A DNA stretch of 58,052 nt, taken from contig NZ_LMCM01000006.1 of the NCBI RefSeq assembly GCF_001426245.1, forward strand, positions 1 through 58,052. The letters are read 5' to 3'. This DNA is from Phycicoccus sp. Root101. Lineage in GTDB: Bacteria > Actinomycetota > Actinomycetes > Actinomycetales > Dermatophilaceae. Positions 1-58,052 of the stretch are shown piece by piece. The position numbers and the translations under genes are program-made. The notes beneath the pieces were generated by a model. The model ran no database searches and was not told where the DNA came from. It saw only the letters and a list, made by a program, of their open reading frames with translations. The stretch's first letter is position 1; each line of letters begins with the position of its first letter.

Positions 1-56
1 CAGCGCCGATGGTACTGCACTGGTTACGGTGTGGGAGAGTAGGACGCAGCCGGACA
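1..56 (+). rRNA. rrf: 5S ribosomal RNA, 3' end (partial)
   Basis: The first ~56 bases match the 3' part of an actinobacterial 5S rRNA: GCGCCGATGGTACTGC, then a variable helix, then GTGGGAGAGTAGGACGC. A terminator hairpin follows within ten bases. The rest of the rRNA operon lies outside the window to the left. The exact 3' end is uncertain by a few bases. Confidence 0.88.
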
Positions 57-63
57 TACTTTC

Positions 64-95
64 AAAAGGGCCTTCCCACACGGGAAGGCCCTTTT
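64..95 (+). terminator. rRNA operon intrinsic terminator
   Basis: A perfect 14-bp stem (64-77 with 82-95) closes on the 4-nt loop ACAC and ends in CTTTT, followed by GGCTTTTG. It sits directly after the 5S rRNA, as expected for the end of an rrn operon. Confidence 0.93.
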
Positions 96-192
96 GGCTT
101 TTGCGGTGCTTTGCGCACCCGCACACGAGAACACCGTTCATCGCAGTCACAGCCCAGGGGGCACCGGGAGTGCCCGGGTCCGGACGAGTCCG

Positions 193-198
193 TAGACT
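193..198 (+). promoter_or_regulatory. -10 box (TAGACT) for the TPR gene
   Basis: TAGACT fits the actinobacterial TAnnnT -10 pattern and lies 33 bases before the GTG start, leaving a leader of about 27 nt that contains AGGAG at 221-225. I see no convincing -35. The 96-231 stretch holds nothing else I recognise. Confidence 0.5.
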
Positions 199-231
199 GC
201 GAGTCGATTACTGCACAGCGAGGAGCATTTC

Positions 232-1560
232 GTGTCCGAGAACCAGTCAGGTCGTGACGGCCAGGGCCGTCGTCCATCCTCGGGCGGCGGACGTCCTGGT
301 GGCGCCGGAGGCTCGCGCGGTGGTCAGGGCGGCGCAGGCGGTGGGTACCGCGGTGGCTCCTCCGGTGGTTCTGACCGCGGCGGCTATCGCGGTGGATCCT
401 CTGGCGGCTCCTCGGGCGGTTCCGGTGGTGCTGACCGCGGTGGGTACCGCGGTGGTTCCTCCGGCGGTTCCGGTGGTGCCGACCGCGGCGGCTATCGCGG
501 TGGTTCCTCGGGCGGTTCCGGTGGTGCCGACCGCGGCGGCTATCGCGGTGGCCCCTCCGGTGGGTCCGACCGGGGTGCGGAGCGTGGTGGCTCCGAGGGC
601 GGCTACCGCGGCCAGGGTGGTGCACGTCCGGGCGGCGGCCGTCCCGGTGGTCGCCCGCCGGGTGGCTCCGAGCGTCGCGGCGGCGTGGGCCGTCGGGACG
701 ACCGTGACGCCGGCAGCTTCGACAACAGCGAGCGTCGTGGTGGGCCGCGCCTGGCTCCGAAGAAGCCCAAGCTCCCCGAACCCCGCATCGCCGAAGGCGT
801 CACGGGCAAGGAGCTCGACCGTTCCATCCACGTGCAGCTGCGCACCCTGAGCAAGGAGAACGCCGAGGGGGTCGCCCAGCACCTCGTGATGGCTGCCGCG
901 CTCCTCGAGATCGACGACTTCATCGGGGCCGAGGCCCACGCCGAGACCGCTGTCCGGCGGGCCGGCCGGGTGCCGGCCGCCCGCGAGGCGCTGGGACTGG
1001 TCGCCTACCGCAAGGGGGAGTGGGCGCGGGCCCTGAGCGAGTTCCGTACGGCGCGCCGCCTCAGCGGCTCCTCGCACATGTTGGCCCTCATGGTCGACTG
1101 CGAGCGGGGCCTGGGCCGCCCGGAGCGCGCGCTGGAGCTCGCGATGTCGCCCGAGGCGCGGTCCCTGGCCGTCGAGGACCGGGTCGAGCTGGCCATCGTC
1201 ATCTCCGGCATCCGCCGTGACCTGGGTCAGCTCGATGCTGCCCGTCTCGCCCTGGAGATCCCGCAGCTCAAGGGTTCCAGCCGCAAGCCGTGGGCCGCCC
1301 GCCTGTCGTACGCCTACGCCGAGACGCTGCTCGCCACGGGTCGCGAGGAGGACGCGCGTGAGTGGTTCGCCCGCGCGGCCGACGCCGACCACGAGCTCGA
1401 GACCGACGCCGCCGAGCGGCTGGCCGAGCTCGACGGGGTCATCCTCACCGACCTGCTCGAGGGTGAGGACGACGACACCGACGTCTCCGACCCCCGTGAC
1501 CGCGGTGCTGACCGGTCCGAGGTCGAGGGTGGCCGTGGACGCGACGAGGACGTCCGCTAG
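232..1560 (+). CDS. TPR-repeat protein with Gly/Arg-rich N-terminal domain
   Basis: 442 aa, GTG start chosen because AGGAGC lies 6-11 bases upstream. Residues ~1-170 are low-complexity Gly/Ser/Arg with repeated RGGYRGG blocks, resembling eukaryotic RGG boxes. Residues ~190-430 are helical and TPR-like, with pairs such as AHAETAVRRAGRVPAAREAL and ALSEFRTARRLSG. The C-terminus is acidic (GEDDDTD). The HAD gene starts at the base after its stop codon, so the two are co-transcribed. Its exact function is unknown. An RNA-binding or scaffold role is inferred from the RGG-like composition and the site next to an rRNA operon. The repetitive segment also creates long spurious ORFs on both strands. Confidence 0.85.
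   Translation: MSENQSGRDGQGRRPSSGGGRPGGAGGSRGGQGGAGGGYRGGSSGGSDRGGYRGGSSGGSSGGSGGADRGGYRGGSSGGSGGADRGGYRGGSSGGSGGADRGGYRGGPSGGSDRGAERGGSEGGYRGQGGARPGGGRPGGRPPGGSERRGGVGRRDDRDAGSFDNSERRGGPRLAPKKPKLPEPRIAEGVTGKELDRSIHVQLRTLSKENAEGVAQHLVMAAALLEIDDFIGAEAHAETAVRRAGRVPAAREALGLVAYRKGEWARALSEFRTARRLSGSSHMLALMVDCERGLGRPERALELAMSPEARSLAVEDRVELAIVISGIRRDLGQLDAARLALEIPQLKGSSRKPWAARLSYAYAETLLATGREEDAREWFARAADADHELETDAAERLAELDGVILTDLLEGEDDDTDVSDPRDRGADRSEVEGGRGRDEDVR
343..567 (+). repeat. tandem repeats coding GGSSGGSGGADRGGYR units
   Basis: A roughly 48-bp unit coding for the 16-residue block GGSSGGSGGADRGGYR is repeated, with full copies and truncated variants, inside the TPR gene. Copies differ at synonymous positions (for example CGCGGTGGTTCC against CGCGGTGGATCC), so they are diverged rather than freshly duplicated. 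Confidence 0.8.
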
Positions 1561-2574
1561 GTGGCGAGCCTGATCGAGCGGTACGCCGCGGTCGTCTGTG
1601 ACCTCGACGGTGTGGTCTACCGCGGCCCCGATGCCGTCGACCACGCGGTCGGCGCGCTCTCGGGCCTCACCGTGCCGATCGTCTACGCGACGAACAACGC
1701 GTCCCGTCCTCCCGAGGAGGTTGCGGCGCACCTGACCGACCTCGGTCTGCACGCGAGTGGCCGAGACGTGGCCACCAGCTCGCAGGCCGGTGCCGAGGAG
1801 CTCGCTGCCCACCTGCCCCACGGCGCGCGGGTGCTCGCCGTCGGTGGTGTGGGTGTGCGGGAGGCGTTGCAGGCCAAGGGGTTCCGTGTCCTCCAGCCCG
1901 CCCAGGTGCGCGACGACCCCGGCCAGCGGGTGGCCGGCGTGCTGCAGGGCTACGGCCCCGACGTGACCGCTGCCGACCTCGCCGAGGCCGCGTATGCCGT
2001 GGCCGCCGGAGCCATGTGGGTGGCCACCAACACCGATGGCACCCTCCCGACGCACCGCGGCACCGCCCCGGGCAACGGCACCCTCGTGGCAGCCGTTCGC
2101 CGTGCGGTGAACCGGGACCCCGTCGTGGTCGGCAAGCCCGAGGCGCCGCTGTACCACCTGTGCGCCGGGCGCCTCGGGATCGAGGTCCGTCGGGTGCTGG
2201 CCGTCGGGGACCGTCTGGACACCGACATCGCCGGTGCGGTCAGCGCGGGGATGGACTCTGTCCTGGTGCTCACGGGCGTCGACTCGGTGACCACGCTCGC
2301 GACGGCACCCAGGCAGCTGCGACCCACCTACCTCGTCGAGGACCTGCGGTCACTGCAGGACGAGTACGACGACGCCGAGACCGACTACTCCTGGTGGGTA
2401 TGCGGGAACGACCGGCGACGGGTTGTCGACGGTCGGTGGGAGGTGGCGAGCCAAGGGGCCGCGATGGAGGCGGCTCGGGCCGGGATCGCCGCGCTCCACC
2501 AGGGGCTCGACGACGGTGACCTCGACACCGAGACGGTGCGACGTCTCGTGCGGGACCTCGACGACTGGCAGTAG
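1561..2574 (+). CDS. HAD-IIA family (NagD-like) phosphatase
   Basis: 337 aa, GTG start directly after the preceding stop. Residues 14-22 read DLDGVVYRG, with nucleophile D14 and acid/base D16 (HAD motif I). ATNNAS near residue 45 is motif II, VVGKPEAPLY near 188 supplies the motif III lysine, and VGDRLDTDI near 218 is motif IV. The cap between motifs II and III is the alpha/beta type of subclass IIA (NagD, p-nitrophenyl phosphatase, phosphoglycolate phosphatase relatives). It probably dephosphorylates a small sugar or glycolytic phosphate. The substrate cannot be read from sequence. The C-terminal ~60 residues extend past the usual family end. Confidence 0.93.
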   Translation: MASLIERYAAVVCDLDGVVYRGPDAVDHAVGALSGLTVPIVYATNNASRPPEEVAAHLTDLGLHASGRDVATSSQAGAEELAAHLPHGARVLAVGGVGVREALQAKGFRVLQPAQVRDDPGQRVAGVLQGYGPDVTAADLAEAAYAVAAGAMWVATNTDGTLPTHRGTAPGNGTLVAAVRRAVNRDPVVVGKPEAPLYHLCAGRLGIEVRRVLAVGDRLDTDIAGAVSAGMDSVLVLTGVDSVTTLATAPRQLRPTYLVEDLRSLQDEYDDAETDYSWWVCGNDRRRVVDGRWEVASQGAAMEAARAGIAALHQGLDDGDLDTETVRRLVRDLDDWQ

Positions 2575-2623
2575 CGTGAACGACCAGCAGCGGCGTCCAG
2601 CCGCTCCACCCAGGAGGTCTCCC

Positions 2624-3349
2624 ATGGCATTCGAGTCACTGCGCGGCTACATCCAGCTCGCGAGCGGACTGGGGGAGCTGACCATGGCCAAGGCGATGGA
2701 GGCAGCCCAGGGCCTGCTGGCCCTACCCGGTGCAGATGAGGTGACCCGCAAGGTCGTCCAGGCCTCCACCGTGGCCGAGGAGCTGCTCGACGTGGCGAAG
2801 TCCAACCGCGCCAACCTTGTGGCCCTGATCCAGGGCGAGGTGGAGACGGCGCTCAAGCGTGCCGACGTGGCACGGGTGGCCGACCTCGACGCGGCGCGGA
2901 CCGCCCTGGCCGGGGTGAGCAAGGAGCTCGCAGACCTGCGAGCCCTCGTGGTGACCACCGGCGCCTCGGCCGTCGCCGGTGCCTCCCGCGGAGGCCTGGG
3001 CAGGTCCGGTGCGGTGTCCACCTCCGCCCGACCCGTAGCGCCTGCCACCAGCACGCCGTCACCCGCCACGCCTTCGGCCAAGAAGGCTGCTGCGAAGAAG
3101 GCCGCGCCGGCCAAGAAGGCTGCTGCGAAGAAGGCTGCGCCGGCCAAGAAGGCTGCTGCGAAGAAGGCTGCGCCGGCCACAAAGGCAGCTCCCGCGACAA
3201 AGGCTGCTGCGACGACGAAGGCGGCTCCCGCGACAAAGGCTGCGCCGGCCAGGAAGGCGGCTCCCGCGACGAAGGCTGCGCCGGCCCGCAAGGCCACGGC
3301 GACGAAGAGCACGACCCGCAAGACCGCGACCAAGAAGGCGACCTCGTGA
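2624..3349 (+). CDS. Protein with histone-H1-like Lys/Ala-rich tail
   Basis: 241 aa, ATG start with AGGAGG at 2612-2617. Residues ~1-115 are helical and amphipathic, phasin-like in feel, without a domain I can name. After a Ser/Thr/Pro linker, residues ~150-241 are built from KKAAAKKAAPA-type units that grade into ATKAAPARKAA, ending in K/R/T. Such tails occur on eukaryotic H1 and on actinobacterial HupB-type nucleoid proteins and bind DNA without sequence specificity. DNA or polyphosphate binding is therefore a reasonable inference, while the N-terminal role is unknown. Its stop overlaps the next start (GTGA). Confidence 0.85.
   Translation: MAFESLRGYIQLASGLGELTMAKAMEAAQGLLALPGADEVTRKVVQASTVAEELLDVAKSNRANLVALIQGEVETALKRADVARVADLDAARTALAGVSKELADLRALVVTTGASAVAGASRGGLGRSGAVSTSARPVAPATSTPSPATPSAKKAAAKKAAPAKKAAAKKAAPAKKAAAKKAAPATKAAPATKAAATTKAAPATKAAPARKAAPATKAAPARKATATKSTTRKTATKKATS
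3080..3290 (+). repeat. 33-bp tandem repeats coding KKAAAKKAAPA
   Basis: Three near-identical 33-bp units at 3080-3112, 3113-3145 and 3146-3178 code for KKAAAKKAAPA. They are followed by degenerate units rich in GCGACAAAGGCTGC and GCGCCGGCC to about 3290. Copy number is likely to vary between strains through slippage. Confidence 0.85.
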
Positions 3350-3636
3350 GCGAACCCACTCCTGCCAGCACGCCGACCCCGGTCCCGGTCCCGGGTCCGC
3401 CGGTCCCCGGCCCGCCCGCGCCCAGTGCGCCCGCGCCGCCTGCACCTGGACCCGGTGCACCGGGGCAGACCGACGCTCCCGACCTCGGTGAGCACGGCAC
3501 CGGTGACATCGTCATCGACTCCGCCCTGCAGGACCTGCGGGACGCCCCGGCGGACGACCTGGACGCCCAGATCGAGGCCGGCCGTCGGGTGCACCAGACG
3601 CTCCAGGGTCGGCTGTCCCACCTCGGCGGCGAGTGA
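3346..3636 (+). CDS. Small Pro-rich hypothetical protein
   Basis: 96 aa. GTG at 3346 overlaps the upstream stop (GTGA), and its own stop overlaps the tlyA start in the same way, so it is translationally coupled on both sides. Residues 1-45 are a Pro/Val/Ala-rich tract (PTPVPVPGPPVPGPP). Residues 50-96 form an acidic then helical segment (DTVIDSALQDLRD-like, ending RVHQTLQGRLSHLGGE). I do not recognise a family. Small proteins at this place before tlyA are common in actinobacteria, which supports it being real. Confidence 0.75.
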   Translation: MSEPTPASTPTPVPVPGPPVPGPPAPSAPAPPAPGPGAPGQTDAPDLGEHGTGDIVIDSALQDLRDAPADDLDAQIEAGRRVHQTLQGRLSHLGGE

Positions 3637-4448
3637 GCGACACCACCCGGCTCGACGTCGAGCTCGTCCGCCGCGGGCTGGCCCGGTCGCGCGGCCATGC
3701 CCGGGCGCTCGTCGAGGCCGGGGACGTCCACGTCAACGGCACCGAGGCAGCCAAGATCTCCACCCCGGTGCGCCCCGGCGACGACATCGACGTCCGTGAG
3801 GCCGGGCCGGGCTGGGTGAGCCGCGCGGCATACAAGCTCGTGGGGGCCTTCGACGCGTTCGGGGGGCAGGGTCTGACGGCGGCGGGCAAGCGGTGCCTCG
3901 ACGTCGGAGCCTCGACGGGTGGGTTCACCCAGGTGCTGCTCCACCAGGGGGCGGCGCACGTGGTGGCGTTGGACGTCGGGCACGGACAGCTCGTCGCCGA
4001 GCTCGCGGACGACGCACGGGTCACCGAGCGCAGCCGGACGACGGTCCGAGGACTGGAGCCCACCGACATCGGTGGACCGGTCGACCTCCTGGTGGCCGAC
4101 CTCAGCTTCATCTCCCTGACCCTGGTCCTCGCGACCTTCCGTGCGCTCGTCCAGGACTCGGGGGACGCCCTCGTGCTGGTCAAGCCGCAGTTCGAGGTGG
4201 GGCGGACCCGCCTGGGCAAGGGCGGGATCGTCCGCAGCCAGGGGGACCGCGCCTGGGCGGTGACCGAGGTGACCCGAGCGGCTATCGAGGCAGGGCTGCA
4301 CCCGAAGGGCCTGGCCGAGAGCCCGATCCGTGGGGGAGAGGGCAACGCCGAGTACCTGTTGTGGCTGACCCCGCGCGCCGAGGAATCCCTGGGATGGGAG
4401 GCTCTGGTGAGGACCGCAGACCTGGTGAGCCTGAAGGGAGCCCCGTGA
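3633..4448 (+). CDS. tlyA: TlyA family rRNA 2'-O-methyltransferase
   Basis: 271 aa, GTG start overlapping the previous stop. Residues ~5-65 form an S4 RNA-binding domain (RLDVELVRRGLARSRGHA ... VEAGDVHVNG). Residues ~80-260 are an FtsJ-like Rossmann methyltransferase with SAM motif CLDVGASTGGFTQVLL near residue 90 and the active-site lysine in VKPQFEVG. Members methylate C1409 of 16S and C1920 of 23S rRNA and confer sensitivity to capreomycin and viomycin. The order tlyA-nadK-recN is conserved in actinobacteria. The downstream nadK start overlaps its stop. Confidence 0.95.
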   Translation: MSDTTRLDVELVRRGLARSRGHARALVEAGDVHVNGTEAAKISTPVRPGDDIDVREAGPGWVSRAAYKLVGAFDAFGGQGLTAAGKRCLDVGASTGGFTQVLLHQGAAHVVALDVGHGQLVAELADDARVTERSRTTVRGLEPTDIGGPVDLLVADLSFISLTLVLATFRALVQDSGDALVLVKPQFEVGRTRLGKGGIVRSQGDRAWAVTEVTRAAIEAGLHPKGLAESPIRGGEGNAEYLLWLTPRAEESLGWEALVRTADLVSLKGAP

Positions 4449-5398
4449 GCACTGCAGACCAGCGCCGGATCCTGCTCGTCGCCCACCCGCGCCGGCAGGA
4501 GGCCCACGACATCGCCATCGACGTGGTGAAGCGGCTGCACGCGGCGGGCATCGAGGTCGTCATGCAGCCGGAGGAGGCCCAGCTGCTCGGGTTGGGCGAC
4601 CACCCAGGCGTTCGGCTCGCGACGGCGGACAACCCCGCGGAGGGCTGCGAGCTGATCTGCGTGCTCGGCGGCGACGGCACGATCCTGCGCGGGGCGGAGA
4701 TGTCCCGCGGCACAGGCGCACCGCTGCTCGGTGTGAACCTCGGCCACGTGGGGTTCCTCGCCGAGGCCGAGCGCGAGGACCTCGGCTCGACCGTCGAGCA
4801 CATCGTCGCCCGTACCTACACCGTGGAGGAGCGGATGACCCTGGAGGTCACCGCCCACGTCGACGGGACGCCCGTCTACTCCAGCTGGGCCCTCAACGAG
4901 GTGACCGTCGAGAAGGCCAACCGCGAACGCATGCTCGAGGTCGTGGCCGAGGTCGACGGCCGGCCGCTCACGACCTGGGGATGCGACGGGGTGGTCGTCG
5001 CGACGCCGACCGGCTCGACGGCCTACGCCTTCTCGGCCGGTGGCCCGGTCGTGTGGCCCGACGTCGAGGCCCTCCTGCTCGTGCCGATCAGTGCGCACGC
5101 CCTGTTCGCCCGTCCGCTCGTCCTCGGGCCCCAGTCGCACCTGGCGCTCGAGGTGGTGCCCGACACGCTCGGCACCGGTGCGCTGTGGTGCGACGGCCGC
5201 CGCGCCGTGGACCTGCCGCCCGGAGCCCGGATCCAGGTGGTCCGGTCCGACACGCCGGTCCGCCTGGCCCGGCTCAGCACCTCGCCGTTCACCGACCGCC
5301 TCGTGGCCAAGTTCGACCTGAACATCCACGGTTGGCGCGGTCAGGCCCGTCGCGAGGAGGCCGCCCGCGCCGGGCGGGGCGTCACCTCCGAGTCCTAG
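4445..5398 (+). CDS. nadK: NAD kinase
   Basis: 317 aa, GTG start overlapping the tlyA stop (GTGA). The family signature GGDGT is at residues 75-79, with the conserved NE of NEVTVEK near 158 and DGVVVATPTGSTAYAFSAGG near 185-205, which together form the NAD and ATP sites. It makes NADP from NAD in the cytosol. Length is normal for actinobacterial NadK. Its TAG stop at 5396-5398 is also the first three bases of a TAGGGT -10 box for the next gene. Confidence 0.96.
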   Translation: MSTADQRRILLVAHPRRQEAHDIAIDVVKRLHAAGIEVVMQPEEAQLLGLGDHPGVRLATADNPAEGCELICVLGGDGTILRGAEMSRGTGAPLLGVNLGHVGFLAEAEREDLGSTVEHIVARTYTVEERMTLEVTAHVDGTPVYSSWALNEVTVEKANRERMLEVVAEVDGRPLTTWGCDGVVVATPTGSTAYAFSAGGPVVWPDVEALLLVPISAHALFARPLVLGPQSHLALEVVPDTLGTGALWCDGRRAVDLPPGARIQVVRSDTPVRLARLSTSPFTDRLVAKFDLNIHGWRGQARREEAARAGRGVTSES

Positions 5399-5401
5399 GG
5401 T
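5396..5401 (+). promoter_or_regulatory. -10 box TAGGGT, leaderless start of the VOC gene
   Basis: TAGGGT is followed by six bases (GGGCGC) and then the ATG at 5408. Transcription would begin at or within a base or two of the start codon. No Shine-Dalgarno is present. The TAG is also the nadK stop codon. Confidence 0.6.
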
Positions 5402-5407
5402 GGGCGC

Positions 5408-6127
5408 ATGTTCCTGGAGAATCTCGTCTTCGACGCCGTCGAGCCCCAGCGCACAGGGCGGTTCTGGGAGGCCGTGGTGGGCGGGGAGCGCCTCACCGAC
5501 GAGCCCGACGGGTTCGAGACCCGCCTGACCATCGATGGCGGCCCCGTGCTCGACCTGTGCTTCCAGCGCGTCCCCGAGTCGCCGTCGGAGCCGCTGCGGC
5601 TGCACCTCGACCTCCTCGGCGGCGACCGTCAGGCGGCCGAGGTCGAGCGACTGCTGGGGCTGGGCGCCCGCCACCTCGACATCGGGCAGCAGGACGTGCC
5701 GTGGGTCGTGCTGGCCGACCCGGAGGGCAATCCCTGCTGCGTCATGGAGGAGCGTTCGGTGTATGCCGACACCGGCCCCATCGCGGCGCTGCCGCTCGAC
5801 TCGGCCGACCCCGGGCGGGACGCGGAGTTCTGGGCCTGGCTGACCGGCTGGGTCCCTGCGCCGGGTGCGGCTCCGCAGACCCTGCGCCACCCGTCGCTGC
5901 GCGGGCCGCTCCTCGAGCTGTGCACCGAAGCGGAGCCCAAGGGACCCGGCAAGAACCGGGTGCACCTCGACGTCCGCCTCGAGGCCGGTGAGGACCCCGA
6001 CGAGATCGAGTCCCGGATCGTCGAGCGGGGAGGGCGGCGGTGGCACCCCGGCTGGGGCGACCTGCCCTGGCGCAGCTACACCGACCCCTCCGGCAACGAG
6101 TTCTGCGTCCTCCCTGCCCGGTCGTGA
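5408..6127 (+). CDS. VOC (glyoxalase-like) double-domain protein
   Basis: 239 aa. Two tandem vicinal-oxygen-chelate halves: residues ~1-115 and ~120-239, each with a FW segment (GRFWEAVVG, AEFWAWLTG), an HLD strand (RLHLDLL, RVHLDVR) and a terminal DPEGN/DPSGN strand (LADPEGNPCCV, TDPSGNEFCVL). The halves pair to make one fold. The family spans lyases, dioxygenases and resistance proteins, so no substrate can be named. It has its own leaderless-type promoter and is not coupled to nadK. Confidence 0.88.
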   Translation: MFLENLVFDAVEPQRTGRFWEAVVGGERLTDEPDGFETRLTIDGGPVLDLCFQRVPESPSEPLRLHLDLLGGDRQAAEVERLLGLGARHLDIGQQDVPWVVLADPEGNPCCVMEERSVYADTGPIAALPLDSADPGRDAEFWAWLTGWVPAPGAAPQTLRHPSLRGPLLELCTEAEPKGPGKNRVHLDVRLEAGEDPDEIESRIVERGGRRWHPGWGDLPWRSYTDPSGNEFCVLPARS

Positions 6128-6188
6128 CCTCGACGCGACGTGGGACGCGTGGCGCAGTGGCGTCGTGGGCGCGTGAGAGGGTGGCCCC

Positions 6189-7910
6189 GTGCTGCAGGAA
6201 CTGAGGATCCAGCGACTCGGCGTCATCGACGACGCCGTGCTCGACCTGCACCCCGGGCTCAACGTCCTCACGGGTGAGACCGGCGCCGGCAAGACCATGG
6301 TCGTCACCGGCCTCGGGCTGCTGCTCGGTGCCCGCGCGGACGCCGGCCTGGTCCGCGCCGGGGCGGCGTCTGCCGTGGTCGAGGGCCTGGTCGAGGTCGG
6401 GCCGGACCATCCCGCGTCGGTGCGTGCCGCCGAGGCCGGTGCCGAGGTCGGTGACGGACTGGTCCTCATCCGCTCGGTGTCGGCCGAGGGCCGGTCGCGC
6501 GCCCACGTGGGTGGGCGCAGTGCCCCCGTCGGCGTCCTCGCCGAGGTGGGGGAGCACCTGGTCGCGGTCCACGGCCAGGCCGACCAGTGGCGGCTGCGGC
6601 ACGGCGACCAGCACCGGGCCATGCTCGACCAGTTCGGAGGGGCCCCGGTCGCCAAGGCGCTGGGCCGCTACACCGAGCTCCACGACGAGCACGAAGCCGC
6701 CCGCGCGGAGCTCGCCCACCTGCGCGAGCAGGCCCGTGACCGGGCCCGCGAGGTCGAGGTGCTCCAGCACGGACTCGAGCAGCTCGAACAGCTCGACCCG
6801 CGGCCCGGCGAGGACGCCGACCTGCGCATCGAGGACGAGCGACTCAGCCACGCCGAGGGTCTGCGGACGGCTGCTGCCCTGGCGCACGACCACCTCGGTG
6901 GCGCCCAGGAGTATGCCGCGGAGCCCAGTCCCAGCGCGGTCGAGACGATCGCGGCCGCACGCCAGGCCCTCACCGGTGAGGTCGGGCACGACCCGGCCCT
7001 GCGCGAGCTCGACCGCAGGCTCGCCGACATCGGCTACCTCGTGGCGGACCTGGCCGCCGACCTGAGCTCGTACCTCACCGACGTCGACGTCGACCCCGCC
7101 CGCCTCGCCTGGGTGCAGCAGCGGCGCGCCGACCTCACTGCGGTGACGCGCAAGTACGGGGAGACCGTCGAGGACGCCCTGGAGTGGGGTCGCTCTGCGG
7201 CGCAGCGGCTGGACCTGCTGCTCGGCTCCGACAGCCGGATCTCCGAGCTCGAGCCACGGGTGGCCGAGCTCGACCGTGAGCGCACGGTCGCCGCGGCGGC
7301 CCTCACCCGGGCGCGGAGCAAGGCCGCTGCGAGGCTGGCCAAGGCCGTGACGACCGAGCTGTCCCACCTGGCCATGGGACAGGCGACCGTCGAGGTCGCC
7401 GTCACGCCGCGCACTGCGGGGCTCGGTCGGCACGGCGCTGACGACGTCGAGATCCTGCTCGCCGCCAACCCCGGCAGCCCGGCGCGGACGGTGGCCAAGG
7501 CTGCGTCGGGTGGTGAGCTCTCGCGCGTCATGCTCGCCCTCGAGGTCGTCACCGGCGCTGCCGGTGGTGCCGACGTCCCGACGTTCGTGTTCGACGAGGT
7601 CGACGCAGGAGTCGGCGGGTCCGCCGCCCTCGACGTGGGTGCGCGCCTCGCTGCCCTGGCCGAGCACGCCCAGGTCGTCGTCGTCACCCACCTGCCGCAG
7701 GTCGCGGCATACGCGGACCGGCACCTCGTGGTGCGCAAGGCGAGCGACGGGCACATCACGTCGAGCGGGATCCACGCCCTCGAAGGGGACGAGCGGTTGC
7801 GCGAGCTGGCCCGGATGATGTCCGGTGGCGAGAGCGAAGCGGCCCTGGACCACGCCCGTGAGCTCGTCGCCAGCACGTCCGCACGGCGCACCGCGGCCGC
7901 AGCCTCCTGA
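6189..7910 (+). CDS. recN: DNA repair protein RecN
   Basis: 573 aa, GTG start with GAGAGG upstream. The N-terminal Walker A is GETGAGKT near residue 30 (after LNVLTG). Long coiled-coil arms run from about 160 to 370 (HDEHEAARAELAHLREQARD). The C-terminal ABC signature is SGGELSRVMLALE near 440, and the Walker B is FVFDEVDAGVGG near 470. This is the SMC-like architecture of RecN, which tethers broken DNA ends for recombinational repair. Length is normal. Position between nadK and steA matches Mycobacterium tuberculosis. Confidence 0.96.
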   Translation: MLQELRIQRLGVIDDAVLDLHPGLNVLTGETGAGKTMVVTGLGLLLGARADAGLVRAGAASAVVEGLVEVGPDHPASVRAAEAGAEVGDGLVLIRSVSAEGRSRAHVGGRSAPVGVLAEVGEHLVAVHGQADQWRLRHGDQHRAMLDQFGGAPVAKALGRYTELHDEHEAARAELAHLREQARDRAREVEVLQHGLEQLEQLDPRPGEDADLRIEDERLSHAEGLRTAAALAHDHLGGAQEYAAEPSPSAVETIAAARQALTGEVGHDPALRELDRRLADIGYLVADLAADLSSYLTDVDVDPARLAWVQQRRADLTAVTRKYGETVEDALEWGRSAAQRLDLLLGSDSRISELEPRVAELDRERTVAAAALTRARSKAAARLAKAVTTELSHLAMGQATVEVAVTPRTAGLGRHGADDVEILLAANPGSPARTVAKAASGGELSRVMLALEVVTGAAGGADVPTFVFDEVDAGVGGSAALDVGARLAALAEHAQVVVVTHLPQVAAYADRHLVVRKASDGHITSSGIHALEGDERLRELARMMSGGESEAALDHARELVASTSARRTAAAAS

Positions 7911-7994
7911 CCTGCCCGACCCGTCCCGGTCGACCGGCGCCACCCCCGCGTGGGGCGCGCTGAACAGCGCTGCCGCCGTGGGAGGATGGCCGCG

Positions 7995-9179
7995 ATGCCC
8001 CTGAAGATTCCCCGCCAGCGAGCCCGCGAACCCGAGAGCCCCGGGGTCCGTGGGCTGGCCCGCGTCGACGCCCGGACCAAGAACCTCACCAAGCGGTTGC
8101 GTCCCGGCGACATCGCCGTGATCAACCACCAGGACATCGACAAAGTGAGCGCCGAGGCGCTGCTGGCCTGCAAGCCGGCCGCCGTCGTCAACGCCGCCCC
8201 GTCGATCTCCGGGAGGTACCCGAACCTCGGGCCCGAGATCCTCATCGATGCCGGGATCCCGTTGCTGGACAACGTCGGTGCAGATGTCATGCACGACCTC
8301 CAGGACGGCCAGCAGGTCCGGCTGGACGGCGACGACCTGTGGCTCGGCGACCAGGTCGTGGCCAGCGGCCAGGCGTTCGACCACGAGATCGTCGCAGCCG
8401 CCATGACCGAGGCGCGGGCCGGGCTCGCGGTTCAGCTCGAGGCGTTCGCCGCCAACACGATGGAGTACCTCCGTCGTGAGCGGGACCTGTTGCTCGACGG
8501 TGTCGGGGTCCCCGACATCACGACCGAGATCGACGGCCGGCACGCGCTGATCGTCGTCCGCGGGTACCACTACAAGGAGGACCTGCAGACGCTGCGGAGC
8601 TACATCCGCGAGTACCGCCCGGTCCTCATCGGTGTCGACGGCGGCGCCGACGCGCTCCTCGAGGTCGGCCTCAAGCCCGACCTCATCGTCGGCGACATGG
8701 ACTCCGTGTCGGACGCGACGCTGCGGTGCGGTGCAGAGGTGGTCGTCCACGCCTACCGCGACGGCAACGCCCCCGGCCTCGAGCGCGTCCGGCGCCTCGG
8801 GATCGAACCCGTCGTCTTCCCGGCCACCGGCACCAGCGAGGACGTCGCCATGCTCCTCGCCGACGACAAGGGCGCCGAGCTCATCGTCGCCGTCGGAACC
8901 CATGCCACCCTCGTCGAGTTCCTCGACAAGGGTCGCAGCGGCATGGCCAGCACCTTCCTCACCCGGCTGCGGGTGGGTGGCAAGCTCGTCGACGCCAAGG
9001 GCGTCAGCCGGCTCTACCGCTCCCGCATCTCCAACCTCACCCTCACGTTCATGCTGCTCGTCGGCCTGAGTGCCCTGTTCGCGGCGCTCTGGTCGACGAC
9101 GGGTGGGCGCGCCCTCCTGCAGGTCCTCGGCGCTCGCTGGGACGACCTGTGGTCCTTCGTCGTAGGAATTGTCACGTGA
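7995..9179 (+). CDS. steA: Cytokinetic-ring protein SteA (thiamine-pyrophosphokinase-like fold)
   Basis: 394 aa from ATG 7995, chosen over the earlier in-frame starts because GGAGG at 7981-7985 is nine bases upstream. Residues ~205-245 resemble thiamine pyrophosphokinase (GVDGGADALLEVGLKPD, then GDMDS at 233-237). A C-terminal membrane helix spans ~348-366 (LTLTFMLLVGLSALFAAL). In Corynebacterium glutamicum the homologue acts with SteB in daughter-cell separation; the M. tuberculosis counterpart is Rv1697. It is probably tethered to the inner face of the membrane. Its stop overlaps the steB start. Confidence 0.9.
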   Translation: MPLKIPRQRAREPESPGVRGLARVDARTKNLTKRLRPGDIAVINHQDIDKVSAEALLACKPAAVVNAAPSISGRYPNLGPEILIDAGIPLLDNVGADVMHDLQDGQQVRLDGDDLWLGDQVVASGQAFDHEIVAAAMTEARAGLAVQLEAFAANTMEYLRRERDLLLDGVGVPDITTEIDGRHALIVVRGYHYKEDLQTLRSYIREYRPVLIGVDGGADALLEVGLKPDLIVGDMDSVSDATLRCGAEVVVHAYRDGNAPGLERVRRLGIEPVVFPATGTSEDVAMLLADDKGAELIVAVGTHATLVEFLDKGRSGMASTFLTRLRVGGKLVDAKGVSRLYRSRISNLTLTFMLLVGLSALFAALWSTTGGRALLQVLGARWDDLWSFVVGIVT

Positions 9180-10114
9180 TCGACTTCCGGTACCACCTCG
9201 TCTCCATCGTCTCGATCTTCCTGGCACTCGCCGTGGGCATCGTGCTCGGTGCCGGTCCCCTCAAGGAGGACCTGGGCAACACCCTGACGTCCGAGGTGAA
9301 GAACCTGCGCGCCGACAAGGCCACCCTGCGGGCGCAGCTCGACGCGGCCGACCGCGGCACCAAGGCGCGGGACGAGTTCACGACCGCGAGCAACCGCAGC
9401 CTGCTCGCGAGCCGCCTCACCGACACGACGGTCGCCGTGATCGTCCTGCCGGGTGCGGACGCCGGCCTCGTGAAGTCGACGACCGAGACGCTGACGGCTG
9501 CCGGGGCCAAGATCGGCTCCTCGATCCAGGTCCAGGACGCGTGGGTCGACCCCGACAAGGCGTCGTTCCGCGCCAGCCTCGGCCAGCAGCTCGCGAGCCA
9601 GGTCGGTGTGCCGCTGGACGCCCAGGGCAACGTGATCGACACCGTGCTCGCGCGTTCGGTCCTCACCAAGGCGGGTTCGGCCTCGACCGGTGCCGCGGCA
9701 GCGCTCGAGGTGATGCGCACGGGTGACCTCATCAAGTACAGCTCCGACGCCGTCACCCCCGCCAGCGTCGCCGTCGTCGTCTCCGGACCGGTCACCGGGT
9801 CGGACTCGGCAGCGCGCACGGCCCGGACCACCGCCCTCGCCCAGCTCTCGGTCGCGATGGACGCGGCCGGCGCCGGTGCCGTCCTGACCAGCACGACCAG
9901 CACCCCGGGCGCCACGGGCGTCTCCTCGGTGGTGACCGCGGTGCGCGACGACAACGACCTGTCCGACGTGCTGTCCACCGTCGACGACGGCGAACTGCCG
10001 ATGGGCCAGGCGAGCGTGGTGTTCGGCATCCTCGAGCAGGAGGCGGGCAAGGCCGGGGCATACGGGCTGGCCGGCGACGCCACCGCGGCCTTCCCGCAGC
10101 TGGCGACGAAGTAG
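9176..10114 (+). CDS. steB: SteB / MctB-like membrane protein
   Basis: 312 aa, GTG at 9176 overlapping the steA stop (GTGA). One N-terminal membrane helix (residues ~7-27, LVSIVSIFLALAVGIVLGAG) is followed by a coiled coil (~30-65) and a large Ala/Val/Thr-rich domain, likely outside the membrane. Homologues are annotated as copper transporter MctB (Rv1698) or as SteB, the partner of SteA in cell separation. With a single helix and no metal-binding motif visible, the SteB reading fits better here. Coupling with steA supports a two-component complex. Confidence 0.88.
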   Translation: MIDFRYHLVSIVSIFLALAVGIVLGAGPLKEDLGNTLTSEVKNLRADKATLRAQLDAADRGTKARDEFTTASNRSLLASRLTDTTVAVIVLPGADAGLVKSTTETLTAAGAKIGSSIQVQDAWVDPDKASFRASLGQQLASQVGVPLDAQGNVIDTVLARSVLTKAGSASTGAAAALEVMRTGDLIKYSSDAVTPASVAVVVSGPVTGSDSAARTARTTALAQLSVAMDAAGAGAVLTSTTSTPGATGVSSVVTAVRDDNDLSDVLSTVDDGELPMGQASVVFGILEQEAGKAGAYGLAGDATAAFPQLATK

Positions 10115-10122
10115 GCCCTGCC

Positions 10123-10953
10123 GTGCGTGCGCTGCACCCCCTGGTGACCGGTGCGGTCGCCGGCGTCGTGTCCGCCGGCGCGCTGGCCCTGCTGCGGGTG
10201 GTGCCGCCCGGTGGCGCGGACCGGTGGGACCGCACCAACCACGCGGGTGGAACGGTGACCCTCCTCGAGGGCCCCGCGTATGCCGCCGGTGCGGCCTGCG
10301 CGGCAGCCCTCGCCGGCGGGGGGCCCGGGCCGGTGGTCGCGGCCACGGCGGCGGCCGGCCTCGGTGCGCTCGACGACCTCGTGGGCGACTCGTCGAGCAA
10401 GGGCTTCAAGGGCCACCTGGGTGCCCTGGCCCGCGGCGAGGTGACCACCGGCGCGGTGAAGATCCTCGGGCTGGGGCTGACCGGGCTGGCCTCGGCCGCC
10501 CTCGTCGACCGCCGCGCGCGCAGGCTCGGCCCCGGCTCCGTGGCACCGACGGTCGTCGACACCCTCGTGGGTGGGGCCGTCGTCGCGGGTTCGGCGAACC
10601 TCCTCAACCTGCTGGACCTGCGCCCCGGGCGCGCGCTCAAGGTGACCCTGCTCTGGGGTGCCCTCGCGGCGACGCGTCCACGCGGGGCCTCTGCGGCCGC
10701 CGCGGCCGCGGGTGCAGCCTCGGGGCTGCTGAAGCCCGACCTGGCCGGCGAGGCCATGCTCGGTGACACCGGGGCCAACAGCGCGGGCGCCCTGCTCGGC
10801 ACGGCGCTGGTCCAGTCGACCGGGCGCCGGGGCCGGCTCGCGGCCCTCGCGGCCCTGACCGCGCTGACCCTCGCCTCGGAGAAGGTGTCCTTCACCTCCG
10901 TGATCGAGTCGACCCCCGTCCTGCGCGACCTCGACGCCCTGGGCCGCCGGTGA
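10123..10953 (+). CDS. MraY/WecA-like (PNPT family) membrane protein
   Basis: 276 aa, GTG start nine bases after steB. Hydrophobic throughout. The polyprenyl-phosphate sugar-phosphate transferase landmarks are recognisable: THAGG-type N-terminal segment (RTNHAGGTVTLLEG), aspartate pair LGALDDLVGD near residue 87, NLLNLLD near 164 and MLGDTGANSAG near 210. The HHxxE cytoplasmic loop of MraY/WecA is not visible and the protein is about 50-80 residues shorter than WecA. It could be a divergent enzyme loading a sugar-phosphate on a lipid carrier, or an inactive relative. Coupled to the MurJ-like gene by GTGA overlap. Confidence 0.72.
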   Translation: MRALHPLVTGAVAGVVSAGALALLRVVPPGGADRWDRTNHAGGTVTLLEGPAYAAGAACAAALAGGGPGPVVAATAAAGLGALDDLVGDSSSKGFKGHLGALARGEVTTGAVKILGLGLTGLASAALVDRRARRLGPGSVAPTVVDTLVGGAVVAGSANLLNLLDLRPGRALKVTLLWGALAATRPRGASAAAAAAGAASGLLKPDLAGEAMLGDTGANSAGALLGTALVQSTGRRGRLAALAALTALTLASEKVSFTSVIESTPVLRDLDALGRR

Positions 10954-12665
10954 CCTCCGCCGCGCCCGGTTCCGCCGACCGCTCGGACGCCCGCTCCGAC
11001 GATCGCCCGGAAGAACGCTCGAACGCCCGGTCGGTCGGGCTGTCCGTCGCGAAGGCCGCGGGGGTGATCGCCCTCGTCACCTTGGCAGCCCGCGTGGTGG
11101 GTTTCGGCCGCACCCTGGTCTTCTCCAAGGGTGTCGGCACCACCGAGGTCGGCGACATCTACCAGACCATCAACATCCTCCCCAACGTCGTCTACGAGGT
11201 GGCAGCCGGCGGGGTCCTCGCGGCGGTGGCCGTGCCACTCATCGCCGGCCAGCTGGGGCTGGGTCGCACCGAGGAGGCCGACCGCACCGCGTCGGCACTG
11301 CTCGGCTGGGCCGTCGTGGTCCTTGCGCCATTGAGCCTGCTGCTCGGTGTGCTCGCCCCCTGGCTGAGCCGAGCACTGCTCGGGGCCGGCGCGACCTCCG
11401 GCGACGTCGCGCTCGGCTCGCACATGCTCGTCCTCTTCGCCCCCCAGGTCCTGCTCTACGGCGTGGGGATCGTCCTGTCCGGCGTCCTCCAGGCGCGACG
11501 CAGGTTCTTCGCCGCAGCCCTGGCGCCGCTCCTGTCGAGCCTCGTCGTGATCGGGGCCTACATCGCCTATGCGGTCATGGTCGACCACGCCACCTCGCCG
11601 TCCGACGTCCCGGACCCGGCGGTCTGGGCCCTCGCCGGCGGCACCACCCTCGGGGTGGTCGTCCTGAGCCTCCCGCTGCTCGTCCCCGTGCTGAGGTCGG
11701 GGGTGCACCTGCGCCCCACCCTGACCTTCCCCGACGGGCTGGCCCGCCGGGCCCGCTCGCTCGCGGGCGCCGGGGTGGTGGCGCTCATCGCCCAGCAGGC
11801 CTCCGTCCTGACGGTCCTGTGGATCACCCACCACCGGACCGACGTGGTGGGCACGGTCAACGTCTACACCTACGCCCAGGCCGTCTACCTGCTCCCGTAT
11901 GCCGTGCTGGCCGTCCCGATCGCGACGTCGGCCTTCCCGGCGCTGGCCCACACCGCGGCCGAGGAGTCGGCCGGCTTCGCGGGAACGGCGTCCCGCGACA
12001 CCCTCGCGAGGGCGCTGCAGGGCATCATCCTGCTGACCGCCGGTGCAGCAGCCGTCCTCATGACCGTGGCCCCGGCGGTCGGGGTGTTCTTCGACCACCT
12101 CGACCGCGGTGCCCGCGCCGGCGGTGGCGTGGCTCTCGCGGCCCTGCCGGGGACGCTGTCGGCGTATGCCCCTGGCCTCCTGGGCTTCGGCGTCGCAGCC
12201 CTCCTGACACGGGCGCTGTACGTCCGGGGGCGTCCGTCGCTCGCCGCCGCGGCCGTGGCCGCCGGGTGGGCGATCTCCGCGCTCCTGCCGCTGGGCCTGC
12301 TGCCGGAGGGTTCGGGTGCCGGAACCACGCTGGGCATCCTGGGGGTCTCGTCGTCGGTCGGCATGACCGTCTCGGCCGTCCTGCTCGGCGTGCTCGTGCG
12401 CCGGGCCTGGGGCGCCGAGGCCACCCACGGCAGCGGCCGGACGCTGGGCACTGCCGTCGTCGCCGTCGCCGTCGCGCTGGCCATCGGCGACGTGGTCAGC
12501 CGGGCGATCCCCGCCACCTCCCTCTGGAGCGCGCTGGGCAGCGGGTTCGTCGTGGCCCTGACCACCCTCGGGACCTACCTGCTCGTCATGGCGGTGGCCG
12601 ACCGGAGCACCGTCAAGACCCTGCGCGACCGGGGCCGCAGCCGTCGGCGGGGGAGCGCCGCGTGA
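10950..12665 (+). CDS. MurJ/MviN-like lipid flippase
   Basis: 571 aa. A charged ~30-residue N-terminal tail (SDARSDDRPEERSNARS) precedes about 13-14 predicted membrane helices. MurJ landmarks include RVVGFGRTLVFS near residue 50 and GDIYQTINILPNVVYEVAAGG near 68. The family flips lipid-linked precursors such as lipid II across the membrane. Actinobacteria usually have another MurJ near the replication origin, so this copy may serve a different lipid-linked sugar. That is inference from the neighbouring transferase genes. Start and stop both overlap adjacent genes (GTGA). Confidence 0.88.
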   Translation: MTSAAPGSADRSDARSDDRPEERSNARSVGLSVAKAAGVIALVTLAARVVGFGRTLVFSKGVGTTEVGDIYQTINILPNVVYEVAAGGVLAAVAVPLIAGQLGLGRTEEADRTASALLGWAVVVLAPLSLLLGVLAPWLSRALLGAGATSGDVALGSHMLVLFAPQVLLYGVGIVLSGVLQARRRFFAAALAPLLSSLVVIGAYIAYAVMVDHATSPSDVPDPAVWALAGGTTLGVVVLSLPLLVPVLRSGVHLRPTLTFPDGLARRARSLAGAGVVALIAQQASVLTVLWITHHRTDVVGTVNVYTYAQAVYLLPYAVLAVPIATSAFPALAHTAAEESAGFAGTASRDTLARALQGIILLTAGAAAVLMTVAPAVGVFFDHLDRGARAGGGVALAALPGTLSAYAPGLLGFGVAALLTRALYVRGRPSLAAAAVAAGWAISALLPLGLLPEGSGAGTTLGILGVSSSVGMTVSAVLLGVLVRRAWGAEATHGSGRTLGTAVVAVAVALAIGDVVSRAIPATSLWSALGSGFVVALTTLGTYLLVMAVADRSTVKTLRDRGRSRRRGSAA

Positions 12666-13771
12666 GGGTGGCCATGGTGGTCGGTCGCTCCACCGGGGGC
12701 ATCGGCCTGCACGCCGTCGACCTCGCGACGCACCTGCGGGCCATGGGCGACGAGGTGGTCTTCGTCACCGACGACCTCACGGCCGACCGGTTCGAGCTGC
12801 CCGGGGCGCTGCGCTGGTGGCCGTCGCGCGCGGGTGGCCTCCCCTCGGCGGTCCGGTCGCTGTGGCGGCTGCACGGGCTGGCGCGGACGTCCGACGTCGT
12901 GCACGCGCACGGCCACCAGGCAGGACTGCTCGCCGTCCTGGCGGCGACCGGCACGGGCACCCCCGTGGTCGTCAGCCAGCACAACGCCGTGCTCGGCGCC
13001 CGGGGCCCCCGGAGGGTGATCTCGACCGTCCTGCAGTCGCTCGTCGCCCGGCGCTCGGCCCTCGTCACCGGCGCCTCGAGCGACCTGGTCGAGGAAGCCG
13101 CCGCGTACGGGGCGCAGGGCGCGCGGCTGGCGCCGGTGCCGTCCCCACGGGTCCCGGCCCTCGTGGCGGCGCCGCTCGCCGACGTGGCCGCACGCCGGGC
13201 CGCGGCCGACGCGCTGTTGGAGGCCCACGGCATACCCGGACCGGGCGCGCTCGTGCTCACGATCTCGCGCATCGCACCCCAGAAGAACCTCGACGTGCTC
13301 GTCGAGGCGGCCGGCCTGGTGGCCGCGCCCGTGGCGTGGGTCGTCGTCGGTGACGGCGACGACGCGCTGCTGTCCGAGCTGCGGCGGCGCGCGGCCGACG
13401 ACGGCGCCCCGGTGCACTTCGTCGGCGCGGTCGCGGACCCGACACCGTGGCTGCGGGCCGCCGAGGTGTTCGTCCTGCCGAGCCGGTGGGAGGCGCGGGC
13501 GCTCGTGGTCCAGGAGGCGATGGCCGCCGGTGTGCCCGTGGTGGCCAGCGACACCGGCGGACTGCACGACGTGGTGGAGGGTGCCGGTGTGCTCGTCCCG
13601 GTCGGCGACGCGCCCGGGTTCGCGGCCGCCGTCGACGAGATCCTCGGGGACGGCGAGCGGCGCGGGAGGCTCTCCCAGCAGGGGCGGGAGCGCGCCACAT
13701 CCTGGGACGACGGGCTCGCGACCGCGCGTCGCTGGCGCGAGTGGTACTCAGGCCTGCCCGGGATGACGTAG
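12662..13771 (+). CDS. GT4 family glycosyltransferase
   Basis: 369 aa, GTG start overlapping the MurJ-like stop. GT-B fold: N-terminal [20 protein letters not shown] with the GGI loop, HAHGHQAG near residue 80, donor-domain start [20 protein letters not shown] near 200, and the EX7E motif in [19 protein letters not shown] with VASDTGG near 280-300. No membrane helix, so cytosolic or peripheral. It would extend a lipid-linked sugar made by its neighbours; acceptor and donor are unknown. Its TAG stop (13769-13771) doubles as the first half of the pyrG -10 box. Confidence 0.88.
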
Positions 13772-13774
13772 GCT
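13769..13774 (+). promoter_or_regulatory. -10 box TAGGCT upstream of pyrG
   Basis: TAGGCT fits TAnnnT and ends eight bases before the first GTG of pyrG (13783). There is no Shine-Dalgarno, so the pyrG mRNA may be leaderless. The box starts with the stop codon of the glycosyltransferase. Confidence 0.5.
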
Positions 13775-13782
13775 TGAATCCC

Positions 13783-15491
<1,709 letters not shown>

Positions 15492-15495
<4 letters not shown>

Positions 15496-16151
15496 GCGGG
15501 TCCCCGCTCGAGTCGCTGGCCGACCGGTTCGAGGCGCGCCCGGTGGTGGCCTCCTCGACGGTCTTCGAGGGACGCGTGTGGGACGTCGTCAGCGAGACGG
15601 TCGACCTCGGCGCGGCCGGTGAGGTGACGCGCGAGTTCGTGCGCCACCCCGGGGCCGTCGCGGTCGCCGCCGTCGACGAGCAGGGGCGGCTGTGCCTGAT
15701 CCAGCAGTACCGCCACCCGATCCGGGCGTTCGAGTGGGAGATCCCGGCCGGGCTGCTCGACGTCGACGGGGAACCGCCGCACGTCGGGGCCGCCCGCGAG
15801 CTGCACGAGGAGGCCGACCTCGTCGCCGCCACCTGGCACGTGCTGGCCGACTACGTCAGCTCGCCCGGAGGGCTCGACGAGGCCCTGCGCATCTACCTCG
15901 CCCGTGACCTTTCCGCGGTGCCCCACGACGAGCGGCACGACCGCGACGGCGAGGAGCTCGGCATGCCGCTGCGCTGGGTGCCGCTCGAGCAGGTGCGCGA
16001 CGCGTTCCTGGCCGGTCAGCTGCACAACGCGACCATGGGCATCGCCGCCCTGGCCGCCCTCGCCTCCCGCGACCAGGGGTGGACGACGCTGCGCCCCGTC
16101 GACGCGCCCTGGCCCAGCCACCCGGCGCACCGCGACCCTGCCGGCTCCTGA
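15492..16151 (+). CDS. Nudix hydrolase, ADP-ribose pyrophosphatase-like
   Basis: 219 aa, GTG start overlapping the pyrG stop. The Nudix box is [20 protein letters not shown] followed by EEADL. It has one extra residue before the first glutamate, and the usual G of EExG is replaced by D. The N-terminal half ([15 protein letters not shown]) and IQQYRHP match the ADP-ribose pyrophosphatase branch. The extra residue and the pyrG linkage match Rv1700 of M. tuberculosis. The REL-EE metal-binding core is intact, so activity is expected. Confidence 0.9.
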
Positions 16152-16152
16152 C

Positions 16153-16563
16153 GTGGCCGGCACGTTCGGTGTCGGTGCGTCGGGGGTCACTGCCGCCGGT
16201 GACTGCCCCTGCGGCACCGGTGAGCCCTATGCCACCTGCTGCGGCCCGCTCCACGCCGGCGAGTCCGTGGCCACCACGGCCGAGCAGCTCATGCGCAGCC
16301 GGTATGCCGCGTACGTGCGTGGCGACGCGCCATACCTCGTGCGGACCTGGCACCCCCGCCACCGCCCGGACCCGCTCGAGGTCGCTCCCGACCCCGGCTG
16401 GTTGCGGCTCGAGGTGCTCGACGTCGTCGGCGGTGGGGAGGACGACGGGACCGGAGAGGTCGAGTTCGTCGCGACGCACGTGGACGGGCCCCTGCACGAG
16501 CGCAGCAGGTTCGTCCGTCGGGCCGGCCGGTGGGTCTACCTCGACGGTGTCGTCCGCGACTGA
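16153..16563 (+). CDS. YchJ-like (UPF0225) SEC-C motif protein
   Basis: 136 aa from GTG 16153, the first start after the Nudix stop. Residues ~16-35 read GDCPCGTGEPYATCCGPLHA, a SEC-C-type zinc motif with Cys at CPC and CC. The remainder has LMRSRYAAYVRGDAPYLVRTW and FVRRAGRWVYLDG, typical of the YchJ/NTF2-like fold. No biochemical role is established for the family. Earlier in-frame starts exist inside the Nudix gene but would run through its coding region. Confidence 0.85.
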   Translation: MAGTFGVGASGVTAAGDCPCGTGEPYATCCGPLHAGESVATTAEQLMRSRYAAYVRGDAPYLVRTWHPRHRPDPLEVAPDPGWLRLEVLDVVGGGEDDGTGEVEFVATHVDGPLHERSRFVRRAGRWVYLDGVVRD

Positions 16564-16618
16564 CGAGTCGTCCGCCGGGGAGGCGGAAACCGATTCGTGG
16601 GGGTTGCGGCTCGGTCCG

Positions 16619-16624
16619 TAGGAT
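16619..16624 (+). promoter_or_regulatory. -10 box (TAGGAT) for aspS
   Basis: TAGGAT lies 49 bases before the aspS GTG, giving a leader of about 42 nt with AAGGAT at 16662-16667. No clear -35. The leader is too short for a T-box. Confidence 0.42.
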
Positions 16625-16672
16625 GGGCGGGCTCGTCAGAGCGTTCCTGTCCCCGACCTCGAAGGATCTCCT

Positions 16673-18496
16673 GTGCTTCGCACCCACGAGGCCGGCACGT
16701 TGCGTGCCGACCACTCCGGCCAGACCGTCACGCTCACGGGCTGGGTCGCCCGTCGGCGCGATCACGGCGGAGTCGCGTTCCTCGATCTGAGGGACGCCAG
16801 TGGCGTCGCGCAGGTGGTCGTCCGTGACGAGGTGCTCGAGCAGGGTGGCGCCCACGACCTGCGCAACGAGTACTGCGTGCGTGTCGTCGGCGAGGTGCGG
16901 ACCCGTCCCGAGGGCAACGCCAACGCCGACCTGCCCACCGGCGAGATCGAGGTCATCGCCGGCGAGATCGAGGTGCTCAACGCCTCCGCGCCGCTGCCGT
17001 TCCAGATCGACGAGCGCGTCACCGTCGGCGAGGAGGCCCGCCTCAAGCACCGCTACCTCGACCTGCGTCGCCCGGGTGCCTCGTCGGCCGGGGCCGCGGT
17101 CCGCCTGCGGTCCAAGGTCAACGCCGCGGCCCGCTCGGTGCTCGGTGCCCGCGACTTCGTCGAGATCGAGACCCCGACGCTGACGCGGTCCACCCCCGAG
17201 GGTGCCCGCGACTTCCTCGTGCCCGCACGCCTCGCGCCCGGTTCCTGGTACGCCCTGCCGCAGAGCCCGCAGCTGTTCAAGCAGCTGCTCATGGTCGCCG
17301 GTATGGAGCGCTACTACCAGATCGCCCGCTGCTACCGCGACGAGGACTTCCGCGCCGACCGCCAGCCGGAGTTCACCCAGCTCGACATCGAGATGTCGTT
17401 CGTCGAGCAGTCCGACGTGCTCGAGCTCGGTGAGGAGATCGTGCGCGAGGTGTGGAAGCTGATCGGCGTGGAGCTGCAGACGCCGTTCCTGCAGATGACC
17501 TATGCCGACGCGATGCGCCGGTTCGGCTCGGACAAGCCCGACCTGCGGTTCGGCAACGAGCTCGTCGAGTGCACCGAGTACTTCAAGGACACCCCCTTCA
17601 GGGTCTTCCAGGCGGAGTACGTCGGGGCCGTGGTCATGCCCGGGGGCGCCTCGCAGCCGCGCAAGCAGCTCGACGCCTGGCAGGACTGGGCCAAGAGCCG
17701 CGGCGCCAAGGGTCTGGCCTACGTGCTCGTCCAGGAGGACGGCACGCTCGGCGGTCCGGTGGCCAAGAACCTCACCGACGCCGAGCGCGACGGGCTGGCC
17801 GCCCACGTGGGCGCGAAGCCCGGTGACTGCGTCTTCTTCGGCGCGGGCACGACCAAGGCGTCCCGGGCGCTCCTCGGCGCGGCCCGCCTCGAGATCGGCA
17901 AGCGCTGCGACCTCATCGACGAGGACGCCTGGTCGTTCCTGTGGGTGCTCGACGCCCCGCTGTTCGAGCCGACCTCCGAGGCCGTCGCCGCCGGTGACGT
18001 CGCCGTCGGTGGAGGCGCCTGGACCGCGGTGCACCACGCCTTCACCTCGCCCAAGGCCGAGTTCCTCGACACCTTCGACACCGACCCCGGCCCTGCCCTG
18101 GCGTACGCCTACGACATGGTCTGCAACGGCAACGAGATCGGTGGCGGGTCGATCCGTATCCACCGCCGCGACGTGCAGGAGCGGGTCTTCAAGGTCATGG
18201 GCCTGTCGGAGGAGGAGGCGCAGGAGAAGTTCGGCTTCCTCCTCGACGCCTTCGCCTTCGGCGCCCCGCCGCACGGCGGCATCGCCTTCGGCTGGGACCG
18301 CGTCGTCACCCTGCTCGCAGGAACCGACTCGATCCGCGACGTGATCGCCTTCCCGAAGTCCGGTGGCGGCTACGACCCGCTCACCGCCGCGCCGGCGCCG
18401 ATCACCCCGGAGCAGCGCAAGGAGGCCGGCGTGGACGCCAAGCCGGCCGCCCCCGCTGCCCAGGGCGCCGAGGCGGCGACCTCCGCCACCAGCTGA
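16673..18496 (+). CDS. aspS: Aspartate-tRNA ligase, probably non-discriminating
   Basis: 607 aa, bacterial type: OB-fold anticodon domain (1-105), class II catalytic core with motif 2 in [20 protein letters not shown] and motif 3 in GGIAFGWDR near 545, and the GAD insertion between. The anticodon-loop contact reads RRRDHGG with His at residue 31. In characterised enzymes His31 marks AspRS that also charges tRNA-Asn, whereas discriminating enzymes have Leu there. If so the organism needs GatCAB to make Asn-tRNA. The C-terminal ~30 residues are Ala/Pro-rich. Confidence 0.95.
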
Positions 18497-18506
18497 TCCG
18501 AGCCCG

Positions 18507-18564
18507 CTCGGGGCACGACGAAGGGCGGGGACCACACGGTCCCCGCCCTTCGTCGTGCCCCGAG
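18507..18564. terminator. Bidirectional terminator between aspS and the alpha/beta hydrolase
   Basis: A perfect 27-bp inverted repeat (18507-18533 with 18538-18564) around the loop ACAC, lying between the two convergent stop codons. It is GC-rich with no T-tract on either side. Symmetry means it can end transcription from both genes. Confidence 0.9.
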
Positions 18565-18571
18565 GTGCTGG

Positions 18572-19408
18572 CTACTTCGCGAGGAAGGTCAGCAGTGCGC
18601 TGTTGAACTCGTCCTTGTGGGAGACGTTGATGCCGTGCGGGCCGTCCTTGACGACGTGCAGCTCGCTGCCCGCGACCGCGTCGTGGGTCCGCTGCCCGGA
18701 GACCTCGAACGGCACCGTGCCGTCGCTGTCGCCATGGATGACCAGCGTCGGCACGTCCACCTTGGCGAGGTCGTCGCGGAAGTCCTCGACCCAGGCGGCG
18801 ATGCACTGGGCGGCGGCCTCGGGGTCGGCCTGGGCAGCCAGGCCCAGTGCCTCCTGGCGCTGGGCCTCGCTCACCTTGAGCTCGTCACCGGCGCTGAAGA
18901 ACCCGGTGGTGAAGCCGTCGAAGAACGCCGGCGGGTCCTTGCGCAGGTCGTCCTGCATGCCGGCCACGGTGTCCTTGTCGAGGCCACCGTCGGGGTGGTC
19001 GTCGCTCTTGAGCAGGAACGGCGGGATGGCTGAGGCGAAGACGGCGCTGTGCACCCGGTCGGTGCCGTGCCTGCCGATGTAGCGGGCGACCTCGCCGCCA
19101 CCCATCGAGAACCCCACGAGCGAGGCATCACGCAGGTCCAGCTCCTCGACGACCGCCTTGAGGTCGTCCGCGAAGGTGTCGTAGTCGTAGCCCTTCTCGG
19201 GCTTGTCGGACTCGCCGAAACCGCGGCGGTCGTACGTCACCACGCGGTAGCCGGCCTCGGTGAGCGCGGGCACCTGGTCGGCCCAGGACCTGCCGCTGAG
19301 CGGCCAGCCGTGGATCAGCACGACGGGGCGGCCGGTGCCGCCGGTGTCCTCGTAGTGCAGCTCGACGTCCTTGGACAGCAGGCCGGAGGATCCCTTGACG
19401 GTGGGCAT
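18572..19408 (-). CDS. Alpha/beta hydrolase, non-haem haloperoxidase-like
   Basis: 278 aa from ATG 19408, preferred over GTG 19417, which lies inside the GAAAGGTG Shine-Dalgarno. Features: oxyanion region HGWPLSG near residue 38, nucleophile serine in GFSMGG near 100, DGTVPF aspartate near 224 and PHG histidine near 253. This set matches perhydrolase/haloperoxidase-type alpha/beta hydrolases. Substrate unknown. The promoter region carries an inverted repeat at the predicted transcription start, so it is probably repressed by a DNA-binding regulator not encoded next door. Confidence 0.9.
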   Translation of the reverse strand: MPTVKGSSGLLSKDVELHYEDTGGTGRPVVLIHGWPLSGRSWADQVPALTEAGYRVVTYDRRGFGESDKPEKGYDYDTFADDLKAVVEELDLRDASLVGFSMGGGEVARYIGRHGTDRVHSAVFASAIPPFLLKSDDHPDGGLDKDTVAGMQDDLRKDPPAFFDGFTTGFFSAGDELKVSEAQRQEALGLAAQADPEAAAQCIAAWVEDFRDDLAKVDVPTLVIHGDSDGTVPFEVSGQRTHDAVAGSELHVVKDGPHGINVSHKDEFNSALLTFLAK

Positions 19409-19424
19409 GTGGTTCACCTTTCAA

Positions 19425-19449
19425 TCGAATGCTGGACCATTCGACCCTA
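19425..19449 (-). promoter_or_regulatory. Promoter with overlapping operator for the hydrolase
   Basis: On the minus strand TAGGGT (19449-19444) is a -10 box. Its last T begins the perfect inverted repeat TCGAATG-N6-CATTCGA (19444-19425), so the transcription start would fall inside the repeat. This is the geometry of a repressor operator. Confidence 0.6.
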
Positions 19450-19505
19450 AGCACATCCCGGGGTCTCTGCAGATCTGCGGACCTCCCGCACCCGTGGGGC
19501 TGCCG

Positions 19506-20348
19506 TCACAGGCTGCCGGCTGCCGGGCGCTCGGCGTCCGGCATCCCACCGGTGAGGCGCTCGCCGTCGACGAGCACCTCGCAGCGCTCGGACCAGAACG
19601 CGACGTGGTCCTGCAGTCGGACGGCGTCGTCGAGCGGGTCGGGGTAGAACCACGCGATGTCCGCGCCGACGTCGTCCCCGGTGCCGAGGTAGCTCGCCCG
19701 CCCCTTGTAGGCACAGACGGTGTGCGTCTGCGACGGCGTGAGGAGGTCCATCCGGACGTCGTCGACGGGCAGGTACCAGCGGGTCGGCAGGGCGGTCTCG
19801 TAGACGGCGAGGGCCCTGCGGGACTCTGCGAGCACCGTCCCAGCCAAGCTGACCACGACGTGCCGGTCGCTGCGCAGCACGTCGATCCGCTTCCACGGGT
19901 CGTGCGCGTGGCCCATGACCGGTTGGTCCTCCTCCACCCAGTCGAACAGGGCGAAGTCGAGGACGACACGACCACCCAGGTCCGGGTCGTCGGGGCGGAA
20001 GCCCACCTCGACGAGCCCACCGGCATCGTCGTCGGGTGCTCCCTCCCGCACGGCCACCGGGGTTCCCGGGCACGTGTGCAGCTCGAAGTGCAGCGGGCCG
20101 AGGACCGGGGGCAGCCCGTCGGGGAGCTCACGACGGGGGAGGTCCACCAGCTCGATCCCGTTGGCTGCGAAGGCGTCCGGCGGCACGGCATACTCCGGGA
20201 CCACCCGGCGCGGCTCCCACACCAGCAGGGCATCGGTCGTGTCGACGAGGAGGTGACCGTGCCGGGAGGCGCGCAGCCGCTTCGTGGTGCGGGTGAGGCG
20301 CAGCTCGGACAGGCCGCGGAACCACTGGTCGTGCAGGTCGAGTGCCAT
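19506..20348 (-). CDS. DUF427 domain protein (two copies)
   Basis: 280 aa, ATG start with AGGAT about ten bases upstream. The C-terminal half has the DUF427 hallmarks CAYKGRASYL, IAWFYPDPL and HVAFWSERCEVLVDGE. A diverged copy precedes it (residues ~25-140, LLVDTTDALLVWE, VVLDFALFDWVEEDQPV). The family is widespread in actinobacteria with no established function; the fold is a small beta barrel. Same strand as the hydrolase but 97 bases upstream of it. Confidence 0.85.
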   Translation of the reverse strand: MALDLHDQWFRGLSELRLTRTTKRLRASRHGHLLVDTTDALLVWEPRRVVPEYAVPPDAFAANGIELVDLPRRELPDGLPPVLGPLHFELHTCPGTPVAVREGAPDDDAGGLVEVGFRPDDPDLGGRVVLDFALFDWVEEDQPVMGHAHDPWKRIDVLRSDRHVVVSLAGTVLAESRRALAVYETALPTRWYLPVDDVRMDLLTPSQTHTVCAYKGRASYLGTGDDVGADIAWFYPDPLDDAVRLQDHVAFWSERCEVLVDGERLTGGMPDAERPAAGSL

Positions 20349-20403
20349 GGGTCCACGATCCTCGCCCGGGACCGGGTGGGCAACGGTCCGTGCAGCCGCC
20401 CGC

Positions 20404-21189
20404 TCAGGCGGTCGCCAACCGTCGGCTCGACCAGAGGTGTGCCTCGCCGTACCCGAGGCCCGTGTAGAGGCGGCGGGCCACGTCGTTGTCGGAGTACATC
20501 CCGAGGGTGCACACCCCGGCGTCGCGGACGGCCGCTCGCGTGAGCCGGGCCGTCACCGCGAGGCCCAGACCGGTGCCACGCGCCCTCGGGTGGACCGTGA
20601 TGCCGGACAGGTGCGGGTGGCCGGCCACGTTGGGTTCGCGGACGCCGCAGGCCAGCAGGCTGCCGTCGTCGGCGCGGACCCCGACCCAGTGCTGGTCGGC
20701 CCGCTCGAACGGCCTCGCTTCGGTGCGCTGGTTGGCCAGCGCCAGCAGGGCACGGATGGGGGCCTCGTCGGCGTCGCCGAGGACCTCCAGCCGGTCCTCG
20801 GCAGGGACCTGCGACGGTGGCTGCGTCGCGCACAACCACTCCCACTCGTTGCCCTCGGTGACCGGCAGGTGGTGGGCGACCGCGGGCAGCGACCCGCGCT
20901 CGACCGTCACCGAACCCAGCGGATCAGGCAGCAGCCGGGCCGCCACCAGCTCGCCCACGAGCGCGTCCACGTCCGTGGGCGGACCCATGACGAGGAGCCC
21001 GTGGCGGCGGGTGTGGGTCTGGCGGGGGAGGGCCATCGCGGCACCGAGGCAGTGAGCGGCGCCCACGAGGGGCGAGGGGATGTCCCACCGCAGGAACGCG
21101 CTCCCACCGCTGAACGCCAACAGCTCCTCGTGGCTCGAGATCTCCTGCAGCACAGCGTTGTTCGCGCAGGAGCCGGACGCGTGCGTCAC
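20404..21189 (-). CDS. GNAT family N-acetyltransferase
   Basis: 261 aa, GTG at 21189 overlapping the stop of the MMPL gene (GTGA). The C-terminal ~130 residues hold the GNAT core: strand LSGITVHPRARGTGLG with the R/QxxGxG acetyl-CoA loop, followed by VTARLTRAAVRDAG and DNDVARRLYTGLGY. The N-terminal ~120 residues are a separate domain of unknown role, as in two-domain GNATs. Acceptor unknown. Translational coupling to the transporter suggests a shared physiological role. Confidence 0.85.
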   Translation of the reverse strand: MTHASGSCANNAVLQEISSHEELLAFSGGSAFLRWDIPSPLVGAAHCLGAAMALPRQTHTRRHGLLVMGPPTDVDALVGELVAARLLPDPLGSVTVERGSLPAVAHHLPVTEGNEWEWLCATQPPSQVPAEDRLEVLGDADEAPIRALLALANQRTEARPFERADQHWVGVRADDGSLLACGVREPNVAGHPHLSGITVHPRARGTGLGLAVTARLTRAAVRDAGVCTLGMYSDNDVARRLYTGLGYGEAHLWSSRRLATA

Positions 21190-23390
21190 TCCGTGATCCC
21201 GAACCGCGCGTGCCACCTCTTCAGCCGCGCCGGCGCCCACCAGTTCCAGTCGCCGAGCAGGGCCATCGTCGCCGGCACGAGCAGCATGCGGACGAGGGTG
21301 GCGTCGAGCAGCACGGCCACGGCCAGGCCGACACCCGTCTCCTTGATGATGAGCAGCTGCCCCGCCACGAACCCCGAGAACACGATGACGACGAGGATCG
21401 CCGCCGACGTGATGATCCGCCCGGACCGCTGCAGCCCGGCGATGACGGCGTGGTCGTTGTCCGCGCCGCGCTCGTGCAGCTCGACGATGCGCGACAGCAG
21501 GAACACCTCGTAGTCCATCGACAGCCCGAACCCGAAGGCCAGCACGAGCATCGGGATCGTCGACTCGATGCCCCCGACCGAGTCGAACCCCAGCAACCCT
21601 TGGAGGTGCCCCTGCTGGAAGACCCAGACGACGATCCCGAGGCTGGCGCCGAGCGAGACGACGTTCATGAGCAGGGCCTTGACGGGGATGACCACCGAGC
21701 CCGTCATGAGGAACAGCAGCACGAGCGTCGCGAGGGCCACGAGCGCAAAGGCGTATGGCGCGCGCTCGCGCAGGGAGTCGGTGAAGTCGCGCAGGCCGGA
21801 CGCCTGCCCGATCACCTTGGTGGGGAAGTCCGGTCGGTCCGCGCGCAGCGCGGTGACGGCGTCGCGGGCGCCGTCGTCCAGGGGGCCGCCGGGGGTGTCG
21901 ATGGCGATGACGCTGAGCCGGTCGGACACCGCCTCGACCCGGCCGGTGAGGCGGGTGCCGCCGACGACGGGCAGCGCCGCGGCATACGCCTGCGCCTGCT
22001 CGGGGCTCGCGGTGGCCACGACCTGGACGTCGGGGCCGGCCAGGCCCGGGTAGCGGGCCTCGAGGGTCGTGAAGAACTCGCGCTGGGGGGCGCTCACGGG
22101 TAGGAGCTCCTTGCCCGACGAGGTGAGCCGCAGGTCGAACGCCGGCGCCGCGAGGGTGCCGAGGACGGCGAGGACGGCGAGGATCACCAGGAGGGGGTGG
22201 CGGAAGACGCGGGTCGCGAGCCGCGAGAACACGCCCTCCTCCGGCGCCTGCTCGGTGCCGCGCTTGAGCAGCCGCCTGGCGCCCAGGACGCACAACGCCG
22301 GGACCAGGGTGAGGGCGACGAGCATCGCGACGAGGACCACCGACAACCCGGCCGAGCCGATCGCCTTGAGGATCGACGCCTCGAAGACGAGCAGGCCCCC
22401 GAGCGAGATGGCGACCGTGAGCCCGGAGAAGACCACGGTGCGGCCGGCCGAGTCGACGGTCCGGACGATGGCGGCGAGCACCTCCTCCTGGGTGATCTCC
22501 GACGCCGGGCGGCCCTGCACCCGGCTGCGCAGCTCCTCACGGAACCGGCTCACCGTGAGCAGTCCGTAGTCGATGCACAGGCCCAGGCCGAGGACGGTGA
22601 CGACGTTGACCACCGTCGCGTCGAGGTCGATCACGTGCGAGAAGCCGAGGAGGGAGGCGAGCGCGCCGGCGATCGAGGCGATGGCGCCGATGATCGGCAT
22701 GCCTGCCGCGACGAACCCGCCGAACACCAGGACCATGACGAGGAAGCTGATCGGCAGGGCGATGCCCTCACCGGCTCGCAGGTCCTTCTCGACCTGCGAG
22801 GTGATGGCGTGGATGAGGTCGGCCAGGCCGCCGGTCGTGCCGTGCGCGCCGGGGATGGCTGCCACGAGGGCGTCGAGCTGCTGGTCGACCTGCGCCTGGG
22901 CGCGGTCCCGCGCATCGCCCTCGAGCCCGGGGTCGAACGTCACCACGGCCGCGAACCCGTCACCCGACGTCGGCAGCAAGGTCTTCGCCTGGGGGCTGTC
23001 GAGCCCTGCCGGCACCAGCTGGGGTGCGGCGACCGAGGCGACACCGTCGATGCCGCTGATCGCGCTCGCAGCAGCCTTCACCGCGGCGACGGTCGCCGGG
23101 GCGGCGGCGTCGGCGTCCGTGACCTGGAGCAGGTGGGTGCTCGTCGCGGAGCGACCCGCCGCGACGAGCTGGTCACGGCCCTGGAGGTTCTCCCCGGCGA
23201 CGGACGGGTCGCCGGACTGGAGGCGCTCGAACAGCGACTGGTTGCCGAACGCCCCGGTGGCCCCGGCGAACGACGCGACCACGGCCAGGAGCCAGATGAG
23301 GACCACGGTGCGCGGGTGGCGCCCGACGAGGCCGCCGAGGTGGGACAGGGCTGAGGTCGACCGGTCGGGGTGGTCGGGCGCGTCGGTCAC
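21186..23390 (-). CDS. MMPL/RND family transporter
   Basis: 734 aa from GTG 23390. It has twelve predicted helices in two halves, each with a helix, a large periplasmic loop and five more helices. The first helix starts near residue 27 (TVVLIWLLAVVASFAGATGA). The RND proton-relay helices carry GLCIDYGLLTVSRFREE and GFGLSMDYEVFLLSRIVE, the Asp-Tyr pairs typical of MmpL proteins. MMPL transporters export lipids or hydrophobic compounds; the cargo is unknown. Only 19 bases separate its start from the divergent rarA start. Confidence 0.93.
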   Translation of the reverse strand: MTDAPDHPDRSTSALSHLGGLVGRHPRTVVLIWLLAVVASFAGATGAFGNQSLFERLQSGDPSVAGENLQGRDQLVAAGRSATSTHLLQVTDADAAAPATVAAVKAAASAISGIDGVASVAAPQLVPAGLDSPQAKTLLPTSGDGFAAVVTFDPGLEGDARDRAQAQVDQQLDALVAAIPGAHGTTGGLADLIHAITSQVEKDLRAGEGIALPISFLVMVLVFGGFVAAGMPIIGAIASIAGALASLLGFSHVIDLDATVVNVVTVLGLGLCIDYGLLTVSRFREELRSRVQGRPASEITQEEVLAAIVRTVDSAGRTVVFSGLTVAISLGGLLVFEASILKAIGSAGLSVVLVAMLVALTLVPALCVLGARRLLKRGTEQAPEEGVFSRLATRVFRHPLLVILAVLAVLGTLAAPAFDLRLTSSGKELLPVSAPQREFFTTLEARYPGLAGPDVQVVATASPEQAQAYAAALPVVGGTRLTGRVEAVSDRLSVIAIDTPGGPLDDGARDAVTALRADRPDFPTKVIGQASGLRDFTDSLRERAPYAFALVALATLVLLFLMTGSVVIPVKALLMNVVSLGASLGIVVWVFQQGHLQGLLGFDSVGGIESTIPMLVLAFGFGLSMDYEVFLLSRIVELHERGADNDHAVIAGLQRSGRIITSAAILVVIVFSGFVAGQLLIIKETGVGLAVAVLLDATLVRMLLVPATMALLGDWNWWAPARLKRWHARFGITE

Positions 23391-23396
23391 GCGGGA

Positions 23397-23402
23397 TAGC
23401 CT
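23397..23402 (+). promoter_or_regulatory. -10 box TAGCCT, leaderless start of rarA
   Basis: TAGCCT ends seven bases before GTG 23410. There is no Shine-Dalgarno. The divergent MMPL gene starts at 23390, so the rarA -35 region must lie inside the MMPL coding sequence. Confidence 0.5.
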
Positions 23403-23409
23403 GCCATCC

Positions 23410-24828
23410 GTGGTGACAGGCGATGGCGACGACCTCTTCGCGGCGGCCAGCGGGACCGCAGGTGGTCCCGGTGCGGCCGTCGACGGGGCCCGCCTGCCGT
23501 CGGGTGCGGCGCTGCCCCCGCTCGCCGTCCGGATGCGGCCGGCGAACCTCGACGAGGTGCGGGGCCAGTCCTCGGTGCTGCGCCCGGGGAGCCCGCTGCG
23601 CCGCCTGATCGAGGGCTCGGCCGGAGCTGCCGGGCCGCTGTCGGCGATCATCTGGGGCCCGCCGGGCACGGGCAAGACCACGCTGGCGCACCTCGTGGCG
23701 ACGGCGGCCGGTCGCCGGTTCGTCGAGCTGTCGGCGGTGACGGCAGGCGTCAAGGACGTGCGCCAGGTCATGGACCAGGCTGCCCGCGACCGCGACATGT
23801 ACGACCGGCAGACCGTGCTCTTCCTCGACGAGATCCACCGGTTCACCAAGGCCCAGCAGGACGCGCTGCTGCCGGGCGTCGAGACCCGGCAGATCATCCT
23901 CGTGGCGGCGACGACGGAGAACCCGTCCTTCTCCGTCATCGCGCCCCTGCTGTCCCGGTCGATGCTCATCACCCTGGGCTCCCTCTCGGACTCGGAGGTC
24001 GCCGAGGTGCTCGTCTCGGCCGTCGCGGACGAGCGTGGGCTGGCGGGGGAGTTCAGCCTGGCCGACGACGCCAGCGCCCACCTGGTGCGGATCGCCGGCG
24101 GAGACGCGCGGCGAGCCCTCACGTCGCTGGAGGCCGCGGCGGGCGTCGCCCTGGACGAGATCGCCCCGGGTGCCGAGGTCGACGGCCCGGTCGAGATCAC
24201 CCTGGCGCACACCGAGCAGGCGGTCGCCTTCGCCAGTGTGCGCTACGACAAGACCGGCGACCAGCACTACGACGTCGCCTCGGCGCTGATCAAGTCGATG
24301 CGCGGTTCCGACGTCGATGCCGCCCTGCACTACCTCGCGCGGATGCTGGAGGCGGGGGAGGACCCGCGCTTCATCGCCCGGCGCATCGTCATCTCCGCCA
24401 GCGAGGACGTCGGCATGGGCGACCCCACGGCCCTGCAGACCGCCGTCGCCGCGATGCACGCCGTCGCCCAGATCGGCATGCCCGAGGCGCGCATCATCCT
24501 GGCCCAGGCGGTCGTCCACAACGCCCTCGCACCCAAGAGCAACGCGGCATACACCGGCATCAACGAAGCCATCGCGGACGTGCGCGCGGGACGCGGCGGG
24601 GCGGTGCCCCCGCACCTGCGTGGCAGCGGGTATGCCGGCGCGGCCCGCCTCGGGCACGGCGACGGCTACGTCTACGCCCACTCCGAGCCGGACGGCGTCG
24701 CCCAGCAGGCGTACCTGCCCGACGACCTCCAGGGCAAGACCGACTACTACCGGCCGACCGACCGCGGGTTCGAGGAGCGCCTCGGTCCGCGGTGGGCCTG
24801 GCTGAAGTCCAGGATCCGCGGCACCTGA
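23410..24828 (+). CDS. rarA: Replication-associated recombination protein RarA (MgsA)
   Basis: 472 aa from GTG 23410 (23413 is also possible). AAA+ clamp-loader-like ATPase: after MRPANLDEVRGQ, Walker A is GPPGTGKTTLAH near residue 83, Walker B is LFLDEIHRF near 137, sensor 1 is ATTENPSF near 163 and sensor 2 is in GGDARRALTSLE near 235. The C-terminal half has the tetramerisation region (RYDKTGDQHYDVASALIKS). It acts at stalled forks. The ~45-residue N-terminal extension is Ala/Gly-rich and poorly conserved. Confidence 0.95.
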   Translation: MVTGDGDDLFAAASGTAGGPGAAVDGARLPSGAALPPLAVRMRPANLDEVRGQSSVLRPGSPLRRLIEGSAGAAGPLSAIIWGPPGTGKTTLAHLVATAAGRRFVELSAVTAGVKDVRQVMDQAARDRDMYDRQTVLFLDEIHRFTKAQQDALLPGVETRQIILVAATTENPSFSVIAPLLSRSMLITLGSLSDSEVAEVLVSAVADERGLAGEFSLADDASAHLVRIAGGDARRALTSLEAAAGVALDEIAPGAEVDGPVEITLAHTEQAVAFASVRYDKTGDQHYDVASALIKSMRGSDVDAALHYLARMLEAGEDPRFIARRIVISASEDVGMGDPTALQTAVAAMHAVAQIGMPEARIILAQAVVHNALAPKSNAAYTGINEAIADVRAGRGGAVPPHLRGSGYAGAARLGHGDGYVYAHSEPDGVAQQAYLPDDLQGKTDYYRPTDRGFEERLGPRWAWLKSRIRGT

Positions 24829-24869
24829 GCCGGGGCTCGCGGTGTCGGATGGCGTCACCCACAACCGGG

Positions 24870-24875
24870 TAGGGT
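24870..24875 (+). promoter_or_regulatory. -10 box TAGGGT, leaderless start of the DUF948 gene
   Basis: TAGGGT ends seven bases before ATG 24883 with no Shine-Dalgarno between. Confidence 0.6.
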
Positions 24876-24882
24876 TGCCGAC

Positions 24883-25272
24883 ATGGATGTGAGTCTGGGC
24901 GACATCGCCGGAATGATCGCGGCCCTGGCGTTCGCGTTCCTGGTCTTCAGACTGGGCAGCGTGATCGGCAAGGCCGGCAAGATCCTCGACGAGACGCGGA
25001 TCGGTCTGCGGACGACCACCGAGAACGTCCAGCCGACCCTGATCAAGCTCACCGACACGGTCAGCCTCACCAACGAGCAGCTGGCGCGGGTCGACGGCAT
25101 CACGACCAACGTCTCGGCCATCACCACGAACGCCAGCGCCCTCACCGCCCTCTTCGCGGCGACGCTCGGCAGCCCGGTGGTCAAGGTCGCGGCCTTCACG
25201 TATGGCGTCCGGTCGGCCCTGAGCGGGGCCGGCACCAAGTCGACCGGTGGCCGTCGCCGCCGCAGGGGCTGA
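24883..25272 (+). CDS. DUF948 membrane-anchored protein
   Basis: 129 aa. One N-terminal membrane helix (residues ~7-25, IAGMIAALAFAFLVFRLG) is followed by a long helical, methyl-accepting-like segment (KILDETRIGLRTTTENVQPT ... ITTNVSAITTNASALTALFA) and a basic tail RRRRRG. This matches DUF948, a family of small surface-associated proteins of unknown function found next to alaS in actinobacteria. The following 107-aa gene is five bases downstream and probably co-transcribed. Confidence 0.85.
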   Translation: MDVSLGDIAGMIAALAFAFLVFRLGSVIGKAGKILDETRIGLRTTTENVQPTLIKLTDTVSLTNEQLARVDGITTNVSAITTNASALTALFAATLGSPVVKVAAFTYGVRSALSGAGTKSTGGRRRRRG

Positions 25273-25277
25273 TCGCC

Positions 25278-25601
25278 GTGGCACGACTCTTCTGGCTCGG
25301 GCTGGGCGCGGCCGCCGGTGTCTACGCGGTGCGCAAGGTCGGCAAGGCCGCCCAGGCGTACACGCCCGCCGGCGTGGCCGACGGCCTGTCCGACTTCGGT
25401 GACGGCCTGCGCGAGCTCGCCGCCGCCGTCCGCGAGGGCATGGCCGAGCGCGAAGGCGAGCTGCGGCTGGCCCTCGGCATCGACGCCGGGACCGCCGACG
25501 ACCCCGAGGCCAGCGCCGCACGCCTCGACGCCGCCTCTGCACGGGCGCTCCTGGACGACCCCATGGGCCGCCGCGCCGACCGGGACTTCCGAGCTCGGTA
25601 G
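25278..25601 (+). CDS. Small hypothetical protein, partner of the DUF948 gene
   Basis: 107 aa, GTG start. A short hydrophobic N-terminus (LFWLGLGAAAGVYAVRKVG) is followed by an amphipathic helix (LSDFGDGLRELAAAVREGMAEREGELRLAL) and an Ala/Asp/Arg-rich end. The family is recurrent between the DUF948 gene and alaS in actinobacteria, which argues it is a true gene. No function known. The N-terminal stretch may be a weak membrane anchor. Confidence 0.8.
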   Translation: MARLFWLGLGAAAGVYAVRKVGKAAQAYTPAGVADGLSDFGDGLRELAAAVREGMAEREGELRLALGIDAGTADDPEASAARLDAASARALLDDPMGRRADRDFRAR

Positions 25602-25654
25602 GGGCGTTCGCGCACCCGCGCGTCCCGTCCCCGCACACCGCTCACCCCTACCCG

Positions 25655-25660
25655 TACGAT
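25655..25660 (+). promoter_or_regulatory. -10 box (TACGAT) for alaS
   Basis: TACGAT lies 52 bases before ATG 25713, giving a leader of about 45 nt with AAAGGA at 25695-25700. I see no T-box in so short a leader. Confidence 0.4.
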
Positions 25661-25712
25661 TCGTCATGCCCGCCCACCCCTCCAGGGCATGCGCAAAGGA
25701 CTGAGTACATCC

Positions 25713-28415
25713 ATGGAAACCGCCGAGATCAGGCGCCGCTTCCTCTCGTTCTACGAGAGCAAGGGCCACACGGTCGTCCCGTCGTCCCCGCTGGTCTACG
25801 ACGACCCCAACCTGCTGTTCGTCAACGCAGGCATGGTGCCGTTCAAGCCCTACTTCCTCGGGCAGCAGACCCCGCAGTGGGACCGTGCCACGTCGGTGCA
25901 GAAGTGCGTCCGCACCGGTGACATCGAGGAGGTCGGCAAGACCTCCCGCCACGGCACGTTCTTCCAGATGAACGGCAACTTCTCCTTCGGGGACTACTTC
26001 AAGGAAGGCGCCATCCGGTTCGCCTGGGAGCTCATCACCACCTCCCAGGACCAGGGTGGCTACGGCCTCGACGCCGACAAGATCTGGCCCACCGTCTACG
26101 AGGACGACGACGAGGCCTACGACCTGTGGCACCGCACCATCGGGGTGCCCAAGGAGCGGATCACCCGCCGCGGCAAGCTCGACAACTACTGGCACATGGG
26201 TGTTCCCGGTCCCGGTGGCCCGTGCAGCGAGCTCTACCTCGACCGTGGCCCGGACTACGGCCGCGAGGGTGGGCCCGCCGTCGACGAGGACCGCTACCTC
26301 GAGTTCTGGAACCTCGTCTTCATGCAGTACGAGCTGTCGGCCGTGCGCGCCAAGGACGACTTCGACATCGCCTCGGAGCTGCCGAAGAAGAACATCGACA
26401 CCGGCATGGGCCTCGAGCGCATGGCCACCCTGCTCCAGGGCGTCGACAACCTCTACGAGATCGACGAGGTCTACCCGGTCCTCGACCGCGCGGCTGAGCT
26501 GACGGGCAAGAAGTACGGCGCGCACTCCGGTCACGCCGCCAGCGAGTCCCACCCCGACGACGTGCGCCTGCGCGTCGTCGCCGACCACGTCCGCTCGAGC
26601 CTCATGCTCATCGGCGACGGCGTCACCCCCGGCAACGAGGGTCGTGGTTACGTGCTGCGCCGCATGTTGCGTCGCGCGGTGCGTTCCATGCGCCTGCTCG
26701 GGTATGACGAGCCCAGCCTCCCGCTGCTGCTCCCCGTCTCCGTCGAGCGGATGAAGAACTCCTACCCCGAGCTCGAGGCCGGGTTCGACCGGATCTCGCA
26801 GATCGCGTACGCCGAAGAGGAGGCGTTCCGCCGCACGCTGGCCTCGGGCACGACGATCCTCGACACGGCCGTGTCCCGCACCAAGGACTCCGGCGGCACG
26901 ACGCTGCCGGGCGACCAGGCGTTCCAGCTGCACGACACGTACGGCTTCCCGATCGACCTGACCCTGGAGATGGCGCAGGAGCAGGGCCTCGAGGTCGACC
27001 GGGCGGGCTTCACGCGGCTCATGCAGGAGCAGCGCGAGCGCGCCAAGGCGGACGCGAAGTCCAAGAAGGGCGGGCACGCCAACACCGAGGTGTGGCGGGA
27101 CCTGCGCGCGCTCGGCGCGACCGACTGGCGGGCCTACTCGCAGCTGACCAGCGAGGCGAAGGTCGTCGGCCTCGTCGTCGACGGCGTGCGCGTCGAGGAG
27201 CTCGAGCCCGGCCAGCGTGGCCAGGTCGTGCTCGACCGCACCCCCTTCTACGCCGAGTCCGGTGGCCAGGTCGGTGACGAGGGCATCATCACCGCCGACG
27301 GCGCGCACCTGCGGGTCGTCGACGTCCAGCGGCCCGTCAAGGGCCTGGTCGCGCACACCGTCGAGGTGCTCACCGGGCCGGTCCGCACCGGCCAGGAGGT
27401 GTCGGCCGAGGTCGACCCGGAGTGGCGCATCTCGGCGTGCCAGGCGCACTCGGGCACGCACGTCGTCCACGCCGCCCTGCGCCAGGTGCTCGGCCCGACG
27501 GCCCTGCAGTCCGGCTCCTACAACAAGCCCGGCTACCTGCGCCTCGACTTCGCCTGGGGCCAGTCCCTGTCGAGCGAGACGCGCAGCGAGATCGAGGAGG
27601 TGGCGAACCTCGCGGTCCGCCAGGACCTCCCCGTGTCGGCGCAGTTCATGACCCTGCCGCAGGCGCGCGAGTTCGGGGCGCTGGCGCTGTTCGGCGAGAC
27701 CTACGACGAGCAGGTCCGAGTCATCGAGATCGGTGGCCCGTGGTCGCGTGAGCTCTGCGGTGGCACGCACGTCGGCCACTCCTCGCAGATCGGTGCCCTC
27801 TCAGTGACCGGCGAGTCGTCCGTGGGCTCGGGTGTCCGTCGCCTCGAGGCGTTCGTCGGCATGGACGCCCTGCGCTACCTCGCCAAGGAACGCGCCCTCG
27901 TCGCGGAGCTCACGGAGATCGTCAAGGTCCAGCCGGGCGAGCTCAAGGAGCGCGTCGCGGCCCTCGTGGCGCGGGTGCGCGACGCCGAGCGCGAGCTCGA
28001 GAAGGTCCGTCGCGAGCAGGTGCAGGCCCAGACCGGCAAGCTCGTCGAGTACGCCCGTGACCTCGGTGGCATCCGGGTCCTCACCCACGACGCGGGTGAC
28101 GGCGCCAGCGCCGACGACCTGCGCACCATGGCCCTGGACCTGCGTGGCCGCCTTGGCGAGGCGACCCCCGTGGTCGTCGCGCTCACCGGCGTGGCCAAGG
28201 GCCGGCCCGGTGTCGTCGTGGCGACCAACGCCGGAGCGCGTGCGCGCGGCGTCAAGGCTGGTGCGCTCGTGCGCGTCGCGGCCCAGACGCTCGGCGGCGG
28301 CGGAGGTGGCAAGGACGACCTCGCCCAGGGTGGTGGCACCGATCCGGCCAGGACCGGTGACGCGCTCGGCCGCATCGACGCCGCGGTGCGCGAAGCCGCC
28401 GGCATCACCGGCTGA
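25713..28415 (+). CDS. alaS: Alanine-tRNA ligase
   Basis: 900 aa from ATG 25713, where similarity to the family begins ([19 protein letters not shown]). Class II core with motif 2 in [19 protein letters not shown]. The editing domain has zinc ligands HSGTH near residue 585 and CGGTH near 690. The C-terminal DHHA1 domain ends with the [15 protein letters not shown] loop. Length is normal. It heads the run alaS-ruvX-mltG-aroE conserved in actinobacteria. A further in-frame ATG at 25689 would add eight residues that do not look conserved. Confidence 0.97.
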
Positions 28416-28429
28416 CCGCGGACGACATC

Positions 28430-28957
28430 GTGACGCAGGCGGTCACCAGGACCGGGGTGCGGGTCGGCGTCGACGTCGGTAGCGTCCGGGTCGGGGTGGC
28501 CGCCAGCGACCCGTCGGGGTTGCTGGCGACCCCGGTCCGCACCGTGGGCCGTGACCGGCAGGAACCCCCGGCCGCCGAGCCGACGGACCTCGAGGAGATC
28601 GCCGGCATCGTCGACGAGACGTCGGCGATCGAGGTCGTGGTCGGCCTGCCGCGGACACTCGCGGGGGCCGAAGGTGCCGCCGCCGAGACCGCCCGCACGT
28701 ATGCTGGGCGGCTGGCGGTCCGTATCGCCCCCGTGCCGGTGCGCCTGATCGACGAGCGACTGACCACGGTCGATGCGCACCGTTCCCTCCGTGACAGCGG
28801 GGTCGACGGCCGCAAGCAGCGCGCGGTCATCGACCAGGCGGCGGCGGTCCTGATCCTGCAGGCCGCCCTCGACGCGGAGCGAGCCTCCGGGCGACCGCCC
28901 GGTGAGCTGGTCAGGACTGGCGGGCGCAAGCCCCGGACGAAGGACAGGCACCGATGA
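28430..28957 (+). CDS. ruvX: RuvX/YqgF family putative Holliday junction resolvase
   Basis: 175 aa, GTG start. RNase H-like fold: [15 protein letters not shown] near residue 12, [12 protein letters not shown] near 67, [13 protein letters not shown] near 106 and [15 protein letters not shown] near 135, which carry the acidic catalytic residues. In other bacteria the protein acts in 16S rRNA 5'-end processing and/or junction resolution. Its stop overlaps the mltG ATG (ATGA). Confidence 0.94.
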
Positions 28958-30144
28958 CCGAGCCCCATCTGGAGCACTCGATCTTCGGGGGACAGCCGGA
29001 CGAGGGCCACGACCCGCACGGGGACGCGGCCGGACGACCGGTCAGCCGCGCCCAGACGCGTCAGCAGGCCCGGCCGCGTCGCCGCAGGCGCGGACGTCGC
29101 CGGGGCATCCTCGTCGTCGCCCTGGTGATCGTGGCCCTGGCCGGCTTCGCGGCATACACCGTGCTGCGTCCGGTGGTCGACGGCTTCCTGGAGAGCAACG
29201 ACTACGCCGGCCCCGGCGCGGGCGAGGTGAAGGTCGTCGTCAACGACGGCGACACCGGCCGCGCCATCGGGACCACCCTGGAGAAGGCCGACGTCGTGAA
29301 GTCGGCGAAGGCCTTCCTCGACGCGGCGTCCGCGGACAGCCGGTCGGCCGGGATCCAGCCCGGCACCTACACGTTGAAGAAGCAGATGTCGGCCAAGGGC
29401 GCCCTCGCGCTGCTCGTCGACTCGGCCAACCGCAGCGTCCCCCGCGTGACGATCCGTGAGGGGCTCTGGAAGAACGAGATCTTCGCCGCGCTGTCCAAGG
29501 GCACCGGGGTTCCCGTGGCGGAGTACACCGCCGCGATCAAGGACCCGCAGGCGATCGGCCTCCCGGCCGTGGCGAAGGGGAACGTCGAGGGGTACCTCTT
29601 CCCGTCGACGTACGAGTTCCCCGCGAAGGCGACCGCGACCACGCAGCTCAAGACCATGGTGGCCAAGACCCTGAGCGAGCTCGACCAGGCCGGTGTCGCC
29701 GAGGCGGACCGGGAACGGACCCTCATCGTCGCGTCCATCGTCGAGGGCGAGGTGAGCGGCGACGCCGACCGCGGCAAGGTCGCCCGCGTCATCGAGAACC
29801 GCCTGCGCACCAAGGGCGCGCCCAACTACGGCCTGCTCCAGATGGACTCGACGGTCCACTACGCGGTGCAGAAGCGCGGCCGCGCCGGCACGAGCAACAC
29901 CGACCGGCAGAGCCCGAGCCCCTTCAACACGTACAAGAAGCAGGGCCTCCCGCCGGCGCCGATCAACAGCCCCGGCGCCGCGTCGATCGAGGCAGCCGCC
30001 TCACCCACGGCAGGCTCGTGGCTCTTCTTCGTCACGGTCGACCCCGACACCGGTGAGACCAAGTTCGCGACGACGCAGGCCGAGCACGACCAGAACGTCA
30101 AGGAGTTCCAGGCGTGGTGCAGGGACCACTCGGACCGGTGCTGA
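28954..30144 (+). CDS. mltG: Endolytic murein transglycosylase MltG
   Basis: 396 aa. Cytoplasmic tail of ~50 residues with a basic RRRRGRRRG-like patch, one membrane helix (~51-70, [19 protein letters not shown]), LysM-like region, then the YceG catalytic domain with the conserved glutamate in [11 protein letters not shown] near residue 264 and [17 protein letters not shown] near 325. It cuts nascent glycan strands outside the membrane and so sets glycan length. The aroE start lies inside its 3' end. Confidence 0.94.
30101..30105 (+). promoter_or_regulatory. Shine-Dalgarno deciding the aroE start
   Basis: AGGAG sits eight bases before GTG 30114 within mltG coding sequence. No comparable site precedes the alternative GTG 30138, so the longer aroE is favoured. 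Confidence 0.55.
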
Positions 30145-30953
30145 ACGCCGCCGTCCTCGGGCGACCCGTCGCCCACTCCCTGTCACCCCTGCTGCACACC
30201 GCCGGCTACCGTGCGCTGGGCCTGCGCGACTGGACGTATGGCGCGCACGACCTCGGCGCCGACGAGCTGGCTCCCTGGGTGGCCGACCGTGACGAGGGGT
30301 GGCGTGGCCTGAGCCTCACGATGCCGCTCAAGGAGGCTGCCCTCGCGGTGGCCGCCACGGTGTCGGAGACCGCGCGGCTCACGGGGGCCGTCAACACGCT
30401 CGTCCGGCGCGAGGACCTCGGGTGGGACGCCCATAACACCGATGTCCACGGGCTGGTGGCCGCGCTGGCGCACGTCGACCACGGCGGGGCGGCGACCCTG
30501 CTCGGGTCCGGCGCGACGGCAAGGTCGGCCGCCGTCGCCCTGTCGGAGCTGGGGGTCTCGCGCGTCCGGGTCGCGGCACGCAACGTCGTGACGGCGACCG
30601 AGGTGGTCGCGCTGCTGGACTCGCTCGACGTCCACGCCGTGCCGGTGCCACTCGGGGAGTGGGCCGCCGGCCCGGGCGGAGTGGTCGTGTCCACCCTGCC
30701 CCCGCCCGCGGCCGAGGCCGCTGCCGTGCACCTCCCGCCGGACGGTGACCTGGCGGGCACCACCCTCCTCGACGTCGTCTACGCCGACTGGCCCACCCCG
30801 TTGGCCCGCGCAGCGGAAGCGGCCGGCGCCGACGTCGTCAGCGGCCTGGAGATGCTCGTGCACCAGGCGGCTCGCCAGTTCGAGCTGTTCACCGGGCAGG
30901 CCGCCCCCGTCGAGGTCATGCTCGCTGCCGGCCGAGAGGCGTTGGGCCGGTGA
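30114..30953 (+). CDS. aroE: Shikimate dehydrogenase
   Basis: 279 aa, starting 31 bases inside mltG. Substrate domain: RPVAHSLSPLLHTAGY near residue 16 and LSLTMPLKEAAL near 65 with catalytic Lys. NTDVHG near 105 has the catalytic Asp. The NADP loop is LLGSGATARSAAVAL near 128. EMLVHQAARQFELFTG near 250 has the conserved Gln. It reduces 3-dehydroshikimate to shikimate. The Rossmann glycine motif is the GSGAT form rather than GAGGA, as in other actinobacterial AroE. Confidence 0.93.
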   Translation: MVQGPLGPVLNAAVLGRPVAHSLSPLLHTAGYRALGLRDWTYGAHDLGADELAPWVADRDEGWRGLSLTMPLKEAALAVAATVSETARLTGAVNTLVRREDLGWDAHNTDVHGLVAALAHVDHGGAATLLGSGATARSAAVALSELGVSRVRVAARNVVTATEVVALLDSLDVHAVPVPLGEWAAGPGGVVVSTLPPPAAEAAAVHLPPDGDLAGTTLLDVVYADWPTPLARAAEAAGADVVSGLEMLVHQAARQFELFTGQAAPVEVMLAAGREALGR

Positions 30954-31645
30954 TCGCCCGTTCCGCCGGTGTGGGCGCCCCCGTCTGGGTCGTCGCCGTC
31001 CTCGCCCTGGCCGGTCTCCTCCTCGGCGGGCTCACCGGACGCAGGCTGTCCGAGGGTGGGTACCGCACCGAGTACGACGAGGCGGGTGCGCTGCCGCGGG
31101 TCTGGTGGTGGCCAGCACCCGTGCTCGCCCTGCTCTGGGGCTTCCTCGCGTGGCGGATCGGTGACTACGCGGGGTGGGCGGCGCTGCCGGCCTTCCTGCT
31201 GTTCGCCTGGCTCACCGTCGCCCTGGTGTGGATCGACGCCGACGTGCACCGCCTGCCCGACGGGCTCGTGCTCCCGGCCTACCCCGCACTCGGGATCCTG
31301 CTGCTGGTGGCCACGCTGGGCCTGGGGGACTGGCACGCCGCCGTGCGGGCGTTGCTGTGCCTCGCCGCGGTCTTCACGCTGTTCTTCCTCATGAACCTGG
31401 TCTCGCCGGCCTCGCTCGGCTTCGGGGACGTCAAGCTGTCCGGGTTGATCGGGCTGCTGCTCGGCTGGCTCGGGGTCCAGGAGGCCGTGAGCGGCATCGT
31501 GGCCGGGTTCGTCGTGGGTGGTGTCGTGGCCCTGCTCATGCTCGTCGGGCAGCGGGTCGGGCTGCGCTCGCACATCGCGTACGGCCCCTCGCTGCTCGTC
31601 GGCACGTTCCTCGCGCTGGCGTTCGAGTACCAGCTGGTGGCCTAG
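30950..31645 (+). CDS. Type IV prepilin peptidase (A24 family), short form
   Basis: 231 aa, GTG start overlapping the aroE stop. Six or seven helices. The two aspartates of the A24 family are present in [16 protein letters not shown] near residue 98 and [10 protein letters not shown] near 158. The N-terminal cytoplasmic methylase domain with paired CxxC is absent; only a ~45-residue region with one helix precedes the peptidase core. It would process type IV/Flp pilins or competence pseudopilins. None is encoded here. The same embedding between aroE and aroC is seen in M. tuberculosis (Rv2551c). Confidence 0.9.
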
Positions 31646-31682
31646 CGGAAGGGGCCCACGGGCTGCGTGGGAGGATCGAGCC

Positions 31683-32902
31683 ATGCTTCGCTGGTTGACC
31701 GCAGGTGAGTCCCACGGCCCGGCCCTCCTCGCGACGATCGAGGGCCTGCCCGCTGGTGTGGAGGTGACCTCCAAGGACGTCGCCGCCGCCCTCGCCCGTC
31801 GTCGCCTCGGCTTCGGTCGTGGGGCCCGGATGAAGTTCGAGCAGGACGAGGTCGAGTTCCTCGGTGGGTTGCGCCACGGCGTGACGATGGGCTCGCCCCT
31901 GGCGATCCGCATCGGCAACACCGAGTGGCCCAAGTGGGAGACCGTCATGTCCCCCGATCCCGTCTCCGACGAGGCGTATGCCGCGTCCGACGACGTGAAC
32001 GCGGAGAAGGAGGTCGCCCGCAACCGGCCCCTGACCCGGCCGCGTCCGGGGCACGCCGACCTCGTGGGGATGCAGAAGTACGGCTTCGACGACGCCCGCC
32101 CGGTGCTCGAGCGGGCCTCGGCCCGCGAGACCGCCGCCCGCGTCGCCCTGGGCGAGGTCGCGGCCCGGTTCCTCGAGCAGGCGTACGGGATCCGGCTGGT
32201 CTCCCACACGGTGGCGATCGGCACGGCCGGTGTCTCCGACGACGCCGAGCTGCCCACCCCCGACCAGGTCGAGCAGATCGACGCAGACCCCGTGCGGACG
32301 CTCGACGCCGACGGCTCCGCGGCGATGGTGGCCGAGGTCGAGGCGGCGAAGAAGGACGGCGACACCCTCGGCGGCGTGGTCGAGGTGCTGGCCTACGGGC
32401 TGCCCCCGGGCCTGGGCTCGCACGTGCACTGGGACCGCCGGCTGGACTCCCAGCTGGCAGGCGCTCTCATGGGGATCCAGGCCATCAAGGGGGTCGAGGT
32501 CGGCGACGGCTTCCGCACCGCCGCCCGCCGCGGCTCGGCCGCCCACGACGAGATGGAGCGCGACGCGGGCGGAACGATCCGTCGCAGGACGGGGCGCGCC
32601 GGCGGCACCGAGGGCGGCATGTCCACCGGGCAGGTGCTCCGCGTCCGGGCCGCGATGAAGCCCATCTCCACGGTCCCGCGCGCGCTCGACACGATCGACA
32701 CCACCGGCGCCGAGGCGGCCAAGGCGATCCACCAGCGCTCCGACGTGTGCGCCGTGCCCGCTGCGGGCGTCGTGGCCGAGGCGATGGTCGCGCTCGTCCT
32801 CGCGCAGGCCTGTGTCGAGAAGTTCGGCGGCGACTCGGTGACCGAGACGGCCCGCAACCACGCGGCATACCTCGCGGCGATCCCTGAGGCGATGCGGACG
32901 TG

Positions 32903-32906
<4 letters not shown>
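31683..32906 (+). CDS. aroC: Chorismate synthase
   Basis: 407 aa, ATG with GGAGGAT 8-14 bases upstream. FMN-dependent signature segments are present: [16 protein letters not shown] near residue 8, RPRPGHADL near 120, [14 protein letters not shown] near 140 and [17 protein letters not shown] near 300. It converts EPSP to chorismate. The EPSP synthase gene is not in the window. The aroK start overlaps its stop. Confidence 0.97.
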
Positions 32907-34596
<1,690 letters not shown>

Positions 34597-34608
34597 CGTC
34601 GCCGGCCG

Positions 34609-35937
34609 TCAGCAGCGCCCGGTGCCCCAGGCCTTGCAGGCGATCCGCACGGCCTCGGCGGTGCGCAGCTCCACGAAGCTGCCGGTGTTCGACAGGATCG
34701 GCTTGGTGCTGCCCCAGTAGTTCGTGAGCCGTGAGTTCGTGCCCTTGCCGACCCGCAGGGTGTAGACCTCGCCGGGCCTGATGACGGTCCCGCGCGGGAT
34801 CTCCCACGTGTACCCGTTGTTCGAGAGCGTCTGGTACGACACGTCGACCGAGTACGTGCCTGCCGAGCGGAGGCTGATGTATTCGCCGTTGAGGTTGTCC
34901 GCGTCGACCCCGGGAGCGTCGGGAGCGGCGTTGATCCGGACCTTGCCAGCGAGGGGGCTCGTGCACGCGGACATGCATGGGTACATCGACCAGGCGCGCA
35001 GGTCGCCGTCGCGGTCGAAGAGGTAGGCGCCGCTGCCGTGCCGGTTCGCGGCGATGCTCGCGTTCGGGAACTTCGGCGCGGTGCCGCCCCAGTAGAACGA
35101 CGTCGTCGTGGCGGTGCCCTTGCCGACGTGCAGGGTCAGCAGCCCACCAGCCGGGACGACCGCGGTGGACGGGAAGGTGAACCAGTCCTGGCCGCCCGTG
35201 CGCATCTGCCAGCCGGCGACCGACAGGGTCGCGGTGCCGCTGTTGAGGACCCGCACCCACTCACCGTTGACGTTGCCGCCGTCGTCGCCGTTGGCGTCCC
35301 AGTTGACCCAGACCTTGAGGGGGGTGCCCTGGGACGGACCGGAGCGGCAGTAGTCGGTGTCCCACAGGTTCTTGCCGGCGCGGGCCGCCTGCTCCGCCGC
35401 GGTGAAGTACGCCTTCCAGCGGGTGTCGTCGTTGGCCAGGATGATCGGCAGGGCGTGCCCGGCCCTGAGCTGGGCCAGCTGGGTGTCGAGCCAGCCGGTG
35501 CTCGTCGAGACGTCGATGTGGCGCACCGGCCGACCGAGGCTGGAGGCGGTCGTCGAGTTGGTGGTCAGGCGCACCCGGCGACCGGCGACCATGCGGTCCA
35601 TCGCCGCGGTCGCCTCGTCGGCGTGGCAGCTGCCGATCTCCATCGTCTGGATGCCGGTGTTGCGGATGTGCGGGGGAGTCAGGGAGCTGGGGTCGCCGTC
35701 GACGCGTATCGCCACGGTGTCTCCGTCGATCGTGTGGTCGTAGGTCCCGTAGGTGACCTTGGCCGACCAGACCTTCGAGGTGGTGGCTGCGGACGCCACC
35801 GAGCCGGTGGCGAGGAGGGCGGCTGCGCAGGTCAGGCCGAGCGCCGCGGCGACGGGCCCCCTGACGGCGCCACGCGCCATACGGCGGGGTCGGCCGGCGG
35901 GGCGGACGGAGAGGCGGGGGACGATGCGGTCTGGCAC
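34609..35937 (-). CDS. Secreted nuclease-like protein with two lamin-tail domains
   Basis: 442 aa from GTG 35937, chosen because GGAG lies six bases upstream; ATG 35994 and 36024 would give longer forms, ATG 35880 a shorter one with no Shine-Dalgarno. A signal peptide ends near AAALLATGSVASA (residue 50). Residues ~58-195 are a staphylococcal-nuclease fold with D71 and D73 (TIDGDTVAI), R92, E100 (IRNTGIQTME) and R136 (SLGRPVR), so the catalytic set is present. Residues ~206-300 and ~330-435 are lamin-tail beta domains (WVNWDANGDDGGNVNGEWVR; LNGEYISLRSAG). Likely an extracellular nuclease; substrate and start are uncertain. Confidence 0.85.
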   Translation of the reverse strand: MPDRIVPRLSVRPAGRPRRMARGAVRGPVAAALGLTCAAALLATGSVASAATTSKVWSAKVTYGTYDHTIDGDTVAIRVDGDPSSLTPPHIRNTGIQTMEIGSCHADEATAAMDRMVAGRRVRLTTNSTTASSLGRPVRHIDVSTSTGWLDTQLAQLRAGHALPIILANDDTRWKAYFTAAEQAARAGKNLWDTDYCRSGPSQGTPLKVWVNWDANGDDGGNVNGEWVRVLNSGTATLSVAGWQMRTGGQDWFTFPSTAVVPAGGLLTLHVGKGTATTTSFYWGGTAPKFPNASIAANRHGSGAYLFDRDGDLRAWSMYPCMSACTSPLAGKVRINAAPDAPGVDADNLNGEYISLRSAGTYSVDVSYQTLSNNGYTWEIPRGTVIRPGEVYTLRVGKGTNSRLTNYWGSTKPILSNTGSFVELRTAEAVRIACKAWGTGRC

Positions 35938-36121
35938 GAGGAGCTCCGGGGACTGGCGGGGTCGACGGTGGGGGGATGCGTCGACGGCAGCCATGGTGAC
36001 ATCGCGACGGCTCCCGTGGAGCACTCGCGGTCAAACGTGGCCAAACGGGGGAGGTCGCCCCACAGCAACCCCACAGCGACGGCACAGGGCGCCACGGGGT
36101 GCGCGGGGCACCATCGTCGAC

Positions 36122-37012
36122 ATGAGCAACCACGAGGACCACGGAACCGACCACTTCGGGAACCCGCACGACGACCGCCACGACCGGGGCCTCGAGTTCG
36201 ACGTCGCCACCCTCCTCGGGCGGCGCGGCATGCTCGGGATCCTCGGTGCGCTGGGAGCAGGTGCGGCACTCGCGGCCTGCGGCACCGGGTCGGACACGGC
36301 CGCGACGTCGACGACGAGCAGCCCGGCGTCCTCGTCGTCGTCCGCCAGCAGCACGACGTCGACCTCGTCGGGGGCCGGCACGCCCGCGGCCGAGGTGCCG
36401 GACGAGACCGGCGGTCCGTACCCGGGCGACGGGTCGAACGGACCCAACGTGCTGGACGACTCCGGCATCGTCCGGTCGGACATCACCACCAGCTACGGCA
36501 CGTCCACGACGAAGGCCGAGGGCATCCCCCTGACGATCAACCTCACCGTCACCGACGCGGGCAACGGCTACTCCGCCATGGAGGGCGCTGCCGTCTACCT
36601 GTGGCACTGCAACCGTGACGGCCAGTACTCGCTCTACTCCCCAGGAGTGGAGGACGAGAACTACCTGCGCGGCGTCCAGGCGACCAGCGCCTCGGGGACG
36701 GCGTCCTGGACGAGCATCTACCCGGCGGCGTACGACGGCCGCTGGCCTCACATCCACTTCGAGGTCTACTCCTCGGTGGCCGACGCCACGAGCAGCGGCC
36801 AGATCGTCAAGACGTCGCAGATCGCCCTCCCCGAGGCCGCCTGCAAGGAGGTCTACGCGACCACCGGCTACGAGGCCAGCGTCGCCAACCTCGCCCGGAC
36901 CTCCCTGACCCAGGACATGGTGTTCGGGAACGACGGCGGGATCCACCAGCTGGCGACGGTGACCGGGAACGTCACCGACGGGTATGTCGCGAACCTCACC
37001 ATCGGGGTCTGA
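36122..37012 (+). CDS. Intradiol-ring-cleavage dioxygenase-like lipoprotein
   Basis: 296 aa, ATG start, divergent from the nuclease gene. An N-terminal RR (34-35) precedes a hydrophobic stretch and lipobox LAAC (C53), suggesting Tat-type export and lipidation. Then comes a Ser/Thr linker (~58-88). The dioxygenase domain starts at DETGGPY and continues with VYLWHCNRDGQYSLYSPG near 158 and YDGRWPHIHFEV near 204. Y169, Y204, H210 and H212 are placed as the four iron ligands. Exported relatives occur in actinobacteria with no firm substrate. Aromatic ring opening at the cell surface is inference. Confidence 0.85.
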   Translation: MSNHEDHGTDHFGNPHDDRHDRGLEFDVATLLGRRGMLGILGALGAGAALAACGTGSDTAATSTTSSPASSSSSASSTTSTSSGAGTPAAEVPDETGGPYPGDGSNGPNVLDDSGIVRSDITTSYGTSTTKAEGIPLTINLTVTDAGNGYSAMEGAAVYLWHCNRDGQYSLYSPGVEDENYLRGVQATSASGTASWTSIYPAAYDGRWPHIHFEVYSSVADATSSGQIVKTSQIALPEAACKEVYATTGYEASVANLARTSLTQDMVFGNDGGIHQLATVTGNVTDGYVANLTIGV

Positions 37013-37069
37013 TGAAGCGACGTTCCGGCCGGGTGTCGCGCCCGTTGAGGTGCCGGGTATGGCGCGCGG

Positions 37070-37551
37070 TCAGGTGAGCCGGCGGGTGAACCGTCGCTCG
37101 TCCCGGCCGGAGGTCGGGTCGGCCACGACGTCGTCCGTGGGCACCCACCCGGCGCGCCGGTAGACCCCGGTCGCGCGGGTGTTGTCGTCGATCACCCACA
37201 GCTCGATCTCGTCGTAACCCTCCGTGCGGGCGTGGTCGTCCACGGCGGCGAGGAGGGCTGCACCGACGCCGTCGCCCCAGGACACGGCGTCGACCGCCAG
37301 GTAGAACAGCTCGAGCACCCGGGGGTTCGGGGCGCACAGGGCGAAGCCGACCACCGCATCGTCGCGACGGGCGGCCAGGAGCGTGGCCCCGTCGAGGGCG
37401 AGACGACGCAGGACCCCGGGCACTGCGCCCTCCACGTCGACGGTCCACCCCGACCGTCGCGTCGAGCGACAGCACGGGCCCAGATCCCGGCGACGGCCCG
37501 GACGGCATCCTCCCCGGCGTACCCGCCGTCCTGGCTCGAGAGGGTCAGCAC
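37070..37551 (-). pseudogene. GNAT acetyltransferase with an apparent -1 frameshift
   Basis: The reading frame from GTG 37551 gives a GNAT-like first helix (GEDAVRAVAGIWARAVARRD). The rest of the domain lies in another frame: VPGVLRRLALDG, LLAARRDDAVVGFALCAP, FYLAVDAVSWGDGVGAALLA and TRATGVYRRAGW, to the stop at 37070. The frames join if one base is added at the run of four C (plus strand 37448-37451), restoring an intact protein of about 160 aa. It may be a pseudogene, a slippage site or a sequencing error. If translation instead begins at an internal GTG near 37430, a short form lacking helix 1 results. Confidence 0.7.
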
Positions 37552-37560
37552 CGCGCAGGC

Positions 37561-38511
37561 TCAGAGCTCGTCGAGGGCGGCGAGGTCGGCCAGGCTCGGC
37601 TGCCAGGCGACGGCACGGGCGTTGCGCTCGACCTGTGCGGCGCTCGTCACCCCGGAGATGACCGAGGCGACCTGTGGCTGGGCGGCGAGCCCGCCGATGG
37701 CGACGTCGAGCAGCTCGAGGCCACGGTCGGCGGCGAACGCCTGCAGGGCCTCGACGCGGTCCCAGTCGGCGTCGACGAGCCAGCTCGCACGGTCCGCTTC
37801 GAGGGCGGCTCGGGAACCCTCGGGCGCCGCGGCCCCGCGCTGGTACTTGCCCGTGAGCAGGCCGCGGGCTAGGGGGAAGAAGGGCAGCAGGCCGAGGTCG
37901 AAGCGCTCGCACGCCGGCGTCACCTCGTTCTCGACCGTCCGGTCCAGCAGGGAGTACTCGTTCTGCACGGACACGAACGAGGCCAGCCCGGCCGTCGCCG
38001 AGGTCCACGATGCGTCGGCGACCTGCCACCCGTCGAAGTTGGAGCACCCGACATACAGGACCTTGCCCTCCCTCACGAGGTCGGTCAGGACCTCCAGGGT
38101 CTCGCCGATCGGGGTGAGCGGGTCCGGGCGGTGCAGCTGGTAGAGGTCGATGTGGTCGGTCTGCAGCCGGCGCAGGCTGGCCTCGACGGCCCGGCGGACG
38201 TAGCGCCGCGAGCCGCGGGCACCGAAGTCCTCACCGTTCGCGCCCTGCATGTCCATCCCGAACTTGGTCGCCACCACGAACTCGTCCCGCTGGCCGCGCA
38301 GCGCCTCGCCGAGCATCTCCTCGCTCTGCCCGGGGTGGCCGCCGTAGATGTCGGCCGTGTCCAGCAGCGTGACACCGGTGTCCCGCGCCGCCCGGAGGAG
38401 GTCGACGAGGCCGTCCTGGTCGACGCGTCGCCCGAACGCGTTGCAGCCGAGTCCGACCGCACTGACCATCAGGCCGCTGCCGCCCAGGGGGCGGTACTCC
38501 ATGTCGCTCAT
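37561..38511 (-). CDS. Aldo/keto reductase
   Basis: 316 aa, ATG start. TIM-barrel oxidoreductase with the catalytic tetrad visible: Asp and Tyr in LLDTADIYGG near residue 50-55, Lys in VVATKFG near 83 and His in LYQLHRPD near 126. C-terminal NADPH-binding ISGVTSAAQVERN near 285. It belongs to the general YghZ/Tas-like AKR group; substrate unknown. It has a leaderless-type promoter. The frameshifted GNAT follows nine bases after its stop and would be co-transcribed. Confidence 0.93.
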   Translation of the reverse strand: MSDMEYRPLGGSGLMVSAVGLGCNAFGRRVDQDGLVDLLRAARDTGVTLLDTADIYGGHPGQSEEMLGEALRGQRDEFVVATKFGMDMQGANGEDFGARGSRRYVRRAVEASLRRLQTDHIDLYQLHRPDPLTPIGETLEVLTDLVREGKVLYVGCSNFDGWQVADASWTSATAGLASFVSVQNEYSLLDRTVENEVTPACERFDLGLLPFFPLARGLLTGKYQRGAAAPEGSRAALEADRASWLVDADWDRVEALQAFAADRGLELLDVAIGGLAAQPQVASVISGVTSAAQVERNARAVAWQPSLADLAALDEL

Positions 38512-38517
38512 GCCACC

Positions 38518-38523
38518 ACCCTA
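38518..38523 (-). promoter_or_regulatory. -10 box TAGGGT, leaderless start of the aldo/keto reductase
   Basis: On the minus strand TAGGGT is followed by GGTGGC and then the ATG at 38511, the same spacing as at 5396, 54750, 56918 and 57337. Confidence 0.6.
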
Positions 38524-38617
38524 GGTCGGCGCCGGGACCCCCACCCGGCAGGGCGGCGACCACGTCGCGACCCAGCCCGGGCCCCGCAGCGATTCGGGGG
38601 AGACCCGCCCCGGCGGC

Positions 38618-38623
38618 TAGACT
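38618..38623 (+). promoter_or_regulatory. -10 box (TAGACT) for efp-nusB
   Basis: TAGACT lies 85 bases before the efp GTG, implying a leader of about 78 nt. No clear -35. The 38524-38708 stretch holds no other feature I recognise. Confidence 0.45.
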
Positions 38624-38708
38624 GAACGGCGATTCCCACCCCGAACCTTCCGGAGCACTCGCGCGCGCCTGCGCCGCTGGATACCGGCTCATCGAAAGCG
38701 ATTGACAC

Positions 38709-39269
38709 GTGGCATCGACCAACGAGCTCAAGAACGGCCTGGTCCTGAACCTCGAGGGACAGCTGTGGTCCGTCGTGGAGTTCCAGCACGTCAAGCCCGG
38801 CAAGGGCCCGGCGTTCGTGCGCACCAAGCTCAAGCACGTCCTGTCCGGCAAGGTCGTCGACAAGACGTTCAACGCCGGCCTCAAGGTCGAGACCGCCAAC
38901 GTCGACCGTCGTGACATGCAGTACCTGTACAAGGACGGCACCGACTTCGTCTTCATGGACGGGACGACGTACGACCAGATCCACATCCCGGAGACGATCG
39001 TCGGCGACGCCGCCAACTACCTCCTGGAGAACCAGGTCGCGCAGATCGCCACGCACGACGGCAGCGTCCTCTACGTCGAGCTCCCGACCTCGGTCGTCCT
39101 CGAGATCACGTACACCGAGCCGGGCCTGCAGGGCGACCGCTCCACCGGTGGCACCAAGCCGGCCACCCTCGAGACCGGTGCGACGATCAACGTCCCGCTG
39201 TTCCTCGAGCAGGGCACGAAGGTCAAGGTCGACACCCGCGACGGCTCGTACCTCGGCCGAGTGAACTAA
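38709..39269 (+). CDS. efp: Elongation factor P
   Basis: 186 aa, GTG start. Three beta-barrel domains. The tip loop in domain I reads KPGKGPAF (near residue 29), the PGKGP form typical of actinobacteria, which is reported to work with an unmodified lysine. No epmA/epmB-type modification gene is in the window, consistent with that. Domain III ends in [12 protein letters not shown]. It relieves ribosome stalling at polyproline, relevant for the Pro-rich products at 3346, 32903 and 57812. The nusB start follows its stop directly. Confidence 0.97.
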
Positions 39270-39683
39270 GTGGCTGCTCGTTCCAAGGCGCGCAAGCGCG
39301 CGATCGACATTCTCTTCGAGGCCGAGCAGCGCGGGCTCAACGCCCGCGACCTGCTCGCCGACCGGCTCGCGAAGCCGGTCACCGAGGCACCGCTGAACCA
39401 GTACACCGCCGACCTCGTCGAGGGTGTCGTGTCGCACTGGACCGACATCAACGAGCTGCTCTCGACCTACTCCCAGGGCTGGACGATCGAGCGCATGCCG
39501 AGCGTCGACCGCGCGATCCTGCGCCTGGGTGCCTACGAGATCCTCTACACCGACGACATCCCGGACGGTGTCGCGATCTCCGAGGCCGTCGAGCTGGCCA
39601 CGTCGCTGTCCACGGACGACTCGCCGAAGTTCGTCAACGGCCTGCTGGGCCGCCTCGCCGAGGTCAAGCCGACCCTGGCCTGA
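39270..39683 (+). CDS. nusB: Transcription antitermination factor NusB
   Basis: 137 aa, GTG immediately after the efp stop. All-helical NusB fold: [17 protein letters not shown] at residue 6, [20 protein letters not shown] near 75 and [11 protein letters not shown] near 100. It binds boxA with NusE in rRNA antitermination. Order efp-nusB is standard. A perfect palindrome starts 16 bases after its stop. Confidence 0.96.
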
Positions 39684-39699
39684 GACCCCTGTCGTCCCG

Positions 39700-39747
39700 C
39701 TTTGGGTGCCTGGACGGTCGGAATTCCGACCGTCCAGGCACCCAAAG
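39700..39747. repeat. 48-bp perfect palindrome
   Basis: Two 24-bp arms with no spacer; the left arm begins CTTTGGGTGCCTGGACGG and the centre is GGAATTCC. It lies between nusB and the pyr promoter. As RNA it would form a 22-bp hairpin and could end nusB transcription, but there is no T-tract. As DNA it could be a dispersed palindromic element or a protein-binding site. Confidence 0.9.
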
Positions 39748-39802
39748 TCGCATCGGGGGAGCGTGCGGCGAGCCCGGTGTGCGTCCGCAGGGGATCGGCC
39801 GC

Positions 39803-39808
39803 TACAGT
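39803..39808 (+). promoter_or_regulatory. -10 box (TACAGT) of the pyr operon
   Basis: TACAGT matches TAnnnT and would start transcription near 39815, giving a leader of about 57 nt that contains the PyrR site. Confidence 0.55.
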
Positions 39809-39828
39809 GGCCAGCGATCGACATCCTT

Positions 39829-39862
39829 TAACGACCTGTCCTGTGAGGCAGGGAAGGAGGTC
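39829..39862 (+). promoter_or_regulatory. PyrR-binding leader element
   Basis: GTCCTGTGAGGC at 39838-39849 matches the PyrR-loop consensus RUCCNGNGAGGY at every position. GACCT (39833-39837) can pair with AGGTC (39858-39862), which covers the end of the AAGGAGG Shine-Dalgarno (39854-39860). Binding of PyrR with UMP would therefore block translation of pyrR and, through coupled genes, the operon. No attenuator terminator is present between this element and the start codon. Confidence 0.85.
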
Positions 39863-39871
39863 CTGACGCCC

Positions 39872-40483
39872 GTGCGTCCTGACTCAGCCGTACCCGTCCC
39901 GGTCGACGCCTCCCCGGCTCCCGGGGCCCCGACCCCGTCACCGTCGCGCACGGTGCTCTCGGCCAGCGACATCTCCCGCGCCCTGCGCCGCGTGGCCCAC
40001 GAGATCCTCGAGCACAACAAGGGTGGGACCGACCTCGTCATCCTCGGCATCCCGAGCCGCGGCGTCGTCCTCGCCCAGCGGCTCGCCGCCGTGATGGAGA
40101 GCGTCGAGGGCAAGCCGGTCCCGGTCGGCGCGCTCGACGTGACGATGCACCGCGACGACCTGCGCCGCCAGCCCACCCGCAGCCCCCGGCACACCGACAT
40201 CCCCGGCGGCGGGATCGACGACAAGGTGGTCGTGCTCGTCGACGACGTCCTGTACTCGGGCCGTACCGTGCGCGCCGCCCTCGACGCCCTGTCGGACCTC
40301 GGCCGTCCCCGCGCCGTGCGGTTGGCCGTGCTCGTCGACCGCGGTCACCGCGAGCTGCCGATCCGCGCCGACCACGTGGGCAAGAACCTTCCCACCTCCA
40401 GCGCGGAGCGCGTCTCGGTGCGCCTCAGCGAGCACGACGGCGTCGAGGACCAGGTCACCATCGCCGGAGGAGAGTCGAGATGA
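39872..40483 (+). CDS. pyrR: PyrR, pyrimidine operon regulator / uracil phosphoribosyltransferase
   Basis: 203 aa from GTG 39872, 11 bases after AAGGAGG. The first ~35 residues are a Pro/Ser/Ala-rich extension ([18 protein letters not shown]) not found in Bacillus PyrR. The core starts at [20 protein letters not shown]; the PRPP motif is [18 protein letters not shown] near residue 122 and IGIPSRG-like LGIPSRGV near 67. It binds its own leader RNA with UMP as co-repressor. The pyrB ATG overlaps its stop. Confidence 0.94.
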
Positions 40484-41466
40484 CCATCGCCCTGTCCCGC
40501 GAGGCGACCACGCGGCACACCCGTCGTCACCTGCTGTCCTCGGCGGACCTCGACCGCGCGCAGGTCCGCGAGATCCTCGACACCGCCGCCGAGATGCACG
40601 GCGTGCAGCAGCGTGAGGTGAAGAAGCTCCCGACCCTGCGGGGGCGCACCGTGGTCAACCTGTTCTTCGAGGACTCGACCCGCACCCGCAGCTCGTTCGA
40701 GATCGCCGGGAAGTGGCTCTCGGCCGACGTCATCAACATCAGCGGCAAGGGGTCCTCGACCTCCAAGGGTGAGTCGCTGCGTGACACGGTCCTCACCGTG
40801 GCGGCCATGGGGGTCGACGCGCTCGTCATCCGCCACCACGCCAGCGGCGCCGCCCAGCAGGTCAGCCAGTGGGTCGACGCGCACGTGGTCAACGCCGGCG
40901 ACGGCACCCACGAGCACCCGACGCAGGCATTGCTGGACGCGTACACGATGGAGCGCCGGCTCGGGGACCTCGAGGGTCGCCACGTCGCGATCGTCGGCGA
41001 CCTGACCCACTCCCGGGTGGTCCGGTCGAACCTCATCACGCTGCGCACCCTCGGGGTCCGCGTCACCCTGGTCGCGCCGCCGACCCTGATGCCCAGCGGC
41101 ATCGGTCCGTGGGCAGCGGCGGAGGGGTTCGCGCTGTCGAACGACTTCGACGCGGTGCTGCCGACCGTGGACGCCGTGATGATGCTGCGGGTGCAGCGGG
41201 AGCGCATGAGCGGAGGGTTCTTCCCGACGCCGCGCGAGTACACCGTGGGGTACGGCCTGACCCGGCCGCGGCTCGACGTGCTCATGGCCGCCAACCCCGA
41301 CGCCGTCATCTGCCACCCCGGCCCGATGAACCGTGGCCTCGAGATCTCGCCGGACGCCGCGGACGCCGCCGCGTCGCTGGTGCTCGACCAGGTCAGCGCC
41401 GGGGTCGCGGTGCGGATGAGCGTGCTCTACCACCTGCTCGCCGGCGGCGAGGGAGAGGACAGCTGA
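40480..41466 (+). CDS. pyrB: Aspartate carbamoyltransferase
   Basis: 328 aa, ATGA overlap with pyrR. Carbamoyl-phosphate site [15 protein letters not shown] near residue 63, [15 protein letters not shown] near 90, [11 protein letters not shown] near 147 and CHPGPMNRG near 283. No pyrI is present, so it is probably the catalytic-only (class C or DHO-associated) type, regulated by PyrR rather than allosterically. Its last base is the first of the pyrC ATG. Confidence 0.96.
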
Positions 41467-42764
41467 TGGCCAGCCTGCTCATCACCGGAGCCGACCTCGT
41501 CGGCCGCGACACCGACGGACGCGCCGACATCCTCGTCGAGGACGGCGTCATCACCGAGGTCGGCTCGATCCGCTCGGCCAAGGGGGCCGACGTCCTCGAC
41601 GCCGACGGGCTCGTGGCGCTGCCCGGACTGGTCGACCTGCACACCCACCTGCGCGAGCCCGGCCGCGAGGACGCGGAGACGATCGCCTCCGGTGCCGCGG
41701 CCGCCGCGGTCGGTGGGTTCACCGCGGTGCTCGCGATGGCCAACACCAACCCCGTCACCGACACGGCAGAGGCCGCGGAACGCATCTTCGACCTGGGACG
41801 GGCCACCGGCCTGGTCGACGTCGTGCCCGTGGGTGCGGTCACCAAGGGCCTGGACGGTGAGGAGCTCGCCGAGCTCGGTCTCATGCACCGTTCCCGAGCG
41901 CGCACCACCTTCTTCTCCGACGACGGCAGGTGCGTCCACAACGCACGGGTGATGCGCCGCGCGCTGGAGTACGTCCGCGCCTTCGGGGGCGTCGTCTCCC
42001 AGCACGCCCAGGACCCGAACCTCGCCGGTCCGCAGGCCTGCGCCCACGAGGGCGAGCTGTCCGGTCGACTCGGGCTGCCCGGCTGGCCGGGCATCGCCGA
42101 GGAGTCGATCGTCGCCCGTGACGTCATGCTTGCCCGCCACACCGGCTCGCGCGTCCACGTCGCCCACGTCTCCACCGCGGGCACGGTCGAGGTGATCCGC
42201 TGGGCCAGGGCCCAGGGCATCGACGTGACCGCCGAGGTCACGCCCCACCACCTCGTGCTGACGACCGACCTGCTGGCCGGCTACGACCCCACCTTCAAGG
42301 TCAACCCGCCGCTGCGGCCCCAGGAGGACGTCGACGCCCTGCGCGCCGCGCTCGCCGACGGCACCATCGACGCGGTCGCCACCGACCACGCCCCGCACGC
42401 CCGGCACGACAAGGAGCACGCCTTCGTCGACGCGGCGTTCGGGATGCTCGGCCTCGAGACCGCGTTGTCCGTGGTGAGCGAGGTCATGGTCCACGGCGGG
42501 TTCCTGGACTGGGCCGGCGTCGCGCGCGTCATGTCGCAGAACCCGGCCCGCATCGCCGGGATCGCGGCCCACGGGTCGGCGCTGGCGGTCGGCGACGCGG
42601 CCCACCTCACGCTGGTCGACCCCTCCGCCGAGGTGACCGTCGACCGCAGCGCGAGCGTGTCCCTGTCCCGCAACAACCCCTGGCACGGCCGGACCCTGCG
42701 CGGTGCGGTCCACGCCACCGTCTTCGGTGGCCGGGTCACCGCCCAGAAGGGAGCCCTCGCGTGA
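41466..42764 (+). CDS. pyrC: Dihydroorotase
   Basis: 432 aa, type I amidohydrolase. Metal ligands: LVDLHTHLREPG near residue 60 (HxH), conserved Asp in TTFFSDDG near 150, HAQDP near 178, VHVAHVST near 232 and DAVATDHAPHA near 304. PPLRPQEDVDAL near 277 is family-typical. Converts carbamoyl aspartate to dihydroorotate. ATG overlaps the pyrB stop by one base. Confidence 0.96.
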   Translation: MASLLITGADLVGRDTDGRADILVEDGVITEVGSIRSAKGADVLDADGLVALPGLVDLHTHLREPGREDAETIASGAAAAAVGGFTAVLAMANTNPVTDTAEAAERIFDLGRATGLVDVVPVGAVTKGLDGEELAELGLMHRSRARTTFFSDDGRCVHNARVMRRALEYVRAFGGVVSQHAQDPNLAGPQACAHEGELSGRLGLPGWPGIAEESIVARDVMLARHTGSRVHVAHVSTAGTVEVIRWARAQGIDVTAEVTPHHLVLTTDLLAGYDPTFKVNPPLRPQEDVDALRAALADGTIDAVATDHAPHARHDKEHAFVDAAFGMLGLETALSVVSEVMVHGGFLDWAGVARVMSQNPARIAGIAAHGSALAVGDAAHLTLVDPSAEVTVDRSASVSLSRNNPWHGRTLRGAVHATVFGGRVTAQKGALA

Positions 42765-43369
42765 CGCGACTCCAGGCCGTCGGGGTGCTCCTCGTGGCGC
42801 TCGGCCTCATCTACGCGCTCCTGTATGCCGCGTGGCTGCGCAAGCGCCGCCGTCACGCCTCCGCGGCCATCGTCGCCGAGCGCGAGCGCACCCGGAGCGG
42901 TGAGGTCACCGACGACGGCAAGGAGCCGAAGGCTGCGGCAGCCCGGCTGTCGGTCGAGGGCACGTACGTCAGCACCACCACGGCCGTCAGCCGGCTCGAG
43001 CGGGTCACCGTCGAGGGACTCGGCAACCGCGCCAGGGCGACCCTGGTCATCAACCGTGGGACCCCCGAGGACCTGGTCCGCATCGAGCGCCAGGGCGAGT
43101 CGACCGTGGTCATCACCGGACCGCGCCTGGTGGCGGTGCGCCGCGACCGCGGCATGGTCGGCAAGTTCGTCGGCAGCAACAAGATGCTGATCCTGCAGTG
43201 GCGGGCCGATGACGACGCGCTCTACGAGACCGGGTTCCTGCCGCGCTACAAGGCCGACCTCGACCGGGTCGAGTCCGCCCTGTGGTGGCACACCGGCGAG
43301 TCCCGCGAGTCGGAGAACCCGGCTCACGACCCCGATTCCCCTGCGACAGAAGGACGATCCACGTCATGA
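42761..43369 (+). CDS. Membrane-anchored PH-like protein of the pyr operon
   Basis: 202 aa, GTGA overlap with pyrC. One N-terminal helix (residues ~6-24, [20 protein letters not shown]) and a basic KRRRRH patch are followed by a beta-rich domain (~65-180, [20 protein letters not shown] ... [17 protein letters not shown]). The gene sits between pyrC and carA, as Rv1382 does in M. tuberculosis, and is annotated as PH-like. Why a membrane protein is locked into the pyrimidine operon is not known. Confidence 0.85.
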
Positions 43370-44556
43370 CCAGTCCCGCCCACCTCGCGCCGCGCGGTGC
43401 CGCCGTCCTCGTCCTCGAGGACGGGCGGGCCTTCCACGGTGAGGCCTACGGCGCCACCGGCCAGACCGTCGGCGAGGCGGTGTTCTCCACCGGCATGACC
43501 GGGTACCAGGAGACGCTCACCGACCCGAGCTACCACCGGCAGGTCGTCGTCATGACGGCCCCCCACATCGGGAACACCGGCGTTAACGACGAGGACGGCG
43601 AGTCCCGCAGGATCTGGGTCGCCGGCTACGTCGTGCGCGACCCCGCGCTGCGGCCGTCGAACTGGCGCTCGCAGAAGTCGCTCGAGGACGACCTGCGCGA
43701 GCAGGGGGTCGTGGGGATCAGCGGCATCGACACCCGTGCCCTGACCCGCCACCTGCGTGAGCGCGGCGCCATGCGCGTCGGGATCTTCTCCGGCGACCGG
43801 GCCGACCAGTCCGTCGCGCAGCTCACCTCGACCGTGCAGGAGGCGCCGCTCATGGCCGGTGCCGCCCTGGCCGCCGAGGTCACCACCGAGGAGGCGTACG
43901 TCGTGCCGGCGGTGGGGGAGAAGCGCTACACGGTCGCGGCCCTCGACCTCGGCATCAAGGCGATGACGCCGACCCTGCTCGCGCAGCAGGGCATCGAGGT
44001 GCACGTGCTCCCGGCCACCTCGACCTTCGAGGAGATCCGCGCGATCGGCGAGGACGGGCCGGACGGGGTGTTCTTCTCCAACGGTCCCGGTGACCCCTCC
44101 ACCGCGGACGCCGAGGTCGCCGTGCTGCGCCAGGTGCTCGACGCGCGCATCCCGTTCTTCGGGATCTGCTTCGGCAACCAGCTGCTCGGGCGCGCGTTGG
44201 GCTTCGGCACCTACAAGCTCAAGTACGGCCACCGCGGCATCAACCAGCCGGTGATGGACCGCACCACCGGCAAGGTCGAGGTCACCGCGCACAACCACGG
44301 CTTCGCGGTCGACGCGCCCCTGAACGGGGAGGTGACCGCCCCCGCGGACGCCGACGGCACGGCATACGGGCGGGTGCGGGTCTCGCACGTCTGCCTCAAC
44401 GACGACGTGGTCGAGGGCCTCGAGTGCCTCGACCTGCCGGCCTACTCCGTGCAGTACCACCCGGAGGCAGCAGCCGGTCCCCACGACGCGGGCTACCTGT
44501 TCGACCGGTTCGTCGAGCTCATGAAGGCCAACCAGCAGAAGGGACACGGTCTCTAG
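43366..44556 (+). CDS. carA: Carbamoyl-phosphate synthase small subunit
   Basis: 396 aa, ATGA overlap with the preceding gene. N-terminal CarA domain ([18 protein letters not shown] near residue 40), then class I glutaminase with the nucleophile Cys in [16 protein letters not shown] near 267 and His/Glu in [12 protein letters not shown] near 362. Delivers ammonia to CarB. Two bases separate its stop from the carB ATG. Confidence 0.97.
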
Positions 44557-44558
44557 AC

Positions 44559-47878
<3,320 letters not shown>

Positions 47879-47882
<4 letters not shown>

Positions 47883-48784
47883 GCGAGGCCACCACGCGCC
47901 ATACCCGTCCCGGTGGGGGAGTCGTGCAGGTGACCGGTGAGCTCATCGCGACCCGGCGCGCCGGCGCCTACCACCACCTCACCTTCGTGGCGCCGGGCAT
48001 CGCCGAGCTCGCCCGGCCCGGCCAGTTCGTCGCCCTCGCCGTGGGCGGGCCGACGAGCGCGAACCTGCTGCGCCGCTGCTTCTCGATCCACAAGGTCAGC
48101 CCCTCCGGGACCTACGGCGGGACGGTGGACGTCGTCGTCGCGGCGCACGGCCCGGGCACCCAGTGGATCTCCGAGCTGCGCGCCCATGACGAGGTCGACA
48201 TCGTCGGACCGCTCGGCCGCGCCTTCCCGCTCCCCAAGGAGCCGGTGCCCTGCGTCCTCGTCGGCGGCGGGTACGGCAGCGCCCCGCTGTTCTGGCTGGC
48301 CGAGGCGCTGCGGGCCCGCGGCTGCCACGTCGAGGTCGTCCTCGGCGCGGCGACCGAGTCCAGGCTCTTCGGCGTCGTCGAGGCGCGCCGCTACGCGGAC
48401 GGGGTCACGGTGACCACGGACGACGGGTCCATGGGCACCAAGGGCTGGGTCTCCGACGTGCTGCCCGACGTGATCCGCCGCACGGGCGCCGCCGTCGTGT
48501 ACGGCTGCGGACCGATGGCCATGCTCAGGTCGATCACCGACGTGGCCACGGCCGAGGGTGCGGTGGCCCAGGTCGCGGTCGAGGAGTCGATGGCCTGCGG
48601 TGTCGGGGTCTGCATGACCTGCGTCATGCCGGTCGTCGACGCGTCGGGCGTCACCAAGATGGTGCGGTCCTGCGTCGAGGGACCGGTGTTCCGCGGAGAC
48701 CGGGTGCGCTGGGACGCGTTCTCCGACGGACTGTGCCGGGTGCCCGACGACGCCGTCGGTGCGCCGAGGGCAGGAGGCCACTGA
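47879..48784 (+). CDS. pyrK: Dihydroorotate dehydrogenase electron-transfer subunit
   Basis: 301 aa, GTGA overlap with carB. FAD domain with RRCFSIHKV near residue 64, NAD-binding [16 protein letters not shown] near 123, and a C-terminal [2Fe-2S] site with Cys in [11 protein letters not shown] near 240 and the fourth in RSCVEGPVF near 266. This is the PyrK of class 1B dihydroorotate dehydrogenase, passing electrons from PyrD's FMN to NAD. The N-terminus carries ~15 extra residues. It overlaps pyrD by one base. Confidence 0.94.
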
Positions 48785-49809
48785 TGACCACCACCACCAC
48801 CACCACCACCGTGCCGGCCACGCCCGCGATGTCCGCAGCGTCCGCCGTGTCCGCCGTGGACATGTCGGTCGACCTCGCCGGTCGGCACCTGCCGAGCCCC
48901 ATGATGACCGCCTCCGGCTGCGCCGCCAACGGCCGCGAGCTCGGCCGGTTCTTCGACGTCGCCGAGCTCGGGGCGTTCGTCACCAAGTCCGTCATGGCCG
49001 ACCCGCGGTCCGGCCGCGGCACGCCCCGCATGGCCGAGACGCCCTCCGGGATGCTCAACTCGATCGGCCTGCAGGGCCCGGGCATCACCTCGTTCGTCGA
49101 GAACGACCTCGCCTGGCTCAAGCAGGCCGGGGCCAGGACGCTGGTCTCCATCGCCGGCAACACCAGCGGCGAGTTCGCCGACGTCGCTGCCACGCTGCGG
49201 GCCAGCGACGCGTTCGACGCGGTGGTCGGTGTCGAGGTCAACATCTCCTGCCCGAACGTCGCGAACCGCGGGCTTGTCTTCGCCTGCGACCCGTTGGCCT
49301 CGGCCAAGGTGATCGCCCTGGTGCGGGAGCAGCTGCCGCGGGACGTGCCGATCTTCGCCAAGCTGACGCCCGACGTCACCGACATCGTCAGCGTCGCGCA
49401 GTCCTGCGTGAAGGCGGGTGCCGACGGCCTCACGATGATCAACACCCTGCTCGGCATGGTCATCGACACCGACCTGCTCCGACCGCAGGTCGCGGGGGTG
49501 ACCGGTGGGCTGTCCGGCCCGGCCGTCCGGCCCGTCGCCGTCCGCGCGGTCTGGCAGACCCGCGCCGCGATGCTCGAGGGGCGGCTGCCGTTCGTCCCGA
49601 TCATCGGCGTCGGGGGAGTGCGCACCGGGCGCGACGCGCTCGAGCTCGTCGCTGCCGGCGCGAGCGCCGTGCAGGTCGGCACCGCGACGTTCAACGACCC
49701 GTCGGCGCCGGTGCGCGTCGGTCGAGAGCTCGCGGGACTGTTGCACGACAAGGGATTCGAGCGACTTGCCGACGTGGTCGGTATCGCCCACGAGAGGGTG
49801 GCACGCTGA
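48784..49809 (+). CDS. pyrD: Dihydroorotate dehydrogenase, class 1B catalytic subunit
   Basis: 341 aa from ATG 48784. The first residues are eight threonines from an (ACC)8 tract, then an Ala/Ser-rich stretch. Similarity to the family begins near DMSVDLAGRHLPSPMMTASG (residue ~26). FMN barrel: FVTKSVMADPRSGRGTPRM near 60, NISCPNV near 155 with the class 1 catalytic Cys, IIGVGGVRTG near 275. Coupled to pyrK, which fixes it as class 1B. GTG 48811 or a later start would remove the Thr run, but ATG 48784 fits the one-base overlap pattern. Confidence 0.93.
   Translation: MTTTTTTTTVPATPAMSAASAVSAVDMSVDLAGRHLPSPMMTASGCAANGRELGRFFDVAELGAFVTKSVMADPRSGRGTPRMAETPSGMLNSIGLQGPGITSFVENDLAWLKQAGARTLVSIAGNTSGEFADVAATLRASDAFDAVVGVEVNISCPNVANRGLVFACDPLASAKVIALVREQLPRDVPIFAKLTPDVTDIVSVAQSCVKAGADGLTMINTLLGMVIDTDLLRPQVAGVTGGLSGPAVRPVAVRAVWQTRAAMLEGRLPFVPIIGVGGVRTGRDALELVAAGASAVQVGTATFNDPSAPVRVGRELAGLLHDKGFERLADVVGIAHERVAR
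48787..48810 (+). repeat. (ACC)8 microsatellite at the pyrD 5' end
   Basis: Eight perfect ACC triplets follow the pyrD ATG and code for Thr-8. Unit changes would keep the frame. Confidence 0.95.
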
Positions 49810-50717
49810 TGGCGGACCAGGCGCGGCAGGACGAGACACAGGACCAGGCGCACGACCAGGCGCACGAGCGGGTGACGTTCGGCCAGCGGCTGCGGGCCAC
49901 CACCGACCGGTTCGGACCGCTGTGTGCCGGGATCGACCCGCACCGCGCCCTGGTGGAGTCGTGGGGCCTGACGTACGACGTCGAGGGGCTGACCCGGTTC
50001 ACCGAGACGTGCGTCGAGGCCTTCGCCGGGCACGTCGGCGTGGTCAAGCCGCAGTCCGCCTTCTTCGAGGTCTTCGGGTCCCGAGGCGTCGCCGTCCTCG
50101 AGCGCGCCATCCTCGCCCTGCGCGAGGCCGGCACGCTGGTCATCCTCGACGCGAAGCGCGGCGACATCGGCTCGACGATGTCGGCCTACGCCGAGGCCTA
50201 CCTCGGCGACGACGCCGTGGCGCCCGCTGACGCCCTCACCGCGAGCCCCTACCTCGGGTTCGAGTCCCTGCGCCCGGCGCTCGACCTCGCGGCGCAGACC
50301 GGTCGTGGTGTCTTCGTCCTCGGCCTCACCTCGAACCCCGAGGGACGCACCGTGCAGCACGCCACCCTGCGCGACGTGAGCGTCGCGGAGAGCATCGTGG
50401 GCGGCGCCGCCACGGAGAACGCAGCGGCCCGGTCGCACGGCGACCTCGGTTCGGTGGGGCTCGTGGTCGGCGCGACCGTCGGGTCCGCCGTCCAGGAGCT
50501 CGGCCTGGACCTGGCCGGCTGCAACGGCCCGCTGCTCGCCCCGGGCGTCGGGGCGCAGGGTGGGACGAGCGAGGACCTGCGGCGCGTCTTCGGTGACGCC
50601 CTGCCGAACGTCCTGCCGTCCTCCAGCCGTGAGGTCCTCTCCGCCGGACCGGACGTCGTCCGGCTCCGGGAGCAGGCCGTCCGCACCAGCGAGCACCTCG
50701 CCGACCTGCTCCGCTGA
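49809..50717 (+). CDS. pyrF: Orotidine 5'-phosphate decarboxylase, type 2
   Basis: 302 aa, one-base overlap with pyrD. A polar N-terminus with QAHDQAHE precedes the barrel. LCAGIDPHRALVESWG near residue 38 and the catalytic LDAKRGDIGSTMSAYAEAYLG near 115 are diagnostic of the longer mycobacterial/actinobacterial PyrF type. TASPYLGFESLRP near 140 and LAPGVGAQGG near 240 bind phosphate. It completes UMP synthesis and ends the pyr operon; 140 bases follow before mihF. Confidence 0.95.
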   Translation: MADQARQDETQDQAHDQAHERVTFGQRLRATTDRFGPLCAGIDPHRALVESWGLTYDVEGLTRFTETCVEAFAGHVGVVKPQSAFFEVFGSRGVAVLERAILALREAGTLVILDAKRGDIGSTMSAYAEAYLGDDAVAPADALTASPYLGFESLRPALDLAAQTGRGVFVLGLTSNPEGRTVQHATLRDVSVAESIVGGAATENAAARSHGDLGSVGLVVGATVGSAVQELGLDLAGCNGPLLAPGVGAQGGTSEDLRRVFGDALPNVLPSSSREVLSAGPDVVRLREQAVRTSEHLADLLR

Positions 50718-50770
50718 CGCGGTCCACCCTCCGCGCTGCGGCTTGCCGCGGCCTGCCCACCTCGACGAGA

Positions 50771-50782
50771 AACGAGCTCGTT
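50771..50782. promoter_or_regulatory. 12-bp palindrome at the mihF -35 region
   Basis: AACGAGCTCGTT is a perfect palindrome ending seven bases before the TAGAGT -10 box, so a bound protein would cover the -35 region. Candidate operator; the binder is unknown. Confidence 0.45.
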
Positions 50783-50789
50783 CGGTTGC

Positions 50790-50795
50790 TAGAGT
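50790..50795 (+). promoter_or_regulatory. -10 box (TAGAGT) for mihF
   Basis: TAGAGT would start transcription near 50802, leaving a ~55-nt leader with AAGGAG at 50845-50850, seven bases before the mihF GTG. Confidence 0.55.
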
Positions 50796-50857
50796 CGAGT
50801 GAAACAGTGAACGACGTTCGCACGACCCCTCCCGCACGCCTCACAAGGAGTACAGCT

Positions 50858-51175
50858 GTGGCACTTCCCCCGTTGACGCCCGAGCAGCGAGCAGCGGCCC
50901 TGGAGAAGGCCGCCGTGGCCCGCCGCGAGCGCGCCGCCGTCAAGAACCGCCTGAAGTACGCGCAGGGCTCCCTCAAGGAGGTCATCGCGGACGGCAAGGG
51001 CAACGACGTCGTCGGCAAGATGAAGGTCTCCGCGCTGCTCGAGTCCATGCCCGGCGTCGGCCGGGTGCGTGCTCGCCAGATCATGGAGGAGGTCGGCATC
51101 TCCGAGAGCCGCCGCGTCCGTGGCCTGGGCGCCAACCAGATCTCCGCGCTGCTCACCCGCTTCGACGAGGCGTGA
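50858..51175 (+). CDS. mihF: Actinobacterial integration host factor
   Basis: 105 aa, GTG with AAGGAG seven bases upstream. Helical N-terminus ([20 protein letters not shown]), then the DNA-binding helix-two-turn-helix region [20 protein letters not shown] near residue 64 and [13 protein letters not shown] at the end. This is the mIHF/sIHF protein of actinobacteria, unrelated to enteric IHF, a nucleoid-associated and integration host factor. It overlaps gmk, as in Streptomyces and Mycobacterium. Confidence 0.95.
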
Positions 51176-51756
51176 GCCGCCCCGCACCTGCCGGCGAGGA
51201 ACGCCCCCGGCGCCTCGTCGTCCTGGCCGGACCCACCGCGGTCGGCAAGGGCACCCTCTCCGCCTACGTCCGCGAGCACTTCCCCGAGGTGTGGCTGTCG
51301 GTGAGCGCCACCACCCGGGCGCCCCGACCCGGTGAGGTCGAGGGAACGCACTACCACTTCGTCGACCAGGCCGAGTTCGCCCGCATGGAGCAGGACGGCG
51401 AGCTCATCGAGTCAGCCGTGGTGCACGGCCGCAACCACTACGGCACGCCGCGCGGGCCGGTGGAGCAGGCACTGGCCGAGCACCGGATGGCCCTGCTCGA
51501 GATCGACCTCCAGGGGGCGCGCCAGGTCAGGGCCACGATGCCCGAGGCGCTGTTCGTGTTCCTCGCCCCGCCGAGCTGGGACGAGCTGGTCCGCCGGCTG
51601 GTCGGCCGGGGCACCGAGGACGAGGAGGAACGCACCCGCCGCCTGGAGACCGCGAAGGTCGAGCTGGCCGCCGAGGACGAGTTCGACGTGACCATCGTCA
51701 ACGACGATGTTCGTCGGGCTGCCGAAGAACTCGTATCATTGATGCGAACCCACTGA
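51172..51756 (+). CDS. gmk: Guanylate kinase
   Basis: 194 aa, GTGA overlap with mihF. P-loop [12 protein letters not shown] near residue 18, GMP-binding [13 protein letters not shown] near 43, YHFV and [13 protein letters not shown] near 80, lid with [19 protein letters not shown] near 140. The P-loop is GPTAVGKGT rather than GPSGVGKGT, a minor change. Phosphorylates GMP to GDP. rpoZ follows 40 bases later. Confidence 0.96.
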
Positions 51757-51796
51757 CTTCTTGCGCCCCGAAACAACAACAGGAGTGATTTCCCCC

Positions 51797-52060
51797 GTGT
51801 CCGGAACCGTCGCGAACCCGATCGGCATCACCAACCCCCCGATCGACGACCTCCTCACCAAGGCCGACTCCAAGTACGCCCTGGTCATCTACTCCGCCAA
51901 GCGCGCCCGCCAGATCAACGCGTACTACAGCCAGCTCCAGGAGGGCCTGCTCGAGTACGTCGGACCGCTCGTCGACAGCCAGGTCCACGAGAAGTCGATG
52001 TCCATCGCCCTGCGCGAGATCAACGAGGGCCTGGTCACCTCCGAGCCGATCGAGAGCTGA
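51797..52060 (+). CDS. rpoZ: RNA polymerase omega subunit
   Basis: 87 aa from GTG 51797, where family similarity begins ([18 protein letters not shown]), with AGGAG at 51781-51785. ATG 51761 would add 12 residues that include the Shine-Dalgarno. Core: [20 protein letters not shown], matching the omega helix that wraps beta-prime. Order gmk-rpoZ-coaBC is conserved. Confidence 0.94.
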
Positions 52061-52091
52061 GCCCGGCGGGGGAGCAGGGAGCGACAGCGCG

Positions 52092-53378
52092 ATGGCGCGC
52101 ATCGTCCTCGGTGTCAGTGGTGGCATCGCGGCCTACAAGGCCTGCTCCCTGCTGCGCCTGTTCACCGAGGCCGGCCACGACGTGACCGTGGTGCCGACCG
52201 AGTCGGCCCTGCACTTCGTGGGTGCCCCCACGTGGGAGGCGCTCTCCGGCAAGCCGGTCGCGACCGGGGTCTGGGAGTCCGTGCACGAGGTGCCGCACGT
52301 GCGCCTCGGCCAGTCCGCCGACCTCGTCGTCGTGGCCCCGGCCACCGCCGACCTGGTCGCCAAGGCCGCGCACGGCCTGGCCGGTGACCTGCTCACCAAC
52401 GTCCTGCTCACCGCACGCTGCCCGGTCGTGGTGGCGCCCGCGATGCACACCGAGATGTGGGAGCACGCAGCGACGCAGGCCAACATCTCGACGCTCATGG
52501 AGCGCGGGGTGCATGTCATCCCGCCGGCGTCCGGTCGCCTCACCGGCGCGGACACCGGTCCCGGCCGGCTCCCCGAGCCCGCCGACCTGTATGCCGTGTG
52601 CGAGCGGATCCTCGCCCACGGCACCGCCGCGGTGGTACCGCCCAAGTACGCGACCGAGCTCCGCGCCATACCCGAGGACGAGGGGCTCGCCGAGGGTGGC
52701 CTCGAGGGGCGCAGGGTCGTCATCACCGCCGGAGGGACCCGGGAGCCGATCGACCCGGTGAGGTTCCTCGGGAACCGCAGCTCGGGCAAGCAGGGGTTCG
52801 CGCTGGCCACGGTGGCTGCCCGGCGGGGTGCCGAGGTGGTGCTCATCGCCGCGAACACGACCCTGGCGGCTCCCGCGGGGGTCCTCGTCGTCCCGGTGCA
52901 GACCGCCCTCGAGCTCGAGACCGCCGTCGCCGCGGCTGCGCCCGGGGCCGATGTCGTCGTGATGGCCGCTGCCGTCGCCGACTTCCGCCCGGCGCACTAC
53001 ACCGACGCCAAGATCAAGAAGACCCACGACGCCGACGACCCGGACGCCGCGCCGACGATCGAGCTGGTGCGCAACCCCGACGTCCTGGCCGGGCTGGTCG
53101 CCCGCCGCGGCGACGACGCGAGCCCCGTCATCGTCGGGTTCGCCGCGGAGACCGGCGATCAGGACGGCAGCGTCCTCGACCACGCGCGCGCCAAGCTGGC
53201 CCGGAAGGGCTGCGACCTGCTCGTGGTCAACGAGGTCGGCACCGACAAGACGTTCGGGCTCGACGACAACACAGTCCACATCCTGCGGCTGGGTTCGAGC
53301 CACGTGATCGATGCGGGGCCCGCCCCCAAGGAGCAGATCTCCGCCGCAGTGTGGGATGCCGTCCAGCAGATCTTGTGA
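52092..53378 (+). CDS. coaBC: Bifunctional phosphopantothenoylcysteine decarboxylase / synthase
   Basis: 428 aa, ATG start. N-terminal flavoprotein CoaC: GVSGGIAAYKACSLLRLF near residue 6, catalytic His in the VPHVRLG segment near 74, PAMHTEMWE near 116. C-terminal CoaB: ITAGGTREPIDPVRFLGNRS near 215 and AAAVADFRP near 300, KIKK near 318. It makes 4'-phosphopantetheine for CoA. Full length. Confidence 0.96.
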   Translation: MARIVLGVSGGIAAYKACSLLRLFTEAGHDVTVVPTESALHFVGAPTWEALSGKPVATGVWESVHEVPHVRLGQSADLVVVAPATADLVAKAAHGLAGDLLTNVLLTARCPVVVAPAMHTEMWEHAATQANISTLMERGVHVIPPASGRLTGADTGPGRLPEPADLYAVCERILAHGTAAVVPPKYATELRAIPEDEGLAEGGLEGRRVVITAGGTREPIDPVRFLGNRSSGKQGFALATVAARRGAEVVLIAANTTLAAPAGVLVVPVQTALELETAVAAAAPGADVVVMAAAVADFRPAHYTDAKIKKTHDADDPDAAPTIELVRNPDVLAGLVARRGDDASPVIVGFAAETGDQDGSVLDHARAKLARKGCDLLVVNEVGTDKTFGLDDNTVHILRLGSSHVIDAGPAPKEQISAAVWDAVQQIL

Positions 53379-53384
53379 CGTAGG

Positions 53385-53390
53385 TACACT
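53385..53390 (+). promoter_or_regulatory. -10 box (TACACT) for metK
   Basis: TACACT lies 68 bases before the metK GTG; GAAGGAG precedes the start. The ~60-nt leader is too short for a known SAM riboswitch and I see no such fold. Confidence 0.5.
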
Positions 53391-53457
53391 CGCGAGGTCC
53401 GTGCGGCTCCGGCTCGCGGCCCCCAGTCAGCAGCCGCTGCCCCCGAAGGAGTTTTGA

Positions 53458-54678
53458 GTGTCCGCACGCCTGTTCACGTCCGAGTCCGTCACCGAGGGTC
53501 ACCCGGACAAGATCTGTGACCAGATCTCCGACTCGATCCTCGACGCCATGCTGGCGGAGGACAAGGACAGCCGGGTCGCCGTCGAGACGATGGTGACCAC
53601 CGGGCTGGTCCACGTCGCCGGCGAGGTCGACACCCGCAGCTACGTCCCGATCGCCCAGATCGTGCGCGACACCATCAAGGGCATCGGCTACGACTCGTCC
53701 GAGAAGGGCTTCGACGGCGCCTCCTGCGGCGTCTCGATCTCCATCGGCGAGCAGTCGCCGGACATCGCGCAGGGCGTCGACACGGCCCACGAGAACCGCA
53801 CCGGTGGAGTCGACCCGCTCGACAAGCAGGGTGCCGGCGACCAGGGCCTGATGTTCGGCTACGCGTGCGAGGACACCGCCGAGCTCATGCCCCTGCCGAT
53901 CTACCTCGCGCACCGGCTGGCCGAGCGCCTCACCGCGGTCCGCAAGTCCGGTCAGGTCGCCTACCTGCGCCCCGACGGTAAGACCCAGGTGACCATCGGC
54001 TACGAGGGTGACAAGGCCGTCCGCCTCGACACCGTCGTGCTGTCGACGCAGCACGCCTCCGACATCTCGCTCGACGACCTGCTCGCGCCCGACATCGAGC
54101 AGCACGTCATCGCCCCGGTCCTGGCCGAGCTCGCCGAGACCGGCACCGACCTCGACATCTCGGGGTACCGCAGCCTGATCAACCCGACCGGCCGCTTCGA
54201 GATCGGTGGCCCCATGGGCGACGCCGGCCTCACCGGCCGCAAGATCATCGTCGACACGTACGGCGGCATGGCCCGCCACGGTGGTGGCGCGTTCTCCGGC
54301 AAGGACCCGTCGAAGGTCGACCGCTCGGCCGCCTACGCCATGCGCTGGGTCGCCAAGAACATCGTCGCGGCCGGCCTCGCCCGCCGCTGCGAGGTCCAGG
54401 TCGCCTACGCCATCGGCAAGGCCCAGCCGGTCGGTCTCTACGTCGAGACGTTCGGCACCGAGACCGAGCCGATCGACAAGATCCAGGCCGCGATCACCTC
54501 GGTGTTCGACCTGCGCCCGGGGGCGATCGTCGACCAGCTCGACCTGCTGCGCCCGATCTACAAGGCGACGGCCGCTTACGGCCACTTCGGCCGCACCTCG
54601 GTCGAGGGCGTCGACAACGCCTTCACCTGGGAGCGCACCGATCGCGTCGAGGCGCTGCAGCGCGCGGTCAAGGGCTGA
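53458..54678 (+). CDS. metK: S-adenosylmethionine synthase
   Basis: 406 aa, GTG with GAAGGAG seven bases upstream. [20 protein letters not shown] at residue 4 holds the ATP/Met-binding His. [16 protein letters not shown] near 120 matches signature 1, and [19 protein letters not shown] near 278 matches signature 2. Makes SAM from Met and ATP. Usual length. Confidence 0.97.
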
Positions 54679-54702
54679 CCGGCTCCTCGCACCCAGCGTC
54701 CG

Positions 54703-54749
54703 GTCGACCCGGCCGACCCCTGCCCCGCAGGAGTGTCGGCCGGGTCGAC
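54703..54749 (+). terminator. metK terminator adjoining the priA promoter
   Basis: A perfect 15-bp inverted repeat (54703-54717 with 54735-54749) with a 17-nt loop is followed by TAGTTTT. The T-run belongs at the same time to the TAGTTT -10 box of priA. Confidence 0.75.
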
Positions 54750-54755
54750 TAGTTT
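54750..54755 (+). promoter_or_regulatory. -10 box TAGTTT, leaderless start of priA
   Basis: TAGTTT, then TCACAC, then GTG 54762. No Shine-Dalgarno. The metK terminator stem fills the spacer and -35 region. Confidence 0.6.
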
Positions 54756-54761
54756 TCACAC

Positions 54762-56813
54762 GTGTCCGAACCGGGAGCCGTCGAGCAGCTGTCGCTGATC
54801 CGCGCCGCGCTGCCCAAGGCTCCGCGCCCGCCGAAGGCGACCGACACGGCCGAGGTCGACCCCGTCGCGGCGGTGGTCGTCGACACCGGGCTGGCCCACC
54901 TGGACCGCCCGTTCGAGTACCTCGTGCCGACCGCGCTCGGCGAGACCGCCGTGCCCGGCGCACGGGTCAAGGTGCGGTTCGCCGGCCAGGACCTCGACGG
55001 GTTCGTCGTCGAGCGCAAGGCGGCGGCCGAGCACGACGGCCGGCTGGCGCCGATTCGTCGGGTCGTGTCGCCCGAGCCTGTCCTGACCGCCCGCCAGCTG
55101 TCGGTGGCCCGGGCGGTCGCCGCCCGCTACGCCGGCACCCTCGGTGACGTCCTGCGCCTGTCCGTCCCGCCGCGCCACGCCGCTGCGGAGAAGGCCCTGG
55201 CCCTCGAGCCGCCGGTGCCCGACCCCCTGCCGGCCCTCTCCGGTCCCGGCCCCGCCTGGACCCGGTATGCCGCCGGGCCGGCCTACCTCACCCGGCTCAC
55301 CTCGGGGGAGACCCCGGCCGCGTCGTGGCTGGCCCTGCCCTCGACCGACCCGGCAGAGGACTGGCCGGCGGCCCTCGCGACGGCTGCTGCGGCAACCGTC
55401 GCCGGTGGCCGCGGCGCGGTCCTCGTCGTCCCCGACCACCGGGACGTCACCCGGGTGGATGCCGCCCTGACCGCCGCCCTCGGACCGGGAAGGCACGTGC
55501 GGCTGACCGCCGACCAGGGCCCGCAGGCGCGCTACACCGCGTGGCTCAAGGTGCTGCGCGGGCACGTGTCCGTCGTCGTCGGCACCCGGGCCGCAGCCTT
55601 CGCCCCCGTGAAGGACCTGGGCCTCGTCGCCTGGTGGGACGACGGCGACGACAACCACGAGGAGCCTCGCGCGCCATACCCGCACGTCCGGGAGGTGCTG
55701 CTGACCCGGGCCGCCGTCGAGGGGGCGGCGGTGCTGTCCGGGGGGTTCACGCGGACGGTGGCCGTGCAGCAGCTGGTGGAGACCGGCGCGCTGCGCCCCA
55801 TCGCCGCGGCCGGCGCGGTGCGCGCCGCGGTGCCGCGGGTGGTCGTCGCGGGAGAGGGACTGGAGCTCGAGCGAGACCCGGCTGCGGCCAGCGCGCACCT
55901 GCCGTCCATCGCGTGGCGGACCGCCAAGACCGCCCTGGAGTCCGGGCCCGTGCTCGTGCAGGTGCCGCGGCGGGGGTACGTGCCGTCGCTCGCCTGCCAG
56001 ACCTGTCGCGCCCCCGCTCGTTGCGCCCACTGCTCCGGCCCGATCGCCGTGACCGGGCGCGGTGCCGAGCCGGGGTGCCGTTGGTGCGGGCGTGGGGTCG
56101 GTCGGTTCGAGTGCCGCCAGTGCGGCGGACGTGAGCTGCGGTCGTCCGTCGTCGGCGCCCGCCGCACGGCGGAGGAGCTGGGACGGGCGTTCCCCGGCGT
56201 GCCCGTGCACACCTCGGGCGCGGGAGCGGTCCTCGAGCGGGTCGCGGCCGCGCCGTCGCTGGTCATCGCCACCCCGGGGGCAGAGCCCGTGGCCGACGGC
56301 GGGTACGCCGCCACGCTGCTGCTCGACGCCTGGGCCTCGCTCGACCGCCCGACGCTCGACGCGGGGGAGGAGGCGCTGCGTCGGTGGCTGGCAGCTGGTG
56401 CGTTGACCCGGGGTTCGGCAGCACGTGGGCAGGTGGTCCTGTGCGGGGCGCCCGGCCACACCACCCTGCCGGTCGTCGAGGCCCTGGTTCGCTGGGACCC
56501 GGCGTGGTTCGCCGCCCGCGAGCTCGCCGACCGGGCAGCCCTGTCGCTGCCCCCCACCGTGGTGATGGCCGCCGTCAGCGGCGAACGCCGTGCGGTCGAC
56601 GCCGCGGTGCAGCAGGCCGACCTCGCCGACGGCACCGAACGGCTCGGGCCGCTGCCGCTGCCGGACGACGCGGTGCGCATGCTGCTCCGGGTGCCCCTCG
56701 CCGACCGCGACGCGCTGGCCACGTCCCTGACCGCGATGCGGGCCAAGCGCAGTGCGCGCAAGGAACCTGTCAGCGTGCAGGTCCGTGTCGACCCGCCCGA
56801 CCCGGCGACGTAG
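54762..56813 (+). CDS. priA: Primosomal protein N' (PriA), ATPase motifs degenerate
   Basis: 683 aa. The 3'-DNA-binding domain is recognisable (PFEYLVPTALGETAVPGARV near residue 50). Where Walker A should be, the sequence is GGRGAVLVVPDHRDVTRVD with no GKT, and the DEAH position reads WWDDGDDNHEEP. The zinc-binding cysteines survive (CQTCRAPARCAHC and CRWCGRGVGRFECRQCGG, residues ~410-452). Actinobacterial PriA is known to lack helicase motifs, so this is probably a structural restart factor rather than a helicase. The ORF is intact and under its own promoter. Confidence 0.9.
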   Translation: MSEPGAVEQLSLIRAALPKAPRPPKATDTAEVDPVAAVVVDTGLAHLDRPFEYLVPTALGETAVPGARVKVRFAGQDLDGFVVERKAAAEHDGRLAPIRRVVSPEPVLTARQLSVARAVAARYAGTLGDVLRLSVPPRHAAAEKALALEPPVPDPLPALSGPGPAWTRYAAGPAYLTRLTSGETPAASWLALPSTDPAEDWPAALATAAAATVAGGRGAVLVVPDHRDVTRVDAALTAALGPGRHVRLTADQGPQARYTAWLKVLRGHVSVVVGTRAAAFAPVKDLGLVAWWDDGDDNHEEPRAPYPHVREVLLTRAAVEGAAVLSGGFTRTVAVQQLVETGALRPIAAAGAVRAAVPRVVVAGEGLELERDPAAASAHLPSIAWRTAKTALESGPVLVQVPRRGYVPSLACQTCRAPARCAHCSGPIAVTGRGAEPGCRWCGRGVGRFECRQCGGRELRSSVVGARRTAEELGRAFPGVPVHTSGAGAVLERVAAAPSLVIATPGAEPVADGGYAATLLLDAWASLDRPTLDAGEEALRRWLAAGALTRGSAARGQVVLCGAPGHTTLPVVEALVRWDPAWFAARELADRAALSLPPTVVMAAVSGERRAVDAAVQQADLADGTERLGPLPLPDDAVRMLLRVPLADRDALATSLTAMRAKRSARKEPVSVQVRVDPPDPAT

Positions 56814-56917
56814 GCCGAGCGAGGGGTTCGCCGGCTGGTGCGGGGCCTGGGGTGGGGTGTGCCATCGCGGGGGCCGCAGGATCGTAGGAGGGCCTGACGA
56901 CATCCGTGTTCCTGACC

Positions 56918-56923
56918 TAGATT
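56918..56923 (+). promoter_or_regulatory. -10 box TAGATT, leaderless start of the small membrane gene
   Basis: TAGATT, then TGCGGC, then ATG 56930. No Shine-Dalgarno. Confidence 0.6.
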
Positions 56924-56929
56924 TGCGGC

Positions 56930-57196
56930 ATGAGCTCTCGTCGGCAGGTCGCCGGTCTGGTCGCCCTGGTCCTCGCGTTGCTCGTCACCGGGGCCGTCCT
57001 GTGGATCGGTGGCGCGGAGACGGAGTTCGGCTGGTTCGCCTACTCACCGTTGGACCAGCAGCCCTCGCCGGGGATCTTCCTCATCTCGGAACGGCGACAG
57101 GCAGCGCTGGTGGTGTCGTTGGTCGGCCTCCTGCTGCTGAGTGGCGTGCTGGGCTTCGTGGTCGGCCGTCGGGCCACCCACGGCTCTGAGGCGTAG
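56930..57196 (+). CDS. Small two-helix membrane protein
   Basis: 88 aa. Helix 1 at residues ~7-26 (VAGLVALVLALLVTGAVLWI), a ~30-residue outer loop with EFGWFAYSPLDQQP, helix 2 at ~60-80 (ALVVSLVGLLLLSGVLGFVV), and a short polar tail. I do not recognise a family. The leaderless-type promoter and the clean topology argue that it is expressed. It lies where fmt/rsmB often follow priA in other actinobacteria, so local order breaks here. The 152 bases after it hold no feature I recognise apart from the next promoter. Confidence 0.75.
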   Translation: MSSRRQVAGLVALVLALLVTGAVLWIGGAETEFGWFAYSPLDQQPSPGIFLISERRQAALVVSLVGLLLLSGVLGFVVGRRATHGSEA

Positions 57197-57336
57197 CCGC
57201 CTGCCTGACCGCTGCGACGAGCCGCGGTCCGTGAGTTCGTCCCGAACCGTCCGGCAGCCGGTTCCATGAGTGGTGACCGACTTCACGGCAGCGATGCGGA
57301 CTAGGCGAGTGGCCACAGCATGTGGGCGCCCGCGTC

Positions 57337-57342
57337 TAGGGT
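57337..57342 (+). promoter_or_regulatory. -10 box TAGGGT, leaderless start of the Nudix gene
   Basis: TAGGGT, then GCCGCC, then ATG 57349. No Shine-Dalgarno. Confidence 0.6.
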
Positions 57343-57348
57343 GCCGCC

Positions 57349-57774
57349 ATGGTCGCCCCGATCGAGATCGCCACTGCCGTGCTGGTGCGTGACGGCTTGG
57401 TGCTGCTGGCGCATCGCCATGCCAGGCGTCAGGCGTATCCCGACCGCTGGGGCTTCGTCGGCGGACATGTCGAGCCGGGCGAGCTGCCTCACCAGGCTGT
57501 CATCCGTGAGTGCCTCGAGGAGCTCGGTGTGCACGTCCAGAACCCCCTGCCGATCACGATGACGGTCAGCGACCCCGGCCTCGTGATGCACGGGTTCCTC
57601 GTGACCGATTGGAGAGGAGAACCGGTCAACGCAGCGCCGGAAGAGCATGACGATCTTGCCTGGTTCCGACCCGAGGATCTCGCGGAGCTGGAGATGGGCC
57701 ACCCGGAGACTCTGCCCAGCGTCCTGGGCGCCATCAAGGACGCCACCAGTCAGCCGCGGCCAATCGTTCGCTGA
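57349..57774 (+). CDS. Nudix hydrolase
   Basis: 141 aa. Canonical Nudix box GGHVEPGELPHQAVIRECLE followed by ELGV (residues ~38-61), matching GX5EX7REUXEEXGU with Cys at U. MutT-like length and WGFVGGHVEPGE suggest a nucleotide-pool or small NDP-X hydrolase. Codon use is less GC3-biased than in neighbours (CGT, GCT, TTG, TAT-CCC appear), hinting at a more recent arrival. Its TGA lies inside the downstream terminator arm. Confidence 0.9.
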   Translation: MVAPIEIATAVLVRDGLVLLAHRHARRQAYPDRWGFVGGHVEPGELPHQAVIRECLEELGVHVQNPLPITMTVSDPGLVMHGFLVTDWRGEPVNAAPEEHDDLAWFRPEDLAELEMGHPETLPSVLGAIKDATSQPRPIVR

Positions 57775-57815
57775 GCGGTGGATCCGGTCGACGTGCAGCC
57801 GGACCCACCGCTCAG
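57771..57815. terminator. Bidirectional terminator containing both stop codons
   Basis: CTGAGCGGTGG (57771-57781) pairs with CCACCGCTCAG (57805-57815), extended by TCCGG/CCGGA inside one mismatch; loop of 11 nt. The TGA of the Nudix gene (57772-57774) is in one arm and the TGA of the convergent gene (57814-57812) in the other. Confidence 0.8.
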
Positions 57816-58052
57816 TGGTGGCCCCAGTTGGTGCGGATGAGTCCGCGGTCGGGGTTGTCGGGGTCGTCGAGCCAGGAGATGGTCTGCGCTGGTGGTGGTG
57901 GGGCGAGGCTGAGCCCGGGTGGGGGTGGTGTGCCGTGGGTGGCCTCGTGGTCGGAGGGGATGGCGAGGTCGTTCCAGGTGATGGGTCCGCCGCTGGGTGG
58001 TTGGTAGGTGCCTGCGGGGACGGGTGGGTCACCTTCGGGTGGTGGGGCGGTT
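57812..58052 (-). CDS. C-terminus of an unknown protein (partial)
   Basis: Reading the minus strand from the window edge, one frame stays open for 79 codons with strong G/C third positions and stops at the TGA in the terminator arm. The visible end is Pro-rich, with GTYQPPSGGPITWNDLAIPS, TPPPPGLSLAPPPPAQTISW and a final DRGLIRTNWGHH. I do not recognise the family. Pro-rich tails like this occur on several large actinobacterial proteins, including 13E12-type HNH proteins, but nothing here proves it. The start lies beyond the window. Confidence 0.65.
   Translation of the reverse strand, partial: TAPPPEGDPPVPAGTYQPPSGGPITWNDLAIPSDHEATHGTPPPPGLSLAPPPPAQTISWLDDPDNPDRGLIRTNWGHH

Follow-up and report, generated by a model that had tools for sequence, protein, structure and literature searches.

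What kind of process fills a stretch of DNA with the same short word, on both strands and in every reading frame? In the window, by which we mean the whole 58,052-nucleotide stretch of Phycicoccus sp. Root101 DNA analysed here, the initial annotation had counted 23 copies of GTATGCC/GGCATAC and ten of GTATGGC/GCCATAC, and had estimated from composition that about five of the former were to be expected. Both counts are correct (13 on the plus and 10 on the minus strand, and five on each, respectively), all 33 coordinates are exact, and composition gives 5.3 copies of GTATGCC for the window, while a second-order Markov model gives 1.9. The repeated unit is longer than the heptamer: the next base is G in 21 of the 23 GTATGCC copies and in 10/10 GTATGGC copies, and 31 of the 33 heptamers extend to GTATGSCG, an asymmetric octamer that is not a palindrome. 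The two heptamer-only exceptions are GTATGCC copies whose next base is not G, at 10057..10063 (−) and 12164..12170 (+). The extended form of the motif is GTATGCCGYG.

The octamer GTATGCCG lies at 1992..1999, 5761..5768, 11897..11904, 24630..24637 and 31976..31983 on the plus strand and at 3826..3833, 7705..7712, 20186..20193, 24545..24552, 32863..32870 and 44360..44367 on the minus strand, in addition to the copies discussed individually below; the variant GTATGGCG lies at 21753..21760 and 25200..25207 (+) and at 35875..35882 and 55672..55679 (−). By gene calls made with our own script, the GTATGCCG copy at 13228..13235 (−) and the GTATGGCG copy at 52664..52671 (−) each force Ile ATA, as had been read at 13229 and 52665. 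The GTATGGCG copy at 37057..37064 (+), annotated as intergenic, is outside called genes. So is the one at 47897..47904 (−), for which a His CAT codon had been claimed at 47898; that codon is doubtful because the start of its gene is uncertain.

The source genome, a member of the Dermatophilaceae, is placed near Pedococcus; we refer to it as G000 and to the compared genomes of the family by similar codes (G010, G002, G003 and so on). Genome-wide, G000 holds 1468 copies of GTATGCCG (727+741), and the reversed word occurs 82 times (36+46). Over 729 kb of G000 sequence, CGGCATAC/GTATGCCG was the most over-represented 8-mer under second- and third-order Markov models (248 observed vs 10.8 and 15.8 expected, respectively), and under a fourth-order model the top 8-mer was the overlapping GCGGCATA. 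Strong enrichment was found in 10/10 congeners and in 11 of the 25 other Dermatophilaceae genera examined, was lacking in 11 of those 25, and was seen in none of the 243 genomes outside the family in a survey of the phylum (n=246). In this family the motif stands at hundreds to thousands of sites, distributed over both strands. A few stretches of the source genome are free of the motif: where C2 ends and within C4, they encode a phage integrase, an IS110 transposase and two rve/HTH transposase-type proteins, and where C3 ends, no mobile gene was seen. A C4 protein that looked TraG-like by eye was dropped, as its 58-residue piece matched no Pfam family.

The initial annotation had also argued that codon preference could not explain the motif and that a signal at the DNA level was likely, and codon shuffling, conservation at silent sites and spacing all uphold this. 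We observed 208 copies vs 18.8 in codon-shuffled controls; for GTATGCC in genes of the window, the figures were 23 and 4.0 (maximum 9 in 200 shuffles). Of the silent-compatible places in the two main classes, the motif fills 178/493 in G000, 115/184 in G002 and 89/133 in G017 (36–67% of the places tested), 2/62 in G010, and 0/49, 0/64 and 0/86 in three motif-free genera. Conservation at orthologous sites, a check proposed at the outset, was examined in seven motif-using congeners, which keep the motif: GTATGCCG is intact at 82/105 aligned sites, vs 24–42% for other 8-mers. At synonymous-aligned sites in these congeners, TAT is kept at 66/86 within the motif vs 13/48 outside it, and GCA at 28/35 vs 81/437.

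The close congener G010 has nearly lost the motif (intact at 2/19), and there TAT is kept at 2/15 sites inside the motif and 2/8 outside. Copies in the window illustrate both patterns. Those at 6911..6918 (+) and 10278..10285 (+) are intact in 5/6 aligned congeners, those at 42823..42830, 52589..52596 and 55265..55272 (all +) in 6/7, and that at 29150..29157 (−) in 7/8, and all six are lost in G010; the copy at 21980..21987 (−) is intact in 5/7, and the one at 33678..33685 (+) in 8/8 relatives, G010 included. The top word in 54.7 kb of G010, TACGCCGT, resembles the motif in decayed form. Other lineages have lost it too, and some have changed its dialect. G000 and G007 use GTATGGCG often, unlike the six other congeners compared: at 15174..15181 (+) it is intact, among eight congeners, in G007 only, and GTATGCCG stands in its place in G006, G004 and G002 at 30236..30243 (+), in G008 and G003 at 16328..16335 (−), and in G008, G006, G003 and G004 at 47897..47904. 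Flexivirga loci carry GTATGNCG. Among motif-free genomes, no new dialect was seen in 100 kb each of G011 and G016, and in G033 GTACGCCG is in excess (65 vs 11.4).

The spacing of the copies depends on their orientation: copies in the same orientation repel one another within about 0.5–2 kb, whereas those in opposite orientations do not. In G000, pairs at 40–1000 bp number 30 in the same and 82 in opposite orientation, with 75.8 of each expected. Where a same-orientation copy lies ≤250 bp away, occupancy is 0.19; it is 0.62 at 3–5 kb and 0.41 beyond 5 kb, whereas for opposite-orientation copies it stays at 0.41–0.51 at distances up to 3 kb. In a logistic model, a copy at ≤1 kb has an effect of −1.22 (se 0.13) if in the same orientation and +0.17 (se 0.12) if in the opposite one. 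Per strand, the copies on C1 of the source genome are evenly spread (10-kb variance/mean of 0.31 for plus and 0.37 for minus). Under identical treatment, same/opposite pairs numbered 171/399 for the motif, 47/49 for USS and 25/28 for DUS. A random-draw null over silent-compatible places, which is conservative because the real sites are in the pool, gave observed same/opposite pairs of 12/31 (G000), 21/39 (G002) and 27/47 (G017) vs 21.3/22.2, 29.3/32.0 and 33.6/43.6 expected, which in each genome is a same-orientation deficit of no more than roughly 2 standard deviations. Deletion between direct repeats was rejected as the cause of repulsion: for 214 similarly abundant 8-mers, the same-orientation g is at least 0.77, and for GTATGCCG it is 0.42.

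On a larger scale, plus and minus counts co-vary (correlation 0.68) in stretches of G003, and density therefore varies regionally for both strands. Twenty 20-kb stretches taken round the chromosome of G003 showed no strand bias (100 plus, 93 minus) and no relation of motif strand to the sign of local GC skew; these counts do not support the replication-polar segregation motif that had been among the initial candidates. At close range, convergent pairs at 8–40 bp are in excess (21 vs 5.9 expected, pooled), with G017 alone not raised (1 vs 1.5). Three genomes contain 11 convergent pairs separated by no more than 40 bp, and 8 of these have a gene 3′ end ≤100 bp away. In the window, GTATGCCG at 16302..16309 (+) and GTATGGCG at 16328..16335 form a convergent pair. 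Inverted close pairs at gene ends have been described for DUS and USS (PMC2397512, PMC7811141).

Among the candidates first put forward, an uptake or recombination signal fits these data best. Our analysis tentatively favours GTATGSCG as a self-DNA tag of the Dermatophilaceae, kept through favoured exchange of the strands that carry it, a reading to which we give nearly even chances. Strands with the tag would be favoured in natural transformation or in some other recombination pathway that passes through single-stranded DNA, and the tag would spread and persist because DNA strands carrying it are favoured in exchange. It would act like the uptake sequences of Neisseria and Haemophilus, yet be read on one strand, and each copy would therefore serve only its own strand, over about 0.5–2 kb. 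Transformation or recombination would be the underlying process, the putative reader would meet a single strand, and an active bias, not host-level selection, would fill the sites. Such a strand-wise tag suggests a novel form of self-DNA recognition or recombination steering.

Against this reading stand the spacing control above, in which USS and DUS were not strand-specific, the small same-orientation deficit under the random-draw null, the regional co-variation of plus and minus counts in G003, and the distribution of competence genes, which does not distinguish motif-rich from motif-free genomes. Across 36 Dermatophilaceae genomes, none of ComEC, RecC, T2SSE, PDDEXK_1/AdnAB, DprA and TadE separates the two groups; ComEC (36/36), DprA (36/36) and TadE (35/36) offer almost no contrast between genomes. 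The motif-free G016, a single genome, is without TadE and has no T2SSE match above the cut-off, and comEC reads as two frames in G005, which is nonetheless motif-rich. In a ComEC alignment of 30 of the 36 genomes, the motif-free ones show a tendency to diverge at more of the 127 positions that are invariant in motif-rich genomes (up to 24/127, as raw counts that ignore distance), and in G010 and G011 0/127 differ. Literature searches returned no report of transformation in Dermatophilaceae.

The main rival, which we think rather unlikely, is a Chi-like signal: a helicase-nuclease processing broken DNA ends would read the motif one way, and selection for repair would maintain an even spacing of copies along each direction of travel. 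The candidate enzyme would be AdnAB, because RecC is absent from the source genome. A directional reader is what same-orientation repulsion with opposite-orientation independence would need, AdnAB-type tandem nuclease domains occur in 36/36 family genomes (pairing read from positions), and RecC-bearing genomes are less often motif-rich (3/10 vs 19/26 of those without RecC, with G010 counted as rich and kinship ignored). According to PMC13309787 and PMC4824097, it is not known whether AdnAB responds to any Chi. E. coli Chi, however, clusters (35 same-orientation pairs within ≤1 kb vs 15.9 expected in 450 kb), and the strand bias is absent from the G003 stretches. G010 lost most of its sites, yet retains 256/256 AdnA and 312/314 AdnB positions that are invariant in motif-rich genomes, and an AdnA/AdnB alignment of 20 of the 36 genomes revealed no residue that is fixed in the 15 rich genomes yet altered in four or more of the 5 others. 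In our judgement, filling two-thirds of the silent places tested in G017 also seems excessive for a per-site benefit to repair.

Less probable still is a binding site for a nucleoid or chromosome-organising protein, selected for even spacing; comparable proposals exist for the cyanobacterial HIP1 element. The low variance on C1 and the conservation of sites would agree with this, but a double-stranded binder should repel copies in both orientations, the motif is not palindromic, and 11 of the 25 other family genera do without its enrichment. A mutational origin, by decay of a methylated C to T within GTACGSCG, is very improbable. Genic GTACGCCG does fall below codon-shuffled counts (70 vs 95.5 in G000, 13 vs 30.8 in G002 and 9 vs 20.6 in G017), a deficit also expected if Tyr-Ala sites are held as TAT; against decay, T-to-C at position 4 makes up 9 of the 37 differences at GTATGCCG sites in motif-using congeners (T-to-G there 6) and all eight positions differ somewhere, GTACGCCG is not depleted relative to Markov models (73 vs 59.6 and 45.2), and mutation alone gives no strand-wise spacing. 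Codon or dipeptide bias, or a chance artefact, is next to impossible: the majority of copies in genes do encode Tyr-Ala or Ala-Tyr, but the codon shuffles and the motif-free relatives, which share the dipeptides without the motif (0/199 places), refute it.

With a self-DNA tag as the preferred reading, each strand would bear its own ruler of evenly spaced tags, kept by a single-stranded step of transformation or recombination. The chances are somewhat better than even that the motif represents the first self-DNA signal of a Gram-positive group and the first repetitive tag read strand by strand, by a putative reader, or alternatively the missing Chi of AdnAB. Uptake signals have been described for Pasteurellaceae and Neisseriaceae, both Gram-negative (PMC1939737, PMC7811141). 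The motif makes a Gram-positive uptake signal or an AdnAB Chi directly testable in soil bacteria, with the natural loss line G010 and the dialect change in G000 and G007 as genetic handles, and strand-wise spacing is a type of evidence on how a tag is read that is applicable to any repetitive motif.

Among known systems, the motif resembles the KOPS/AIMS segregation motifs in being frequent, short and asymmetric; those are polar toward the terminus, whereas no replichore polarity was seen for the motif in the G003 stretches. HIP1, a palindromic octamer of cyanobacteria, is likewise a highly iterated short word present in some lineages and absent from others, but as a palindrome it has no orientation, whereas ours has one that matters. 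Like Chi, the word for RecBCD/AddAB, the motif is an asymmetric octamer spaced as if read one way; unlike Chi, which in E. coli is skewed toward the leading strand and clusters, it has no strand skew, its copies repel, its source genome lacks RecC, and it is rapidly lost and changes dialect. The closest likeness is to the DUS of Neisseriaceae and the USS of Pasteurellaceae, which also have lineage dialects. Like them, the motif is many-fold over-represented beyond codon effects on both strands, without replichore bias, conserved at orthologous positions (82/105, seven congeners) and found as inverted close pairs past gene ends. DUS and USS are described as numbering in the hundreds to thousands per genome, with copies on either strand and no replichore bias, as conserved at orthologous positions and as poor in newly acquired DNA (PMC1939737, PMC2397512, PMC7811141). 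What sets the motif apart from them is its Gram-positive, high-GC host and, relative to the USS and DUS loci measured, a spacing that depends on orientation.

The 33 heptamer coordinates listed in the initial annotation were all correct, and the heptamers proved to be the core of an octamer, GTATGSCG: in the window, the next base is G in 21 of 23 GTATGCC copies and in 10 of 10 GTATGGC copies, and over 729 kb of the genome the longer context is GTATGCCGYG. GTATGCCG ranks first among the 8-mers of that 729-kb sample under both second- and third-order models (248 copies vs. 10.8 and 15.8 expected). Among its 24 single-letter neighbours in this genome, only GTATGGCG is strongly raised (92 vs. 10.2), the remainder lying no more than ~2.7-fold above the second-order model (e.g., GTATGACG, 19 vs. 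7.2). Genome-wide, we counted 727+741 copies of GTATGCCG and 36+46 of the reversed word. Codon preference, which had been dismissed initially as an explanation, is indeed none: when synonymous codons were shuffled within genes (20 shuffles per genome), 18.8 copies were obtained vs. 208 observed in the organism's own genome (G000), 10.4 vs. 146 in the motif-using congener G002, and 7.2 vs. 111 in G017, a further motif-rich genome. Genic copies in both orientations lie mostly at Tyr-Ala or Ala-Tyr, where the motif can be silent, and 68 of 340 copies are not wholly within a gene (37.4 expected from length). Taking every place in the gene calls that admits the motif without protein change, in the two main frames, we found 178 of 493 filled in G000, 115 of 184 in G002 and 89 of 133 in G017, 2 of 62 in G010 (a close congener in which the motif is nearly gone), and 0/49, 0/64 and 0/86 in the motif-free genera G011, G016 and G033.

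The main new result is the strand-by-strand spacing of the copies. Adjacent copies tend to switch orientation (opposite in 198 of 304 gaps), because same-orientation pairs are depleted and opposite-orientation pairs are not: at 40–1000 bp, G000 has 30 same- and 82 opposite-orientation pairs, with 75.8 expected for each. The observed/expected ratios for G002, G017 and G003 (another motif-using congener) are 0.59, 0.69 and 0.24 for the same orientation and 1.26, 1.01 and 1.00 for the opposite one. When 215 comparably abundant 8-mers of G000 are ranked by same-orientation value, the motif comes lowest (0.42), followed by one at 0.77. Over 400 kb of contig C1, plus-strand copies are spread evenly, with a per-10-kb variance/mean of 0.31 that is lower than in any of 2000 random placements, and plus and minus counts are almost uncorrelated (0.06); in 20 scattered stretches of G003 the correlation is 0.68, implying that both strands follow regional density there.

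Occupancy of silent-compatible places tells the same story, going from 25/131 within 250 bp of a same-orientation copy to 110/177 at 3–5 kb (26/63 beyond 5 kb), whereas with an opposite-orientation copy at any distance up to 3 kb it is 0.41–0.51, and lower farther out. The logistic effect of a copy within 1 kb is -1.22 (se 0.13) for the same and +0.17 (se 0.12) for the opposite orientation (n = 1437, nine genomes), and the spacing effect survives conditioning on protein. In the densest genomes the repulsion is short-range, as in G017, with occupancy of 6/21 within 250 bp and 19/25 at 250–500 bp. A null that samples the silent-compatible places themselves, with the real sites left in the pool, puts the same-orientation deficit at ~2 standard deviations for G000, G002 and G017 alike. 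Pooled pairs within 1 kb number 171 same and 399 opposite (p = 5e-22), from genomes that are not independent, since congeners have conserved sites in common; the effect has the same sign in G000, G002 and G017 taken alone. Convergent and divergent pairs hardly differ past 40 bp. Within 40 bp, these three genomes hold 18 opposite-orientation pairs, 11 of them convergent, and 8 of those 11 lie no more than 100 bp from a gene 3′ end; several close pairs make long stems (C1 at 14414, 225481 and 326618).

In keeping with the DNA-level signal proposed initially, the motif is conserved at orthologous positions. Eight congeners have syntenic stretches that were aligned with the window (80–88% identity over the aligned part); in seven of them GTATGCCG is intact at 82 of 105 aligned sites, vs. 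24–42% for other 8-mers, and TAT codons are retained at 66 of 86 synonymous-aligned sites within the motif vs. 13 of 48 elsewhere. The eighth, G010, is nearer to G000 in nucleotide identity than six of those seven, and has 2 of 19 motif sites left, with TAT retained at 2/15 within the motif and 2/8 elsewhere. Sites kept in most congeners and lost here point to an active upkeep process that has stopped in one line, at least over this region. Genome-wide, G010 has 332+293 = 625 copies of GTATGCCG, above what 2 in 54.7 kb of window-syntenic sequence (L188-L190) suggests; its remaining copies may be unevenly spread, and may have been imported recently from motif-rich relatives. Of the GTATGGCG sites, 6 of 10 are intact in G007 and none in the other seven congeners, where these positions hold GTATGCCG (16328, 30236 and 47897, in several congeners) or a non-motif word; the GTATGGCG dialect is therefore young in this genus.

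The window resembles ordinary core chromosome, the eight proteins scanned including carbamoyl-phosphate synthase, aspartate carbamoyltransferase, AlaS, AspS and a PriA-type protein. Among named AlaS records, those of Phycicoccus sp. Soil748 (94%) and Pedococcus bigeumensis (91%) are nearest, which places this Dermatophilaceae genome near Pedococcus. A 735-codon minus-strand frame with a high coding score (21186-23390) overlaps the start of a plus-strand RarA-type ORF (22573-24828) whose family match starts only at residue 313; RarA itself probably begins farther downstream. Elsewhere, the motif is missing from both C2 ends, from the final 15 kb of C3 and from the greater part of C4, where G+C is lower. 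Pfam matched mobile-type families in 4 of 6 proteins tested (an IS110 transposase and two rve/HTH transposase-type proteins on C4, a phage integrase at the end of C2); inspection by eye found no mobile gene in the last 15 kb of C3.

Besides its own genome, we surveyed 57 relatives (10 congeners, 25 other family genera with one genome each, and 22 outside the family), using enrichment thresholds set in this analysis. Enrichment is seen in all 10 congeners (332+293 up to 1983+2003 copies) and in 11 of the 25 other genera (at least 900 copies, at least 5x the reversed word); three (G025, G026 and G029) are intermediate, and 11 have just 11–196 copies (0.9–3.7x). None of the 22 outside genomes exceeds 167 copies. 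Of 246 genomes surveyed across the phylum, only the three from the Dermatophilaceae are enriched, the maximum among the 243 others being 386 copies in 7.5 Mb (2.2x the reversed word). Named relatives were compared through loci of up to 22.7 kb: the motif ranks first among words in Terracoccus, Terrabacter, Intrasporangium, Ornithinimicrobium, Tetrasphaera and others, takes the form GTATGNCG in Flexivirga, and is absent from the loci of Janibacter hoylei, Marihabitans, Luteipulveratus and others. Other words are raised in some relatives: CCCCCTTC/GAAGGGGG ranks first among 8-mers in the motif-free Marihabitans and Janibacter hoylei loci L055 and L057 (15 vs. 1.5 and 12 vs. 1.4); GTACGCCG is in excess on both strands in G033 (L150-L154; 65 vs. 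11.4 in 100 kb), perhaps as a further tag or as a repeat; and nine pooled orthologous Kribbella loci among L069-L082 hold 193 GTACGGCG vs. 54.5 and 185 GTACGCCG vs. 63.4 (~3x the third-order model), with no clear effect of orientation beyond 500 bp.

In the open-licence literature, the only paper matching the octamers apparently concerns an unrelated Ralstonia typing scheme. We found no report of such a motif there on DNA uptake sequences in Actinobacteria (no matching paper), on transformation with Flp pili (among the 11 matches listed), or on Intrasporangiaceae and competence, where the best 8 of 626 matches nowhere name the family. The actinobacterium Micrococcus luteus is reported to undergo natural transformation via Flp pili, and a search of that text (PMC4322843) finds neither "uptake sequence" nor "sequence-specific".

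If the tag were read on double-stranded DNA, a neighbour in either orientation would be expected to make it redundant. Redundancy confined to same-orientation neighbours implies a reader that meets one strand, or travels one way. The latter would fit a Chi sequence of AdnAB, the helicase-nuclease that processes broken ends, and the directional spacing taken alone fits this equally well; yet most G010 sites are gone while AdnA and AdnB there are unchanged at 256 of 256 and 312 of 314 positions invariant among motif-rich genomes. None of six gene families tested (ComEC, RecC, T2SSE, PDDEXK_1/AdnAB, DprA and TadE) follows the motif. In 36 family genomes, uncorrected for kinship, 3 of 10 with RecC are motif-rich vs. 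19 of 26 without it, and the motif-rich, single-contig G005 has comEC in two frames (G005:C1:1517076-1517881), owing either to sequencing error or to a recent disruption. In Gram-positive import, DNA is single-stranded from the membrane onward, which could give a tag its strand specificity. This, the strand-specific redundancy and the resemblance to uptake sequences lead us to favour, tentatively and at slightly less than an even chance, a DUS-like tag that is recognised at a single-strand step.

For comparison with known systems, pattern scans of viral contigs gave 38 non-redundant USS-rich (Haemophilus-type) and 19 DUS-rich (Neisseria) loci, which from their source are probably proviruses with host flanks. 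Pairs within 1 kb there are 47 same and 49 opposite for USS and 25 and 28 for DUS, so that the strand-specific spacing of the Dermatophilaceae motif is seen in neither (USS plus DUS vs. motif, Fisher test p = 4e-5, with motif pairs pooled over non-independent congeners). Across 450 kb of E. coli K-12, same-orientation Chi pairs exceed expectation (35 vs. 15.9), a clustering opposite to the motif's repulsion. In its high occupancy, its loss from G010, its dialects and its gene-end pairs, the motif resembles uptake sequences under molecular drive.
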